Of a stretch of 64,000 nt of DNA, positions 1-64,000 are shown one piece after another (the stretch's first letter is position 1; each line of letters opens with the position of its first letter). The notes beneath the pieces were generated by a model. That model saw only the letters and a list, made by a program, of their open reading frames with translations, ran no database searches and had not been told where the DNA came from. This DNA is from Branchiostoma floridae (lineage: Eukaryota > Chordata > Leptocardii > Amphioxiformes > Branchiostomatidae). The stretch is taken from contig NC_049983.1 of the NCBI RefSeq assembly GCF_000003815.2, positions 13,770,240-13,834,239 of the forward strand, given 5' to 3'. Position numbers and translations under genes: made by a program.

Positions 1-463
1 CACTAATTACATTCATACCGAGGATCCCCGGAGCGGTCCCACACCCATCTTCAACAACAATTATGCCGCGCTTTGGTAGTGTCCGTCCCCTAAATGTCAC
101 ATCTAATTCACAATATCCCACGAATTTGATTGGCAGCCCGTTCGCGCCTGTCAACTTCAGCCAGCTGGACGCGTCTTTCAAACGTTCCCCCCTGTCCCCG
201 AAATGTGTTTTGAAAAAATTGTAAGTCAACGTGGTCACTTGTGAGCCCGTATCAATCAGGCAAGGGACGGACACACCTTCAAAACCTACTTCGACTATGT
301 CGCATCTCCCAATTGTCCTAGCCATTAGATCATCACTACTACTATTGCTACTACTATTCGAATTCTGGGACACGCATGTTGACGACAACCCTTCCCGCAA
401 GCCTGGTCCCTCAGCCGCGGGCCTATCTAGTTTGGGGGAGTCTGCATGCTGAAGTTTGGCCTG
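1..463 (-). CDS. Retrotransposon protease (start of pol), partial
   Basis: An open frame enters at 463, just after a stop codon, and runs off the window start. It is in the -1 frame relative to gag and overlaps the gag end by about 37 nt. The residues LIDTGSQVT (about 231-259) match the catalytic motif of retropepsin-type aspartic proteases (D-T/S-G). A hydrophobic stretch ending in ILGMN (about 6-25) fits the second conserved block of retropepsins. Upstream of the protease is a Ser/Asn-rich linker. There is no useful start codon, so expression must be by frameshift from gag. Reverse transcriptase, RNase H and integrase would lie outside the window. Confidence 0.85.
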
Positions 464-1425
464 TTATAGCTATTTGGAACGCCTCTGGGGCAGTTCCTCT
501 GTATGTGCCCCGGCTCCTTACACCTATGACACACTCGTACCCCACCGCTAGGACAGTCCCTTTGGAAGTGACCGGGCTCGTTACACCCGTAACAGATTGG
601 ACGGCCCTGGTCGTCCCATCCCCTGTTAAATCCCTGTCCATAGCTATGGGTCTGGAGCCCGTTTCTTTCCCCGCGGTTATCATATCTGGGGTTCGATTGG
701 TACCCCCGCCCCAGCTGAACTGCTTGGAGCTCCTTCCGCAGGGCTTCAATTGTGCGCCCCGTTTCTTCCCTCAGCTTAACTATTTCGGAAACTAAGGCGG
801 ACTGCTCTTGACTTTGGGCGACCATGTTCTGGCGTGCCCCGACCCCTCGACTGCTCCATTCCCCGCTCAGCTGCAGGGCCTCCTCCCTAATGTCACTAAA
901 CGTACGGGGATTGGCCGGGTCGGCAGACCTGAGGTACTGCCGGAGCTGCCTCTCCAGGTCACGGTCGCCCAGCCCGTCCAGAAACCTGTCTCTGAGCACC
1001 GCGTCCTCATCCACTAACCTACCTCCCCTCCTCCTCTCTGCCCGTTTTAGTATCTCCTGTAGGCTAAGTGCATACTTATTGATTGGTTCTTCGCTACATT
1101 GGTCCCTGGCATAGAATCTGCCCATTATCACCGACACTGGGGCTGTGTCACCGTAGGCTGTCTGGAGTGCTTCCTTAACCTTCTCTAAATTCTTCCTGTC
1201 ATCATCCGACAATACGGCGATCACCCTCTTCGCCTGCCCCTCTAAGTTCCTATAAATCATACCAGCCCTCTGTGCCTCTGGCGTACTGTAAAGGGTGAAC
1301 GCGCTGTCTATCTCTTCCAAAAATTCTTCCACAACCTGCCCTGACGGCGACCCCGAAAACTTCGGCCACTTTCTTTCATACGGCACATACATGACGCTAG
1401 CGGCTGCCTGTGCTCCTTCTTCCAT
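427..1425 (-). CDS. gag: Retrotransposon Gag (nucleocapsid with two zinc knuckles)
   Basis: An uninterrupted 332-residue ORF, opening with MEEGAQAAASVMYVPYERKW. The N-terminal two thirds resembles a retrotransposon Gag capsid region, rich in charged helices. A coiled-coil-like stretch follows (about residues 205-235). The C terminus carries two CX2CX4HX4C zinc knuckles, CYGCNEPGHFQRDC and CHRCKEPGHIQRNC, which bind RNA in Gag proteins. It ends at TAG just after a slippery heptamer. The ATG at 1425 is the first in frame and lies about 320 nt from the primer binding site. An intact ORF this long argues for recent activity. Confidence is high for Gag and lower for the family. Confidence 0.93.
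   Translation of the reverse strand: MEEGAQAAASVMYVPYERKWPKFSGSPSGQVVEEFLEEIDSAFTLYSTPEAQRAGMIYRNLEGQAKRVIAVLSDDDRKNLEKVKEALQTAYGDTAPVSVIMGRFYARDQCSEEPINKYALSLQEILKRAERRRGGRLVDEDAVLRDRFLDGLGDRDLERQLRQYLRSADPANPRTFSDIREEALQLSGEWSSRGVGARQNMVAQSQEQSALVSEIVKLREETGRTIEALRKELQAVQLGRGYQSNPRYDNRGERNGLQTHSYGQGFNRGWDDQGRPICYGCNEPGHFQRDCPSGGVRVCHRCKEPGHIQRNCPRGVPNSYNRPNFSMQTPPN
430..436 (-). promoter_or_regulatory. Candidate -1 ribosomal frameshift heptamer C CCA AAC
   Basis: Read on the minus strand in the gag frame, the bases are C CCA AAC followed at once by the gag stop TAG. This fits the X XXY YYZ pattern of -1 slippery sites. A slip of one base gives CCC AAA CTA and enters the open protease frame. 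The overlap of the two frames (463 to 427) contains the site. I did not identify a downstream pseudoknot or stem. Confidence 0.75.
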
Positions 1426-1742
1426 GATTAACTATATACGAGTACCCACAATCTACCCTCCTTGTTCAACTAAAACAATCTTCTGCCTCCAACCTAACAC
1501 TTCACAACACTAACAACATCAATAACAACACAAGGATAGCTACAGGCGGTCAAACTAACGGTGCATGTGTGTGCTCTCTAGCCCCCTCCCCACAACAGGT
1601 CCACATACCTCGGTTTCGTCGGGTCGGTCGGTGTCGGTCGCCGTGCGGTCTCTCTCTCCCTCGCTCACCGTCCTCCTCTAGGCCCCGGTCCTGGTGGCTG
1701 TTCCCTCCGTGCGTCTCTTGCTAAGATGTTGAATAACAGCAG

Positions 1743-1760
1743 ATCCCATCCTCGTCGCCA
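1743..1760 (-). promoter_or_regulatory. Primer binding site, tRNA-Ser(GCU)
   Basis: On the minus strand, TGGCGACGAGGATGGGAT is the reverse complement of the 3' end of animal tRNA-Ser(GCU) including CCA, as I recall that tRNA (its acceptor begins GACGAGG). It sits 2 nt from the LTR edge, the expected place for a minus-strand primer site. The tRNA identity is from memory and not from an alignment. Confidence 0.8.
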
Positions 1761-1762
1761 GA

Positions 1763-1862
1763 TGTAAGTGGGGTAAAGATGGTAACTCCCGGTTCTTTTT
1801 GGGAATCTGCTACAAAAGTTCGACACTAGAGGGAAATGACCACACGGACACAAGGCATTCTC
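1763..1862 (-). repeat. 5' LTR of the retrotransposon (outer end in gap)
   Basis: The inner edge is TGTAAG on the plus strand (1763-1768), next to the primer site. The sequence from 1770 is identical to the copy at 3565 as far as the gap at 1863. In that copy the repeat ends with CTTACA, the exact complement of TGTAAG. This gives a full LTR of about 108 bp with 6-bp inverted ends beginning TG and ending CA. That is unusually short for an LTR. Confidence 0.8.
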
Positions 1863-2146
1863 NNNNNNNNNNNNNNNNNNNNNNNNNNNNNNNNNNNNNN
1901 NNNNNNNNNNNNNNNNNNNNNNNNNNNNNNNNNNNNNNNNNNNNNNNNNNNNNNNNNNNNNNNNNNNNNNNNNNNNNNNNNNNNNNNNNNNNNNNNNNNN
2001 NNNNNNNNNNNNNNNNNNNNNNNNNNNNNNNNNNNNNNNNNNNNNNNNNNNNNNNNNNNNNNNNNNNNNNNNNNNNNNNNNNNNNNNNNNNNNNNNNNNN
2101 NNNNNNNNNNNNNNNNNNNNNNNNNNNNNNNNNNNNNNNNNNNNNN
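1863..2146. other. Assembly gap (284 N)
   Basis: A run of N. It cuts the outer 8 bases or so of the LTR and hides the insertion-site flank. Confidence 1.
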
Positions 2147-2921
2147 ACTATTGTGAAAATAAACAATGATTATTTATACAACATTATTTCATCTCAGTTA
2201 GATTGTTTTGTCACAGACGTTTTGTGTAGATTCCCAGTTCACCTCTTTCTATGCATATGAGAAGTCTATGTATTGTTACCCTAGGAGCCAACAAGAAGAT
2301 TTCTTCACCTTACACATTCATGAAATCCCCACAAGAATCATAGACACAACTTCATGGTTGGGTACAAATCTTTAACCTACTTAACAGCAAAGCAGGAAGA
2401 AATTTCATTAAAAACCTAAACTAAAACTTTGGCATTGGCCTCAGTGTCAAGGACAGAACATACAGAAGTGCAACGACACCACTTTTAACTATAGGGCAAA
2501 TGACAGCTTTTATAGAGTTGCTTTTACGACTTGAAAAGCCAAGGGATGTCCGGTACTTATATCAGATAAATGACTAAAATACATGAGTGGAAACATATCA
2601 ATTTATCATAATTTGTTTCGAAGTATAACAATCTAGACAATGGCATGACTGCATGATGGAATCATCAGATCAACAGTGACCTAACCCTATCTATGCAGAA
2701 AATGGAAACATAACTCGATTTTTCGAAGATATGTGGTTGGAAAATGTACTGCAATAAAAAATAGACATTTTGAAATTTCCTGTTCTCAAACTTTTCCGTT
2801 CACTCGGTACACCTGGTGTGGCTACATGTGAAGTGTTATGTACACACCTTGAGTGTATTGTTTTATGACCAAGTTTTATTGCCTTTTATATCTGGACCGT
2901 GGATCCACCATATCTGCTGGG
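2147..2921. other. Unassigned island between two gaps
   Basis: 775 bp, AT-rich, with no long ORF and no coding signature I recognise. Near its right end, 2873-2892 is identical over 20 bp to 32377-32396 inside the Wnt7 intron, so that part is probably a dispersed repeat. Because identical LTR sequence lies on both outer sides of the gaps, this island may be misplaced by the assembler. Confidence 0.6.
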
Positions 2922-3564
2922 NNNNNNNNNNNNNNNNNNNNNNNNNNNNNNNNNNNNNNNNNNNNNNNNNNNNNNNNNNNNNNNNNNNNNNNNNNNNNNN
3001 NNNNNNNNNNNNNNNNNNNNNNNNNNNNNNNNNNNNNNNNNNNNNNNNNNNNNNNNNNNNNNNNNNNNNNNNNNNNNNNNNNNNNNNNNNNNNNNNNNNN
3101 NNNNNNNNNNNNNNNNNNNNNNNNNNNNNNNNNNNNNNNNNNNNNNNNNNNNNNNNNNNNNNNNNNNNNNNNNNNNNNNNNNNNNNNNNNNNNNNNNNNN
3201 NNNNNNNNNNNNNNNNNNNNNNNNNNNNNNNNNNNNNNNNNNNNNNNNNNNNNNNNNNNNNNNNNNNNNNNNNNNNNNNNNNNNNNNNNNNNNNNNNNNN
3301 NNNNNNNNNNNNNNNNNNNNNNNNNNNNNNNNNNNNNNNNNNNNNNNNNNNNNNNNNNNNNNNNNNNNNNNNNNNNNNNNNNNNNNNNNNNNNNNNNNNN
3401 NNNNNNNNNNNNNNNNNNNNNNNNNNNNNNNNNNNNNNNNNNNNNNNNNNNNNNNNNNNNNNNNNNNNNNNNNNNNNNNNNNNNNNNNNNNNNNNNNNNN
3501 NNNNNNNNNNNNNNNNNNNNNNNNNNNNNNNNNNNNNNNNNNNNNNNNNNNNNNNNNNNNNNNN
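2922..3564. other. Assembly gap (643 N)
   Basis: A run of N that ends inside the second LTR copy, which therefore lacks its first 7 bases or so. Confidence 1.
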
Positions 3565-3665
3565 GGGGTAAAGATGGTAACTCCCGGTTCTTTTTGGGAA
3601 TCTGCTACAAAAGTTCGACACTAGAGGGAAATGACCACACGGACACAAGGCATTCTCTGCTTACA
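3565..3665 (-). repeat. Second copy of the 108-bp LTR
   Basis: Identical to 1770-1862 over the shared 93 bp and continuing to a CTTACA terminus at 3660-3665. Either it is another LTR of the same family, or it is the same LTR assembled twice across the gaps. No gag-like or primer-like sequence follows it; the bases to the right look like ordinary flank. Confidence 0.85.
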
Positions 3666-4258
3666 CAAAGGCGTCGCTCTCAAGACAGCCGCACCTGGAC
3701 GTAACCATGGATCAACTGAACTCCCTGAGCAAAAAGCCTTGAATTTATTCATCTTCTTCTAACACCTTATCGCGAGACGTGTGTCTCGGGTTCACTCCAG
3801 GAAGTACCTTTACCATACATATCATAACAGTGAAGAAACCTTTTGATGTCTTTGTTGTTTTTAGAGATGAAAGGGTTGAAGAACTAATGTCTACCTGCTA
3901 ACGAGTTCTATGGCTTCAGTGTGAATTACAATAACACATGGACGACATGATAATGGTTCTTATGAGTTCTGTGTGAAGTACACTAACATATGGGGACTGG
4001 CCCCAGCTTGTAGTCTCCAGTCAATGCAAATTACAGTTATCACCTCAGCGTTATGGCACTGTCACAATCAGCATACTAATTCTAGTCCTAGCAAAATGAC
4101 AGCAAATAATACACAATGAAATACAATATTTTGGTATTCTGCCCTACTTACACTACCGGACATCGTTAAGATTGCTAAGGATTGTAGAAGAGGCCACTTC
4201 GATTTAAGGACGTACTTGTGTCCAAAAATGATTTTACAAACAGTTGTAAAATTAATTC
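3666..4258. other. 5' flank of carboxypeptidase gene 1
   Basis: No ORF of note. A loose direct repeat (GAGTTCT...AACA.ATGG) occurs at about 3902-3942 and 3964-3995. This is the likely proximal promoter region of the gene starting at 4338. Confidence 0.5.
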
Positions 4259-4265
4259 TATAAAA
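4259..4265 (+). promoter_or_regulatory. TATA box of carboxypeptidase gene 1
   Basis: TATAAAA lies 73 bp before the start codon, which leaves room for a transcription start near 4290 and a 5' UTR of about 45-50 nt. TATA boxes are common in genes for abundantly secreted digestive enzymes. No comparable perfect TATA box is seen before gene 2. Confidence 0.6.
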
Positions 4266-4337
4266 CCTGTGTCCTTCTTGCGACTGCCACTCTGTCTCCT
4301 GGCGTCCCTTCACCCCAGCGAAGAAGGACAATCAAAC

Positions 4338-7300
4338 ATGAGGACTTTGTTACTCCTGTGTGCCGTGTCCGTGGCGTTCGCTGCCAAGCGATTCGATGGG
4401 TAAGTCATTCTTTCTCTTCTTCACACTTCCTTCTGTTCTCCGAGCAAGAGTATGAAAGATGCTGTTAAATATGCATTCCGTTTTGACTGACTGGTGCTGA
4501 AATGGAATACCAATGAGCTACTGTTCCCAGACATCCACTCATTTTTGCACAGTGCAAATCATTCCATTATCGCGAGTTTCTCTATGATGAAAAGAAAACC
4601 AGAGTTTGGAAAAAAAAGATGAACAACATGATATGGCGGAAACCAGAAACGTTCTGCATTTTGGAGCACATTTGCCTGCAAATGAGCCTGCTGCAAGAAA
4701 TAAACTACCTTTAATACGCCTAACTAGATGCACCGAGCACAGATTATTCATGAAAGTTTAAATATCATTAAAGAAAGAAAGAAAGAAAAGTCAGCATGGG
4801 TGGTGGGTTCGTAGAACATGCTATCAGTATTAGATCTGAGTCAATATTATTCCCCATCGCAAATACGACCATTGCCCTGTTGGTCTGATTTTCCGCTCGA
4901 TTGAAAATGTCCCTGTAACGCCTGTGTCCTTTGCACTGGGCCATGTAAACCCGCATTCGACTGTGTTTGGGCCGGAAGCATTATGTTTGCTGTTTAAGGA
5001 TGTTCCTGCATTGAAAGTTCTGAATCGTAAGAGAAAATGTCGTTGTAGCAAATGGACAACAGTCTTTGTGTCTGGTAGTAGCGATGTGGTGAATAGAATA
5101 CGTATTATGAATAATGAAACCCGAGGGTTTGAGCATTTGGAGTACTGTGTTATAATCCACTTCATATGGCACATACGGCTTTTTAAGCCTACCAACACAT
5201 GTGTATAGGGGTATGATGTGATTAGCCTCCATAGCACTATTAGCAGGCTCTCAGGTTGCTTTCTTTTTTTCGTTCCTTGGGGGATTCATAATACACTTTT
5301 GCTGGCCATTTCTTTCTGTCACTGGGTCGCTTGTGGAGCCGGCCCGTAGCACAAACGAACCAGCACAAAAAATGGTCAGCAAAAGTGTATTATGAGGGGA
5401 AAATGCCCAGAAAGCCTGCTATGGAGGCTATGATATGATATTGACTGTGTCTCGCCACAGAGAACAAGTTTTGCGAATCCACCCGGAGCACGAGGGGCAT
5501 CTGAAGGAGCTGGTGCGGCTGGAGAAGTCCGAGCAGATGGTGGGAATAACTTTCTTACAACTATAATGTACTTAACAGTATTTTATCAATATTGTAAACG
5601 CAACAACCTCGTGTACAGCCCCTAAGTGAAAAGATTCTGTTCCGTGTCGCAGCTTGACTTCTGGAAGGGCCCTACCCACCTGTCCCGTCCCGTGGATGTG
5701 CGAGTGCCCAAGGACCTCCTCAAGGAAGTGAAGACCCTACTGCAGAAGACGGGCATGAAGTACAAGGTAAGCTGCCAGCAATCTTTCACAAAACCAGTCG
5801 TTTCCTAATATGTATAAACATTCTCCAGAAACGTAGGCGTAAAGCAAAATCGAACTGCTATCAGGACATTGTATGCGGTTCTTACGACAATATGTTCGGA
5901 ATAGTACGTGACGTTTTCTGTCACTTCTGGAGAGGCTACAAACGTATCCCGTTAGCTTGTCGTATAGTGACGTTTTCTGTGTGACAGTTTGTCTCACTTC
6001 TGACCATTTTGCCGCACCGCAAAGGTGATGGTCGAGGACCTTCAACAGAGCATCAACATCGAGAGATCGCACATCCGCGCCATCGGCTTCAACTTCGACG
6101 ACTACAACACATATAATGACGTAGGTATTCTACCGTGTATGAAGCGTGCTTCGTGATCTTGATATTTGTCTATACCGTTTCATAGAGCGTGGGCATGAAA
6201 ATGAATTTATTTTATTTGAAAAAAAAAACTATCCTCAATTTTCTAACGCTTCTGACCGCGTCACACTTTCCTTCCGCAGATTAATGCGCAGCTGAACGAC
6301 TTCGCCTCCAGCTACCCCAGTCTGGCGTCTGTCTTCCAGATCGGAACGTCTCACCAGGGCCGCGCCATCAACGCCATCAAGGTGCGAGGATTCTGCCATA
6401 AATGTGTTGAATACACAGTAAATGTGCTGATAACACAGTACACTGTGCCAGGAATAAACACTGAAAGATTATGAAAGATAGTAGCGAGATGATATCATAA
6501 TGTAGCATTTTCCGTAAAAAAAGTATATTGTTTTGTTCGTGCTTCTACGTATATTGTGCTTGTTGAAGACAAGGTAATACATCCTTGTCTTTTGTCTTTT
6601 CCCATTCATGTAACTACATGTGTTAGTTTTACTCTCGTACTTACACAGGTGGGGAGCGCTGGTAGTAACAAGCCCGCCGTTTTCCTGGAGGGAATGATTC
6701 ACGCCCGGGAATGGGTCGTGGGTGCCACACTGCTCTACAACATCAAGTTCGTAAGTACACACACAACTGATATTTTCCCCCTTGTGATTCTAGGCTGTGA
6801 AGTTTTTATTTGTCATGCGTTACGTGCATTTGGAGGTTCAAATTGACAACTTGATCAAGCAAAAAGCGAAGACAATATGCCTACTAGGCTGGTGACAAAA
6901 TGATTCTTAGCTCAGCATACCGTTACGTCATGTGTTGATACCTCTGTCAGCACTGAAAACAACTATGCTTTAAACACAGACAGTTTCATCGATAATTTTC
7001 CGAAAGAATGTACAATAGACCGTAAAACCCAGGAAAAAAGAACAGTTCTGAATGCAAAATATACATTGCAGTTGCTGGAGGGTTATGGCAGTGACAGCCA
7101 GATCACGTCACTGATGAACAGCGTGGACTTCTACTTCGTCCCAGTGACCAACGTCGACGGATACATCCACACCCACACAAACGTAAGTCAGGAAGTCAAC
7201 ATGTACTCAGAACATTTCAATCTTTTAAAGTGGTTTCCATGTTTTGGTTTATTTCTGTTTAGACGCGTTCTTCTAGGACTATGCACGTACGTATACGAAC

Positions 7301-9263
7301 TCCCAAATAAAGCATTTGGCCAAAGACCAAAATTCCATCTAGACAGCATCGGTCATACAATTCTTCAAGATAATGATTTTTGGTCGATAACAATAGTTTA
7401 CAGTTTGACTTAGTTTGATGCCAGCTAATTGGAACTACATGTACTCATAAGAGGGAAGTTGGTATCCATCCTGAATTTCCTTCGGCGGCAGAGAGAGGAC
7501 CGAGGCAGTAAATGTTTAATCTCCAAATATATCTCAGCATTCTGCCACAATTCTCATCAGAAGATCTGCTCGGAGATTAGTAAAAGTTTTGACTCAAGTC
7601 AAGACATCCTTTGTTGCCTTAGTTGATAACAGCTCAATCTGTTGCGTGATTTCATCCATACTTTTCATTCCCAGGACCGGATGTGGCGTAAAACTCGTTC
7701 CGGTCCCCATGGCTATTCCTGGTGGACCGGTGACTGCTACGGAGTCGACCCCAACCGTAACTGGGACGAACACTTTGGAGGTATACAAGCCTACACTTTC
7801 AGACATAACATTAGTGATTATTTTATCTCTGCCTTCCTTCCTTCAATCAGGCCAGCCATCACCGACTTTTTATTACTTAATTTGAATCTACCATCAACTA
7901 TTCTTTTTGTGGTCTCTTATGTTTAGTATAGTTTCTATAAACAAGAACCACGCAAAATATATATAGATAGCATTCATGACTAGAAGATAGAAATAAAAGA
8001 AATCCAAAATTCTTTGTTCAATCATCACACAAAGTGCTTCCTTTTCGTCGATCGTGTTGTTGTAGATGAATAACATAACCTATAGGTCCAGTCGCGGATT
8101 TGCTTCTAGAATGATGGACCAGTTGTGGTTTCCAGGCCCCGGGACCAGCTCTGATCCCTGCTCTGATATCTTCCGCGGATCGAGAGCCTTCTCGGAGGTC
8201 GAGACCCAAGCGGTGTCCGACTGGGTCCTGGCGAACAGCAACAACCTGAAGGCCTACCTGGGCGTACATGCCTACTCCCAGATGTGGATGACTCCGTACG
8301 GCTGGACCTCCGCCACACCGCCGGACTATGAGGAGCAGGTGAGCGGCGCTGCCTCCGACTGTTACCAATAACCCTGAGGAGAAAGGAGTGTTGACATGAA
8401 AAGTTGATCTGTATATCAATATAGAATAGACTCTATTATCGCAGAGATCAAGGTCAGACTGTTGCTCAGGTGTTCTCAGGTGTTCAGCCGAACGGCGGTT
8501 ATACCGGCTATATAGATAAAGATACAGACAGATACAGATGTACTGTAGTCGATTACTAAAACCAATTGATATACATCTACATTGATATTGTGCACCTTTC
8601 TCATCAACTCCTTTCTAAATTTCTTCCCTAGTATGACCTTGCTGGAAGGATCGTGAGCGCCATCTACTCAGTCAATAGGAAGCGCTTCGCGTATGGGACA
8701 ATCACCAACGTCATCTGTGAGTGTTTGGAACAGAGAATATATTTTGCACCGCAAAACATTTACTAAAATACAATTTCGTTACTAACTTTTTCCTGCATGT
8801 CTAGTCTTTATACGTCCGCGAGGGAACGTTTCAATCAGATAACGGTTCAAATGTCGTGTTTTTCCCCAGACGAGGCGTCAGGTTCGAGCTGTGATTGGGC
8901 TTACACCGTGGCCGGAATCAAGTATTCCTACGCCATCGAGCTCCGTGATGAGGGGCAGTACGGCTTCGTGCTACCTGCTAACCAAATCCGACCTTCCGCC
9001 GACGAGTTCTTTGCAGGACTTCTGGTAAGTAACGTGACCTGACCTGGTCTTGCCTGGCGTCAGTTTACCCCTATGGTAATGATATATCATGCATTTTCTT
9101 GTGGTACTGCTGTTTCTTTCTACTTGGTTAGAATGACCATAAGGGAGTTTTAAAAAAAAGTCTCCATGCTGTAATGAACTGACAACTGTGTAACGTGTCT
9201 AACGTTTGTGGTGTTCCCTCCAACTCTCAGGTCCTGGCCGAGCAGGTGGCGGCTGAGTACTGA
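4338..9263 (+). CDS. Pro-carboxypeptidase A/B-type, M14A, tandem copy 1
   Basis: Twelve exons: 4338-4399, 5461-5539, 5653-5766, 6025-6120, 6280-6381, 6649-6750, 7072-7182, 7675-7780, 8136-8338, 8632-8716, 8870-9024, 9231-9263, giving 415 aa, the usual length for a pancreatic-type zymogen. A signal peptide (residues 1-15) is followed by an activation domain (to about 110) and the peptidase domain. Zinc ligands are H169 and E172 (HAREW) and H302 (HAYS). Substrate-binding N251 and R250 lie in PNRNW (residues 248-252). Catalytic residues are Y354 and E377 (IELRD). Cysteines 243 and 266 can form the conserved disulfide. The pocket residue equal to bovine 255 is Cys361, neither Ile (A-type) nor Asp (B-type), so it should prefer non-basic C-terminal residues. 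It is a secreted metallo-exopeptidase, probably digestive. The Y354 codon is split by an intron. Confidence 0.96.
5211..5438. mobile_element. Fold-back / MITE-like element in intron 1
   Basis: The left end (AGCCTCCATAG at 5224-5234, ATAATACACTTTTGCTG at 5288-5304) reappears as reverse complement on the right (5372-5438). The arms are about 75-100 bp with small indels. No coding capacity. It lies wholly within intron 1 of the first carboxypeptidase gene. Confidence 0.75.
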
Positions 9264-9299
9264 GTTTCCACCTGGTCCATCACGGCAACTCTGCCATGA

Positions 9300-9305
9300 A
9301 ATAAA
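9300..9305 (+). terminator. Poly(A) signal of carboxypeptidase gene 1
   Basis: AATAAA 37 bp after the stop codon, implying a very short 3' UTR, as is usual for digestive enzyme messages. Confidence 0.75.
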
Positions 9306-10735
9306 AACTGAAGCTGCTGATATTGTGCTTCATTATTTCACACACTTTATGGTCTCCACTAGAGTAAAATAAGCATCTGCCGCTGTAGTGAACTATCGAC
9401 CCGAACATAATAAAATCACCTATCCAGTTGCAAATACCACTCCAGTAGCATATTACTGTAAGCTTTCAAGACATTTCAAAAATATACAAGGCCATGATCC
9501 AGGTCAAGAGACGCACACAAAAAACTGCTGCAGTACCAAGGTCACACACAAGGGGGCCCAAAATTGGCATTGACCTTCGTCTTCCTACACCTACCTACAT
9601 ACCAAATATCATTGTAATCCATCCAGAGGTTCTTGAGTTATGTCGACCACAAATATCCGAAAACACAAACAGACAGACACACAGACAGACCCAAACCTAT
9701 ATCCTCATTTTCATGGAGATAAAAATATACGTTATACTTATTTTAGCGTTAGCTACGTATCCCCTTTCCACTAAAGGCTGTGCCCGCTGGGCGAGCAAAG
9801 TTTTGACAGCTCGCTCAACAATTTTATAATAACGAAATTTTGACGTTTTATGTTTCATGGTCTTTTAGATAATACTTTTACATCTTGAGTCATTTCAAAT
9901 TATGACAGCAAGGGTCGTACAATTTTGGTCGCTACTAGTACTGTCACTCGGGAATTGCTTTAAAGTAGAAAGGGGCCTTGGGAATCTACTGTGCCTGTAT
10001 ATGGCCCTGTCGGCCTTCGGAACAAATCAAACAATATTGACAGTACCCGAAGTACAGGTGACCCTAGGCGCGTGATCGGGCGTAGGTACAGTACGTCACA
10101 TGAGCCCGCCTCGCCGTGTAGGTGCCTCACAAAGCTGTTATACCCCCCGGTAAGGTACAGTAGTACTTTTCAGTATCCCTCAACTAGCCTGAACGTACAT
10201 ACAACCAACTACGTGTCTATCTTTTCAGACAGTCTCATCTGTTAGCGATCCCGATGTACTGCAAATATTTGACATTGTGATATTTTGATACTTGACATGG
10301 TACTGTTCGTAGTGTAGTAGTTTAGTTTGTAAAGCTTTGATAGACTGATCAGACCGAGAAATAGAAGAAACGTTGGTATGGACATGTAAGCATGAGGAAG
10401 CTAGCGGCTACTGGTGTATGTATGTTGAATTCAACAGGCTGTCCTGTATGCAGTAGGTAAACCCTGTAAGGGAACTTTGACCCGCGTTTTGCAAACAATT
10501 AGAAGTTTGTCATGTCATGATTGCTAATGGACCCGGGTGAAAGTATGAGTTTGGTTTAACAACAAGCTTAATTTAACACAGACTTTACATGCAAATAACG
10601 AACAGAAAAGGCGAAACAACACTCTCATATTCACCGCATCTCTAGGCCGGCCTCTGTGTTTGTTAACATTCATATAGACAGACATGTGAGGTTGCTACAA
10701 TGTCTTCATCACTTTGCTCTTTAGGTACTTTCACC
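9306..10735. other. Intergenic region between the carboxypeptidases
   Basis: No gene. The stretch about 9500-9725 (a GGCCCAAAATTGG block, an ATCCATCCAGAGGTTCTTGAG block, and CAGACAGACACACAGACAGAC) looks like a dispersed repeat of a kind common in invertebrate genomes; this rests on general recall because there is no second copy in the window. A weak inverted pair (CCCTTTCCACTAAA at about 9761 and its approximate complement at about 9960) may bound a decayed MITE. A splice acceptor-like CTCTTTAG at about 10717-10724 could mark a 5' UTR intron of gene 2. Confidence 0.5.
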
Positions 10736-13700
10736 ATGAAGGTTCTGCTGCTTTTGTTTACCATCACTGTAGCTTCTGCCGTTACGCGCTTTGATGGGTA
10801 AGTGATATATTCTTTCTTCACATCGAAATCGGTTTTTACCTATTTCCTCATGGAAAGTAGCATATATCAAGTACATATGCCATTGACCCGTTTTTGTATC
10901 CCATTCCCAGCTATAAAGGCCGAAGCCTGATTGACTAGATGCTGCATGTAGTAACTATTAGTAGTAACTATAGTAACTAGTAGTTAGCTGCATAAGGGTA
11001 GTTTGTGAGAACGGTATCAGATTCCGGTGAGGGAGTGTCCCTTTTTTTCACTTTTTCACCCCAGAGAACAAGTGCTGCGAGTTATTCCTCAAGATGAGAG
11101 CCAACTTCAGGAACTGGCGAAGCTGGCGATGACAGACGTCAGGGTCGGTACTTAAGGTCCTACAGTTCTTAATGATGTCACGTTACACTATTTCACCGCA
11201 CTTCATATCCGGAGTTCTTGATTCTTTTTCTTTGTTTCCTCCATGAGCGCATTTGTATTAAAATGAACCTTGTTCGACTATTTGTTCGTTGGTCGGTTGG
11301 CCATTTATTAATCGATTTTACGTTGTGTAATATAGCCGATTCTGTCTATTTTGTTTGGCTGAATACGTGAGCTAAGATGAAGAAACTTTGTAACATTTCA
11401 GCTGGATTTCTGGAAAAGCCCAGGTGGGCTGTTCCGTCCTGTGGATGTGCGTGTGCCCAAGAACTTCCTCATGCACATCAAGAACCTGTTGGGTAATACT
11501 GGAATACAGTACACGGTAGGGGACAAGAGATCTATTGAATAAACAAAGACGAATGTTTTTGATATATCGATCGAAATACGTGTACAATTATGTAATCTTG
11601 TAAATAAAACGCCATGAAAGGTACAAGAAAGTCAAGCACTTCGGAAATGCTCCTTTTGAGATATTTATCTGTCATCCCAAAAAGCTTTGGAGAGGATTAG
11701 GGTCCGAGAAAATCACATATTTCGGTACTGCAGCGGGGGTATGTTATCCGGGAGTTTGACCCTTTGTTATCTTGTGACTAACCAGGTGATGATCGACGAC
11801 CTTCAACAACTTATCAACAACCAAACGTCAACTTCGATCCCCAACGAGTTTGACTTCGATCAATACAACAGTTATGAGGATGTAGGTACAGTAGGATACG
11901 AACTTTCAAGTATTTTGCTGTATTCAATTATGACTATTGGTCATAACTCTACTAGTAAACCTAACAAGCAACATGTACGGCGTAGTCCGATGGTCAAGCT
12001 TATCTATTGTTTACGGTGGTGTTCATGGAGGCGCTTATTTTTTTAACTTCTATTTGACGTTTTTGAGAAAAAATTCACGCCCAACGCAAAAAAAGTGGTC
12101 TATAATCACCAAACATTACCAACACAGATATGTAGATGAACGTTCATGCTGATATGTAAGAATGCTTGGTGTGTGTCAAGGTATGTTTTTGTTTGACTTG
12201 TATACTAGATGTCCCTCAGTCTGTAAAGGGGTTTTCGTTTTTGTCTATGGCTAGACGTAACTGACATTGATTTTGACACTGTGGCTAATCTGCCATGCTC
12301 ACCTTCTACTGACAGATCAATGCGCAGCTGCAGGACTTCACTGATAAGTACAGCAGTCTGACTACTCTCATCAAGATCGGCGTCTCGCACGAGTCCCGAG
12401 ATATCTACGCTATTAGGGTATACCTTTCGCTTGTTTACACACTTCCTTGGTTTCTTGCAACTGTGGATATGAGTACTGCGAGTTTGCTGTTGTTATCATG
12501 ACTGTACTAGCTGATTCATGGTAGAGCTTTGCAACGCATTGGTTCGTGATACAGTCCTCATAAACAAAGATCTGTTTAACATTTCGTCTGTGTTACAGCC
12601 GATTGTTATTTCATCGAGTAATACCTAATAAAAGTATAGACACACAAGGTACATATTATTTAGTTGTCATAGGCTATTGTCATAGTATGAATCAATGAAT
12701 GAATGAATTTTATCAACGTGTCATGCGTAGAACGCCCAGCCCACGTGGGCTTATAAGACACACACAATACAAATCATAATTGAACAAAGGATATTATAAC
12801 ATAAAAGACCGTCAGGAACATAATCGGTATCGGGTAACAGCCATAATCACCAAAATTAAACCATCAAACAAGTAAATCGATGTGTGCTTGCAATTTCATT
12901 TTCACGTTTCTGCAAAGGATACGAACCCTAGACGTTTTCATCAAAGTAGATAACTTAAGACTTATCAAATCCTGTATCATCACACAGGTGGGGAGTGCTG
13001 GTACCAACAAACCCGCCATTTTCCTGGAGGGACAGATCCACGCCCGGGAATGGATCGTGTCTGCCACGCTGCTCTACAACATCAAGTTCGTAAGTACAGG
13101 TTCAAACCTACGAGATACTGAAAGCAAATAAGAACTTTGACATGATTATGCTTATGGTGTTAGACTTTCAGTTGTGAGCAAAGATTGACGGGCGTACATG
13201 CTGAAAATACGTCCGTTTAGTTGGGAAGGGAGCGGGCATACGGTCACACTGACGAAAGATAACGGGCGTTATCCGAATGGTCTGACCGTTTCCAAAGTCA
13301 TATCCGGTTGCTTGAGTAATTGCTATTTGGCGTATCTTATTACCTGGATGTCTAAACTTTTTCGAGACTTGAGTGAATGTTTGAAAGCATTACCAAAGCG
13401 AATATATATTTCCCTTGTAGTTGCTGGAAGGTTACGGTACGGAGGACCGCATCACTAAACTGATGGACGAAGTGGACTTTTACTTCCTTCCAGTCGCCAA
13501 CCCGGACGGATACGTCTACACACGGACTACTGTAAGACATAGATTTGGTTGTGTCAACGATATAGTTAAGTTAATTTCACTTTGTTTTATCTTATGTGCC
13601 TTGATCAGAAGTATTGACAGACAATTAATTTTTCGTCTCTCCACAGAACCGAATGTGGCGTAAAACTCGGTCCGGTCCAATTGATGGTTGTTACGGAGTG

Positions 13701-15687
13701 GATCCCAACAGGAACTGGAATGATCATTTTGGAGGTGTGTCCTTACTCTCCAAGCGAAGATTCGGCTCCGGCTGTTTCTTTTTTGACGTGATTTAAACGT
13801 TTTTGTCGGGCTTTCTATTTTGTACTGCATGTATTGTCCTCTCTTCCTTTGGAGGTGACCGCTATCAACCAGCTGATAATTCTGTGACTTTTATTCATGC
13901 CTACCGGTTGGTCCACACTGCCTAAATCACGTCAAAAACAGCCAGAGCCGATCATCTTCTTGAAGAGTAGCGTGCTCTATATAAATAAGTGTGCCCTATA
14001 CATTTGGAATAAAATTTAGGACGAAATCGTTTAGATTTAGTCGTAATGCACTGTCTTATCTTTGCTTCTGTCAATGACAATTTAGGCCAAACACTGCCAA
14101 GAACATGCCGTTTGTCATTAAGAGAAACTTTATCTTCCTCTTCAAATGACGTGTTCTTGATTTCCCAGACCCTGGTGCCAGCAACAACCCCTGCTCAGAC
14201 ACCTACCACGGACCCAGCGCCTTCTCCGAGGTCGAGACAAAGTCACTGTCAAACTGGGTTTTGGAGAACGGCAAAAACATCAAGGCGTACCTGGCCGTCC
14301 ACTCCTACTCCGAGATGTGGATGAGTCCGTACGGCTGGACCCGTGACCTACCTCCGGACTACGAGGACCAGGTTTACTACGTTTACTTGCACCCAATTCC
14401 GTTGATCCGTTTCGAATTCCATCTCTTGACCACTACGAAATAACTAGCTCTCCAGTTATGAAATTTTGTTGGTTTTACTGTGTTCTGCAGTGTACCAGGT
14501 CCTACAGATATTATAGGTGTTTAACTCTTTACTATCTTTTTACAATGGCTGATTTTTGTGGCCGAGTAACTGCGGTCTTTCCCCCTGTAGAATGACCTTG
14601 GTGGGAAGGCCGTTAGCGCCATAAGGGAAGTGCATGGACTGAATTTTAAGCATGGATCTATCGCCGACGTCATCTGTAAGTACAATAAAGGGCACAACAC
14701 ACAAGTTTTATGAAATACTTATAGTTGTGTTTATTTTGTCCTATCCAGAGCCTGCTGTCGACGTCTGTCTGGCAACGTTTTACTCTTTTTGATGGTATCG
14801 ATTATGCTTCTCCACAAGAGCAGAAACTAGGACGACGTGTTTATGTTTTAAGCAAACAGTTCCTGAACTTAAGCAGCTATATAAACTTTTCAGACGATAG
14901 GAAAAAAAAAGGTTTGTTAGTATAATTCTCTAAATAGTTCTAATATTTGACCACAACGTTGTCGAACAGTTCTGTCTTTTCATGTGCGAGTGTGATATAT
15001 CACGTGTTTGGTACTTTGTTTCAGACGTTACGTCAGGGAACAGCGCGGACTGGGCCTACACCGAGGCGGGCATCAAGTACGCCTACGCCATCGAGCTGCG
15101 CGACAAGGGGCGGTACGGCTTCGTGCTGCCTCCCGACCAGATCAAGCCTTCAGCCGAAGAGTTCTTCGCAGCGCTTCTGGTCAGTATCTCGAAATGTGGA
15201 AAGCAAACAAGCAATGCACATCACATTTATATTCATACAAACGGGACAATTATGTCTAGAGAAGAACGTGTCAGTGACTTGAAGATGTCATCAAGTTTCT
15301 GTTGTAGATGCATGGGCAAACTTTAACTTAACTTTTTTTTCTTTTCGGTATTTGTCCCAGAACTCAGATGTTCTGGGTTCGAATCCTGCCATGCTACCGA
15401 TCTTGTGCCCTTGGGAAAAGCGCTTTAATGGCACGACTCTCCTCACTCCATCCAGGTGTAAAATGGGTGACTGACTTAGGTTGGGAACGTAAATTCGTGA
15501 AGGGCGGTGGAAGGTATTGGGATGGGCTCCTTCCAATGCTGTGCCGGAAACATAGCGGATAACAAATCACTGGCCCACAGACTATATGACTACCTTCACT
15601 ACTACCGTTTTGATAGCTGGATTTTGACTGACGTTTTATTCATTCTAGGTGGTGGCCGAGCATATCGCTATTGAGTTCTATACCTGA
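10736..15687 (+). CDS. Pro-carboxypeptidase A/B-type, M14A, tandem copy 2
   Basis: Twelve exons: 10736-10797, 11065-11143, 11402-11515, 11786-11881, 12316-12417, 12988-13089, 13421-13531, 13647-13734, 14169-14371, 14591-14675, 15025-15179, 15649-15687, giving 411 aa. Nine of the first eleven exons... in fact all of exons 1-7 and 9-11 have exactly the lengths of copy 1; exon 8 is 18 nt shorter (six residues missing before the Cys of DGCYG) and exon 12 is 6 nt longer. Signal peptide at 1-15. Zinc ligands H169, E172 (HAREW) and H296 (HSYS); PNRNW present; catalytic Y348 and E371. The residue equal to bovine 255 is Ala355, against Cys in copy 1, so the two enzymes may differ in preference. Donor of intron 9 (GTTTAC) is weak. 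The pair clearly arose by tandem duplication. Confidence 0.96.
15365..15560 (+). mobile_element. SINE fragment (tRNA-derived) in intron 11
   Basis: A pol III B-box-like GGTTCGAATCC (15376-15386) is followed by ACCGATCTTGTGCCCTTGGG, which recurs in the complete SINE at 60738. The A-box end is missing and the 3' part diverges, so this is a decayed or 5'-truncated copy. It lies in the last intron of carboxypeptidase gene 2. Confidence 0.75.
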
Positions 15688-18112
15688 GTTCTGGCATGGC
15701 TCTGGACAAGACGTGGTGCATCACGTACCTCATCATACAGAAGATTTAAAAAATCCTATCGACCAGAGGGTTTATCCATTTTGTCCAGAACTACTAGAAG
15801 ACGAATATAGATTTTTGATTGTATGTCCCAAATATCCAGAACTGATAGAGGACGAATATAAATGTATGATTGCATGTCCCAAATATTCTGATATACGTCA
15901 TTCATCGTGCACAAGGCTATCATCTTATATACATGTACAAGGACTCATCACAATGGTTTAAATATCAAATTTAAGTACAAAATGACATGTGACAACCCCT
16001 GCATGGTATACATGGAAGCTTTAGATGTTAGAAATTCCTCCAATAATTGTAAAAGTCCATACTCATCCCATACTACACACTCTTTGTATTACTTTAGTTA
16101 ATATTAGTCCTATGGGACTGCAGTCATGTACCATTAGATGTCATTCTTTGTACCTTGTACAATTGATATGCAATTATAAGTTATATCTCCCTTTCTCTAT
16201 AAAGCATCTACTTTATCAGACAAAGCTTAGTGCTTTAGCTTTAACAATATGGGTATGATGTAAACTACGAATGCAGAAAATGTTGAAACGTCTTGTTTTT
16301 TAACTTGGTGTCAAATTGAATTATTTAACATTTGTAGTGAACTCACAACCAGCCAGCTTCAACTTTGATTTTGCGACAAGATTCCATAAAACACAAACTC
16401 CGCGAAGTAATTATGGTATTTACGGTGTGGGCTGAAGTGTTTGATACCCACTTTGACATGCCAAATTTCACACAAAACTAGGCAGTCTCGTTTCAGACAA
16501 AGGGTGTAGCAAACTAACATCTATCTTCGTTTTTATGAGGTCACTACGTCCTATTGTTCAGTTTCAGAAGATGATGTGGCATAACTCCCCAAAACTGGCA
16601 ATATTGGTGCGCGGATGCCATTCATAAGATTATGTCAGGGTGGTCTTATACTGAACAGTACAGGGCATGGATCTTCACATTGTGTCTTGACTTGAAAGTT
16701 CCTCAGCAGTCCATTACAAGATTTACTCCTAACGTAATTGGTACGATTGGTGGTTTTAATGATGGTTGATGGACCCCATGCGGCGTGTTGGTACCGCCCA
16801 GCTCCGGGGTGCACCGTGTTGCCGGGGGCCAAGCTAATTACTTCGTCAGTTTTGCGCCATGTCTTGCCTGAGGGGGCCACACAAGGTCATGCCACACGGG
16901 GAGGGGAGGGGGGCAGCTTGATTGGTTTCTGAAGCGGCAGTAGTGCACCTGTTCAGCACCCAGCAGTCTTCCGTGGGACCGCTTCTAGGGCCGTTATGTG
17001 AGGCCGGCCTTGTCAGGGACATTCCGTGTGAATACGTTTATGTCAACTTTCGTAACGGATCAAGTAGAGTTTTTCTTTCTTTCTAGAGAGACCATCTAAG
17101 TTATTGTCTCATCTCTCTAACTAGTCAAACTTAGGTTAAGTATGTTGATCTGATTGCTGTTGAACTTAATTCATGACTTCTTCCTACATAAGAAGACGGT
17201 TTGTGCGATCGCAGCATACATCTGCATAGTCTGACTCCCGCCACGCTTTCTCATGACCCCAGGTGTATGGTGCGTTATTCCTGTTGCCACCATAAAAATA
17301 CTAAAAAGTTACTAATATCATTTCAGATTTCCCCATATCCCATATTTGCAGTAAGTTCACTTTCCCCCAAGACAAAACTGTAGGTCCATCCACTATTGTT
17401 TTACTAAACTTGCAAGTTAATAGACATGTCTTCAGATAGAATTCCTTGTACATGTACATGTATGTGCAATTTGTGCCAGAAGCCAGAGTCTTAACGCCGC
17501 TATGACTTGAGAACCTTCCTACACCTGGGTTGAATCAAAGCGGTTTAGCCGCACACACACCACTTCTACTGTGGGGATTTCTTCCGGTGAGCTAAGTCTT
17601 CAATCTTCGGACTTTTCTGGGCAGGGGGTCCGAACACAATCAGAACATGGCATCAAGGTAACTTTCCCTCCCCCATGTTTTGGAGATAGAAATCCACAAA
17701 CTGCTGTGCGGTGCCAACGACCCTTCGAAGGGGAGGAACGGAACGAACTGGAAAGTAATACTTTGCTGAGACTGTACATGTGTGTGCCGTGTAGGACTCA
17801 AAGGGGAAGTCTTGGACTTGCTCGCGTACACACGCGCAGATGAACGCACACACGTTGGCACGCACACACGTGCGCACACACACACACACATACTGACACA
17901 CACTCGATCGCACGCACACGCACATTTAATGCGATTGCAACACACTCTATATGATAGACAACTGACTACAGGCGTCCTCTCCGCTATCTCGGCCACACTG
18001 TGATCTACACGGAAACATGGTAAATCATTCAGGTACTTTTGCATTTATAAGTGACGTTGCCACTTGTGCTATACCACAAATCACATAGCCCATTAAACAA
18101 CACAGATCAAAA
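15688..18112. other. Intergenic region, carboxypeptidase 2 to Wnt7 (tail to tail)
   Basis: No gene recognised. A near-duplicate of about 50 bp (TCCAGAACTA/TAGA.GACGAATATA) occurs at 15784-15832 and 15835-15882. A (CA)n-rich tract with alternating purine-pyrimidine bases lies at about 17825-17925. The poly(A) site of gene 2 was not identified with confidence. Confidence 0.6.
17825..17925. repeat. (CA)n/(CG)-interrupted microsatellite
   Basis: Alternating CA dinucleotides with CG interruptions (ACACACACGTGCGCACACAC and similar). Such tracts can adopt Z-DNA. It lies downstream of the Wnt7 poly(A) signal. Confidence 0.8.
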
Positions 18113-18118
18113 TTTATT
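18113..18118 (-). terminator. Candidate poly(A) signal of Wnt7
   Basis: AATAAA on the minus strand, about 410 bp after the Wnt7 stop codon. It is the first perfect hexamer I found downstream. Confidence 0.5.
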
Positions 18119-18527
18119 CATCTGGTAAGGGGCTGTTTTCTTTCTCACTGTGGCTTAATAGAGCTAATTTAACTATTCCTATACCTACAAAGGAGAATTG
18201 CTTCAACGAGTCGCACGAAACAGATTCACTTCGAACGTCGAGACTCTTGACGCTTGACCCTACGGAACTGCACAACATCTTCTTTTATATACAAAATAAT
18301 ATCCATTGGATTCAGCCTCACAGAAATACGAGTTCATTCTTACCACTGGAAGTACGTCCATCAGTAGGAAGCTATATTACATCCATATTGTCGCTTCACT
18401 GTACACTATAGGAACTTTGGGCGATCAAGTCCAACTTTCTTGTCAACATATCATGATTGTTCTGTGAAGGTGACCAATAATCTATGACGCCAGTTTGGTC
18501 AAATCATTTGCAACGTCATGGTCGTGA

Positions 18528-21500
18528 TTATTTGCAGGTGTACTCCTCGGTCCGCTCACTGCACTGGTTACACTTGACGTAACAGCACCAGTGGAACTTA
18601 CAGTTACATTGCCACGTCTTGACGAACTGGTGCGTGTTGTAGCCCCTCCCGCAGCACATCAGGTCACACCCGTCCTGGTACGGGCTGGTCCGGTTGCACC
18701 TCCGTCCGTGTGTCCCGAGCGACCCTGTTGCCTCGTCACGCTCGCAATAGTTCGGTGACCCGCGCAGGTACACCAGGGAAATCTCGCGAGGTTTCTCGAA
18801 GGTCCGAGAATTTTTCAGTTTCAGAAACGTCGGTCTTCGCGTACGCCTGGCGCGAACGGCCTCCACGAGCTGGGCATCGTGGTGGTACTTCTCCTTCAGG
18901 ATGTTGCCGACTTCTCGGAACCGTGGGAGAGTAATCCAACATGTCTTCATGGTGCAGGAGCCTGAGACACCGTGGCACTTACACTCCAGACGGGTGTGCT
19001 GGTCAATCACCTACAGGGGAGAACACCAGGCGTTAGACAGCAGAGAAGAGGACAGCAGTAAATTGTTTTGTTAAACCTAAAACAGTTGGAGCAATTGTGT
19101 TGCCACACGGTTGCCCGAGATCATCTGAGTGTTCTTGATCAAAGAGTACATCTTTATGAAATGTTGAAAGACGTCTATTGTTGCTCCAGTATGTGATATC
19201 CCTAAATACAAAGCAAAGACTATCATTTCAACCAATTGTGACATCGCCTACATAAAAGCATAAAAAATGCATTTTGCGATACTTTTTTTTATGAAGCAAA
19301 AGAACAGCGTAGTTAACGTTGCATACAGCGTGCCAAAAACGGCATCAGGCTCACAACAAAGCAACAAACTATGACAGCAGTATTTAATACGTCACACCTT
19401 ACATTACGATTACAGGACACAAAGAAAGGGAACTATCTGCATTCTACGCGAAATTTTGAACCAAAATGTTGTATACACCTTCCTACCAGCCTCATTGTTG
19501 TGGAGGTTCATCAGGGCCCGCGCGTTCTGCTCCACCTCCCGGGCGTCCACGAACTTCTTGCAGAAGCGGAGCCCGTACTTGACGTCGGCGGAGCAGCCGC
19601 CCCACTTCCAGCCCTCGTCGTTCAGGTCGCCCTCTTTCGTGCGATCACAGCCGCAGTCAGAGATGTTACCCTGGCTGGAACAGTAGCACATGATGGTTAG
19701 ACACATGGCGGGATGACAGAAAGGTTTACCATGGAAGCTCTGCTCTGCCAATACCTGAGGAAAGTATTGTTATCTACGCAACTCTGTTCAAGGAAGGTTG
19801 ACAAGAGAACCTCATTGCTCTATCATGTTTATCATAATTCTATAGCTAGTTGAGCAAAAGCTGAAATTCTGTCTTGAGGATTAGACGAATGGGGGAAAAT
19901 AGCATTAACAAGACTTTGAACTTATTTGTGACATCCAACAGTCCTCGCCTCAAACATGCTTTGACTACAAATAACAAACTTGGCCTCTCAAGTGTATCAA
20001 CATATGTTATTTGTTGAAATGATAAAGACAAGTCCCGTTTTAGAGAAGAGCGTAAACTACGTATAACCTTCGGGACTGCAACTTTCGTGTCTGCAGAGGG
20101 AAATGCGGGAAGAGTTGCCTACCTGCAGGCTGTGACGATAGCGTGCACTAGCGCCGCCGAGCTGATGGCGTACGTAAAGGCAGCTTCCTTGCTTCCTGCA
20201 CGGAACATAGAAAACAATATACGTTTATATTGACTTCACTTGATATCTCTTAACGGTTCATCTTTCTTTACTTTTCTTTACAAATCATTACTTTATAATT
20301 TTATCAGTCAAGAAATCGTTCTGACATCAACAATATGTAACACAGTTCAACCAAGGCGCCATGTGGTCAAGTTTTCTTCAGTACGATTCCATTGACATTT
20401 TACCCAAAATTCAAACTTAAAAATCGCCCCACGTAGGATACTTTTTCCCTAGCTTTCTTATTATCGTATCACTAAGTGTTAGCTGTGTTTCCATTGTTAA
20501 ACAGTACAGTCAAAGGATTGTTCGTCTTTGACCAAATATTATGCCTTTGGCACCATGAGATCAGTGTCTACAATAAACCTGGCAAGCGCACATCGCGCGC
20601 TGCTTCGACTCGCTCCTCCAACAAAACAACGTCTGAAGTCTGGAGAAAATTGTGTGGGAGGGAAAGGTCTTGTGTTTTTAACCTCGACCCGGAGAGATTC
20701 ATCGTGTACTTGCTGTCCGCGAGGTATAAAGAAGACATTACACACTGTAAGGCCGTCTCCAGGGCCGAGCGTGTCATCCGCGAAACAATCCCTCTCAACA
20801 GATGCGGAGGAAATGAAAAATCGACGTCTTTGTCGCCAAAACAAACATGCACCACAAGTAAAGTTGGCTAAAATACTCTCTTCAGTAGGTCGGGGGCAAG
20901 TGAGGTGAGTAGGTCCTGTGAGTTAGCAAACTGAGGGGAGAGCCAACTGCGTTACCCGAACAAACGACAATGTTGCCTCTTTTAGTGGATGTTTGTTCTA
21001 CCCCTTCTGCAAACATCTGTGAACCGATGAAGAAATTTTATCTGAAGAAGGCTCTGTGAGCAGTGCAAATAGTTTACGTTCTTCTGAGCTTGGAAGAAAT
21101 TGACAATGTCTTTAAGAAGATTATCATAAGGGCCTAGAGAAATAGGATTTGGATTTCCTTTAATTGGTTAGCGCTACGGCTTAGCGCAGCTGTGGCTGCC
21201 AAGTTACTGACATCGGCGCGCTATCCCAGGGAAAACCGAAAAATGTGATCTCACCAAGATAGCTAGTAGCACATTGCACCCCTGTGTTATTATGCAAAAC
21301 ATGGCCTACGGTTTTGAGACTAGGTCAGTAGTCTGGTGTACGAGTTAAATGATTAACTCATTCGACGTTTGAAGAAGTGAAGGCGAAGAGTACCGCAAAA
21401 TGGAAAATGTCCACGGTGATTCGACTTGGAGGTTTGAGTGAGAAAATGGACCGTCTGCGATGATTCTAAGTTCGCGACTAAAACTGGCATGCAGGGTTTT

Positions 21501-24500
21501 ACTGTTTAAGATGAAATGTTCCCGTGAAAACCGCGAACATGAAACCACGGCGAATATATCCCCTCGTACCATGGAACCAAAGGTTTTGTTCCATGCTTGT
21601 ACATGGTATGGTGTACACGCGGCGTCCGTTTCATATGGATCCACAACTCCCACCTGCCACACACCTGTCGCACGACTGAAAGGGAAAGTTTGACGGCGGC
21701 ACGTGAAGAATGCAACCATCTTCCACTTGCACTCGGAAAGAGGGAAGTACTAAAGGGTGTGTGTCATGTTCTTTAAACCAAGAACCTCTCAAGCGATCGC
21801 GAAGAGTACAAGCGGGAAAAGTTTGACAGTAGGTAAGGTAGGGAAAACAGGAGGTACCAGGTGCACTGCTACATTGGTAGTTCACACGCACATTAGTTTG
21901 TTGATCGATTCGTCTGTCAACACGTTGTTCTTTTCCTGGGCGATGATATCACGGATTAGCCTTGTCAACATCACCCGGGGGAATGTGAAGTGGGGACAGC
22001 CGACACTTCTCCGTCACGCACCCCCCACGGGAGGCCACCGCTGTATTTGCGCGCAAGGTGCCGGGCTATGCCTGGAACGTCCCGCCCGTCACTCACCGCC
22101 ACTCGTAGACACATCGCCGGGTACTTGCCGCATTCTTAGCAGTTTCTCCGTCCGTCAACTTAAGACTTTAAAGTTCCAAAAGACGTTCAGGTTGCAGTTT
22201 TTGCTCAAAGATATGCCAATGGTGCGCTTAAGGGTGTGTTTGAGGTTTTAGACGAGTGGCTGTTTAAGGAGCACTACCTCTTGACAGGGACCAGGCCAAT
22301 GTCTCTAGGTGACCACAAGAACACAGAGGAATGCATGGCTTATCATGATATAACGTTAGGGCCCCTGTGTGTGGCAGATTGGAATAAACTGTTTGAACAA
22401 TCTAGCTTATAAAGCTTAAGTTATCCCGCATATACCAGGTAATCAACAGAACAGATATGGCAACGATTGGAAAAAAGGTTTCGATGATGGGAAATCTTGA
22501 CTGTGCTTTTTATAGTTTTAATGGTTGTGATTATGTCATCGTTTAAACTTGATAATGAATACTGTGTTTACCCAAGTCTTCATTGTATTTTTTATGGTTC
22601 CGTTTAGCTGAGCTTCAGAGTTTATTACTAGTAGATGTCTATAGCAGATTTTAGCGGTAAGGGTTACGTAATCTAATTGGATCTGTCAGCAATTCAAGAC
22701 GGATTTTTGTCAGAGGAAAATGCAACCCCTCCTGTCAAACATTGGATGGACCATCAATCTTCTTCATATCAGGGGAGCATGGGCAAACACTCCGCACATA
22801 GCGGGAAGTACTTAAGAGTCACTCCCAGCTTTTAATTTCACCCGCCCGCAAACCGCTATGTTCTCATGTCTGTCAACACCTCTCACTGCTGAGAGGTCGT
22901 GTGACGATCAGGGCGAGAGTGCGGAGATATTTGTACAGACACAAGTGAGAAATGTTCGGAACTCGGCACACACGCGTGGATAGAGCCCCGCGAGTCACCT
23001 TGGGATGGTTGGGCACTTATAGAGAGCAAAGAACGGCTTTGATGTACGACAGCACATGTAAGCTATTTGGTAAACTCTCTTTGGACATTGCAGTTTTTGC
23101 CTTTTGTCACACTGTCTGTGCATCATCATACCTAAAATGCTACACGATGAAACAAGTCCACATGTACTAGTATGTCTTCTCCTTTATTTACATAGAGACG
23201 TACATAGAGAAGTCATTCTCATCTTGCTGTGGGAAAGCTTAAGCGGAGACATGCGTGCTTGTGTTGGAGTACCTCCGGAAAGACCTGTCAGGTAACCTTC
23301 AGTCAGACAACCCTGAGATGACTATCACGTTTTTGTAAAGAGTCTCGCATTTTGCCCTTGCTGGGTCGTTCTACCGGCGATCGTAAACATGTGTGACAGG
23401 GCTAATAAAACAAGAACGCTTCCACACGACCCCCCGTAAATATGGCGTATAAAAATGCCAAATAATTGAAAAAAGGCCGTAACTCTCGCATTCGACCCTT
23501 GGACTTTCCAAAACAAACCAAATTCTTCTACTTTTCAATGTCTGACCTGTTGTTAGTTGTCATTTGTATATATTTGGACACGAGACAGGAGAAATCCACA
23601 TCTACCAGATGGAGCATCGGATGGATTCAACTGCGATGCTAAAACCAACGGGATTTGATTGATTGATTGACTGGTTGTCTGAATGGTTTGTTGATGTATG
23701 TATATGTATGTATTGAGCGACAGAAGGCGGTGATGGCTAGGCGGGTGGTCTCGTCCATACATCGAGCGACGGCCGCCCGTATTTTGACACCTGGTACGGA
23801 ACGCGAACTTGGCAACCCTCCTGTCAACAAGCCGTCTGCGAAACTGTCAATCACTGCTCCACGGGTCCTGGCTTCATCAAGGAAAGGTTTCAGGGCTAGG
23901 TTTGAAATAACCTCATTGGAAAATAGATCTATAACTTAAGTCATGCTGGCCAGGAAAGGGAAAACATGGCATGCTATCTTTGAAATAGGCCTCGGAAATT
24001 TCTGGATTCCTAGCTAACATATCAATCGTTCCTATGAGAGTATACTAGTAGAAACTTTGCACATGATCGAGTACTTTAGGAATGATTTTAGTCGACTGCA
24101 TTTTGTACAGTTGAAAATGAAAAGCTCAGCAAGTCTTTCCAATCGATTTGAATATAAAATGCCGTCAAGACATTGCAATTTACTTCTGTGATCATGACGC
24201 ATTCACTCGTCTACTAAGACAGGTTGTCATGTTTTATCATATTCCGGACACTACAGTTCCGTGTTTCCTTCTACGTGGCAGGAAGCCAACACTTGCTATT
24301 GGGTGAGACGAATTAGCTGCTTTGGCTGAGCACTTCCTCGCAAACTACCTCGTTCATGAAAATAATCAGTAACAGTACACAGTATACCGATCGAATTAAC
24401 TTGCCACACGTTGTTACTGTGCAGTCGGCAACTCTCTCTATCACTTAATCGTACATTGCCCTGTCAGGGGCAGTTAAAGCTTTGGCATTGGGAGATATTG

Positions 24501-27500
24501 CGTGCTCCCAGTAACTATACACAGGGCAAGTTTGCTAACCAGTTTCTTTGTTGTTTCCTTTCTTCGACACCCCCTAAGTGTTTCTGAAATCTTGAATAAC
24601 AAGATTTTTAAGATGTGAACCCACCGGAATCCAACCAGCTAACAGCGATTGGTGGTATCTGTTATTAGTTTACTTAATTCCGCGGTTACCCGTTTCATGC
24701 GGATGGTGTCAATAATGAGGTGTTACTGTTCTGATTTAGCATAACGTCATCTAGGTCAGGTTAACGTCCGGTCGTTCTTTCTAACCAGGGTAGCAGAGAA
24801 ACGCCAAGCATAGTAAGACAGTAACATCGTGATTGCTCCACATAACAACATAGCGCTGTCCAAGGTGCTGAAAAATCCTCAATAACACTGTAACAGCTTC
24901 CAACAACTAATTCCTCAAGTCATCCTCTTTTATACGTTTATATTTAAAGCCAGCTTGTAACAGATAAATACATGTTGGATCTTAGTATATTCATGGTGTA
25001 CAGGGTCAGTGGTGTTTTATGCATCAAACACAATGTCCAGGATAATGATGCTGACTATGGGATAGATAAGGTAACGGCTCTAAGGTAAGACGACTCACCT
25101 ATCCTGAGTTCCCTCCCGAAGACGTTATCGTTGTCCATGCCGGTACAGTTCCAGCGGGAGTGGCGGAACTGGTAGCGACACTCGTCGATGCCCCTCTGCG
25201 CGCCCTCGCCGATGGCGACGATCAGGTCGGGGCGAGTCTGACAGATGGCGCGCTGCCGCGGCACCAGGCCCGGGATCCTGTTACAGATGATGTTCGCACC
25301 AAGGGCGACCACGGTGGACAGCGACCTGTAGAAGGGCACACAACGAGAACACTGCTATCTACGGGGAGCCACACAATTAAAAACAGACAAAACTGTAGTT
25401 TAAGCATGTAAACCCTAGGTCACTTAGGTAGACTAGTCCATTCTTGGAGCTCTCTGGACACTGGCACCGTCTACAAAGTGTCTAACTTCTTCGCTTTTTA
25501 AATGGCTTAGCAACATCTAAACCTTGAGAGAAGGGATAGAAATTCTCTTCAACTTAAACATTACAAGAAGGCCGCTCCTTAACATTGGCTTCATAATGAA
25601 ATTTGCAGTGAGGTGCGCACGAATTTAGTTCCACTCACATGATAAGAAGAAAGATCGCTTTGCTTTATCGTTTATCGTAAGTCACTTATTTCACTAGATA
25701 TAACATCATGAATGGACTATTCTTATTCAATTCTCTGTCCGAGATGCAGAGTATTCTTTGAGCTCTTTGCCTCACATGGCAAGGACAGGAGATCTAGAAT
25801 ATGGCATGCAGTCCAAAGAGCAAACGGAACGTAGTCGGGCATCCACCGTAAAACTCACAGCACTTGGTCAACAACCAAAGCGGAGGAGTGCCCGTGCACC
25901 AAGAGCGACTAAATGTTTCTACACTTACGTGTACTTAAGAAAAGACTGCGAACTCTCATCTTTGACAACTCTACATCACAGAAACATAAACCGCCATGAA
26001 GTTAAAGAAATAGCATGTCTTCCCTCCATGCGGATATGTTGATCGGAAGCATGACAGGCCAGGCCTGACGCAGGGGCAGTGCTTCCCGGCGCGAGCAGCC
26101 TTAAGCCGTAAAGCCACTTAATCTATAACGATTATGTACATAGGAGACTTCAACTGTTCTTACAGCAGGGTCGGATTTGTTCCATTTGATCATTCCTCTA
26201 ACACGTTAGATGTGGACTGTTTAAAGCTAATGAAATAACTGAAGGATGTGTGTCATCTGGTTCAGGAAGGAACCTAAGGCACAGTTCACACTTCTGCGTA
26301 TGTCAATGTTAGTTGCGTACTGACATTATTTTGGCTTGGATAAAGTTTAGGGGAAAGAGGCAATTATTTTCACTCTGCCCCACCGCTGTGCAGTCTGGTT
26401 ATCTGACCGCGTAAAAAATGGCCTTAAACTTCATCAAAGCCAAAATAATGTCAATACGCAAGTAAATACGGTTTTGGATATACACATAGGTGTGAGGACC
26501 CTCAGTGAACTTTCTTATGATCCGTACTAACGATACATGTGCGCGGGTACCTCGGATGCTAGTTTCGTCAACTTGTTGCCCACCAAAAGTGACATTATAA
26601 GCAAGCATCTAAAGGACGAAAACTTCCTAAGCGTGGTTACTAAAAATACAAAGTCGCCGTTCGCTGCCTAACACAGTAGGTTTCAGTTAGCACGATATCC
26701 CTTTATCAAATAGGCAAACATACTAGTCCAGGTTCACCGCCGCACCCAGGGCGTACCTTCCGTATGCTGAAAGTCATTTCACTGTTCCTTTCTGTCTACT
26801 TATGACGCATTTCAAGCGGGAAGCTACAATAGGATAAGACATGTCCTTCCGTAGCCTCCCAAAATGACCTCATTGTCACAACACACGTACATTCATCTCT
26901 CAACGGTTAGCAGGGGGTTGGTCGTCTGTTATTTGTACAGAGAGTGGGCGTTCTTAACACGGTCTTCTTTCACTTACTGGATCTTACTGGAGTTCTGTTT
27001 TCTGACAACAGCTACAAACATTACAACTACAAGTACAGCACTACTGTTTTCTAAAGCATATTGGAGTAGGTTGTCACCAGTTAATCTATCTTTATATTTA
27101 ATTAATCTTGAAGTAAAGTATGTCGCCACCAGGACCAAAGACAAAGTCATATACTAGTAGTCGCCATTTGGTGTCGACGAAAATGTACAGTGAGGGCGGA
27201 GATTTTACAAGCAGCAAAGTTCTCAAAGAGTACGTAGATTTATGTATACTATACAACTACAGACGCCATAGGTAGAGTAGACGCACATCTTAAAACAGAG
27301 GCTCGATACCTGCGCTCGTACAAAAGAAGCTCAGTACGTAGGAAATATGAACGATAAGATATTGACCTGGTTCTAGGTCAGTAGTCATTTATCGGACAGG
27401 CCGATGGCATGTCATAAACTCTTCGTAATCACATCAAACAAACTATCGCCTTTGGGAAGGAACAGACTTACGACTTTTGCGTAGCAGTTAACTACGGGAT

Positions 27501-30500
27501 GTACTGTTACGTACAGGGCTACAAGCTGTGAATCAGGCGACGGCAGACTGGGCAAAACTTACCACAGTAGGGTGCCAGTTAAAGATATATCTACAGTTCC
27601 CCACCAGTCTTTATGAAACTAGATACAATACGGAACAGGTTGGACTTACTGGTCACCTGTCGCCGCCGCTAGGGTGCTGACCAGGTATAGAAGGTGCAAG
27701 AGCCGCTTCCTGGGCGATCTAGGCATGGTCATGGCTCGCTCAGGCGGACTTGGTGCGCGACAACAAAGTTGGAAGGAATATAACTGATATTATAATTGCT
27801 TGGCGTCTGGACCTGGCTAATTTGATTCGCGGGGCTTGGCTAGCTCTGTGGGTCCTGGTGAGAAGGGAAGGGGCGGCAGAATCAGCACCAGATGTAGCTG
27901 TCTCTCCCCAGCATGTGAAGGGAACACCTCGCCACTGGAAGGGGTCGGAATGCGGAGGACGCGCACAGAGGCGGCGGCTCTTATGTGCTGGCCCCGGGAA
28001 AGTCCAGGGGACAGAGGAGAGGAGAAAACAATTCCGCACGCATCCTCTTGAATTCCTGGGAACAATGGCGAACCATGATTGGCAGCACAGCAGCTCTTCA
28101 TGCAGGGATCCCCCTCTGGCCATTGGCCGAGGAGTGCTGGAGTGCAGACCTGCTCGAGAGGGACTGGGGAGTACTTCATTCCGTCTAGAAGGAGGGTCTG
28201 CATGGGGGGGTCTTGGTAACGCTTAACGGTGAATTCAGGAGGCCCGGTAACGGTTAACGGTAAATTCAGGAGGTCCGGTAACGCTTAACGGTAAATTCAG
28301 AAGGAGTTACAAAACATAACACCGTTGAAAGTAACATTGAGGTGCATTCCTATTCATACAACGCTAGAGTAGTTGTATCAATGGGGGAAAATATCCGACT
28401 AATGACAGAGCAAAAGGTGCCCAGAACCCGGAGGAATGACAGGGACATTGTCCATGACATCTGTAAATTGACGGAGGCAGAGTTCCCGGCCCGCCACAGA
28501 GACGGCGGCAGCAAATTTCTTATGGGGGGATTGAACCATTGTTTCAGCACATGGAGCGCCGAAGGCGCGACGCATCCCAGGGGGGTCCGGGGGTATGCTC
28601 CCCCGGGAAAATTTTAAAATCAAGACCCTCTTAAATGCTGTCTCCTGCACTTTCGGCAAATTTTGCCGACTGACTAAGCTAGGTTGATTTTGACATTTTC
28701 ATCAAATTACACAATGATTATAGCTTTGGCCTCCACCCCCAGAGCCCCCGACATATTTTACAATTTCGAGCTCAGAAGGCACGAGACGTTGCAATATAAG
28801 TCCGGGAAAATTAAAATCTGGACCATCTGAAACGCCATTTACTGCATTTTGATGGACTCATTTTGCTGTAAGACGAAGCTAAGTTAAATGACATTTTATT
28901 AGAGAGAAAAGTTTTTTGTGCCTACCCACGCCCCTAACATATTTTCACCATGTCATCGTGAGCGCCAAAGGCGCCAGCCGTCGCAAGGAAGGTCCGGAGA
29001 AACCTCATTTTCTGCGTTCTAGGAGTACTTTTTGTCCGAAACTAAGTTTACACTGAAATCTGTATGAGTGATCAAGTTTTTTGAGGGCGACGCTTCCGCA
29101 ACATATTTTACCCTGTCCAGAGCCGAAGATCGGGAGGCTCGGAGAAAATTTTGAAATCTGGACCCTTTGAAACGCCATTTCCTGCATTTTCCGGGGTTCT
29201 ATCTGGCATTTGACTTCGTGTGTATAACGGGTTACGAAGAATTTCTTGGTAACGCTTAACGGTGAATTCGGGATAACAAATAACGGTTAACGTTGAATTA
29301 AAACGACCAATAACGCTTCACGAAGAATATACCGATAACGATTAACGTTGAATTAGAGAGGGTCGGTAACGATTAACGGTGAATTAAAATGGCTCGTAAC
29401 GCTTAACGGAAAAAGGCATGCAGACCCTCTAGAAGGAATGTCGACCGAAGTACCTGTGAAGGATTGTAAGGTTGATAGTATCTCCGCCCCTGTCGTTCAC
29501 CTCGTGTGTTACTGAACAAATCTATCAATTAGTGGCCTTACTGATCACCCAATTAGTGACATATCCATCCATCAGCCGGACCTCGTGAAACACGATAGGC
29601 AAACACGCCCATGCACTACACCTGGAAATGACGTAACGGCGACTTCAACTGTTAAGTCAGAAAGTCATGGAGAAAAAAATGGAACGAAAATGTATTAGTT
29701 TTCCTGAGCGCTTTGTATTGTTTCTTTTTATCAACAAGGCAATAGCGCCATAATAGACTTTTCTATTGCTATTGCAATTGCAGTGTGGTGAAAAATCTCA
29801 AGTGTTTCTTCGAACAGTACCAGTACTTTTCCTGTTGATACTCTAAGAAGTAACCCAAAGAGCTGGCAACGGGTGAGAATAAGTTTGTGTAATACGATCG
29901 GTACGTTGATATCGCCTTCTACTTGTCTGACTCACCACTCCATCTCTAAAACCATCTACGTCACCATCCTGACTGTCATATTCGCTTACGTCATTCATCC
30001 TCGCAGTCCGAGTTAGGCACGTGATCACCATCGCAGTGGTCAAAATCACCATCGCAGTGGTCAAAATCACCATCGCAGTGGTCAGAATCATCGTCATCAT
30101 CCTGGTTGTATGATTGAGTTACAATCATCTCTGTCGTCCGTCCGACATAGTTACATGACTCATCTCTGTCGTCTGTCCGACATAGTTACATGACTCATCT
30201 CTGTCGTCCGACATAGTTACATCACCCATCTCTGCCGTTCGACATAGTTACATGACTCATCTCTGTCGTGCGACATAGTTACATGACTCATCTCTGTCGT
30301 GCGACATAGTTACATGACTCATCTCTGTCGTGCGACATAGTTACATGACTCATCTCTGTCGTGCGACATAGTTACATGACTCATCTCTGTCGTGCGACAT
30401 AGTTACATGACTCATCTCTGTTGCTAACCTAAGGCCCCGTTCATACTAGGATTCGCGTATCCGGATATATCCGGGTACAGCGTGAATCCGGATATATCCA

Positions 30501-33500
30501 TTTGCGTTCATACCAGGGTTAGACGAATCCGGATATGATTATTCGTGTCCAAAATCAGATCCGGATATATCCTAATTACATCATCTGATACTGTTTGGTG
30601 ACGTCAAACGTAACTCTTAAGTATCGTTTGCATTGGTGTATGATGGTAAGGGTGAGGCAACGGGCTGCGTCCTGCACTTGGAAGAAGGGAATGCAACCAA
30701 AATGACGGAGTGTTTGCACGGCAAGAAGTACACGTCTTCACGACCTACTCGAAACTTTAAAATGATCTTTATTCTTTAACTGACCGTAGAATGTTGTTAG
30801 AACAGGTGTTCGTACCCTGCCATCTGCGACGCAGCCCGTTGCCTCATCCTTACCATGCTACACAAATGCAAACGCTACTTAAGAGTTAAGTTTGACGTCA
30901 GATCCGACAGCGAATCCGGATACGTGAATCCTATTGCGTTCATACAAGGGTTCACCCTGCAGCGAATCCGGATGAAGCCACCTCCAGATGTGGATTCGGC
31001 GTATCCGGATATATCCCATAAAGATCCCGATTCGGACCGTTCATACCAGGGTTCGCGAATCCGGATTCACCACGAATCAGGATATATCCGGATACGGGAA
31101 TCCTAGTATGAACGGGGTGTTAGTTATGTTACCCATCTCTGTTACCGTGCGACACAGCTACATCACTCATCTCTGTTGCCCGACATATTCATAGCTTGCG
31201 TACGTCACTCATCTCCGTTGTCCGACTTAGTTACGTCACTCCTCTCTGTCGTCCGACATGGTTTCGTCACCTCTCTGATGTCCGACTTAGGTATTCCACT
31301 ACTCTCTGTTGTCCAACATAATTACTTCACCTATGTCTAGATCTGTTGTCCGATTCGGCACGTAGTGTGTGAGTATGACCGTCACTGACGTCAGAGTTAT
31401 TCACCTACTTATGGGGAAATTGGGCGGCAAAACAAATATGCCGCACGCATTCCTGCTGCGCGATCTGTCCGATATGAGCGCCATGGAACACCTGAGGTTG
31501 CTTCTGCTCGTGATAAGACGTCATGACAGAGCAAGACTGAAAACGTGTACATGTACCCGTATCCTTGATTTCATGGGAAGGATAAAACCGCGTGGCATAT
31601 GTACAAGATCTCGCGAAAGAAACTCACTATATGTGGAATGTTGAACATAAACAGTTAGCTATAATAAGACCATACATAAATAAGCATTTGCGGTCAATGA
31701 TATCAAATTTGCATTACATCAACCGACTAAAATGAGAGTTTGAAAGAAGCGTTTACCTTGTTAGTATGGCGAAGCTAAACGTTTGTGAAAATATTTACAT
31801 TATGAGAGAAGTCCTAGTATTTCCCCTTCCTTATTGGTTCCTCGCTTGCAGTCTGGGATAGTGCGGGCAGTCTGTCTTGTCAACGCCTGCGACTGCTACG
31901 CCTTCTCTCCTCACCCCGCAGTCAAAACACTTAACACGACTAACAGCAGACATCACCAGTCAAGGGGAAGGACTGACAAACGAAGTCAGGTCTCACTGCA
32001 ACAGGAACAGATCCACACCCAGTGACGTAGGTGGGCCAGGAGCCACAAAGCTAGGTAGTGTAGAGTAAATAATCATTGACGAGACAGACGTAAGTCTCTA
32101 ATACTAGATATTTGTGCACCGGCTCAGAGAGACAGGGAGATTTATGTCTTTAAAATTCGTTGTTAGCGACGGACTTAGTTTTCCACCGCCAACCATTTGC
32201 CAAAACCCAGAGGGCGACAACAGCAGACGTGTATCATGCCTCATGTTTATGAAGAGAACACCGTGTATGCTACGGTCAAATTTCCAACCGGGGCACGGCC
32301 GGGATGCTTGCGGAAATGAAAAGTAAAGATGTTTATCACAATTGCACAAATAATGCTGATGACTTATGTTCTGTGTGTTTTATTGCCTTTTATATCGAAA
32401 GCTGTCCGACCGGGCCCCCGGTTTGGAAATGTGACTGAAGCCCTACCAGTAGGTATACATGTCCACCACTGGTAAGATTTAGATATTGTAACGTCGGCAT
32501 GTTGCCTTAGAGCTCTATAAAGGATTAGGTTAACCTGTAAATGAACGATAATGTCCATAATTTCTGTAGTGTGGGTTGGTCCTCGTCTGCATCTAAGGAA
32601 AAAGTTGTGAAGGAATTCTTTTACTTATCTATTCCCTTCCAAGAAGACACATTATAAACTCCGTCATGCCAGGGCTTTAATGGTGCTTTCATCTGTGGCA
32701 TTTGGGCTTCTTCAAATCATGTAAACCGCAAAGAGACTTACATACTTCAACAAAGCTCCGAAGAACTTCAAGAAGGTACCATACTTGGATACTTTCTGGA
32801 GAACTGTTACATTGTCGAAAAGGGGTAGGGTTGACTATGAACTGTGGAGTCAACAGGATTAAGAACTGATCATACTATGAAGATCACCTTTATAGAAATC
32901 TATGTTTTTTTCTCATCTGCAAAAAAATGAAATATGGAAATCGATATGAAAATACGCGGTTGTATGACGTGCCTCAAAAGTCTTTCTCCACCTGAATAGA
33001 CGAAATTCTCACGACCAGTACAAAAACGAACATCTGAGAGAGGTTATGGAGAGGAATGGGCGAAGTTGTACAGGGTATGTTAAAGGCCAACAAGTTAGGA
33101 GAGCAAACAATCTAGGCCAATCTCTGACAAACACGTTACCTCTGCGACCTCGCAGGAGATGCTGTCCGAGTAACACACGCGTGCAATGATGACTGAAGCC
33201 AGAACCGTGGACAGGAAATACCGATGGAAGCTGCTATCGCCTGCCGGACCATTCCTTCCTACCGCCCGTGCACTGATGGAGTAGGACACACACAGCGAGG
33301 CCGAGGAAATGTTAAAAGGGGTAAAGATGTCACCGTTATTGGGTGGCTGTACAGGACTCTATCCAGCTGGTGCTTTGAGTCTGTCTAGTCTTACATAATC
33401 CAGAGTTCCAGACGCAAAGTGGGCTTCACTGGGAAATGTCTCCCTCTTTGTGTATGTGAACGGTAGGAAAGTATACATTCAAACATTGTACATGCTTCTA

Positions 33501-36500
33501 TAAGCATGTTCAATAATCGCACCGAGCTACCAGACAAATCAATACGCACATCTCATCTATGTCATTATTTTCAAAATAGCGGTCTTCAATCACGGCGTCC
33601 TGATGACCAAGACTCATTATGTACGATTAGAAGAATCAAACAGAGTTGATGAAATCTCATAAAAGCGACCTATCTGGTAGAAATATTACTATTTTCCGTC
33701 GAAATGTCTTTTTTTTCTGGTTTTGTTTCCTCGCTGATCTCTTCGCGGTTGTACTCGTAGCTGTTGGAGTGTACCCTTTTCAAGTGGAAGGAGTAAAAGG
33801 ACATGGCCGTGTAGTATTCAACCAGCTAGTAAACTACTACTATTTTGTGGAAGGATGAAATTGGACGCTTTTTACAAAGATTGATTTGTCCGTTCTAAGC
33901 TTACTGGTGAGATAGACAGACGCCATGTTGAGCCCCAGTGGTATTTCATGCTACGTCTGGACACAGGAGACTATATATTGAAGGTCAGGTCGAGGTCAGG
34001 GGCTGCTGGTGGAACCTGCACTGGTTGTGTTGAAGCCTGGGCTGAGAAAGTCCTAGGTGTACTGGAAAGCTTTCATTTTGACATCTTCTAAATACAATCC
34101 AGGTATATCACTGTATGTTTAATTGTGCTGTACACATGCCTCCTATTATTCCGGTACAAAGGATAAAAGTAACGTTTCTCGCTCTGCCTTAAGTCAAAGG
34201 TACCTGTTGACATATCTGCATCCATAAACAATGATTTTGTATGAATGAAATGTGCTCTTCTCAAAAGAAGTTCTAACGCCACTAAATTTAACTGTATTAC
34301 CCAAAAGTTATTGTTAATTTAACAAGTGATAGCCTGTGCTACTGGAATACAATGGAGTTTCGTAAAGCAAGAAATCCTCGCATGCGCAGTGACGTCTCAT
34401 AGACCTGCCAATCACATTACATAATGAGGTAACAAAAAGGTGGTGACCTCTTTAGAAAGGGTCTTGAGGGCAATTACCGAGTCAAGTTTTTACCAATTTT
34501 GTCTAAATTAGTCCCCGTCGAATCCCGATTATTCTCGCTGGTGGGACAATACACCCCGTGTTGCTAGACCGCTGTCCTTTTGACTTCCCCATTAAAAGTG
34601 ACTCTAAGGAGACTAGAGCGCCACTTAGCCGAGCGGTGGTGTTTGGAAACCACAACAAACAACCCGTCTGCACCTTCTTAGGTCGGCTCGACATTCCATG
34701 TCGGTCCAAAAATGCATCATATCATTAAAATCCGGCTTGTTATAAGATTCTACGGTCCGTATTTCCTACTTTCATACCTTGAATTCCATACTGTAGACCG
34801 AACTGGGACTATGTTTGCATACTGAGAGCATATTTTCCATGTTTTATATGCAGAATTAGCTTGTCATCTGAACAGAAATAGCAGCGTATGGAAGGCCTCG
34901 TGGTACAATAAGGCCCATACAGAAACCAAACCTGTAACCACAGCGTCGATATAAAAGAAAGGCGATAGTATGTCCGTGATTTATGATGGGACGGATTGTC
35001 TGGTACTTCACCATCTTTGCCCTGTATTTTTCACATTGTGTTTTATGAAAATTTCAACTTTGATGCCTTCAGCCACTTACAGAAATGTGTGCCCAACATC
35101 GTATGCTATAGTATCGTCCCCATCACACCTCTATCGGATACTTAGCCAACGCTCCGTCCCTCGTGGCGCGGATGAACATTGACCAATGCCTACATAGCAA
35201 GGAGGTTATATACTAGTAACCTCCTTGCTACATAGTAAGAGATTACCCACCAACTCCGCAACTATGCGGTCTAAAATCTCCTGTCAAGGTTACTTTCGCC
35301 CTTAAAACAGCCACGATTGTGCTTCTTGTTAGACAGGAGAGAACATTTTTACTTAGTCATCCGTGTCCTATTAAGGACGATTTAAAAGCTCTCCCGACGC
35401 TGGACTAAGCCCAGCGTATACACTACAGAGTACGGGTGGGTACCGCCGGGACATGGATCGCCACCTAACCAAAACAACCACTTCGTGAAATATTCCAAGA
35501 CCTTGCACGGGTAGCTACGGACCGGTGGGTGGGTCCATGCTGCCGTATGTGTGTGCTTAGATCACGACTTCCGAACGTGTGCCTGACATATAACTCCAAA
35601 ATAGGAGAACCGGAGAGCAAGGAGGTTATATAACCTCCTTGGGAGAGGAAGAACAAGAAGAGTACTAGTATGCTAGTATGGGCATGTGAGATTTGAAATG
35701 AGATGGCTGTCTGGTTAGGTATGTAGCTCTTTACTCGACAGGCTACAAGAAAGTTATATGTTGAACGGAACAAGCAGCTATTCTGAAAGGCGCTTATAGC
35801 GGCTATACAGATACAGATAGCATTGCAAACTTTTGAAGTTAGAGACACAAGATGGTTGGTTTGGGTAGGACAATGCTTACCTTATGCCAAAAAAAACGAA
35901 CACAACCACCTGCATGATTAGACTCCATTTCACGCCCGTCTCCTGGCTGTTTCCCAAGCTTTATTTCTTTAGCTTAGTCAAGTGCAAATGAGGCCATTGT
36001 CAAAGCAACACAAGCGAGAACGCTCCCCGTCCACCTATCCATCAGGCGCGCTGTCATAGTAATGACCGAACCTGCGGGGTTATATTGGCATCACGTCGCC
36101 AGAGGTGATTATCGATAATGACCGTTACTAATGGTTTTATGAGATGAATGACGGGTGTTAATGAACCGTCGGGCTGGTGAATTGCTCGAGTAAAAGTCCC
36201 ACTAACTCAGGCGTTTCGTTGCTTTGTTTTACCTGTTCTAATAGTTCATTAGGCAAGGACAAGAGCGTTTATGGGGTGGGGGACCGAGGGATGCGTCATT
36301 TTCACATTTATGTGATAGAACAATGCTTGTCTTCTTCCTTGCTCTGGCTAATTCACCTTTTTTTGTCCAAAGTCGTAAAGAAACTGTAATGTAGGGTTCA
36401 TGCCTTCCGTTTCTATTCCCTTGTGTCATCACAATCCTGACACACAGGACCCTTGAAGAAAACCACTTGACGGAGATTCCGTGTTTTGTCCTTCAGTGAG

Positions 36501-39500
36501 CAAAACTCACGAGGCCAGAAGATACATCCCAGGCGGTCCAAGCAAACACCGAGCTCCCAAAATTGTCAAAACATCGGCCTCACTGACAAGGCTACACATG
36601 GCGTGCTGGAGTTGTTTTTGTGTTGATACAGTTTTTGTGTTCCTACAGTTTTCAGCCAGCATTCCATACAATCATTGTACGCACCGATGGCCGTTCTAGC
36701 TGGTCGTTCCGTCTAGGATAGGAAAGAAGGCCTTCGGAGAGAGAAGAAGTAAATGAAGACAACAGCACACAGGTCAGACTGCCGACAGGAAACACGTGTC
36801 CTAGCTAGTCCATGTGGTAACTTGGTGCAAATAGAGGCAGACCAGGGAAGGAAGCAGATTAAATACACGGTATATAAACACCATCTAGATATCGAAGATG
36901 GAATGTAGGGCAGCAGATTTTCTGTGGATTAAAGTGAGTGGTCACGTGGGCAACACTGGGAACATTTTCTCCAAAAGAAACAGGTCCATGCCGTAGGCAA
37001 GAGTGCCGAATGTAGCTATAATAGTGAATAAACAAAAACACCGACTTCGACATGTCTTTGTGGTTCAATCTAAGTACATCCTACTCAAAAATGTTTCATC
37101 CACAGGTCTGTGGTCCACCTTGACAATGAGGCACATACTGTGAACAGTTCATCACACATCCCCCCAGACTGGTGCCAGGCCAGGCGTTTACTACTGCCTT
37201 GGGTCGGGGCACTATCCACAAGACAAGTGGTAATGACCTCTAATGGCTATAATCAACCGACATAGAGTTGTTGTTTCTGACGATGCGAAGGCATACCTAA
37301 CCTTTTAACCGAACGCCCCATGTCTTCTTCTACGCCCTGTGTTCCTTGTCATTTCAGAAGAAGTTCCCAGCTATATCTTTTGTGACAATGCACCTTGGGC
37401 TTTGTTATGGGACTATATAACGAGAGTTGCTGTAATCTTAATGTACATGTATGCGTATCCATGTTTAATTGCGGTAGTTTCTATGAATTTTACCTATGCT
37501 TTTGTCTTTACCAGCCGAAGAAGCTATGATACATGGTACCATGGTTCCGTGGTGATGTTTAGGAATTTCAGACCTAGAAGGCGTTTTGCCACTGTAAAAC
37601 ATACACTTTTGATATCTTAGAGTTTACATGAAAGACAAGGTATTCTCCAGGATAGCTGTCTTCAGTGCCAGTACATTCCAATCAGCATCAAGACATCCAA
37701 CGTAAATACACATGAACGTCAAAGAAGGAAAATAGCGAGGAGCAAATCGACAGTTACCCCAGTTGACTCCCAACAAGCACCCGTGCCTTCCCTGTCCTCA
37801 CCCCGCCGGGGGTGCTGACAGGCCACGTCAGAAAACCATCAGCCGACAAGCAACGGGAGCCAGGTACCCTTAACTCGCGTCGGTTTGCTGCTAAAATGTT
37901 TTGGGCGGTTTCTGGTTGAGCGTGCCGGTTAAACCCGGCTGACACACCCCACCTGGGTGGACCGGACACTATACATTCAGTTACAACCTCCAAGCAGATG
38001 AAAGATTTCAGCTATTGAGAAATCAATAATACATTTTCTGGGAGATAGGCCAAGTTCTACCTGATGTATTATGATCCAAAAGCGCTTTCAACGCGTAAGG
38101 TTCATCCACCCTTGTCAATCAGAGATTACACATTTCGCTGCTGTCATCACCCTATCAAAGTTGGCTTTGTGTTCTCACAGAGACAAAGAGACAGAATCTA
38201 CAACACATCCCGAAGCCCTGCCACTGTACTGTTTCAAAGGGCGTAATGCACTTTTTACACCATTTATGTTGCGAGTGATACGTCAGACGCTAAAAAAAGC
38301 CATGCCCATCTTCTGGCAAGGTACAAATTGCTTCATTCGTAAAATCCTTTAGCTAAAATTGTTATCAAATGTATGAAACGATTTGTTGATATGCTCTTCC
38401 ATCTTGGCAGACGATACACACACTGCCTATCTAAACACTCTTTTACAATCTGTGCCAAGCGGTCGTTATCTTGACAAGTCTTTAATTTGCGTTTTCATCT
38501 ATCTGAAGAATCTGAAAACTGTACAAAGCAGAGCACACCACCAACTCCCCGCTATCGTTAATGTTATCATGCAGCAGATGATAACACTCTTCTTTACAAG
38601 ATACTAGTACATTCACAATAAGAATTCGATGACTACTGTACGCCAGATTTTTGACAGAATCCTCAGAGGGTAGCCATATTGGGCCATTACTTTCCGTTGC
38701 ATGACCTCAGCACGACCTCTACAATCAGCTGAGTGGAAAAAATATGTAGGATTGCTGGAAGTATTGGGAACTTACCTTGCCTCATAGCGATCATCTATTA
38801 AAGACAAAAAGTTCATCTGAGAGTTTGAACATAGAAAACAATTGGTCAGTGGTCGCAATTCTGAGCCTTTGTGTACAACGGAATTGTTTTCACTGAAGCA
38901 TTTGGATTTTTTTCTGTCGTTGTCCTGACAACGACGTTACACATCGTACACAAATAAAAACGTGCCTCCAATCACAGCATCCTAAGATGCCCAGAATAAT
39001 GTCAATAACCATCTGAGAGCCGACATCTGGTATTGCTCTGTTCTGGCTAAAATTGTCCAAAAATTACACTTTAGGAGGGCGTCTTTGTAGTTCATTTGCC
39101 ACACTACTGCATTACTAATGACACATTTACACAGCTAACCCTACAGGGCATATTTTGGCGTGTTTCAGTCGTCAGGCCACAGCCCTTCTATTAGTTCTAC
39201 CTGCATCTGCCGACAAGCAGTGATTGACGATGGAGCTGCCGTCAGGCCAGGCCATGTAACTCTATGTGAGCATAACTCTGACCGTGCCGTGTGTAATCCC
39301 CAAGCAGATATAAAGTAGCTTCGGCTTGACGGTCGTGGCGTTTATGGTCACCTAACATGTCTTTCAAACGACCTTTTAGTCACCGAGACCCCCCCCCCCC
39401 CCCGAGCCTAATAAGATAATTAAAAAGAAGCACAAAAGAAGCAAAGGATATTGAAGCCACACCTCTGCTTGCTTGCTTGGATATTACTTAGTACTTTGTG

Positions 39501-40721
39501 TGCTGTACGGGCTTGTAACTACATACAGGAGGTACCTGTCAAAACGGTCAGGGATCCAAAGATCACGGCGTTTTGGACACGTTGACAAGAATTTATTTGC
39601 TCTGGCAAGCCAGGTCTTTCCTGAGGTGCCAAGACAACTTTTTTCGAAAACTTTCAAGACTCCATCAACGTCGGGTCCCTGAGCCCAGGGCAACATGTCG
39701 CCGGTCAGTGATTTGTCTTTTCCCCAGACATGCTGACTTTAGAGAGGGGCAATTACTTATCGATTCTGGTTCCCTCGTTCCTGTCTCCTCCACATCCGCG
39801 CCGCGTAGTAACCATGGCATGGACAGACGAAGGGGAAACATTTCAGAGCATGGACTCGGGCGAAAAAGAAACGGCCCGTAGAAAATGAGGAAATAACAAG
39901 CCAGGAATAGAAAGAGAGGCAGGATAACCAGCGACGTTTGGGCATAGCACAGACGGCAAAATGATGACTTCAGGTCCAGATGTTTATGAGGAACAGAGTA
40001 TCACTTAGAACGGCGCCTAACAGAAGAGGACATGTAAACTGTCAAAATCCCTCTTCAAAACAGAAAAATCAATCGGCTAAGCCTATTCTACACAAGTCAG
40101 CAGTATACATATGCACTTGGCTGCAATGACTCGGCACTTAGAATTCGCAGCGATAGCCCTCAGTACTAGTTAAGATGAATGAAATAATAACTTCGTTGTG
40201 TATCTCTACTGAAGTGTGAAGAATACGCGGAGAAAGATGTGAAATAATTGGATGTGTGGGCAGAAAGCGATGAAAATTTAAGATGAAGGGCCTGCGAATC
40301 GCACGCTATTCAGAACCACTCTTGTAGAACAGGACCATGGCCAACAGCCGAGAAGTCAGAGCTAGACCCCTGTCATGGCACGAGCATTCAGCACTAACGT
40401 TGTTCTCCAGTCCAACATTGCAGTGAACAAAGATCGACACTTCTAAAGGCATCCTTATCAACATCTTAGGCCCCTTAAAACGCACAAGGCCTCTTCACAT
40501 CACCCTTAAGTAACAAACGGTTTGTAAGAGACGCGATCAGCCATTGTGAGGCCGACTTAAAGGCCCAGTGGGGTGGAGTCAAAGGATCGGCAGTGAAAGT
40601 AGCTATAGGAATGAAAACCAGACGTTTGTTGGAGTTCAATAGCATGATGTACTCACCCTAACTGCAGGATGGCCACGCACAAGACGGCCCCCAGGTATCT
40701 GTTGTAATCCTGTGGCCACAT
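18528..40721 (-). CDS. Wnt7: Wnt7 secreted signalling ligand
   Basis: Five coding exons on the minus strand: 40657-40721, 25099-25325, 20123-20195, 19479-19674, 18528-19010, giving 347 aa (vertebrate Wnt7 is 349). Phases match at every junction. Exon 1 encodes the signal peptide ([21 protein letters not shown]). Exon 2 holds [15 protein letters not shown] and FRHSRWNC. Exon 4 holds [13 protein letters not shown] and [15 protein letters not shown], typical of Wnt7. Exon 5 begins with Val188 and carries CHGVSGSC, with Ser203 the site palmitoleoylated by Porcupine, and the cysteine-rich C terminus ending in EEYTCK. It binds Frizzled receptors outside the cell. The split between exons 3 and 4 (TAC/SQGN) seems to be an extra intron compared with vertebrate WNT7, from memory. 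A GTG at 19010 is only the exon edge and not a start. Confidence 0.96.
19675..20122 (-). other. Wnt7 intron 3
   Basis: 448 bp with GTAGGC donor and TTCCAG acceptor on the minus strand. No other feature seen. Confidence 0.7.
20196..25098 (-). other. Wnt7 intron 2 (4.9 kb)
   Basis: Donor GTGAGT at 25098, acceptor GTGCAG at 20196. No exon-like or repeat structure strong enough to report. The open frames in it (for example around 21345-21719 and 21757-22251) show no recognisable protein and no splice logic. Confidence 0.7.
26316..26462. repeat. Decayed inverted-repeat element
   Basis: TGACATTATTTTGGCTT at about 26321 is complemented by AAGCCAAAATAATGTCA at about 26438. The arms are about 34 bp with several mismatches. 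Probably a MITE remnant. Confidence 0.6.
28171..29453. mobile_element. Non-autonomous TIR element with subterminal repeats
   Basis: Terminal inverted repeats of about 25 bp (TCTAGAAGGAGGGTCTGCATG at 28184-28204, omitting none of its 2-bp indel against 29417-29435) bound 1.28 kb. Beyond these, GTACTTC (28171) pairs with GAAGTAC (29447). Inside each end are direct copies of GGTAACGCTTAACGGTGAAT: three at about 28214-28300 and five or six at about 29247-29408. The core has three or four degenerate modules of about 160-220 bp that share GAAAATTTTGAAATCTGGAC and AACGCCATTTCCTGCATTTT. No transposase. A related module occurs at about 57550-57640. Confidence 0.75.
30024..30086. repeat. 21-bp tandem repeat, three copies
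   Basis: The unit ATCACCATCGCAGTGGTCAA plus one A is repeated at 30024, 30045 and 30066 almost perfectly. It lies just before the 31-bp minisatellite. The open frame across it (MVILTTA repeats on the minus strand) is a by-product. Confidence 0.9.
30122..30428. repeat. 31-bp minisatellite, left block (10 copies)
   Basis: Ten copies of a unit built from GACATAGTTACATGACTCAT and CTCTGTCGTGC. The last five are nearly identical, the first few carry 4-bp insertions (CGTC/TGTC). It is interrupted on the right by the fold-back element at 30429 and resumes at 31124. Confidence 0.9.
30429..31123. mobile_element. 695-bp fold-back transposon inserted in minisatellite
   Basis: Ends are CCCCGTTCATACTAGGATTC (30435 onward) and its complement (up to 31117). 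The inverted arms extend inward about 250 bp: GAGGCAACGGGCTGCGTC at 30655-30672 is complemented at 30830-30847. Repeated GAATCCGGATATATCC motifs fill the subterminal parts. It splits the 31-bp minisatellite. No coding capacity, so probably mobilised by a transposase elsewhere. The superfamily is not determined, and I could not define a clean target duplication. Confidence 0.8.
31124..31360. repeat. 31-bp minisatellite, right block (degenerate)
   Basis: Seven or so diverged copies of the same unit (CATCTCTGTT.CCGACATA, ACGTCACTCATCTCCGTTGT and so on). More diverged than the left block, as expected for the edge of a tandem array. Confidence 0.75.
35190..35235. mobile_element. 30-bp palindromic insertion with 8-bp direct repeats
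   Basis: The core at 35198-35227 has 11-bp perfect inverted arms CAAGGAGGTTA / TAACCTCCTTG around TATACTAG. It is flanked immediately on both sides by CTACATAG (35190-35197 and 35228-35235), which looks like an 8-bp target-site duplication. Confidence 0.7.
35612..35647. mobile_element. 24-bp palindromic insertion with 6-bp direct repeats
   Basis: The core at 35618-35641 is a perfect palindrome with the same arms, CAAGGAGGTTAT / ATAACCTCCTTG. It is flanked immediately by GGAGAG on each side (35612-35617, 35642-35647). About 390 bp from the first copy. Confidence 0.65.
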
Positions 40722-43700
40722 CTCGTGTTCTTCTCTAGTCCGGCTACTCCGCAATGGCTGGCAGGTTTAAAGCCTCGGTTGCCACAGTAGCTCCCATCCA
40801 GCCTTTGGCTATGCGGACCCTTCTGTAAGCGCTGCAGACCTCTCTGGGAGCGTTGCTGGATAATAATGGCCCGGTCGCATCGCTGGGCTACGCTCATTGT
40901 TCCACACTCATTATTTGTATGCGCCGCACACGTCGGGGTCTGCACCGTGGCGGTCTCCTGGCGCTGGCGGGGCAACTGGGTCTCCGGTCCCAGGGCATGC
41001 ACCTCTTCCCTACTCACGGGCTCGTACACTCCTAGCACTGATGTTGCAAATCATCCAACAATGAAAAAACAGAAAGACGCAAAAGTCTGGAGATGCTCGG
41101 ACACGGAGGACCGACTGGGGGCTATGGGCGAAGTCATGCGGAGCAAGTCTTACATTCACACGGGCTGAAACACGAACAGGACGCGTAAATATTTATGCGA
41201 GGTTCAGCGCCGTCCAAGTCATGCATGCAGGAAACCTGACTGCCGATGTTGCAATGTTGCAAATGTTCCAAGTGGGAGTGAGTGAAAGAGCTGATGTGAC
41301 GTCATCACGCCTCCCGGCCAGCTGACCACCTGAGCCCCCCCCCCCCCTCTGGGTAAAATTCTGCAATTACCCAACATTCCCTGGGGGGAACAATTAAAAT
41401 TGCCCGACGTACAATCGGCGTCCGGGGAACTACTTTTACATTTCATTCCACGTGCTTCTGTTTCTGACCCCGCAAATTCCTCAAGTAAATGAAAGTATTT
41501 GTTCAGAGTTCGACAAGTCTTTTACCCGTTCCCAAAGGTGGAATCTGTACATTCTCTTACCATAGGTTGTAATGTTGTGTCGGTTTCTGCCAATGTTGAA
41601 CCATGACTGCTCTTTGGTGGGGTTGTCACCAAACAGGTCAATAGTCACAGTGGATTGAGAGAGTTGAATCTAGTTAGCCAATGTTGATAAGATTCCCAAA
41701 CCTGCAAAAAGTCTACTCTCCAAGCAGAGGTTGATGAGGAAAAGCTTGACCTTTTTCTTATAATATATGCTTTTTCTTTTAGCTATTATAACCCCGCCAA
41801 AGTTGGAGAGTATAGAAAGTCATCTGGTCAACTTAACAGAAAGGGCAGGCAGGCAGGGTAGAAAGGAACTTATTACGAAATGCATCTTTCTGGTCATTCT
41901 GGTGCATTTTTAAAGCGGAATATGCATTCTCTTTTTGCTGCTCGTTCTTGAATGACATGTCAATGCAATTCCATTATCGGAGTAATTATCTTTTCTTTCC
42001 TCATCTATGACGACTTTTCCGACCTTTAATAGGATTTTCATTATGGCTTTAGCATTCTGATGAAGCATCTCATTTGCCTTGTCATTGTTTCTTCGGGAGT
42101 AAAGCGGATGCTCTCATCTGTTACAAACTAACCAGGGCAGTAATGTCCATATTTAAAGCAACTAATGCCATAGCAACGACAAAATGGGAGATGCAAATTA
42201 TTGACGACCGTCAATGTTCTACCGCTGGTTTCCACGGTCCAGAATATCTAGCTTCAGTCCATATTAAACACGCGTGCCTTGTGTGCACACTCAAAATTCA
42301 GATAACCATTCCATTTTATCTACTTTTTCAAAGTTAACCTTTCTGTTGTTGTACTGGTTTTCATTGACACGAGTTGTACATGTATAACACAACTCAGCCT
42401 TAGAATATGCTGCGATGTTTTACAAATGAATCATTCTCATTCTATCGCAAGGAAAACTGACATAGCTTGACGAAAAAGTTTCGAGACATGGTACTACAAG
42501 AAAAAAACTCTTGAAACCTGAAACAATGAGAAATGAGATTTTCAAAAGTCAGGCTGTCAACTGTGACCTCTGTCTGAGTCTTATTCCATTTCCGTCCGAA
42601 TGGATCATTACTGCTGTGGGTTCTGTCAAGCAACGGGAATTCTGTCGAGGCCGGGAATTAGTCATGGTTACCCTCCGGCAGGGGACATCCGCTAATACTA
42701 TTAAAGGGTACGGTCCTGTAGTGGTGGGAAAAGGGTTATTTACACATTAATGGACGCCGTGCTGCCTTCACTCCGCTCCCATTGTGAAAACTTTGAAAAA
42801 CGAAGTAACATCGAAGACATCAGGTCTTCAGAGAGGTGATACTGATATTGATGATCATTAATAAGACAGGCGGTGCCACCGTGTATTCCGCACAAGAGGG
42901 TACTAATACCTCGGGTGGCAGATCTCTCTCTCTCTGTATGTGTATGTGCGTATGTGTGTGTGCATGTGCGCGCTTTTACAGCAACATCGCGTACAATTAA
43001 CCCCAGTTCAGTTGGATCTCAACTCTGGGCTGGATGTAAGGTAGTGGGAATAGGGTGGATCGGAGATGATATTAAACTGGAAGAAAAAGATGTGTTAGGT
43101 GTTATTTGTGTAAGGGCTCCTTCACCACACTGGTTCATTAGTGATCCGCCCCTCCCTGATCACGGTAATAGGCGCGGTATTAGCCGGCGCGCGCCGCATG
43201 ATCCCTCCCTCAGGGTCGAGCCACAACATTTCTCCATCCTGTAACTTTTGGCTCAAGTTTCCCTCGACGCGGCGAAACAGTTTCTGCGAACATCGTCACA
43301 TTGTAAACCTTCGCATAGTCCTCGTCGACCCCTTTACAAAATAGAATTCATGCGAAAAGACGAGAGAAAAGGCAATTCGTTCATGGAACGCATGACATAA
43401 AAGTTACCAGTCTGTCTTTTGCTATGTTTTCACAATGGATCGTTGAGTATATCTCTAATGTAGGAATGTTCCACGCTGGAGGGAGAACCAGAAGGGAACA
43501 TACATGGGAAGCCAGCCAGTCATGAAGTCTGAACTACATTTGCCCCTCCCTCAACCTCAACTAACATGAGTTTACTGAACAAATGCCATGTTAGCTATAC
43601 GTGACTAGGTTTGCTTTGACTTTCAGCAATCAAGGATCTGTTGTTTTCAAGCAATGCTTGGTCTGATTAAAGTATCTTAAGAAATGCCATACTGCAAGTT

Positions 43701-45378
43701 CAGCACCTTATTTTCGTCTGTCCATGTATCGGCGCTATATACCATAACGTTCAGTGGCTTTGGTAGCATATGATATGAGAGTGCCTCCTATGGTCCCCCA
43801 AAGTGTGTTTTCCCTAAGTATGCCCCAGGTGCATCAGGTTGTGGAACGTTTCTCATGCTACTTTTTGCATGCCGTACTGCATTACGTTTCTTCATCACGG
43901 AGACGGAGAATTTTGCTACATGAGTAAAGAATTGTCAGAGTGTTGTCTAGATGGTCCAGACGGATGTACAGCTGTCCTGTATCAGCGTGGGAACCCCTTG
44001 CAGCTGAACACCTGTCCGGCCACCGACTGGGCCCGCAACTCTCGCGAGATCTGGGCATCCCGTCGACTTCTGTGAAATTCGCTGAAGGACGAGTCAGCGA
44101 TTGTGCGAGAGGTCAATGACTAAGCGACTGTGCGTTATTTTGCTAGGTGTGAGTGATTGCAAACTTATCATTTCTGACGGGACGACAGAAACCAGTGAAC
44201 GGGCGAGCCAAAACTCCCACAGAGTCTCGTGAACTCTCGCCATACTTTCTTGCAACTGGGGCACTCCATATCTCGGTTGAGGTCGCCCTCCCATCGATGA
44301 AGGTCATTGGCGTTGAGTTCAAAAGTGAGAAAAAGCTGTAGGCAGGGTTCCTAGAATGTTGAGAATGTGAACTTATTTCCGACAACTGAGTCAAAACCCA
44401 AGCTCAAATAAAGTCACGCCAGCATCTATAACTCCTACTGTTTAAGTGTTATAACCTTGATATGATTTACTTTTGGGGAAGGTCAGGTTGATATCAAAGC
44501 GCGCGCAGAATAGAAACTGTGGTGCTGTGATTATGACGTTCAAATCATAATTAAGAGGATTGAATGACAATCATATATCGTAAGGGGAGACACGTACAAA
44601 CGTGCCTTTGCGACAAAATACCTTCCAAAATACAAGGAAAAATAATTTTTTTCCAACGACGTCGCATTGAATCATCGTCTCTGACTTTCGACATGACCAC
44701 TGTTAGATCGCCTGTGTGAATTTAGCGAGGATGCTCTCCCGATGATTGTCTGCCGCTTCAGAAGTAGTTATCTGCAATAACACTAGCCAACTCATGTACC
44801 TGACTATATGACCCTGACTTAGGCAAGGGGAAAAATAACCTATTGGGAAACTAGCTATAGAACGTTCTCGGGTCTCAAAAGACCGAAATATTCTGGAGTT
44901 GTGCAGTAGATTTGAGACAAAAATAAATGATAGAGCAGTCTTAAATACTTGGACCAACATGGTTACTTAGCAAAGCAGGATACACAAATTTACGCAAAAT
45001 TGAAGATTCGTGTGGTTGATTTTTTAATGTTCCAACAAATTGTGGTACGATGCAAGGAAGCCAGTGCGCCACACTACAAGTGCATCACCCCATAAGTGTT
45101 GCTAAAACGGCGGGAGCGTTCGCAAATGACGTCATCAGATTCCTTACAAGTAGCAAGAGCTCACAGCGACCTCTAGAGGCTCTGCTTAAAATTGCAAATC
45201 ATGACTGGACAATTGATGTTCAAGAGATTCAAAACTTCTGGAGATTTGGGTATTTCTTGCCTAAATGTCAAAATGTTACTAATCTGTATTTGAAAAACAA
45301 CACGAAGAGTAATCTAGAGTACTTCAAATGGTTAAATAAAAAATCTATGAGATGAACTTTTTAATGTTCCTCTTTATA
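40722..45378. other. Region upstream of Wnt7, downstream of DNAJB9
   Basis: 4.7 kb with no gene recognised. It should hold the Wnt7 5' UTR and promoter; the nearest TATA-like sequence on the minus strand is CATAAATATT at about 41188-41197, about 470 bp before the start codon. Poly(C) at about 41335-41347. Open frames such as 43839-44075 and 45050-45355 have no recognisable homology. Confidence 0.5.
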
Positions 45379-45384
45379 TTTATT
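45379..45384 (-). terminator. Candidate poly(A) signal of DNAJB9
   Basis: AATAAA on the minus strand about 1.1 kb after the DNAJB9 stop. Weak evidence: other AT-rich hexamers lie nearby. Confidence 0.35.
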
Positions 45385-46099
45385 TCCATATCATTTTGCT
45401 ACTTATAAATTTCACCTGTCTCCAAGTCTCAAAACACATAGTTACAGAGCTTTCCAATGTATACCTTATACACTAAGCAGACTTATAGACCACTTTAAAC
45501 CTGTTATTTTGCTATCATAGAGGATTACACTACATGTATTTTACAGATGTGTCTATTTTCAGAGTGCTGTCACCTTTATCACCATGATATTAAAAAGTGG
45601 TGCAGTTGTGAACATTGCAGCATATTATCACACAAACCTGGTTGCCTTTACACATCCTTATATTTACATACTTTTTTTCATTTTTGTCAGACACGTGTTG
45701 CATAGAATGTATAGTCTTGCCAGTACCTTAAAGGCAAATTGACAGTTGAATCTACTTCAAGCAGTTTCAGTAGGGTACAATGTTCAGTAACTCAGTTCAG
45801 GAAAACATACAACTGAACAAACTGAAATTTGGCCATTCAAAATTTGGTCAGAAGACAGAAATAATTGGAAATTTCACAAAACTGCACAAAGTTTGGAGAG
45901 TTCAAAAGAACATCTAACACAGCTTTTTACATATATGTACATCCTGTGCTTGAAACTAGTATTAGATCATCTTCTTTCCTAAGGCAGTATTTGAATGTAT
46001 ATACAGAAATTACAGCCCATATTAAACTATCATAAGCTTGCATCTGAACACAATAATTTTTGATATACTTTTACCTCAAAAACATATACTTGTTTATAG

Positions 46100-46311
46100 T
46101 ACTGTAAATGCATTTAAGTTCACGGGGATTTAATTTCGCGGTATCAGGAAAAAGGACTTTTCGCGGTGGTTTAAAGTTCGCGGTAGCACCATAGACTGCA
46201 GTCTAATACCATAATAGAAAAATGTTCGCGGTGGTTTTAATTTTGCGGTGAAGTGGTCACCGCAAAAACCGTGAACATTAATCCACCGCGAACATTTCTG
46301 CATTTACAGTA
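46100..46311. mobile_element. 212-bp MITE with TACTGTAAATGCA ends
   Basis: Perfect 13-bp terminal inverted repeats (TACTGTAAATGCA at 46100-46112 and its complement at 46299-46311). The interior is full of CGCGGTGG / CCACCGCG and TTCGCGGT motifs and folds back on itself. No coding capacity. It lies about 200 bp downstream of the DNAJB9 stop and so is probably transcribed in its 3' UTR. Confidence 0.85.
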
Positions 46312-46512
46312 TATGGAGCAAGAAAATCTTGAAGGAATTTTACACAATGCAAATTATACTTAAGACTCTAAACAAAGCTATCTGCAACTCGACTTGAAAA
46401 GGGTGAGAAAGCAGACACAGTAGCAGCAGAGAACTTGTCCTTGTACATAGTTGACTATGCTTTTTCAGCACAGTTGGAGTTATATGACATTCCCATGGTC
46501 ATCTTGAAGGGT

Positions 46513-47608
46513 TCAGGGGTCAGAGCAGTCAGTGTAGGTTGTGACCATGTTCCCAACTCTTTGTGTTACAGTTTTGCAGTTTTTCCCACCTAAACATAGC
46601 AGAGAGAAACATAACCTGAGTTACATGTAGATACACTTTTTGATTTTTACCAGTTCAGTACTTAATAAATCATTCAGCTTTTACAGAGGCTAATCAAAAA
46701 TGAAAAACAACAACAACAATATACAAAGTTATGTAGTCACCTGTTCTACTTGTTCTGGACTGCATATTCCTGGCCTGTCCATGGTGTTGTGCAAAGTGTT
46801 GAGCATGAGCATGTGCACCTGCATGTGCATGTGAGTGGGGCCTTTGGTGGTCTCCGAAGAAGTTGTCAAAGTCATCAAAATGAGCAAAGTGGTTGTGAAT
46901 GCTGTCAAAGTTGGCAAAGCTTCCAAACAGGTCATCATCATCATCATCATCCCCAAATATGTCATTGAAGTCAAAGAAGTGACCTCCGCCATTCCCACCA
47001 AAGGAGAAACGGAAACCACTGTCACCGCCGAAGCCACCATTAAACCCTGCACCTGCATGCTCATGTTGCTTGTGGGTATGGAAAGCATCAAAATGGTTGA
47101 AGAAGTCATTAAAGTCAAAGTTGAAGTCTCCAAATCCTCCAGGACCACCAGGCCCACCCCCTTGCTTGCTGAAGCCAAACTGGTCATATTCCCTCCGTTT
47201 CTGTTTATCTGACAGAACTTCATATGCTGCAAATAGAACAACAAAGACAACAACATGTGAATATAGAGCAATTTAGATACAAACAAAATGTATCATGTTA
47301 CATGTATCAAAGGAGTCAACTTTGTATGAGTACCAAGGTATAGGGTACCAAGATGCATTTATGTTTTCTTGCACAAACACAACAAACACACCTTCTGCAA
47401 TTTCCCTAAACTTAGTCTCTGCCTGTGGGTCCTTATTCTTGTCTGGGTGGTACTGGACGGCAAGTTTCCGGAAGGCTCTCTTGATCTGTTTGTCTGTTGC
47501 TGTCTTGGGCACACCCAGAACTTCATAGAAGTCTCGCTTGGCAAGGATGGAGTCCATAAGTAGAACAAGGAACACACATCCTACAAACAGGACTTTTTGG
47601 CTGTGCAT
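46513..47608 (-). CDS. DNAJB9: DNAJB9 / ERdj4-type ER co-chaperone
   Basis: Three coding exons on the minus strand: 47392-47608, 46741-47226, 46513-46589, giving 259 aa (vertebrate DNAJB9 about 223). Residues 1-23 form a signal peptide ([18 protein letters not shown]). The J domain starts at [20 protein letters not shown] and has the HPD motif at 54-56, which stimulates the ATPase of BiP. A Gly/Phe-rich region follows, then six Asp in a row ([12 protein letters not shown]) and a His/Ala-rich segment ([20 protein letters not shown]) that explains the extra length. The end, [14 protein letters not shown], matches the conserved C terminus of this family. It should act in the ER lumen in BiP control and protein degradation. 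Exon 2 has no in-frame Met, so it is easy to miss. Confidence 0.95.
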
Positions 47609-47632
47609 TTTGGTGTTGGTGGGATGGTATAG

Positions 47633-48144
47633 CTGATAGAGGAAAGAAAAAAGAATTAATATTCAATGATAAATTAACAAAATTCACAAGGAACGTGAAC
47701 ATATTGAAATGCAACCTCAACAAGTCTGAATATCTTTCTCTTTTGACCTTTTGATTCACCTCTGCCACGATAGGGGCAGAACAAAGGTTACATAAGCAGT
47801 GAATGCAATACACATCCTTTTAAAAATATCGATTATATGACACATTTGATACATAACCGTTTTTATTGTCACTTAGGCAATGTATCGTTACCACACGTTA
47901 ATAAATCATAACGCACGGACAGCATTTACATACATAAACATAAATATAGATTTCTTCCCAGAGTAATTCTTTAGTCTATTCCTAAATATATGTAATATGC
48001 AGGCAACAATTTCGCTTTCATTAAACATGTTGTCGTCTGCTAAAAAACGTTATCGCCCCCCTCCCCCGAGGCGGTTCGCATATCTAACACTTAACAACAG
48101 CTACCATGCCCCAATATAGATTCTAAGGTGAATCTTTTCTTACC
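47633..48144 (-). other. DNAJB9: DNAJB9 5' UTR intron and upstream exon end
   Basis: A strong donor CTCAAG/GTAAGA on the minus strand at 48144/48143 and a polypyrimidine-rich acceptor CTTTCCTCTATCAG ending at 47633 suggest a non-coding first exon ending at 48144 and a 511-bp 5' UTR intron. Inferred from splice signals only. Confidence 0.55.
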
Positions 48145-48249
48145 TTGAGACTACAAATTTGGCTCTATTCGTGACAAGGTGGGAAATACAATCTGCCAAT
48201 CCAACAATACGGTTTTCAAGTCGTCACAAAATTCTTCTGCGAGACTTCC

Positions 48250-48608
48250 TAGAATCTTCGTCTGGCAGCTCAGCTTTGCCGGTCTCGTTTCCGGGTAAAG
48301 GGATCCAATCAGGGAGATCTACTTCGGAAAATGTACTAATATGGAAGAAAAAACATCAAATATCGTTAGTCTGTAGACCAAACAAGCTTTAAATACTATG
48401 ACCTAAGATATTGATTATATATAGATTCTTTATTTTGAATCAAAGTATCTAAATTAACTTTATAAGAATCCAGATATACCCATTAATTTATGGTATAATC
48501 TAAAAGATTGGAACACGAAGCTCTTTTTGATTGGCTTACTTGGATCATGTGATAATTTGGTTTTGATATTTCCCATAATGCATCGAGGGCAGAAGAAAAC
48601 ACGGAAAC
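48250..48608. promoter_or_regulatory. Candidate bidirectional promoter DNAJB9/CRBN
   Basis: The inferred DNAJB9 first exon and CRBN exon 1 point away from each other with only a few hundred bp between. A CCAAT box lies at 48305-48309 and an inverted one (ATTGG) at about 48531. TTCCCATAATGCAT at 48570-48583 resembles the ZNF143/THAP11 site common in housekeeping promoters. Transcription starts are not mapped. Confidence 0.5.
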
Positions 48609-51600
48609 ATGGCTGACGACGTTTTACCAATTTTGATGCCGAACATCGAAGGAAACGGCGAGGATTCCTCCAGTGACAGTGGTGTGTGCCATCTCCCTTA
48701 TTGTTTGGTACATTGTGCACAGTTTAAGGTATCAGGACAGCGTGTTGTAAATGCATTACGTTCTCGTAATATACAGATAGGCCCATTATTTTTGGTTGCA
48801 TCAAAGGATAAATACTTGTTTTTTGACAGTGAAGATGGATGTGGGAGGGGGGCGGAGCAGGTGCCAAATACAACCCACAGTGACAATTAAAACGTTACCA
48901 TAGAACTGATCTTCTAACATAGCACCTATCCATAGAAGAAATTATGTAGGTCATCGGTGGTGTGTTGCATTGGTTAGAAATAGCAAGAAGCTTCAAACAC
49001 ATTCAACATCCTTTGTTATAAAGCACTTGTCAAGAAAGAGGTCACTCTGTGGACTATGCAATATCAATACACCAGTGGCCTGTAGTCATCTCACGTATCA
49101 TTGCAGTGACTCGTGCTGTTGGCCCCAATTCCAACTTCTGCATGCAATGCGGAATGGTCTTCTTTACAGATATTGACGCATTGAGACAATGTCGTAATAA
49201 AGCTGTCATTATACTGAAGGGACTAGGCTAAGATTCACAAATGAAAATTAAAGCTTAATATGTATAATAAATAGGGAATGCTGGAAACTGAACTCATTGT
49301 GTGCGCTTCAACTCTTTGAACTAAGTATTTTCATGTTGATAGTAAAGCTTATTTTCTTGTGTCAAAGTGTCATATTTAGTAAATAGACACAATCCACTGC
49401 AACCAATTATGTTACATGTCACACGGTCACACACAGCAGAAGAAATAAATTTCCGAAAATAATTTCATCAGGTTGTTAAAGTAAATAAAACTGGTTGTGG
49501 AAAAGAAGTTTTTAAATGTAGTTTTTAAATATTCTCTTCCACAGTTCCAGAGAGGGAGAGAGAGGGTGATGATACTGGAGATGGCCACGAGGATGAACAA
49601 CAGCAGCAGGAGCAGCAACAACAAGAGGGAGAAGACAACGAGAGAAAAAAGAAAAAGAAAGAAAAGGACAAGAAGAAAAAGAAGGACAAGCGCAACATGA
49701 ACTTTGATCAGTCCTTGCCTGCAAGCCATACCGTGAGTATTTCACAGGATTGTCATTTTGTGATTTAAAGCATGTTGTACCCTTTGTGTCTCTAATTTTA
49801 ATTTCATTTGTATCACAGCTGAAGGTTACATGGTCTTTGTTACAAAGTAATTAGGTGAAAGGAAGATGACTTGATGAAGAAATGACCAATCAAAACTTGA
49901 GCCATCATTCATTGTTCAGTAGTGACTCACAGTTCTTTTTAATACCTTCTACAGTACCTGGGGAGTGACCATGAGGAATACAGTGGCAGAACAGTGCTGG
50001 ATGATGAGAGTTTTGTTAACCTGCCCCTGCTGACCCTCCCCAGTGTGGTGCTGATCCCAGGACAGACCCTTCCTCTCCAGCTCTTCCAGCCACAGACCAT
50101 CTCCATGATGAGACATGTTATACAGAAGGACAGGACATTTGGGCTGGTCACTTCCAGGTTAGCCTGTGTTTTATAACTTTTGGAAAGCAGGGCTGGAAAC
50201 AAAACAAAGGAACCCTGTAGAAACCTGACCACAAAATTTAAGTCCTGAATCATCATCAGGACTTGGGAGAACTGAATAAACAGACTCTTTTAAACAACCA
50301 TTGCTTTATTCACACCAATGTTTTGGTGACTGTCTGTCACCTTCTTTAGGGCAATTCTGAACCATTGCTTTATTCACAACACCATTTTGGTGACTGTCTG
50401 TCACCTTCTTCTGGGCAATTCTGACTGGTTCACATTGTGAAGGAGCCCTGTACATTGTGAACCAGTCAGAATTACCCTGAAGAAGGGGACAGATGGTCTC
50501 AGAAACATTGGTGGGAATAAAGCAATGGTTGTCTAAATAGAGTATCTTCTATCAATGACATACCAACCTGATGAAACTACTCACGGACTTGCACTGTTTT
50601 GCTTTTTCCACAGGGGCACATCTCTGAAGATGTATAAGAGTTTTAGAAATGTAGCTTTAGAAAGTTTGTAGCTTTGTCTTTGTGACTTTGTTGTACTGTA
50701 TTCCGGCACATCAGATACCTGGACACCTCAGGTGCAACTCTTGCCAACATCGGAACCACAGCAGAGATATTCTCTGTGAAGGAAGAGGATGAGCATGGGA
50801 TTGAGACTATGAGGATTAAAGCCATGGGAAGGCAGAGATTCCTCATCTTAGAAACCAGAAGACAGGCTGATGGGTGAGTTTGTGTAATTTTAACATTTGT
50901 AGAAAAGCATCATAAAGATTTATCATTTAAGCACAAATGTTACACGTATTCAAATAACATGTAGCCAAATCATAAGTTCAGTAGTGTTAGTTAGTGTAAG
51001 GTGGGATATTATTTTGTTCTTGACTGTTTTTTCTATTGCTGCTCATTTTTCAGAAAACATCTTTCAATGTCAATTGTTCTTTGTACATTCCAGCATCATA
51101 ATTGGAAAGGTGAGGATCCTGCCAGAATGGGAGATGCCATCTGGCCTGGAGGGTGCAGAACTGAGATGTCACAGACTCAGTAATGTCCCTGAAACCACAT
51201 CAGCAATGGAGGTGGCAGCATGTGGGGGTCCAGCAGGGGACAGGCAGCCAGTGGCAAGGAGTAGAAATCTAAAGGTATCATATGGTATCGGACCGGAGTT
51301 TCTTTTACGATTTCGGAGGTTGGCGGGCAGCCTCAGGCCAAAGGGCTACAGTTCCGCTAGTAAACGTAGGACGCGAAACTTAATCAATATGGCGGAAAGC
51401 CGTATACTGCCTCTTTCCGACAAACCTATTGGTACCGTCTGTTGCCTCTTTATTTTGGTTAGAATATGTAAAAAAAATTTAATTTTGGACCCGAAAACTA
51501 TCATTTTTTAACACTTTTTTGATCGAAGCTGCTTGGAAAAAACGAATTTTCCCAGGATAACGGCCTACGTGGTAGAGAAGCTAAATTCTTCATGTTTGTG

Positions 51601-54085
51601 TAAAATGAAAATAAAAAAATTCCATGTGATAACTTTTTTGCAATCTCCGATGACGTCATTTCTTCGAAATCGCATGAAAAACGCCGCTATTTGGGTCATC
51701 AGGCGAAAAAACCGCATCACCGTTGCAGCGGACTAATACAAAAATAGTTTCGCTGGCTGACCAACTACTCCTCGCACAAAAACAATACAACCCACGGGCT
51801 TTTCAGAAATTACGACAAATCTATGCTCAGCTATAACGATCACCAAGCAATAAGGAGCAAAAGTCAGGGAGACAACAGCGCACTTCCGGCCTATTACACC
51901 ACCCTTCCGCCAACTCCGGTCAGATTTGAACTCCGACCCGGAACCATATGATGCAAAATCTTGTAGTTCAAATATACCTCAAGTCACTGTTGAATAATTT
52001 TGAACTTGATAATTTACCAAGGACTACATATGTTAATTGGTCTGAATTTGAAGAAATTTGTTCTTGTCTTGTAAAAAATGTTTACACTGTGTATCTATTA
52101 CCTCACTAAGTTCCTTGAGCAACACTACCAACACCATGTCTACTTCCATTCCAGAATAGATACAGAGCTGCAGATTGGACTTGGTTTCCACCATGGGTAT
52201 ACAGACAATATGATTGTGTAAGTATGGAGGTATTATTGAGCACATGTACTTAAAGAACTCTTTTTGTGTCAACTATATACATGTACATGTTTGTGTAGTT
52301 ATGTCGGTACAAAGAGTATAGTTGAAGATGCTGGTTCCGTAAAGCACTAGAGAGGAACAGGATTATAAAAGATAAGGGTGCACAGACAGAGTAGGTTTCA
52401 ATTGATGAAAAGAGAGCTATAGATACTTAAATGTTTGAAATGCTATTACCGGGGTAGAATAAGTAATGTATAACAGTTCTGCACTGTAAAACAAGTCTAT
52501 GATTGGAGACATGAGAATTGACAGCTTGCTGCTGTTTCTGCAGGATGTGTTAATGGAACTGGTGAAACGTGAGCTGTACAGCTGGAACGATACTCTACAG
52601 GGGAGTATCATGCCCACTAACCCTTCAGGTATGCACTATGCGTAAGGGAGTGGGATTGGGAAGAATTAACCAAAGAAATTGGCTGTCTTTTGAGACCAAT
52701 TTTATACATCACAGACATCACATAATTAATGGTTAAATTATAGAGTTACTGGCTATAACTAGGTTACAAAGCCACGAAAACTTTTATGCAGAAGGCTTGT
52801 CTTCAAATGAATAATGACCTATGAATAGTGCTGGCTTGTATTATGTAAATATCTTCTATCAGCTTCCATTTTCTGAATTACTCCTTAAAACTTAGTCTGT
52901 CTGTTTTGCGCTGCCCTTTTGCAGATTTCTCCTTCTGGGTAGCAGCCAGCCTCCCATTGGACGATGGTCTGCGGCTGCACTTACTCAGCATCAATAGTGC
53001 TGTGCAGAGGCTGAGATGTGAGCTCAGCATTATGCAGAAGGTAACGTGTAGGCCTGTAGGCCTTACATTTTTACACAAAGAAACAGCCTGACTGTATCAC
53101 GTTGAGATGGGGTGTTGTCTACTTCTTTATTATATATATGAACGGACTTGTTCTCTCTCACTCCCTACCATGCTTTGTTTATTATTAAAAATACTCTTCT
53201 TGTTTCTTCCCCTCAGTGCACCATCATGTGTTGCAGAGACTGTGGAAGTCAGATAGCTGAGAAGAAAGACGTTTTCAGGTACATGTACTATTGGCTGAAA
53301 TTTTCCAAGGTTTTCTGTGTCAATCTATGTTGGGGATTCCTTTTGTTGGGTTGGATTTTTTTCCATTTTGGTGATTCTTGTTTTAAAACAGTTATTCATG
53401 TTTAGTTTAAAGACATATTGTTGTGTTGATGTTTGCAGCATGTCTGTAGCAGGCCCGATGGCAGCATATGTTAACCCGGGAGGTTATGTTCATGAGACGC
53501 TGACTGTGTACCAAGTGACGGGCATCATGCACCATGGCCGGCCATCTATCGAACATAGCTGGTTTCCTGGGTGAGCACAACTTTAAGATAACTTAAAAAG
53601 ATTGGAAATTTGATCATATCTTTGTAACTACTTTATCAAATACATTGTATTGTGTATCATTGAAAAGCTTAGTGCTCTTTACAACGATATCCCATTTGTT
53701 ATGGTTGTACATTCATAGGTTGAGTTCCAGGGTTACTTATGTAAATAGGTTACAAAAGAAAAATTTCCCTAGTAGTAGATTTTTCAGCATTAGCACAATG
53801 TGTTACAATATTACATATATTGTATACATTGGTTGACTGGTATAACTTGGGACATTTGCAGTTGTTCAGCTTGTTCTCATGCAAGCCTTTAATCCCTTGA
53901 TCAGCTATGCGTGGACAGTAGCGGAGTGTCGGCAGTGCAGACATCACCTAGGTTGGAAGTTTACTCCTGCTAAGAAGAAACTGAAGCCTGAGAAGTTCTG
54001 GGGTCTGTGTAGGGCGTCGCTGTTGCCGGGGTTACGTAGTGATGGTGGAGACTCCGAGGAAACGGGGTGGATGCCAACAATGTAA
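48609..54085 (+). CDS. CRBN: Cereblon, substrate receptor of CRL4 ubiquitin ligase
   Basis: Eleven exons: 48609-48681, 49545-49732, 49955-50157, 50715-50873, 51094-51274, 52155-52217, 52544-52628, 52925-53040, 53217-53278, 53439-53570, 53905-54085, giving 480 aa (human 442). The N terminus is longer and has a Glu/Gln-rich then Lys-rich tract (about 35-75). [15 protein letters not shown] opens the conserved part. A LON-like domain follows (about 105-345, [14 protein letters not shown]), then the CULT domain. Zinc cysteines are 362, 365, 429 and 432. The pocket for cyclic imides and thalidomide is intact: H416, W418, W424, W438. Val426 equals human Val388. Gly391 replaces human His353. It acts in cytosol and nucleus, bringing substrates to DDB1-CUL4. 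Exon 5 ends at a donor that abuts a mobile element. Confidence 0.97.
50284..50543. mobile_element. Fold-back element in CRBN intron 3
   Basis: ACAACCATTGCTTTATTC at 50295-50312 is complemented at 50516-50533, giving outer arms of about 45 bp. Inside, the block GGTGACTGTCTGTCACCTTCTT occurs twice in direct order (about 50324 and 50389, given here only by position beyond its first bases) and AACCAGTCAGAATTACCCT pairs with GGGCAATTCTGACTGGTT. Non-coding; wholly intronic. Confidence 0.75.
51277..51952. mobile_element. 676-bp TIR element touching the CRBN exon 5 donor
   Basis: Imperfect terminal inverted repeats: ATCATATGGTATCGGACCGG at the left edge and the complement of ATCATATGGTTCCGGGTCGG at the right edge. 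The interior has no transposase. The left edge begins two bases after the exon 5 / intron 5 boundary, so all but the first two bases of the donor GTATCA come from the element. The reading frame of exon 5 stays open into it for about 80 codons. Confidence 0.75.
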
Positions 54086-55846
54086 AGGACTACAAACAAA
54101 GTGAAGAAAAGACATCAGCACTAACACGCTTGTTGGTCATCTTCATGTAAGATGGAGATGCCATGCATCTTTTGAGCTCCTTAAAAGGCTAACATTCAAT
54201 TGAAGAACTGAAATTAGGAAGCATAAAACTAAAAGTAACACAAACAAAAGCCCCTATTTAAATGGCTATTTCACCATGGCCAGAAGTGTTGCCTGTCAAA
54301 AAAAGTAGAAGGCATAATTTGCAATGGAACAATGCTCTTAAAACTCAGCCATTAGCGTGACTGTAAGGCTCAGGTGCTTGTGTCATCAGTACTAGAATAT
54401 TGAAAGATATTTAAGAGTCAAATCCTTGAGATCATTGATGGATAATTGGTCAAATCCAGCAGTCTGAACTGAATAAAGATATCAATGTAGCACAAGGTTG
54501 CAAACACATCAGATGTATGTTGTGTAGAGTTGTACAGGTGCATCTCTCACATGTTGAGACAATTAAGATTGCAGTATGCCAGCAACTACACATTCGCTAG
54601 TACATGTACTAGAATGTCGAGCTTAGACAAGAGACGTGTTGTAAACAGCTTTGTAAATGTTGTGTACAGAAAGACATATTTTGTGGTTAGAAAGTTTCAG
54701 TGTTACTGGATACTGGATACTTCATACTTAGCAAGTGGGATGACTAGTAAGGAATTAGCAGCCAGCTTGCAAACTTGTATCCATGTATATATTGTAATAA
54801 ATTCACTGTTGCTTACCTAAATATAATTTGTTACTTTGGAGGGCATTTTGCACCTGAAGTACATGTATGAATGTACATTTTTAAATATGCTGTACCAGTA
54901 GTGCAAACATGTTGTGTGACTTCAAACCATTACATGTATGTTGTAGTACAATGTAGGTAAGCTCACCCCCAACTGTGAAACTAAAATAAATGGCAATCAG
55001 TTCAATATCCTCAACACTTGAGGTGAACATGTATGTTGCATCTCTTCATAGTACTTGTTTACAAAACCATCAGCAGCTACATTACTGGTTACTGTAATAG
55101 TGCATGACAATTTGATATACATATGCACAGCATTGTATTACAGAAATGTTATTAATTATTAAAATACTGTGAAATCCACCTGTCCCATCGGCCTCATACC
55201 GAGATATTAATCCTCATAAAAATGTATGAATTTACAGTAGCAAATAAACTACAGCAAGAAAACTACACAAAGAATGAGCAGTCTTATACCAATGGCCTGT
55301 TTATTTACTCGGGTACACTTTAACAGTGTTTCTCTTAACTTAAGTTGTACTACAGATACCCGGTATTTTATTTGTCCATTGTACTAATTTGTAGTCTGAC
55401 GAAAATTTTGTGTGCTACCTTTCACTTATCCTGATGGGCTGGCAGGTAGCTTTGCTCTGTAATGCCACTGCTAAAATATATGGTAACTTCCGAGGTCTAT
55501 GTGAAATCATATGTATCAAAAGTCCACAGCACAAATTTTCCTACAATATCATACATGACAGCTAACAGCAGCAGTTGCTTACAGAGGTTTACTTGTTAGT
55601 ACTAGATATCACAGCAAAGAAGGTGTTACATTTATCATCATTATCATACCACATTTTATCTTGTATCACGTATTTTTAATTTAAACGTCAGATGGCAAGA
55701 CACAACAGCATACTTCAATGCTAACACTCTATGACACTACTTGAGTAGGGCACTATCACTACCCCCTGTAGTTTGTACCTAACACAACAGGCAGTCTACT
55801 GTAATGCATAACCTATTCTAACAAGCTTGAACATTGATACCCAGTA
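54086..55846. other. Shared 3' region of CRBN and HSD17B10 (tail to tail)
   Basis: 1.76 kb, AT-rich, no gene. It holds the 3' UTRs of two convergent genes. Minus-strand AATAAA hexamers for HSD17B10 are at 55367-55372 and 55300-55305, about 475 and 540 bp past its stop. Confidence 0.6.
54472..54477 (+). terminator. Candidate poly(A) signal of CRBN
   Basis: AATAAA about 390 bp after the CRBN stop; a second one lies at 54796-54801. Either or both may be used. Confidence 0.5.
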
Positions 55847-58800
55847 TTATGGAGGCATGCGGATGGCGCCGTCTATCCTGATGACCTCCCCGTTCAGCAT
55901 GGGGTTCTCGATGATGGACTGCACGAGGTGTGCGTATTCATCAGGATGGCCCAGGCGCTGCGGGTACGGAACCATCTTGGCCAGGAATGACCGAACTTTG
56001 TCTGGCAGGCTCATCAATAATGGTGTCAGGAAAAGGCCTGTAAAAGTGACACACATGATCGTTAACATTCATTTGTATGTATGTTGTATGACCTCACAGC
56101 AGTAGCTAGTCCCACACCCAACGGTTAAGCTGTGCCTACATTTGTACTTGCAAGGGCTGTGATGTGAATGTTATTTGAAAAGGAAGATGTACAAAAACAA
56201 AGGAATAAAAAAATGATGAATGACTATACCAGTTGGTGATATGTTTGCAACAATTGTTGGGCTGAGTATGAAAGCTTTCTACAGCAAATGGTTTTAGTGT
56301 GATACTGTGATCTTTTTGGGGTGAGCCTTTTTGGGGATGAAGTAAAATTGAGTGCATCAAATGTATACCCATATTCCTATGTAACAAGTGAAGCAAGCTT
56401 ACCAGGTGCAATGGTGTTGACTCTGATGCCCTTGTCAGCCAAGTCTCGTGCTATTGGCAGGGTCATCCCTACAATGGCTCCCTTGGACGCTGAGTATGCC
56501 ACCTGTCCCTGCTGCCCCTCAAAGGCAGCCACACTGGCTGTGTTAATGATCACCCCCCTCTCTCCATCCTCGTTTGGTTCGTTCTGAGCAATCTCCGCCA
56601 CAGACAGTCGAATTACGTTAAATGTTCCAACTGTGTTCACCTGAGGAATAAACAACTCTATGTGATAATGCCAACAACACAGGACCTAACAATAACAATA
56701 CTACAAAATTTGACTAATGACAAACATTATGTTTGAACTAGTGTTCTGGTTTACCAATTGGAACTTACCGTCAAGACTCGTTGGAAGTCATCCAGCGGGT
56801 GTGGTGCATTCTTCTTGAAGTTGTATGTTTTCATGGCCACCCCGATTCCTGCACAGTTTATGGCTGCATTCAGCTTTCCAAACTCTGACTTGGCTTTGGC
56901 CACTGTTGCCAACACATCTGCCTCCTTTGACACCTGGAAAGGATGGGATAATATTTCAGTTTCCAAATGCAGAAGAGTCCAAGCTACCCACATAATAAAC
57001 ATCATGAAAAAAAGGCATTCCTGTAGTGAGTTATCCTCTTCAGAAATTGCCCCTGCTATTATAAAACTAGCCAACCATATGTCACTTTTTCTAACACCAG
57101 AAATTCATGGCCATAACTTGTGTAAAACGCAAGATACCAAAACATGATGTTCCGCTGCAGTACCAAAGGAAGCCACTAGGTGGCCCTAAATCTAGCCATT
57201 TCCAGTTTCTCACACCCCACCAATCCATCCAACTGTTCTTGAGTTCTCTTGTTCAAAGACACACACACACACAAATACTTGAGACAATATAACTAATAAT
57301 AATTTATGTGAGATAACTCCATTCAGAGGTTTGAACTTTCAATTTAAAGGACTGACTTTTGTCAGAATTTATCATATGCGTGTGGCTTCCGTGCGGCAGT
57401 GGTGTATGGGTACATGTGTGTGTGAGTAGGTCAAGGCAGTCCGTATTTACTGAATATCAAGTGGGCTGGCTGGTAGCCTCCTGCACAGGCTGGCGTGCTT
57501 TTTTTTGGGGGGGGGGGAGGGGGTCAGTGGGCAGGCAGAAAAGACAAACAGTTGGTTGTATTTTGCCTTAAAATGCAGGAAATGGCATTTCAGAGACTTG
57601 AAATTTTCTCCAGACCCCCCTACAATGCTCGCACCACAGGCTTGAGCCATGCAGCGACAATTACCAAGTTAAAACCCTTTCAAATATCCCTACCTAAAAC
57701 TAAAGCCTAGGATACCTAACATTCCCTATATGAATGTTCTGTCCATACTCACATCTGTTGGGGAGAAGACACAGTTTCCACCAATGGTGTTAGCCACAGA
57801 CTCCCCCTCTGACGTTGGCAGGTCTGCGATCACCACAGATGCACCTTGCTTCACCAGCCTCTCCACTGTAGCCCTACCCAGGCCAGAGGCTCCACCTGTC
57901 ACTATGGCAACAAGACCCTGTGGGCAGTGAAAGATTCATACCATATATAGGTCAACTTTCTGGTGTGCTAAGCAGTGTTGGATACCATCCTAGTTAGGCT
58001 TACGTATGCATGACTTCCCCTAGTTGTCTGTGAGATGGAGGCAACCAAACCATTAGTTAGAAGCCTGTGGGCTATAACTAAGCCAGTTCACAGTTCTAAG
58101 TGCATATACACATGTCAGAGGTTAAGGTCCTTCACTTGTCAACTGTTCTTTGTCTTATGAACAATATTAATTATGTCTTCAAGTCTTTGACTTTGACTTC
58201 GCCTGGAACTGTGTGGAAGCCTATTTTCTTTTGGATACATGTAGAATTACTAAAATATCAAAGTAAGGGAGAAGGGCACAAAGGTGGATCTGGACTTTGA
58301 TCACCTTCAATTCAATATACATTTGTATCAATTTTAATTATACTTCTTTGTCTACTGTACAGCAAAATGTCGCATAACATTCTTTTTAACAAAATGAATG
58401 CGATCTACTGTCGAAAATACTACAGCAAGGTCTACGCTAAGGTAGAGATGCCTGGACTTTGATCTCATCTCTATTAAATATTAAAAGAGTCCATATCAGA
58501 TTTTAAAGTGCAGTGCAGTGCCCATCCCTCTACACGCCCACCCTCCGCCCCAAATTTCCCTTCAAGTTCAACCTGGTCTGAAAAGGTTACAAGTGTAGCA
58601 TGGTGTATGTTTCGAAGCAGAGGAATGGTCATGACTAAGCACTGTTGGCGACAGAACTTCTGACCAGATCATCATGATACATGTAAATTTGCATGAAAAT
58701 TGTTGTGCAACGCGTCCCAAACCCACGAGGTCACATCTGCGATGGGACTGTTTGATGAAGCTTACACTGACCCTTTCAAAGGCGTGTAGAGGGATTGGAC

Positions 58801-58923
58801 CAGCAAATAGGGTGAAACAGAAGCTCTAAGGCGCAAAAAGTTCGTGAATTCGTGTTTAAATCGTCCAGAATAGAGGACTAAAACGTCACAACAACAAACC
58901 TTGCAACTCCTGATCGCCGCCAT
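55847..58923 (-). CDS. HSD17B10: 17-beta-hydroxysteroid dehydrogenase 10 / MRPP2
   Basis: Five exons on the minus strand: 58900-58923, 57753-57917, 56769-56933, 56403-56640, 55847-56037, giving 260 aa (human 261). A short-chain dehydrogenase: NAD motif TGGASGLG at 15-22, Asp40 to bind the adenine ribose, NCAG at 89-92, and the catalytic triad Ser154, Tyr167, Lys171 ([18 protein letters not shown]). The family oxidises 2-methyl-3-hydroxybutyryl-CoA in isoleucine breakdown and steroids, and is also a structural subunit of mitochondrial RNase P. It works in mitochondria. The first exon codes only eight residues (MAAIRSCK), ending in a weak donor GTTTGT. It lies head to head with ATXN10. Confidence 0.97.
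57550..57640 (-). repeat. Dispersed repeat related to the element at 28171
   Basis: On the minus strand, AATGCCATTTCCTGCATTTT and TCTGGAGAAAATTTCAA match the core modules at 28620-28650 and 29140-29190. It lies in HSD17B10 intron 2, next to a G-run (TTTTTTTTGGGGGGGGGGGG) at about 57501-57520. Confidence 0.65.
58524..58795. mobile_element. MITE-like element in HSD17B10 intron 1
   Basis: A perfect 15-bp inverted repeat, ATCCCTCTACACGCC at 58524-58538 and its complement at 58781-58795, bounds 272 bp of non-coding sequence. No clear target duplication. Confidence 0.55.
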
Positions 58924-59040
58924 GATGAAGAAGGTCACGAAGTAGGAAACGTCAGTGCGCAGACGCCCACTTTTAAACCAATCCAAGAACGCGACTCATA
59001 AAGCTGTCCAATCACAGCTGGCTTTACATACGACGATAAA
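58924..59040. promoter_or_regulatory. Bidirectional promoter HSD17B10/ATXN10
   Basis: Only 117 bp separate the two divergent start codons. The interval has two CCAAT boxes (58978-58982 and 59008-59012), which bind NF-Y, and a CRE half-site-like GACGTTT (minus strand, about 58949-58955). There is no TATA box in either direction. Both 5' UTRs must be very short or overlap. Confidence 0.75.
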
Positions 59041-62000
59041 ATGGCGGACGAAAACACGAGTTTGGGAAGTTTGCGGAGCTGTGCCAAGGTTTTAACTGAA
59101 TATGCGACTAAAGGAGAATTCATTGTTGAAGTTATAGGATGCAGAAGATTACAGGAAAACCTTGAGATACTGACAGAGCTGCTGAAATGTCAAGAAAACA
59201 GGCAAGTACTAAACAGTTTCTGTATGTTCAAGCCAAGGCCAGGGTATGTGTGTTCATGCGAACGACTTGACGTATGACCCAAGGCCCAAACATGTAAACA
59301 AACATTCAAGTTGGTACAAATAATGTAGTTCCCACTATTTAAATCCTCAGTAACACCATATACAGTCAAACCAGTCTATAGCGGTCACTCAAGGGACTAG
59401 CCAAATTTGACCACTAGCTATGGACAGGTGGCCACTATAAAGAAATGGCTGATAAAGCAAAATGCTTTCAGAAAACACTGCAGCTTAGATTAGAACATTT
59501 CTTCACATACACATGTAACGGCATAATTTGAACAGGTAAAACATTAAGATTTAAGATAAAAAAACCTTGTCAAACAAAACTGGACAGCATGAGTGTATGT
59601 TTTTTCCAAACAGAAAAAAAGTCATGAAAAATTATTATTTAACGTTACAACTGACTGAACGTAGACTATGGACCCTCTTCTTCTGATAACTGTTTGGAAA
59701 TCAAAAGATTTGAGCCTGCTGCTGTACGTGCACTGTAACCATAACTGTCAGTGTTGCTATATCAGTGGGACCGGAAAATATGTGGCCGTGACCACATTGG
59801 ACAGTGACGTCTATAGACTAAATAAATCCTTGATATTCATCATTGGGCAAAATTCAAGGGACCAACTTAAAGTAGCCACTAGGACTAATGCTCAGGTGAC
59901 CAATAACTAACTAGTAAGTCTAACATTACTACATCCATGGTGTAATTCTTGTATGTTTGGGGTTTGGAGCTCTGCCAAAAGTTAGCAGGATGTAAGAAAA
60001 CATACACAAGCACTCAATTAAGCCCTCACATGTTAGGTTTCATTAGTTTGTCCATATTAATATGATTATATTCCCTCAACAATTGTCCAGAACCAGTCTG
60101 CCTGAGTCGGTCTTCCGAGATGCCTCCTGTCTCCTGGAGGCAGTACTGCAGCACCTGGACTCCAGCCCCCCTGATGGATGGAGCCAGGGGGTTTTGGGGA
60201 CTTCCACAGAATGTTTCAGATTCCTCAGGAATTCCTGTGTTTCATGCCAAGCAAATCAGCTCAGAGTCTTGTAAGTTGCTTCTGCTATACACATTATAGA
60301 TGTATATTGTTCGCCATATGTGTTTATTATCCACTGACTTGGTAGTCGTTTCTACATTGTATTTCCCTGTACTGTTGGTGAACGATATTAGCACTTGTAA
60401 AGATAAACAATGTCTTGAATTGTCTCAACAGGAATGCAGACCTTGTTCCCACCACTTCTGCCATTGTCTCTCTTCTTGCAAAGCAACCAGAGTTATCAAA
60501 TGGCAGCCTTGAGGCAGCTGAGTTAGGTATGCAATTTCTTTCCTTGCCACTTGCGCTTGTAAATATATGTGGAGATTAGCTTCCTTTTAGATTTCAATTT
60601 CTTCTCTCAGAAATGTTGTAAGGAGCTTTCTTAATTTCAAGCAATGGGGAAAAATTCAGCTCAAATGGTGTGTTCAGAGGTGGATGTGTGTGTGCTCCTC
60701 AGTATTGTAGTTTTGTGGCTGATCCAGTATGGTAATACGGGTGGGACCGCGTGGCACGATCGGGAGCGCGTTGGTCTCAGGCCCGAGAGGTCCCGGGTTC
60801 AAATCCGCTTGCCGTGTCACCGATCTTGTGCCCTTGGGAAAGGCACTTTACACGACTTTCCTCACCTAACTCAGGTGTAATTGAGTACGTAGCTGCGGCT
60901 AGTGGCAGTGACAGGCCTTTGTTGTGGTGACAGGCCATAGGGGCATGTTCGGGCATGACGCACCCGCCATGACACACGAGTCAGGGGTAGGAGGAACCCC
61001 TTGCATCCTTGGTCGGAAGTCCTCCTAGGAGACGGAAACTCCAAATAATAAACCTGCATCTGCTGGGGCCGTCTTACGTGGCAAAACAGTTCTGTCCCTG
61101 TAGGACTTAGTGCGCCAGTACTAGACGAGAGGGTGGAGAAGGAAGTGCACACCCCTCCTTCACCTTAAAAAGTCACGTGCAGGCCAGGCAGACTGGTCGT
61201 CTAATCAACCTGTCTGCCTACCATTGATCTTCGGATACGAAGAAACAGCCATCATCATCATATCATCATCATCAGTATGGTAATAGTCATGATAAGATTT
61301 TTTTTGCTGTTCTTATGCATATAGTTGTACAGGTATCTTCATCCCAAATGCTGGCTCTACGCTGTGCTGTCCAGTTGCTAGGCAACCTGTCATCCGGGAA
61401 CCCATCGTCCCAAGAGGTTGTGTGGCAGGCAGCATACCCAGATGTCTTCCTGTGAGTACTGGCACAGTACAATAGTATGATACTCCAATTAAGAAGGTAT
61501 TTTTTTTCTTGATGGATGTTAACTGTTTTCAATGGAATATCTCATTGCACTTGTAATAAATTGTACCAGTCCATTGCAAGTTATGGTAGATGCCTGTTTG
61601 ATCCACATACATGAACAAGAATCTGTACAGCATAGCAGGCAAAGTGTATGAAAGACACTCAAATAATGTTTAATGTTTTATAAAATGATGCATTGTAAAG
61701 CGCATAAGTTACAAACACAACTATCGTTGTATCTTCTTCCCTAAATACTCTTTTGGTGCTTCACTGATGCATGACATTAAGAGTAAAATGTCCCAATGCT
61801 GTGTGTGTCGGTAGGTCAGCCCTGGGTTGTCCTGACCCCACAGCAGCAGGGTACTGCTGTATGGTCATCCACGTCTGTCTGAATGAGACCACCATGCAGC
61901 AGCTAGTGTTGGACACTAAGGGCCGTCTCCTGGTGCAGACTGTGCTGGACCTGTGTGAGAGACAGCCTGATCTAGACTGGGGGTCAGAAGTCTTTCTTGT

Positions 62001-63917
62001 TAATAGGAAACGCTAATAGTAGTAAATAATTGTCTTCTGCATCTCTTCAATTGTCAGTCAAATGAAGTAAGATTTGTTGTAGGTGTCATCAAGTATGAAC
62101 ACCCCTTTGTGTCCTTAACTTGGTAGCTGCCAATTTCTCTTGCTCTGATGTACACATCAGTCTATTGTTTATTTACCTTGTGCCCTTTCAGCACATAAGA
62201 CCTTAACTTTTAATTTCTCCATGGTCTTTGCTGTAAGTCCCTGCATCTTTAGCTATAATATGTTCTTTGTTAACATTTTATGTTTTGAATAGCCATACTG
62301 CATTAACCTACATGTGAAGGATATTACTTTTCCATAGACTGTATTCATTGTGCTGTGCTTAAGACATTATTCCTTCCACAGACTGTTGTTGGTGACTGAC
62401 AAGTTCCTGATGTCCAAGTTCTTCCTGCCCAATGTTTACAGTACACTTCCATTAGAAACAAGGTGGGTGCTATAGTCAGATTTGATGATCTACGATTAGC
62501 ACTGAATTGAAATAGCTCACTATACATTATAGAAAAAGGAATACATACCCTCATTCAGCATTTTTGACGATACCTGACTGTGCACATGATTCCCAGGATC
62601 ATCCTACTTGACATCATCTCAGCTAAGATAGGAGAGAGTGAGAGCAGCGGTCCTGGGAAGGAGGAGGAGCAGTTCCTGCCTGTTTTTGTGTTGGAGTTCC
62701 TGGCAGCTGAGTTCCAAGAAAACTTCCAGACAATCCTGTCTGTAGGGGAGAACACTGAGAACCTGGTAAGTTGGAATGCCTGGCAGACAGTCATAACCTC
62801 CATGGCAACTTGTCTACATGATGATGATACATGTACAACATAGTACTTTGTGACCCTTTGCTGACTGTGTTAACATATAAGGGTATTTGCCAAACTGAAA
62901 TAATTGTTCTAATTGATTGACATTTCAAGCTCTGTATACACTAGTGATTTTAATCTTTTTTCATATCCACAATTTTCCCCTCAGGAAGCAGTGATTATTA
63001 TGAAACTCCTGAAGGTGCTGTGTCTTGGAACGGGGCAACGGGAGAAATACATTGAACTTGTCAGGATGGAGTCATTACTAGAGTCTGGTGTAGGTAAGTC
63101 ATTGGTAGATTTTATATGTACATTTGGAGCATCAAAAAACAACCATCACTCAAACGGGTCTTCTGATAGGGAAGTTTGAAGGTTTTTGAACAAATCTGTT
63201 GTCATACTTCTTTATATGGTTACAAAGTATTGTGTGGTCTTTGGCACAGTTATTTGTCGCATTCTGTACAGTTACAAAATGATGCCAAAAGTTAACAATT
63301 TATCACATTACATGACATGGCAGTAGCCCCTTAGATACTACTGTAGCTACTTAGATTTAGTAACTAACTTGTGAAGGAAAGCAGTCTAACAAATCAACAA
63401 AGTTGCAGGAGAGTCTATGGTAAGGTACAGTTACCAAGGGAATCAGCAAAATAAATCAATAAAGCATGTGCAACTATTGGATTACCCATTACAAAAGAGT
63501 TTTGTGTATCATAGATATGGAGGACTGGACTAGGTTGATGCATCTTAAATGTAAACTTAGAAGCTAGCAAAAGATGAGTCATGGAAAAATTACCTCCCTG
63601 GATTAAAAACGTTGTAGGATTGAGACATGTTCATGTTTTAGCCCTTGGCAGTCTATAGGTGACTCAGATTTGTAGTGGTAAACCATAAACGTAGAATGCT
63701 AAAGATTTAGCAATGCTTTCTAATACTGTCTTTTGTCGCAGAATTACTCAGATTAACTACTGCAGCTGGTAAACTTGGGGACAACATCTTCAGCCAGTCA
63801 CAGAAGCTGGCCCCCCCAGACAGTCCTGATGATGTACACCCTGTACATGGGCTGAAGAGAGACCTCATACGTCTGCTGGGAAACATGTGCTTCCAGAACA
63901 CCTCCAACCAGGACAAA
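59041..63917 (+). CDS. ATXN10: Ataxin-10, C-terminally cut by window end
   Basis: Nine exons are visible: 59041-59201, 60091-60270, 60432-60526, 61325-61451, 61815-61982, 62382-62462, 62597-62765, 62985-63093, 63742-63917, giving 422 codons; human is 475 aa, so one or two exons lie beyond the window. Landmarks are ECFRFLRNSCVSCQANQ (exon 2), ALRCAVQLLGNLSS (exon 4), FVLEFLAAEF (exon 7) and DLIRLLGNMCFQNTSNQDK (exon 9). The protein is a helical, armadillo-like repeat protein of the cytoplasm linked to cytokinesis and neuron survival. Intron 1 has a GC donor (ACAG/GCAAGT) that is needed for the frame. Exon 4 starts at 61325 after TATAG; the nearer CAG at 61330-61332 would shift the frame. The donor of exon 9 (GTACAA) is the least certain. 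Confidence 0.95.
59202..60090 (+). other. ATXN10 intron 1, GC-AG type
   Basis: Begins GCAAGT and ends TTGTCCAG. It contains the repeat remnant at 59362 onward. Confidence 0.75.
59362..59905. repeat. Decayed repeat starting ACAGTCAAACCAGTCTATAG
   Basis: The left end (ACAGTCAAACC, GCGGTCACTCAAGGGAC, ACAGGTGGCCACTATA) has the look of a common marine-invertebrate MITE with CAGTCAAACC ends, by recall. Related words (GGGACC, GTGACCACATTGGACAGTGAC, GCCACTAGGACTAATG) recur to about 59905, but the right terminus is not clear. Confidence 0.5.
60725..60737 (+). repeat. Target-site duplication, left copy
   Basis: CAGTATGGTAATA, identical to 61273-61285, flanks the SINE at 60738-61272. Confidence 0.9.
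60738..61272 (+). mobile_element. Full-length tRNA-derived SINE in ATXN10 intron 3
   Basis: The head is tRNA-like with A-box region CGTGGCACGATCGGGAGCG (about 60750) and B box GGTTCAAATCC (60796-60806). Next comes ACCGATCTTGTGCCCTTGGG, shared with the fragment at 15365. The 3' end is a (CAT)n tail. A perfect 13-bp target duplication, CAGTATGGTAATA, lies at 60725-60737 and 61273-61285, proving target-primed insertion. The right end is only 40-50 bp from exon 4. Confidence 0.93.
61273..61285 (+). repeat. Target-site duplication, right copy
   Basis: CAGTATGGTAATA, directly after the (CAT)n tail of the SINE. Confidence 0.9.
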
Positions 63918-64000
63918 GTACAATGTTTGGAATTATCATCAGTAGTGTTGTTTGACTTTTAGGTTGACTTTACTGATGATAAACAGAGGAATAGAAAGTA

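What the first reader, a model, noticed from the sequence alone, without database searches (positions are those of the whole stretch)
18528..63917. Wnt7, CRBN and ATXN10 side by side: a pre-duplication version of two human regions
The window shows one Wnt7, one CRBN and one ATXN10 within 45 kb. From established knowledge, human WNT7B lies next to ATXN10 on 22q13, while WNT7A and CRBN are both on 3p25-p26. A single ancestral block carrying all three, followed by whole-genome duplication and reciprocal loss, explains both human arrangements. DNAJB9 and HSD17B10 lie elsewhere in humans.
Basis: partly seen in the sequence, partly recalled or inferred. Interest (0 to 1): 0.75.

Follow-up and report, generated by a model that had tools for sequence, protein, structure and literature searches.

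The report
Amphioxus block split among human chromosomes
A stretch of a lancelet-like genome holds side by side genes that in people are spread over chromosomes 22, X and 3, a clear local example of the already known ancient genome doublings and later gene losses.

Summary
The five genes are there: strong evidence for Wnt7, CRBN and HSD17B10, weaker but convincing for DNAJB9 and for ATXN10, which runs off the window. The window lies on contig C5 of a 513 Mb assembly, most likely Branchiostoma floridae (inferred).

The CRBN half is only chromosome-arm linkage in humans, and two 3p26 test genes gave a split answer: ITPR on C5, TRNT1 on C18.

Human HSD17B10 sits with RIBC1 and SMC1A on Xp11.22; RIBC2 and SMC1B sit with WNT7B, ATXN10 and FBLN1 on 22q13. 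I predicted RIBC on C5; it lies 2.7 kb past the window, followed by SMC1 and a fibulin within 50 kb. Matches for HUWE1, IQSEC and synapsin families fell only on C5. The block is the single-copy counterpart of 22q13, Xp11 and part of 3p: a new instance of a known kind.

The parts
18528..19010 (-). Wnt7 last coding exon (to the stop codon)
   Evidence: Pfam wnt E 1.2e-60; PDB Wnt-7a 258.8 bits
19479..19674 (-). Wnt7 coding exon, AG acceptor and GT donor
20123..20195 (-). Wnt7 coding exon, AG acceptor and GT donor
25099..25325 (-). Wnt7 coding exon (first one found; signal-peptide exon not located)
   Evidence: Pfam wnt E 2.2e-16
46500..47608 (-). DNAJB9: exons 47392-47608 and 46740-47226 plus a short last exon near 46.5 kb (end approximate)
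   Evidence: DnaJ E 2.2e-29; DNAJB9 chain 100.5 bits, not above bacterial DnaJ chains; last exon read
48609..54085 (+). CRBN (cereblon), 11 exons, 480 residues, open model
   Evidence: cereblon 463 bits
55847..58923 (-). HSD17B10, 5 exons, 260 residues, open model; its ATG is 117 bp from the ATXN10 ATG
   Evidence: (388.7 bits)
59041..64000 (+). ATXN10, 5' part; continues beyond the window
   Evidence: Pfam PF09759 positions 1-23, E 7.8e-4, sub-threshold; 32% identity over 394 columns to recalled human ATXN10; recalled C-terminus matches in the next 500 bases

Best explanation
The window and the 50 kb after it form a single-copy segment of an ancestral chordate chromosome: Wnt7, DNAJB9, CRBN, HSD17B10, ATXN10, RIBC, SMC1, fibulin, with Wnt5 about 130 kb on the other side. 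In vertebrates this chromosome was duplicated twice and each copy kept a different subset. One copy (22q13) kept WNT7B, ATXN10, FBLN1, RIBC2 and SMC1B; another (Xp11) kept HSD17B10, RIBC1 and SMC1A; the 3p copy kept WNT7A and FBLN2 (FBLN2 from memory), and CRBN as a distant linkage. Shown here: the order in this genome, and matches of the RIBC, HUWE1, IQSEC and synapsin families at one locus each, on C5. From papers: the human gene lists of 22q13 and Xp11.22. Inferred: that the human pairs are products of those duplications, and that HSD17B10 and ATXN10 were neighbours in the ancestor. Whether CRBN and DNAJB9 were already inside the block then is undecided.
For: Gene identities. From the human map I wrote down that RIBC should be on C5; it was then found as the only RIB43A locus scored in the assembly, 2.7 kb past the window end (8 of 8 first-look candidates scored). 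SMC1 starts within 8 kb of the window end and matches SMC1A at 718.6 bits. RIBC matches RIBC2 at 317 bits against 144 for RIBC1. A gene with the fibulin C-terminal domain follows (E 1.1e-26). Contig-level tests: of the 6 marker families that were answered, 5 have their best match on C5 (RIBC, ITPR, HUWE1, IQSEC, synapsin) and TRNT1 does not; C5 is 5.8% of the assembly, and a length-only null gives P = 3.6e-6 for at least 5 of 6, or 5.2e-5 for at least 4 of 5 without RIBC. The names HUWE1 (Pfam DUF913), IQSEC, TRNT1 (PolyA_pol) and ITPR for these Pfam families are recalled; ITPR was checked against a recalled sequence. The other Wnt on C5 at 13.64 Mb is Wnt5-like (209 bits Wnt-5a, 175 Wnt-7a). 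Human maps. Amphioxus chromosomes are known to correspond to the ancestral chordate groups (PMC7269912, passages).
Against: No outgroup or vertebrate genome could be read, so ancestry is inferred from one genome plus published human lists. HUWE1, IQSEC, ITPR and synapsin lie 4.4-13.7 Mb away and show chromosome-level linkage only. One ITPR-family exon lies on C1 and was not resolved. Wnt7 and ATXN10 point away from each other here but towards each other in humans (human strands from memory), so the order has been rearranged in one lineage at least. The fibulin is on the far side of SMC1 here but next to ATXN10 in humans. TRNT1 is on C18. DNAJB9 does not fit. No gene trees were built. The markers were chosen by me from a recalled human map; four planned searches did not complete and four never sent.
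Confidence: 0.82

Rival explanations
1. One reading: Wnt7, CRBN and ATXN10 were already within a few genes of each other in the ancestor, and reciprocal loss put CRBN on the WNT7A copy.
For: All three are within 45 kb here; CRBN and WNT7A share human 3p; ITPR, another 3p26 gene, is on the same contig.
Against: Human CRBN and WNT7A are about 10 Mb apart (recalled); CRBN is absent from the main texts of the two papers on the block; TRNT1, next to CRBN in humans (recalled), is on C18.
Confidence: 0.4
2. CRBN and DNAJB9 moved in between Wnt7 and HSD17B10 in the amphioxus lineage; only HSD17B10, ATXN10, RIBC, SMC1, fibulin and Wnt7 are ancestral neighbours.
For: DNAJB9 is on human 7q31 (recalled); the gene list printed for the published block holds neither gene, and neither name occurs in the main text of PMC9750109; local order is reported to be reshuffled often.
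Against: CRBN still maps in humans to 3p, an arm that also holds WNT7A and ITPR1.
Confidence: 0.5
3. The Wnt7-ATXN10 linkage is held by regulation: elements in ATXN10 act on Wnt7 (a genomic regulatory block), and the other genes are bystanders.
For: Proposed in PMC8851819 section 8 (passages); a stretch of about 21 kb in which I recognised no gene lies between Wnt7 and DNAJB9 here.
Against: Three compact genes and a changed orientation separate the pair here; PMC9750109 reports relaxed constraint on ATXN10; no regulatory data were available.
Confidence: 0.3
4. The gene order is chance and has nothing to do with the human arrangement.
For: One of the three genes between Wnt7 and ATXN10 (DNAJB9) maps to an unrelated human place (recalled), and one of six answered marker families is on another contig.
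Against: RIBC and SMC1 found next to ATXN10; 5 of 6 answered marker families on a contig that is 5.8% of the assembly.
Confidence: 0.02

Closest known systems
ATXN10-Wnt7 pair and the Wnt5/7 syntenic block (PMC8851819; PMC9750109)
   Same: Wnt7 and ATXN10 within a few genes, Wnt5 and a fibulin nearby
   Different: Here DNAJB9, CRBN and HSD17B10 lie between the pair, the two genes are divergent, and RIBC and SMC1 follow; CRBN, DNAJB9 and HSD17B10 have 0 occurrences in the main text of PMC9750109, and CRBN 0 in that of PMC8851819
Ancestral chordate linkage groups and their doubled vertebrate descendants (PMC7269912)
   Same: One amphioxus chromosome answers to several human regions that kept different genes
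   Different: The passages that I saw are at chromosome scale; this is a gene-by-gene case of about 100 kb
Amphioxus Wnt5-Wnt7 cluster (PMC6060547)
   Same: A Wnt5-like gene lies about 130 kb from Wnt7 on the same contig
   Different: Its main text has 0 occurrences of atxn10 and fbln

Membership tests
Wnt5/7 conserved syntenic block | Wnt7 and ATXN10 separated by no more than ten genes | tested here: met
   Three genes seen between them
Wnt5/7 conserved syntenic block | Wnt5 nearby | tested here: met
   Wnt5-like gene at C5:13.640-13.659 Mb, about 130 kb away; number of genes between not counted
Wnt5/7 conserved syntenic block | Fibulin 1/2 nearby | tested here: met
   Fibulin_C domain gene at about C5:13.870-13.883 Mb
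Wnt5/7 conserved syntenic block | ERC and FBXL14 nearby | tested here: inconclusive
   No hit with recalled fragments in the window plus 200 kb downstream; the Wnt5 side could not be read; the ERC family search did not complete
Single-copy counterpart of a duplicated vertebrate region | Genes that are paired in humans are single here | tested here: met
   RIBC, IQSEC and synapsin families each matched at one locus, on C5; SMC1, fibulin, Wnt7, ATXN10 and CRBN copy number in the whole assembly not established
Single-copy counterpart of a duplicated vertebrate region | Human copies lie on different chromosomes with complementary neighbours | tested here: met
   From papers only: WNT7B, ATXN10, FBLN1, RIBC2, SMC1B listed on 22q13; SMC1A, RIBC1, IQSEC2, HSD17B10 in one Xp11.22 gain
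Single-copy counterpart of a duplicated vertebrate region | Gene trees dating the human pairs to the base of vertebrates | not tested
   No vertebrate sequence set was available
Genomic regulatory block of Wnt7 in ATXN10 | Wnt7 enhancers inside ATXN10 introns | not testable with these tools
   No regulatory data, no second genome to align

The most novel reading that the evidence does not exclude
HSD17B10 and ATXN10 were bidirectional-promoter partners (117 bp between start codons here) in a compact ancestral block Wnt7-DNAJB9-CRBN-HSD17B10-ATXN10-RIBC-SMC1-fibulin. The vertebrate doublings split that pair cleanly, ATXN10 staying with RIBC2-SMC1B and WNT7B on 22q13 and HSD17B10 with RIBC1-SMC1A on the X, so that the human X-linked cohesin region and 22q13 are two halves of one lancelet neighbourhood, with CRBN the 3p remnant.
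Probability: 0.4. Interest if true: 0.55.

Novelty: new member of a known kind. Interest (0 to 1): 0.4.

Why it matters
It gives a gene-by-gene picture of how one pre-duplication neighbourhood was divided among human 22q13, Xp11 and 3p, and it corrects which second human region matters: Xp11.22 through HSD17B10, RIBC and SMC1, rather than CRBN on 3p26. It also offers a test of why such blocks persist. RIBC and SMC1 appear head to head here, the adjacent human RIBC2 and SMC1B are suspected to be co-regulated (PMC12960220, passages), and HSD17B10 and ATXN10 start 117 bp apart.

Tried and rejected
Let-7 beside Wnt7: human let-7 genes lie near WNT7B (recalled), but no Rfam family reached its threshold in the window. 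A first exon of Wnt7: none met simple signal-peptide and donor criteria; a looser earlier list of 15 candidates was not followed. ATXN10 among solved structures: the 3 hits at E up to 1 are Rho proteins at E 0.28-0.81, which I take as chance. Recalled human fragments of FBXL14, ERC1, NINJ1, ITPR1, TRNT1, CHCHD4 and LSM3 had no hit at E 1e-3 in the window plus 200 kb downstream, whereas FBLN1, SMC1A and the ATXN10 C-terminus did: 3 of 10 queries. The idea that CRBN's human neighbours are all on C5 failed for TRNT1. Sent but did not complete: ATXN10 (PF09759) and CRBN copy number, FANCD2, ERC. Planned but never sent: KDM5, TIMP, XPC, SUMF1. Literature searches for the paralogous regions by chromosome band (12 of 165 papers listed) and for RIBC/SMC1 synteny (6 of 6 listed) showed nothing on this block in the titles and abstract starts; of these I opened only passages of PMC8470780 and PMC12960220, and in those passages neither treats the block. 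The paper that I recall as the source of the ATXN10-Wnt7 pair (Irimia et al. 2012) is not held and was not read.
Full report
What is there. The window is animal DNA without tRNA genes or Rfam families at threshold. Reading both strands and fitting splice sites gives, in order: two tandem M14 carboxypeptidase genes on the + strand (about 4.3-9.0 and 10.7-15.2 kb; Pfam Peptidase_M14 in 4 of 4 exons tested); Wnt7 on the - strand; DNAJB9 on the - strand; CRBN on the + strand; HSD17B10 on the - strand; ATXN10 on the + strand, leaving the window. CRBN and HSD17B10 are open models with all introns bounded by GT and AG. Wnt7 beats the other Wnts with a solved structure by a wide margin (552 bits for Wnt-7a, 364 for Wnt-5a, 324 for Wnt-3, less for Wnt-3a and Wnt-8), but Wnt subfamilies without a solved structure were not compared. 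DNAJB9 and ATXN10 are the weaker names. The observation therefore stands.

Where it lies. The assembly holding the window has 513,431,437 bases in 431 contigs, and the window is at 13,770,240-13,834,239 of contig C5, which is 29,550,017 bases long. The tool names no organism. I infer Branchiostoma floridae from the assembly size (recalled), the Wnt5-Wnt7 cluster known from amphioxus (PMC6060547, passages) and an excess of the motif ACATGTA (29 seen, 6.3 expected), which I recall as common in amphioxus but which is not diagnostic.

The known part. PMC8851819 (passages) describes atxn10-wnt7 as a conserved pair, credited to its reference 6, and repeats the hypothesis that ATXN10 holds regulatory elements for Wnt7. 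PMC9750109 (first of two parts of the text, and passages) dates the ATXN10 and FBLN1/2 association with WNT5/7 to the last common ancestor of bilaterians, with reshuffling of local order and relaxed constraint on ATXN10 and fibulin. So a pre-duplication Wnt7-ATXN10 neighbourhood is expected in an amphioxus, and PMC7269912 (passages) sets out the same logic for whole chromosomes.

The CRBN part. Human CRBN and WNT7A share a chromosome arm: one 25.7 Mb duplication of 3p26.3-p24.2 contains both (PMC9623925, passages). That is not a local arrangement. I tested two other human 3p26 genes. The TRNT1 family (PolyA_pol) has its only match on contig C18. ITPR lies on C5 at 20.72-20.76 Mb: one exon there is 89% identical over 54 residues to recalled human ITPR1, and recalled RYR1 gives only a chance match; a further single exon of the family on C1 was not resolved. 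Thus 3p26 is at most partly of C5 ancestry, and CRBN may be an old neighbour or a chromosome-mate that moved. I give the old-neighbour reading 0.4.

Papers list WNT7B, ATXN10, FBLN1, RIBC2 and SMC1B in succession on 22q13 (PMC12111097, passages), and SMC1A, RIBC1, IQSEC2 and HSD17B10 in one Xp11.22 gain (PMC3435243, passages; its figure legend writes RIBC2 for RIBC1). If HSD17B10 and ATXN10 are ancestral neighbours, RIBC and SMC1 should be linked to them here. Before any search for RIBC was answered I wrote down that it should be on C5; I did not write how close. The RIB43A family matches only at C5:13,836,953-13,840,454 on the - strand, starting 2.7 kb past the window, and the gene matches RIBC2 at 317 bits. 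SMC1 follows on the + strand from about 13,841,628 to 13,859,149 and matches SMC1A at 718.6 bits. A fibulin follows at about 13,869,535-13,883,348 (Fibulin_C E 1.1e-26). Beyond it are a RhoGEF-type PH domain, a SEFIR domain and TASOR domains, which I read as ARHGEF3, IL17RD and TASOR, neighbours on human 3p14.3 from memory; the first two names were not tested.

Chromosome-level check. Six marker families were answered in the whole assembly besides Wnt. RIBC, HUWE1 (Pfam DUF913), IQSEC and synapsin have matches on C5 only, ITPR has 3 of its 4 matching exons on C5 and one on C1, and TRNT1 is on C18. The family-to-gene names are recalled, and the tool scores only its best candidates. With C5 at 5.8% of the assembly, at least 5 of 6 has probability 3.6e-6 under a length-only null, and at least 4 of 5 without RIBC 5.2e-5. 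These are rough numbers, because I picked the markers from the recalled human map of Xp11, 3p and 22q, four further searches were sent and never answered, and four planned ones were never sent. In the Wnt search, exon matches fell on C2, C3, C5, C12, C14 and C18, so C5 does not attract every family.

How it works. The best account is conserved ancestry plus loss: one segment, doubled twice in early vertebrates, each copy losing different genes. The order Wnt7, ATXN10, RIBC, SMC1 agrees with 22q13 apart from the place of the fibulin and the orientation of Wnt7 and ATXN10 (human strands recalled), and HSD17B10, RIBC, SMC1 agrees with Xp11.22 (human order recalled; the paper gives membership) once ATXN10 is removed. 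What keeps such genes together is not shown. Start codons of HSD17B10 and ATXN10 are 117 bp apart, and of DNAJB9 and CRBN 1,000 bp; RIBC and SMC1 look head to head with about 1.2 kb between their first matched exons. Shared promoters are therefore a plausible reason for these pairs (inference), and PMC12960220 suspects co-regulation of the adjacent human RIBC2 and SMC1B (passages). The regulatory-block idea for Wnt7 and ATXN10 is not tested here, and the three genes between them plus the changed orientation do not favour a tight constraint in this lineage.

Limits. I did not find the HSD17B10-ATXN10 neighbourhood or a CRBN-Wnt7 microsynteny described in print. The searches, with papers listed of papers found, were (20 of 73; 5 of 5; 15 of 20; 2 of 2; 15 of 32; 4 of 4; 2 of 2; 6 of 6; 12 of 165) and 115 (6 of 6); most listed papers were seen only as title and abstract start, the library lacks most subscription journals, and supplementary tables could not be read.

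Noticed in passing
window 4300-15300 (+): Two tandem M14 carboxypeptidase genes; three stretches of them are 76-90% identical at DNA level about 6.0-6.3 kb apart.
   Followed up: partly
window 58923-59041: HSD17B10 and ATXN10 start codons lie 117 bp apart on opposite strands, a candidate shared promoter.
   Followed up: no
window 427-1431 (-): Open frame with two CCHC zinc knuckles, gag-like, near two runs of N (284 and 643 bases) and a 93-base identical repeat at 1770 and 3565. Only described.
   Followed up: no
window 28211-31336: Arrays of 31-base repeats of two kinds in the gap between Wnt7 and DNAJB9.
   Followed up: no
window 59201: The first ATXN10 intron appears to use a GC donor (GCAAGT), since that choice keeps the frame to the next exon.
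   Followed up: partly
window 19674-20123: An intron splits the Wnt7 coding sequence right after residues Thr-Ala-Cys, before Gln-Gly-Asn; I recall no intron there in vertebrate WNT7 genes.
   Followed up: no
L010-L011 (C5:13854148-13857156): A reverse-transcriptase open frame of about 3 kb sits between SMC1 exons. Only described.
   Followed up: no
C5:12.02-12.03 and 21.00-21.04 Mb: Two further Wnt loci on the same contig besides Wnt5 and Wnt7; subfamily not determined.
   Followed up: no
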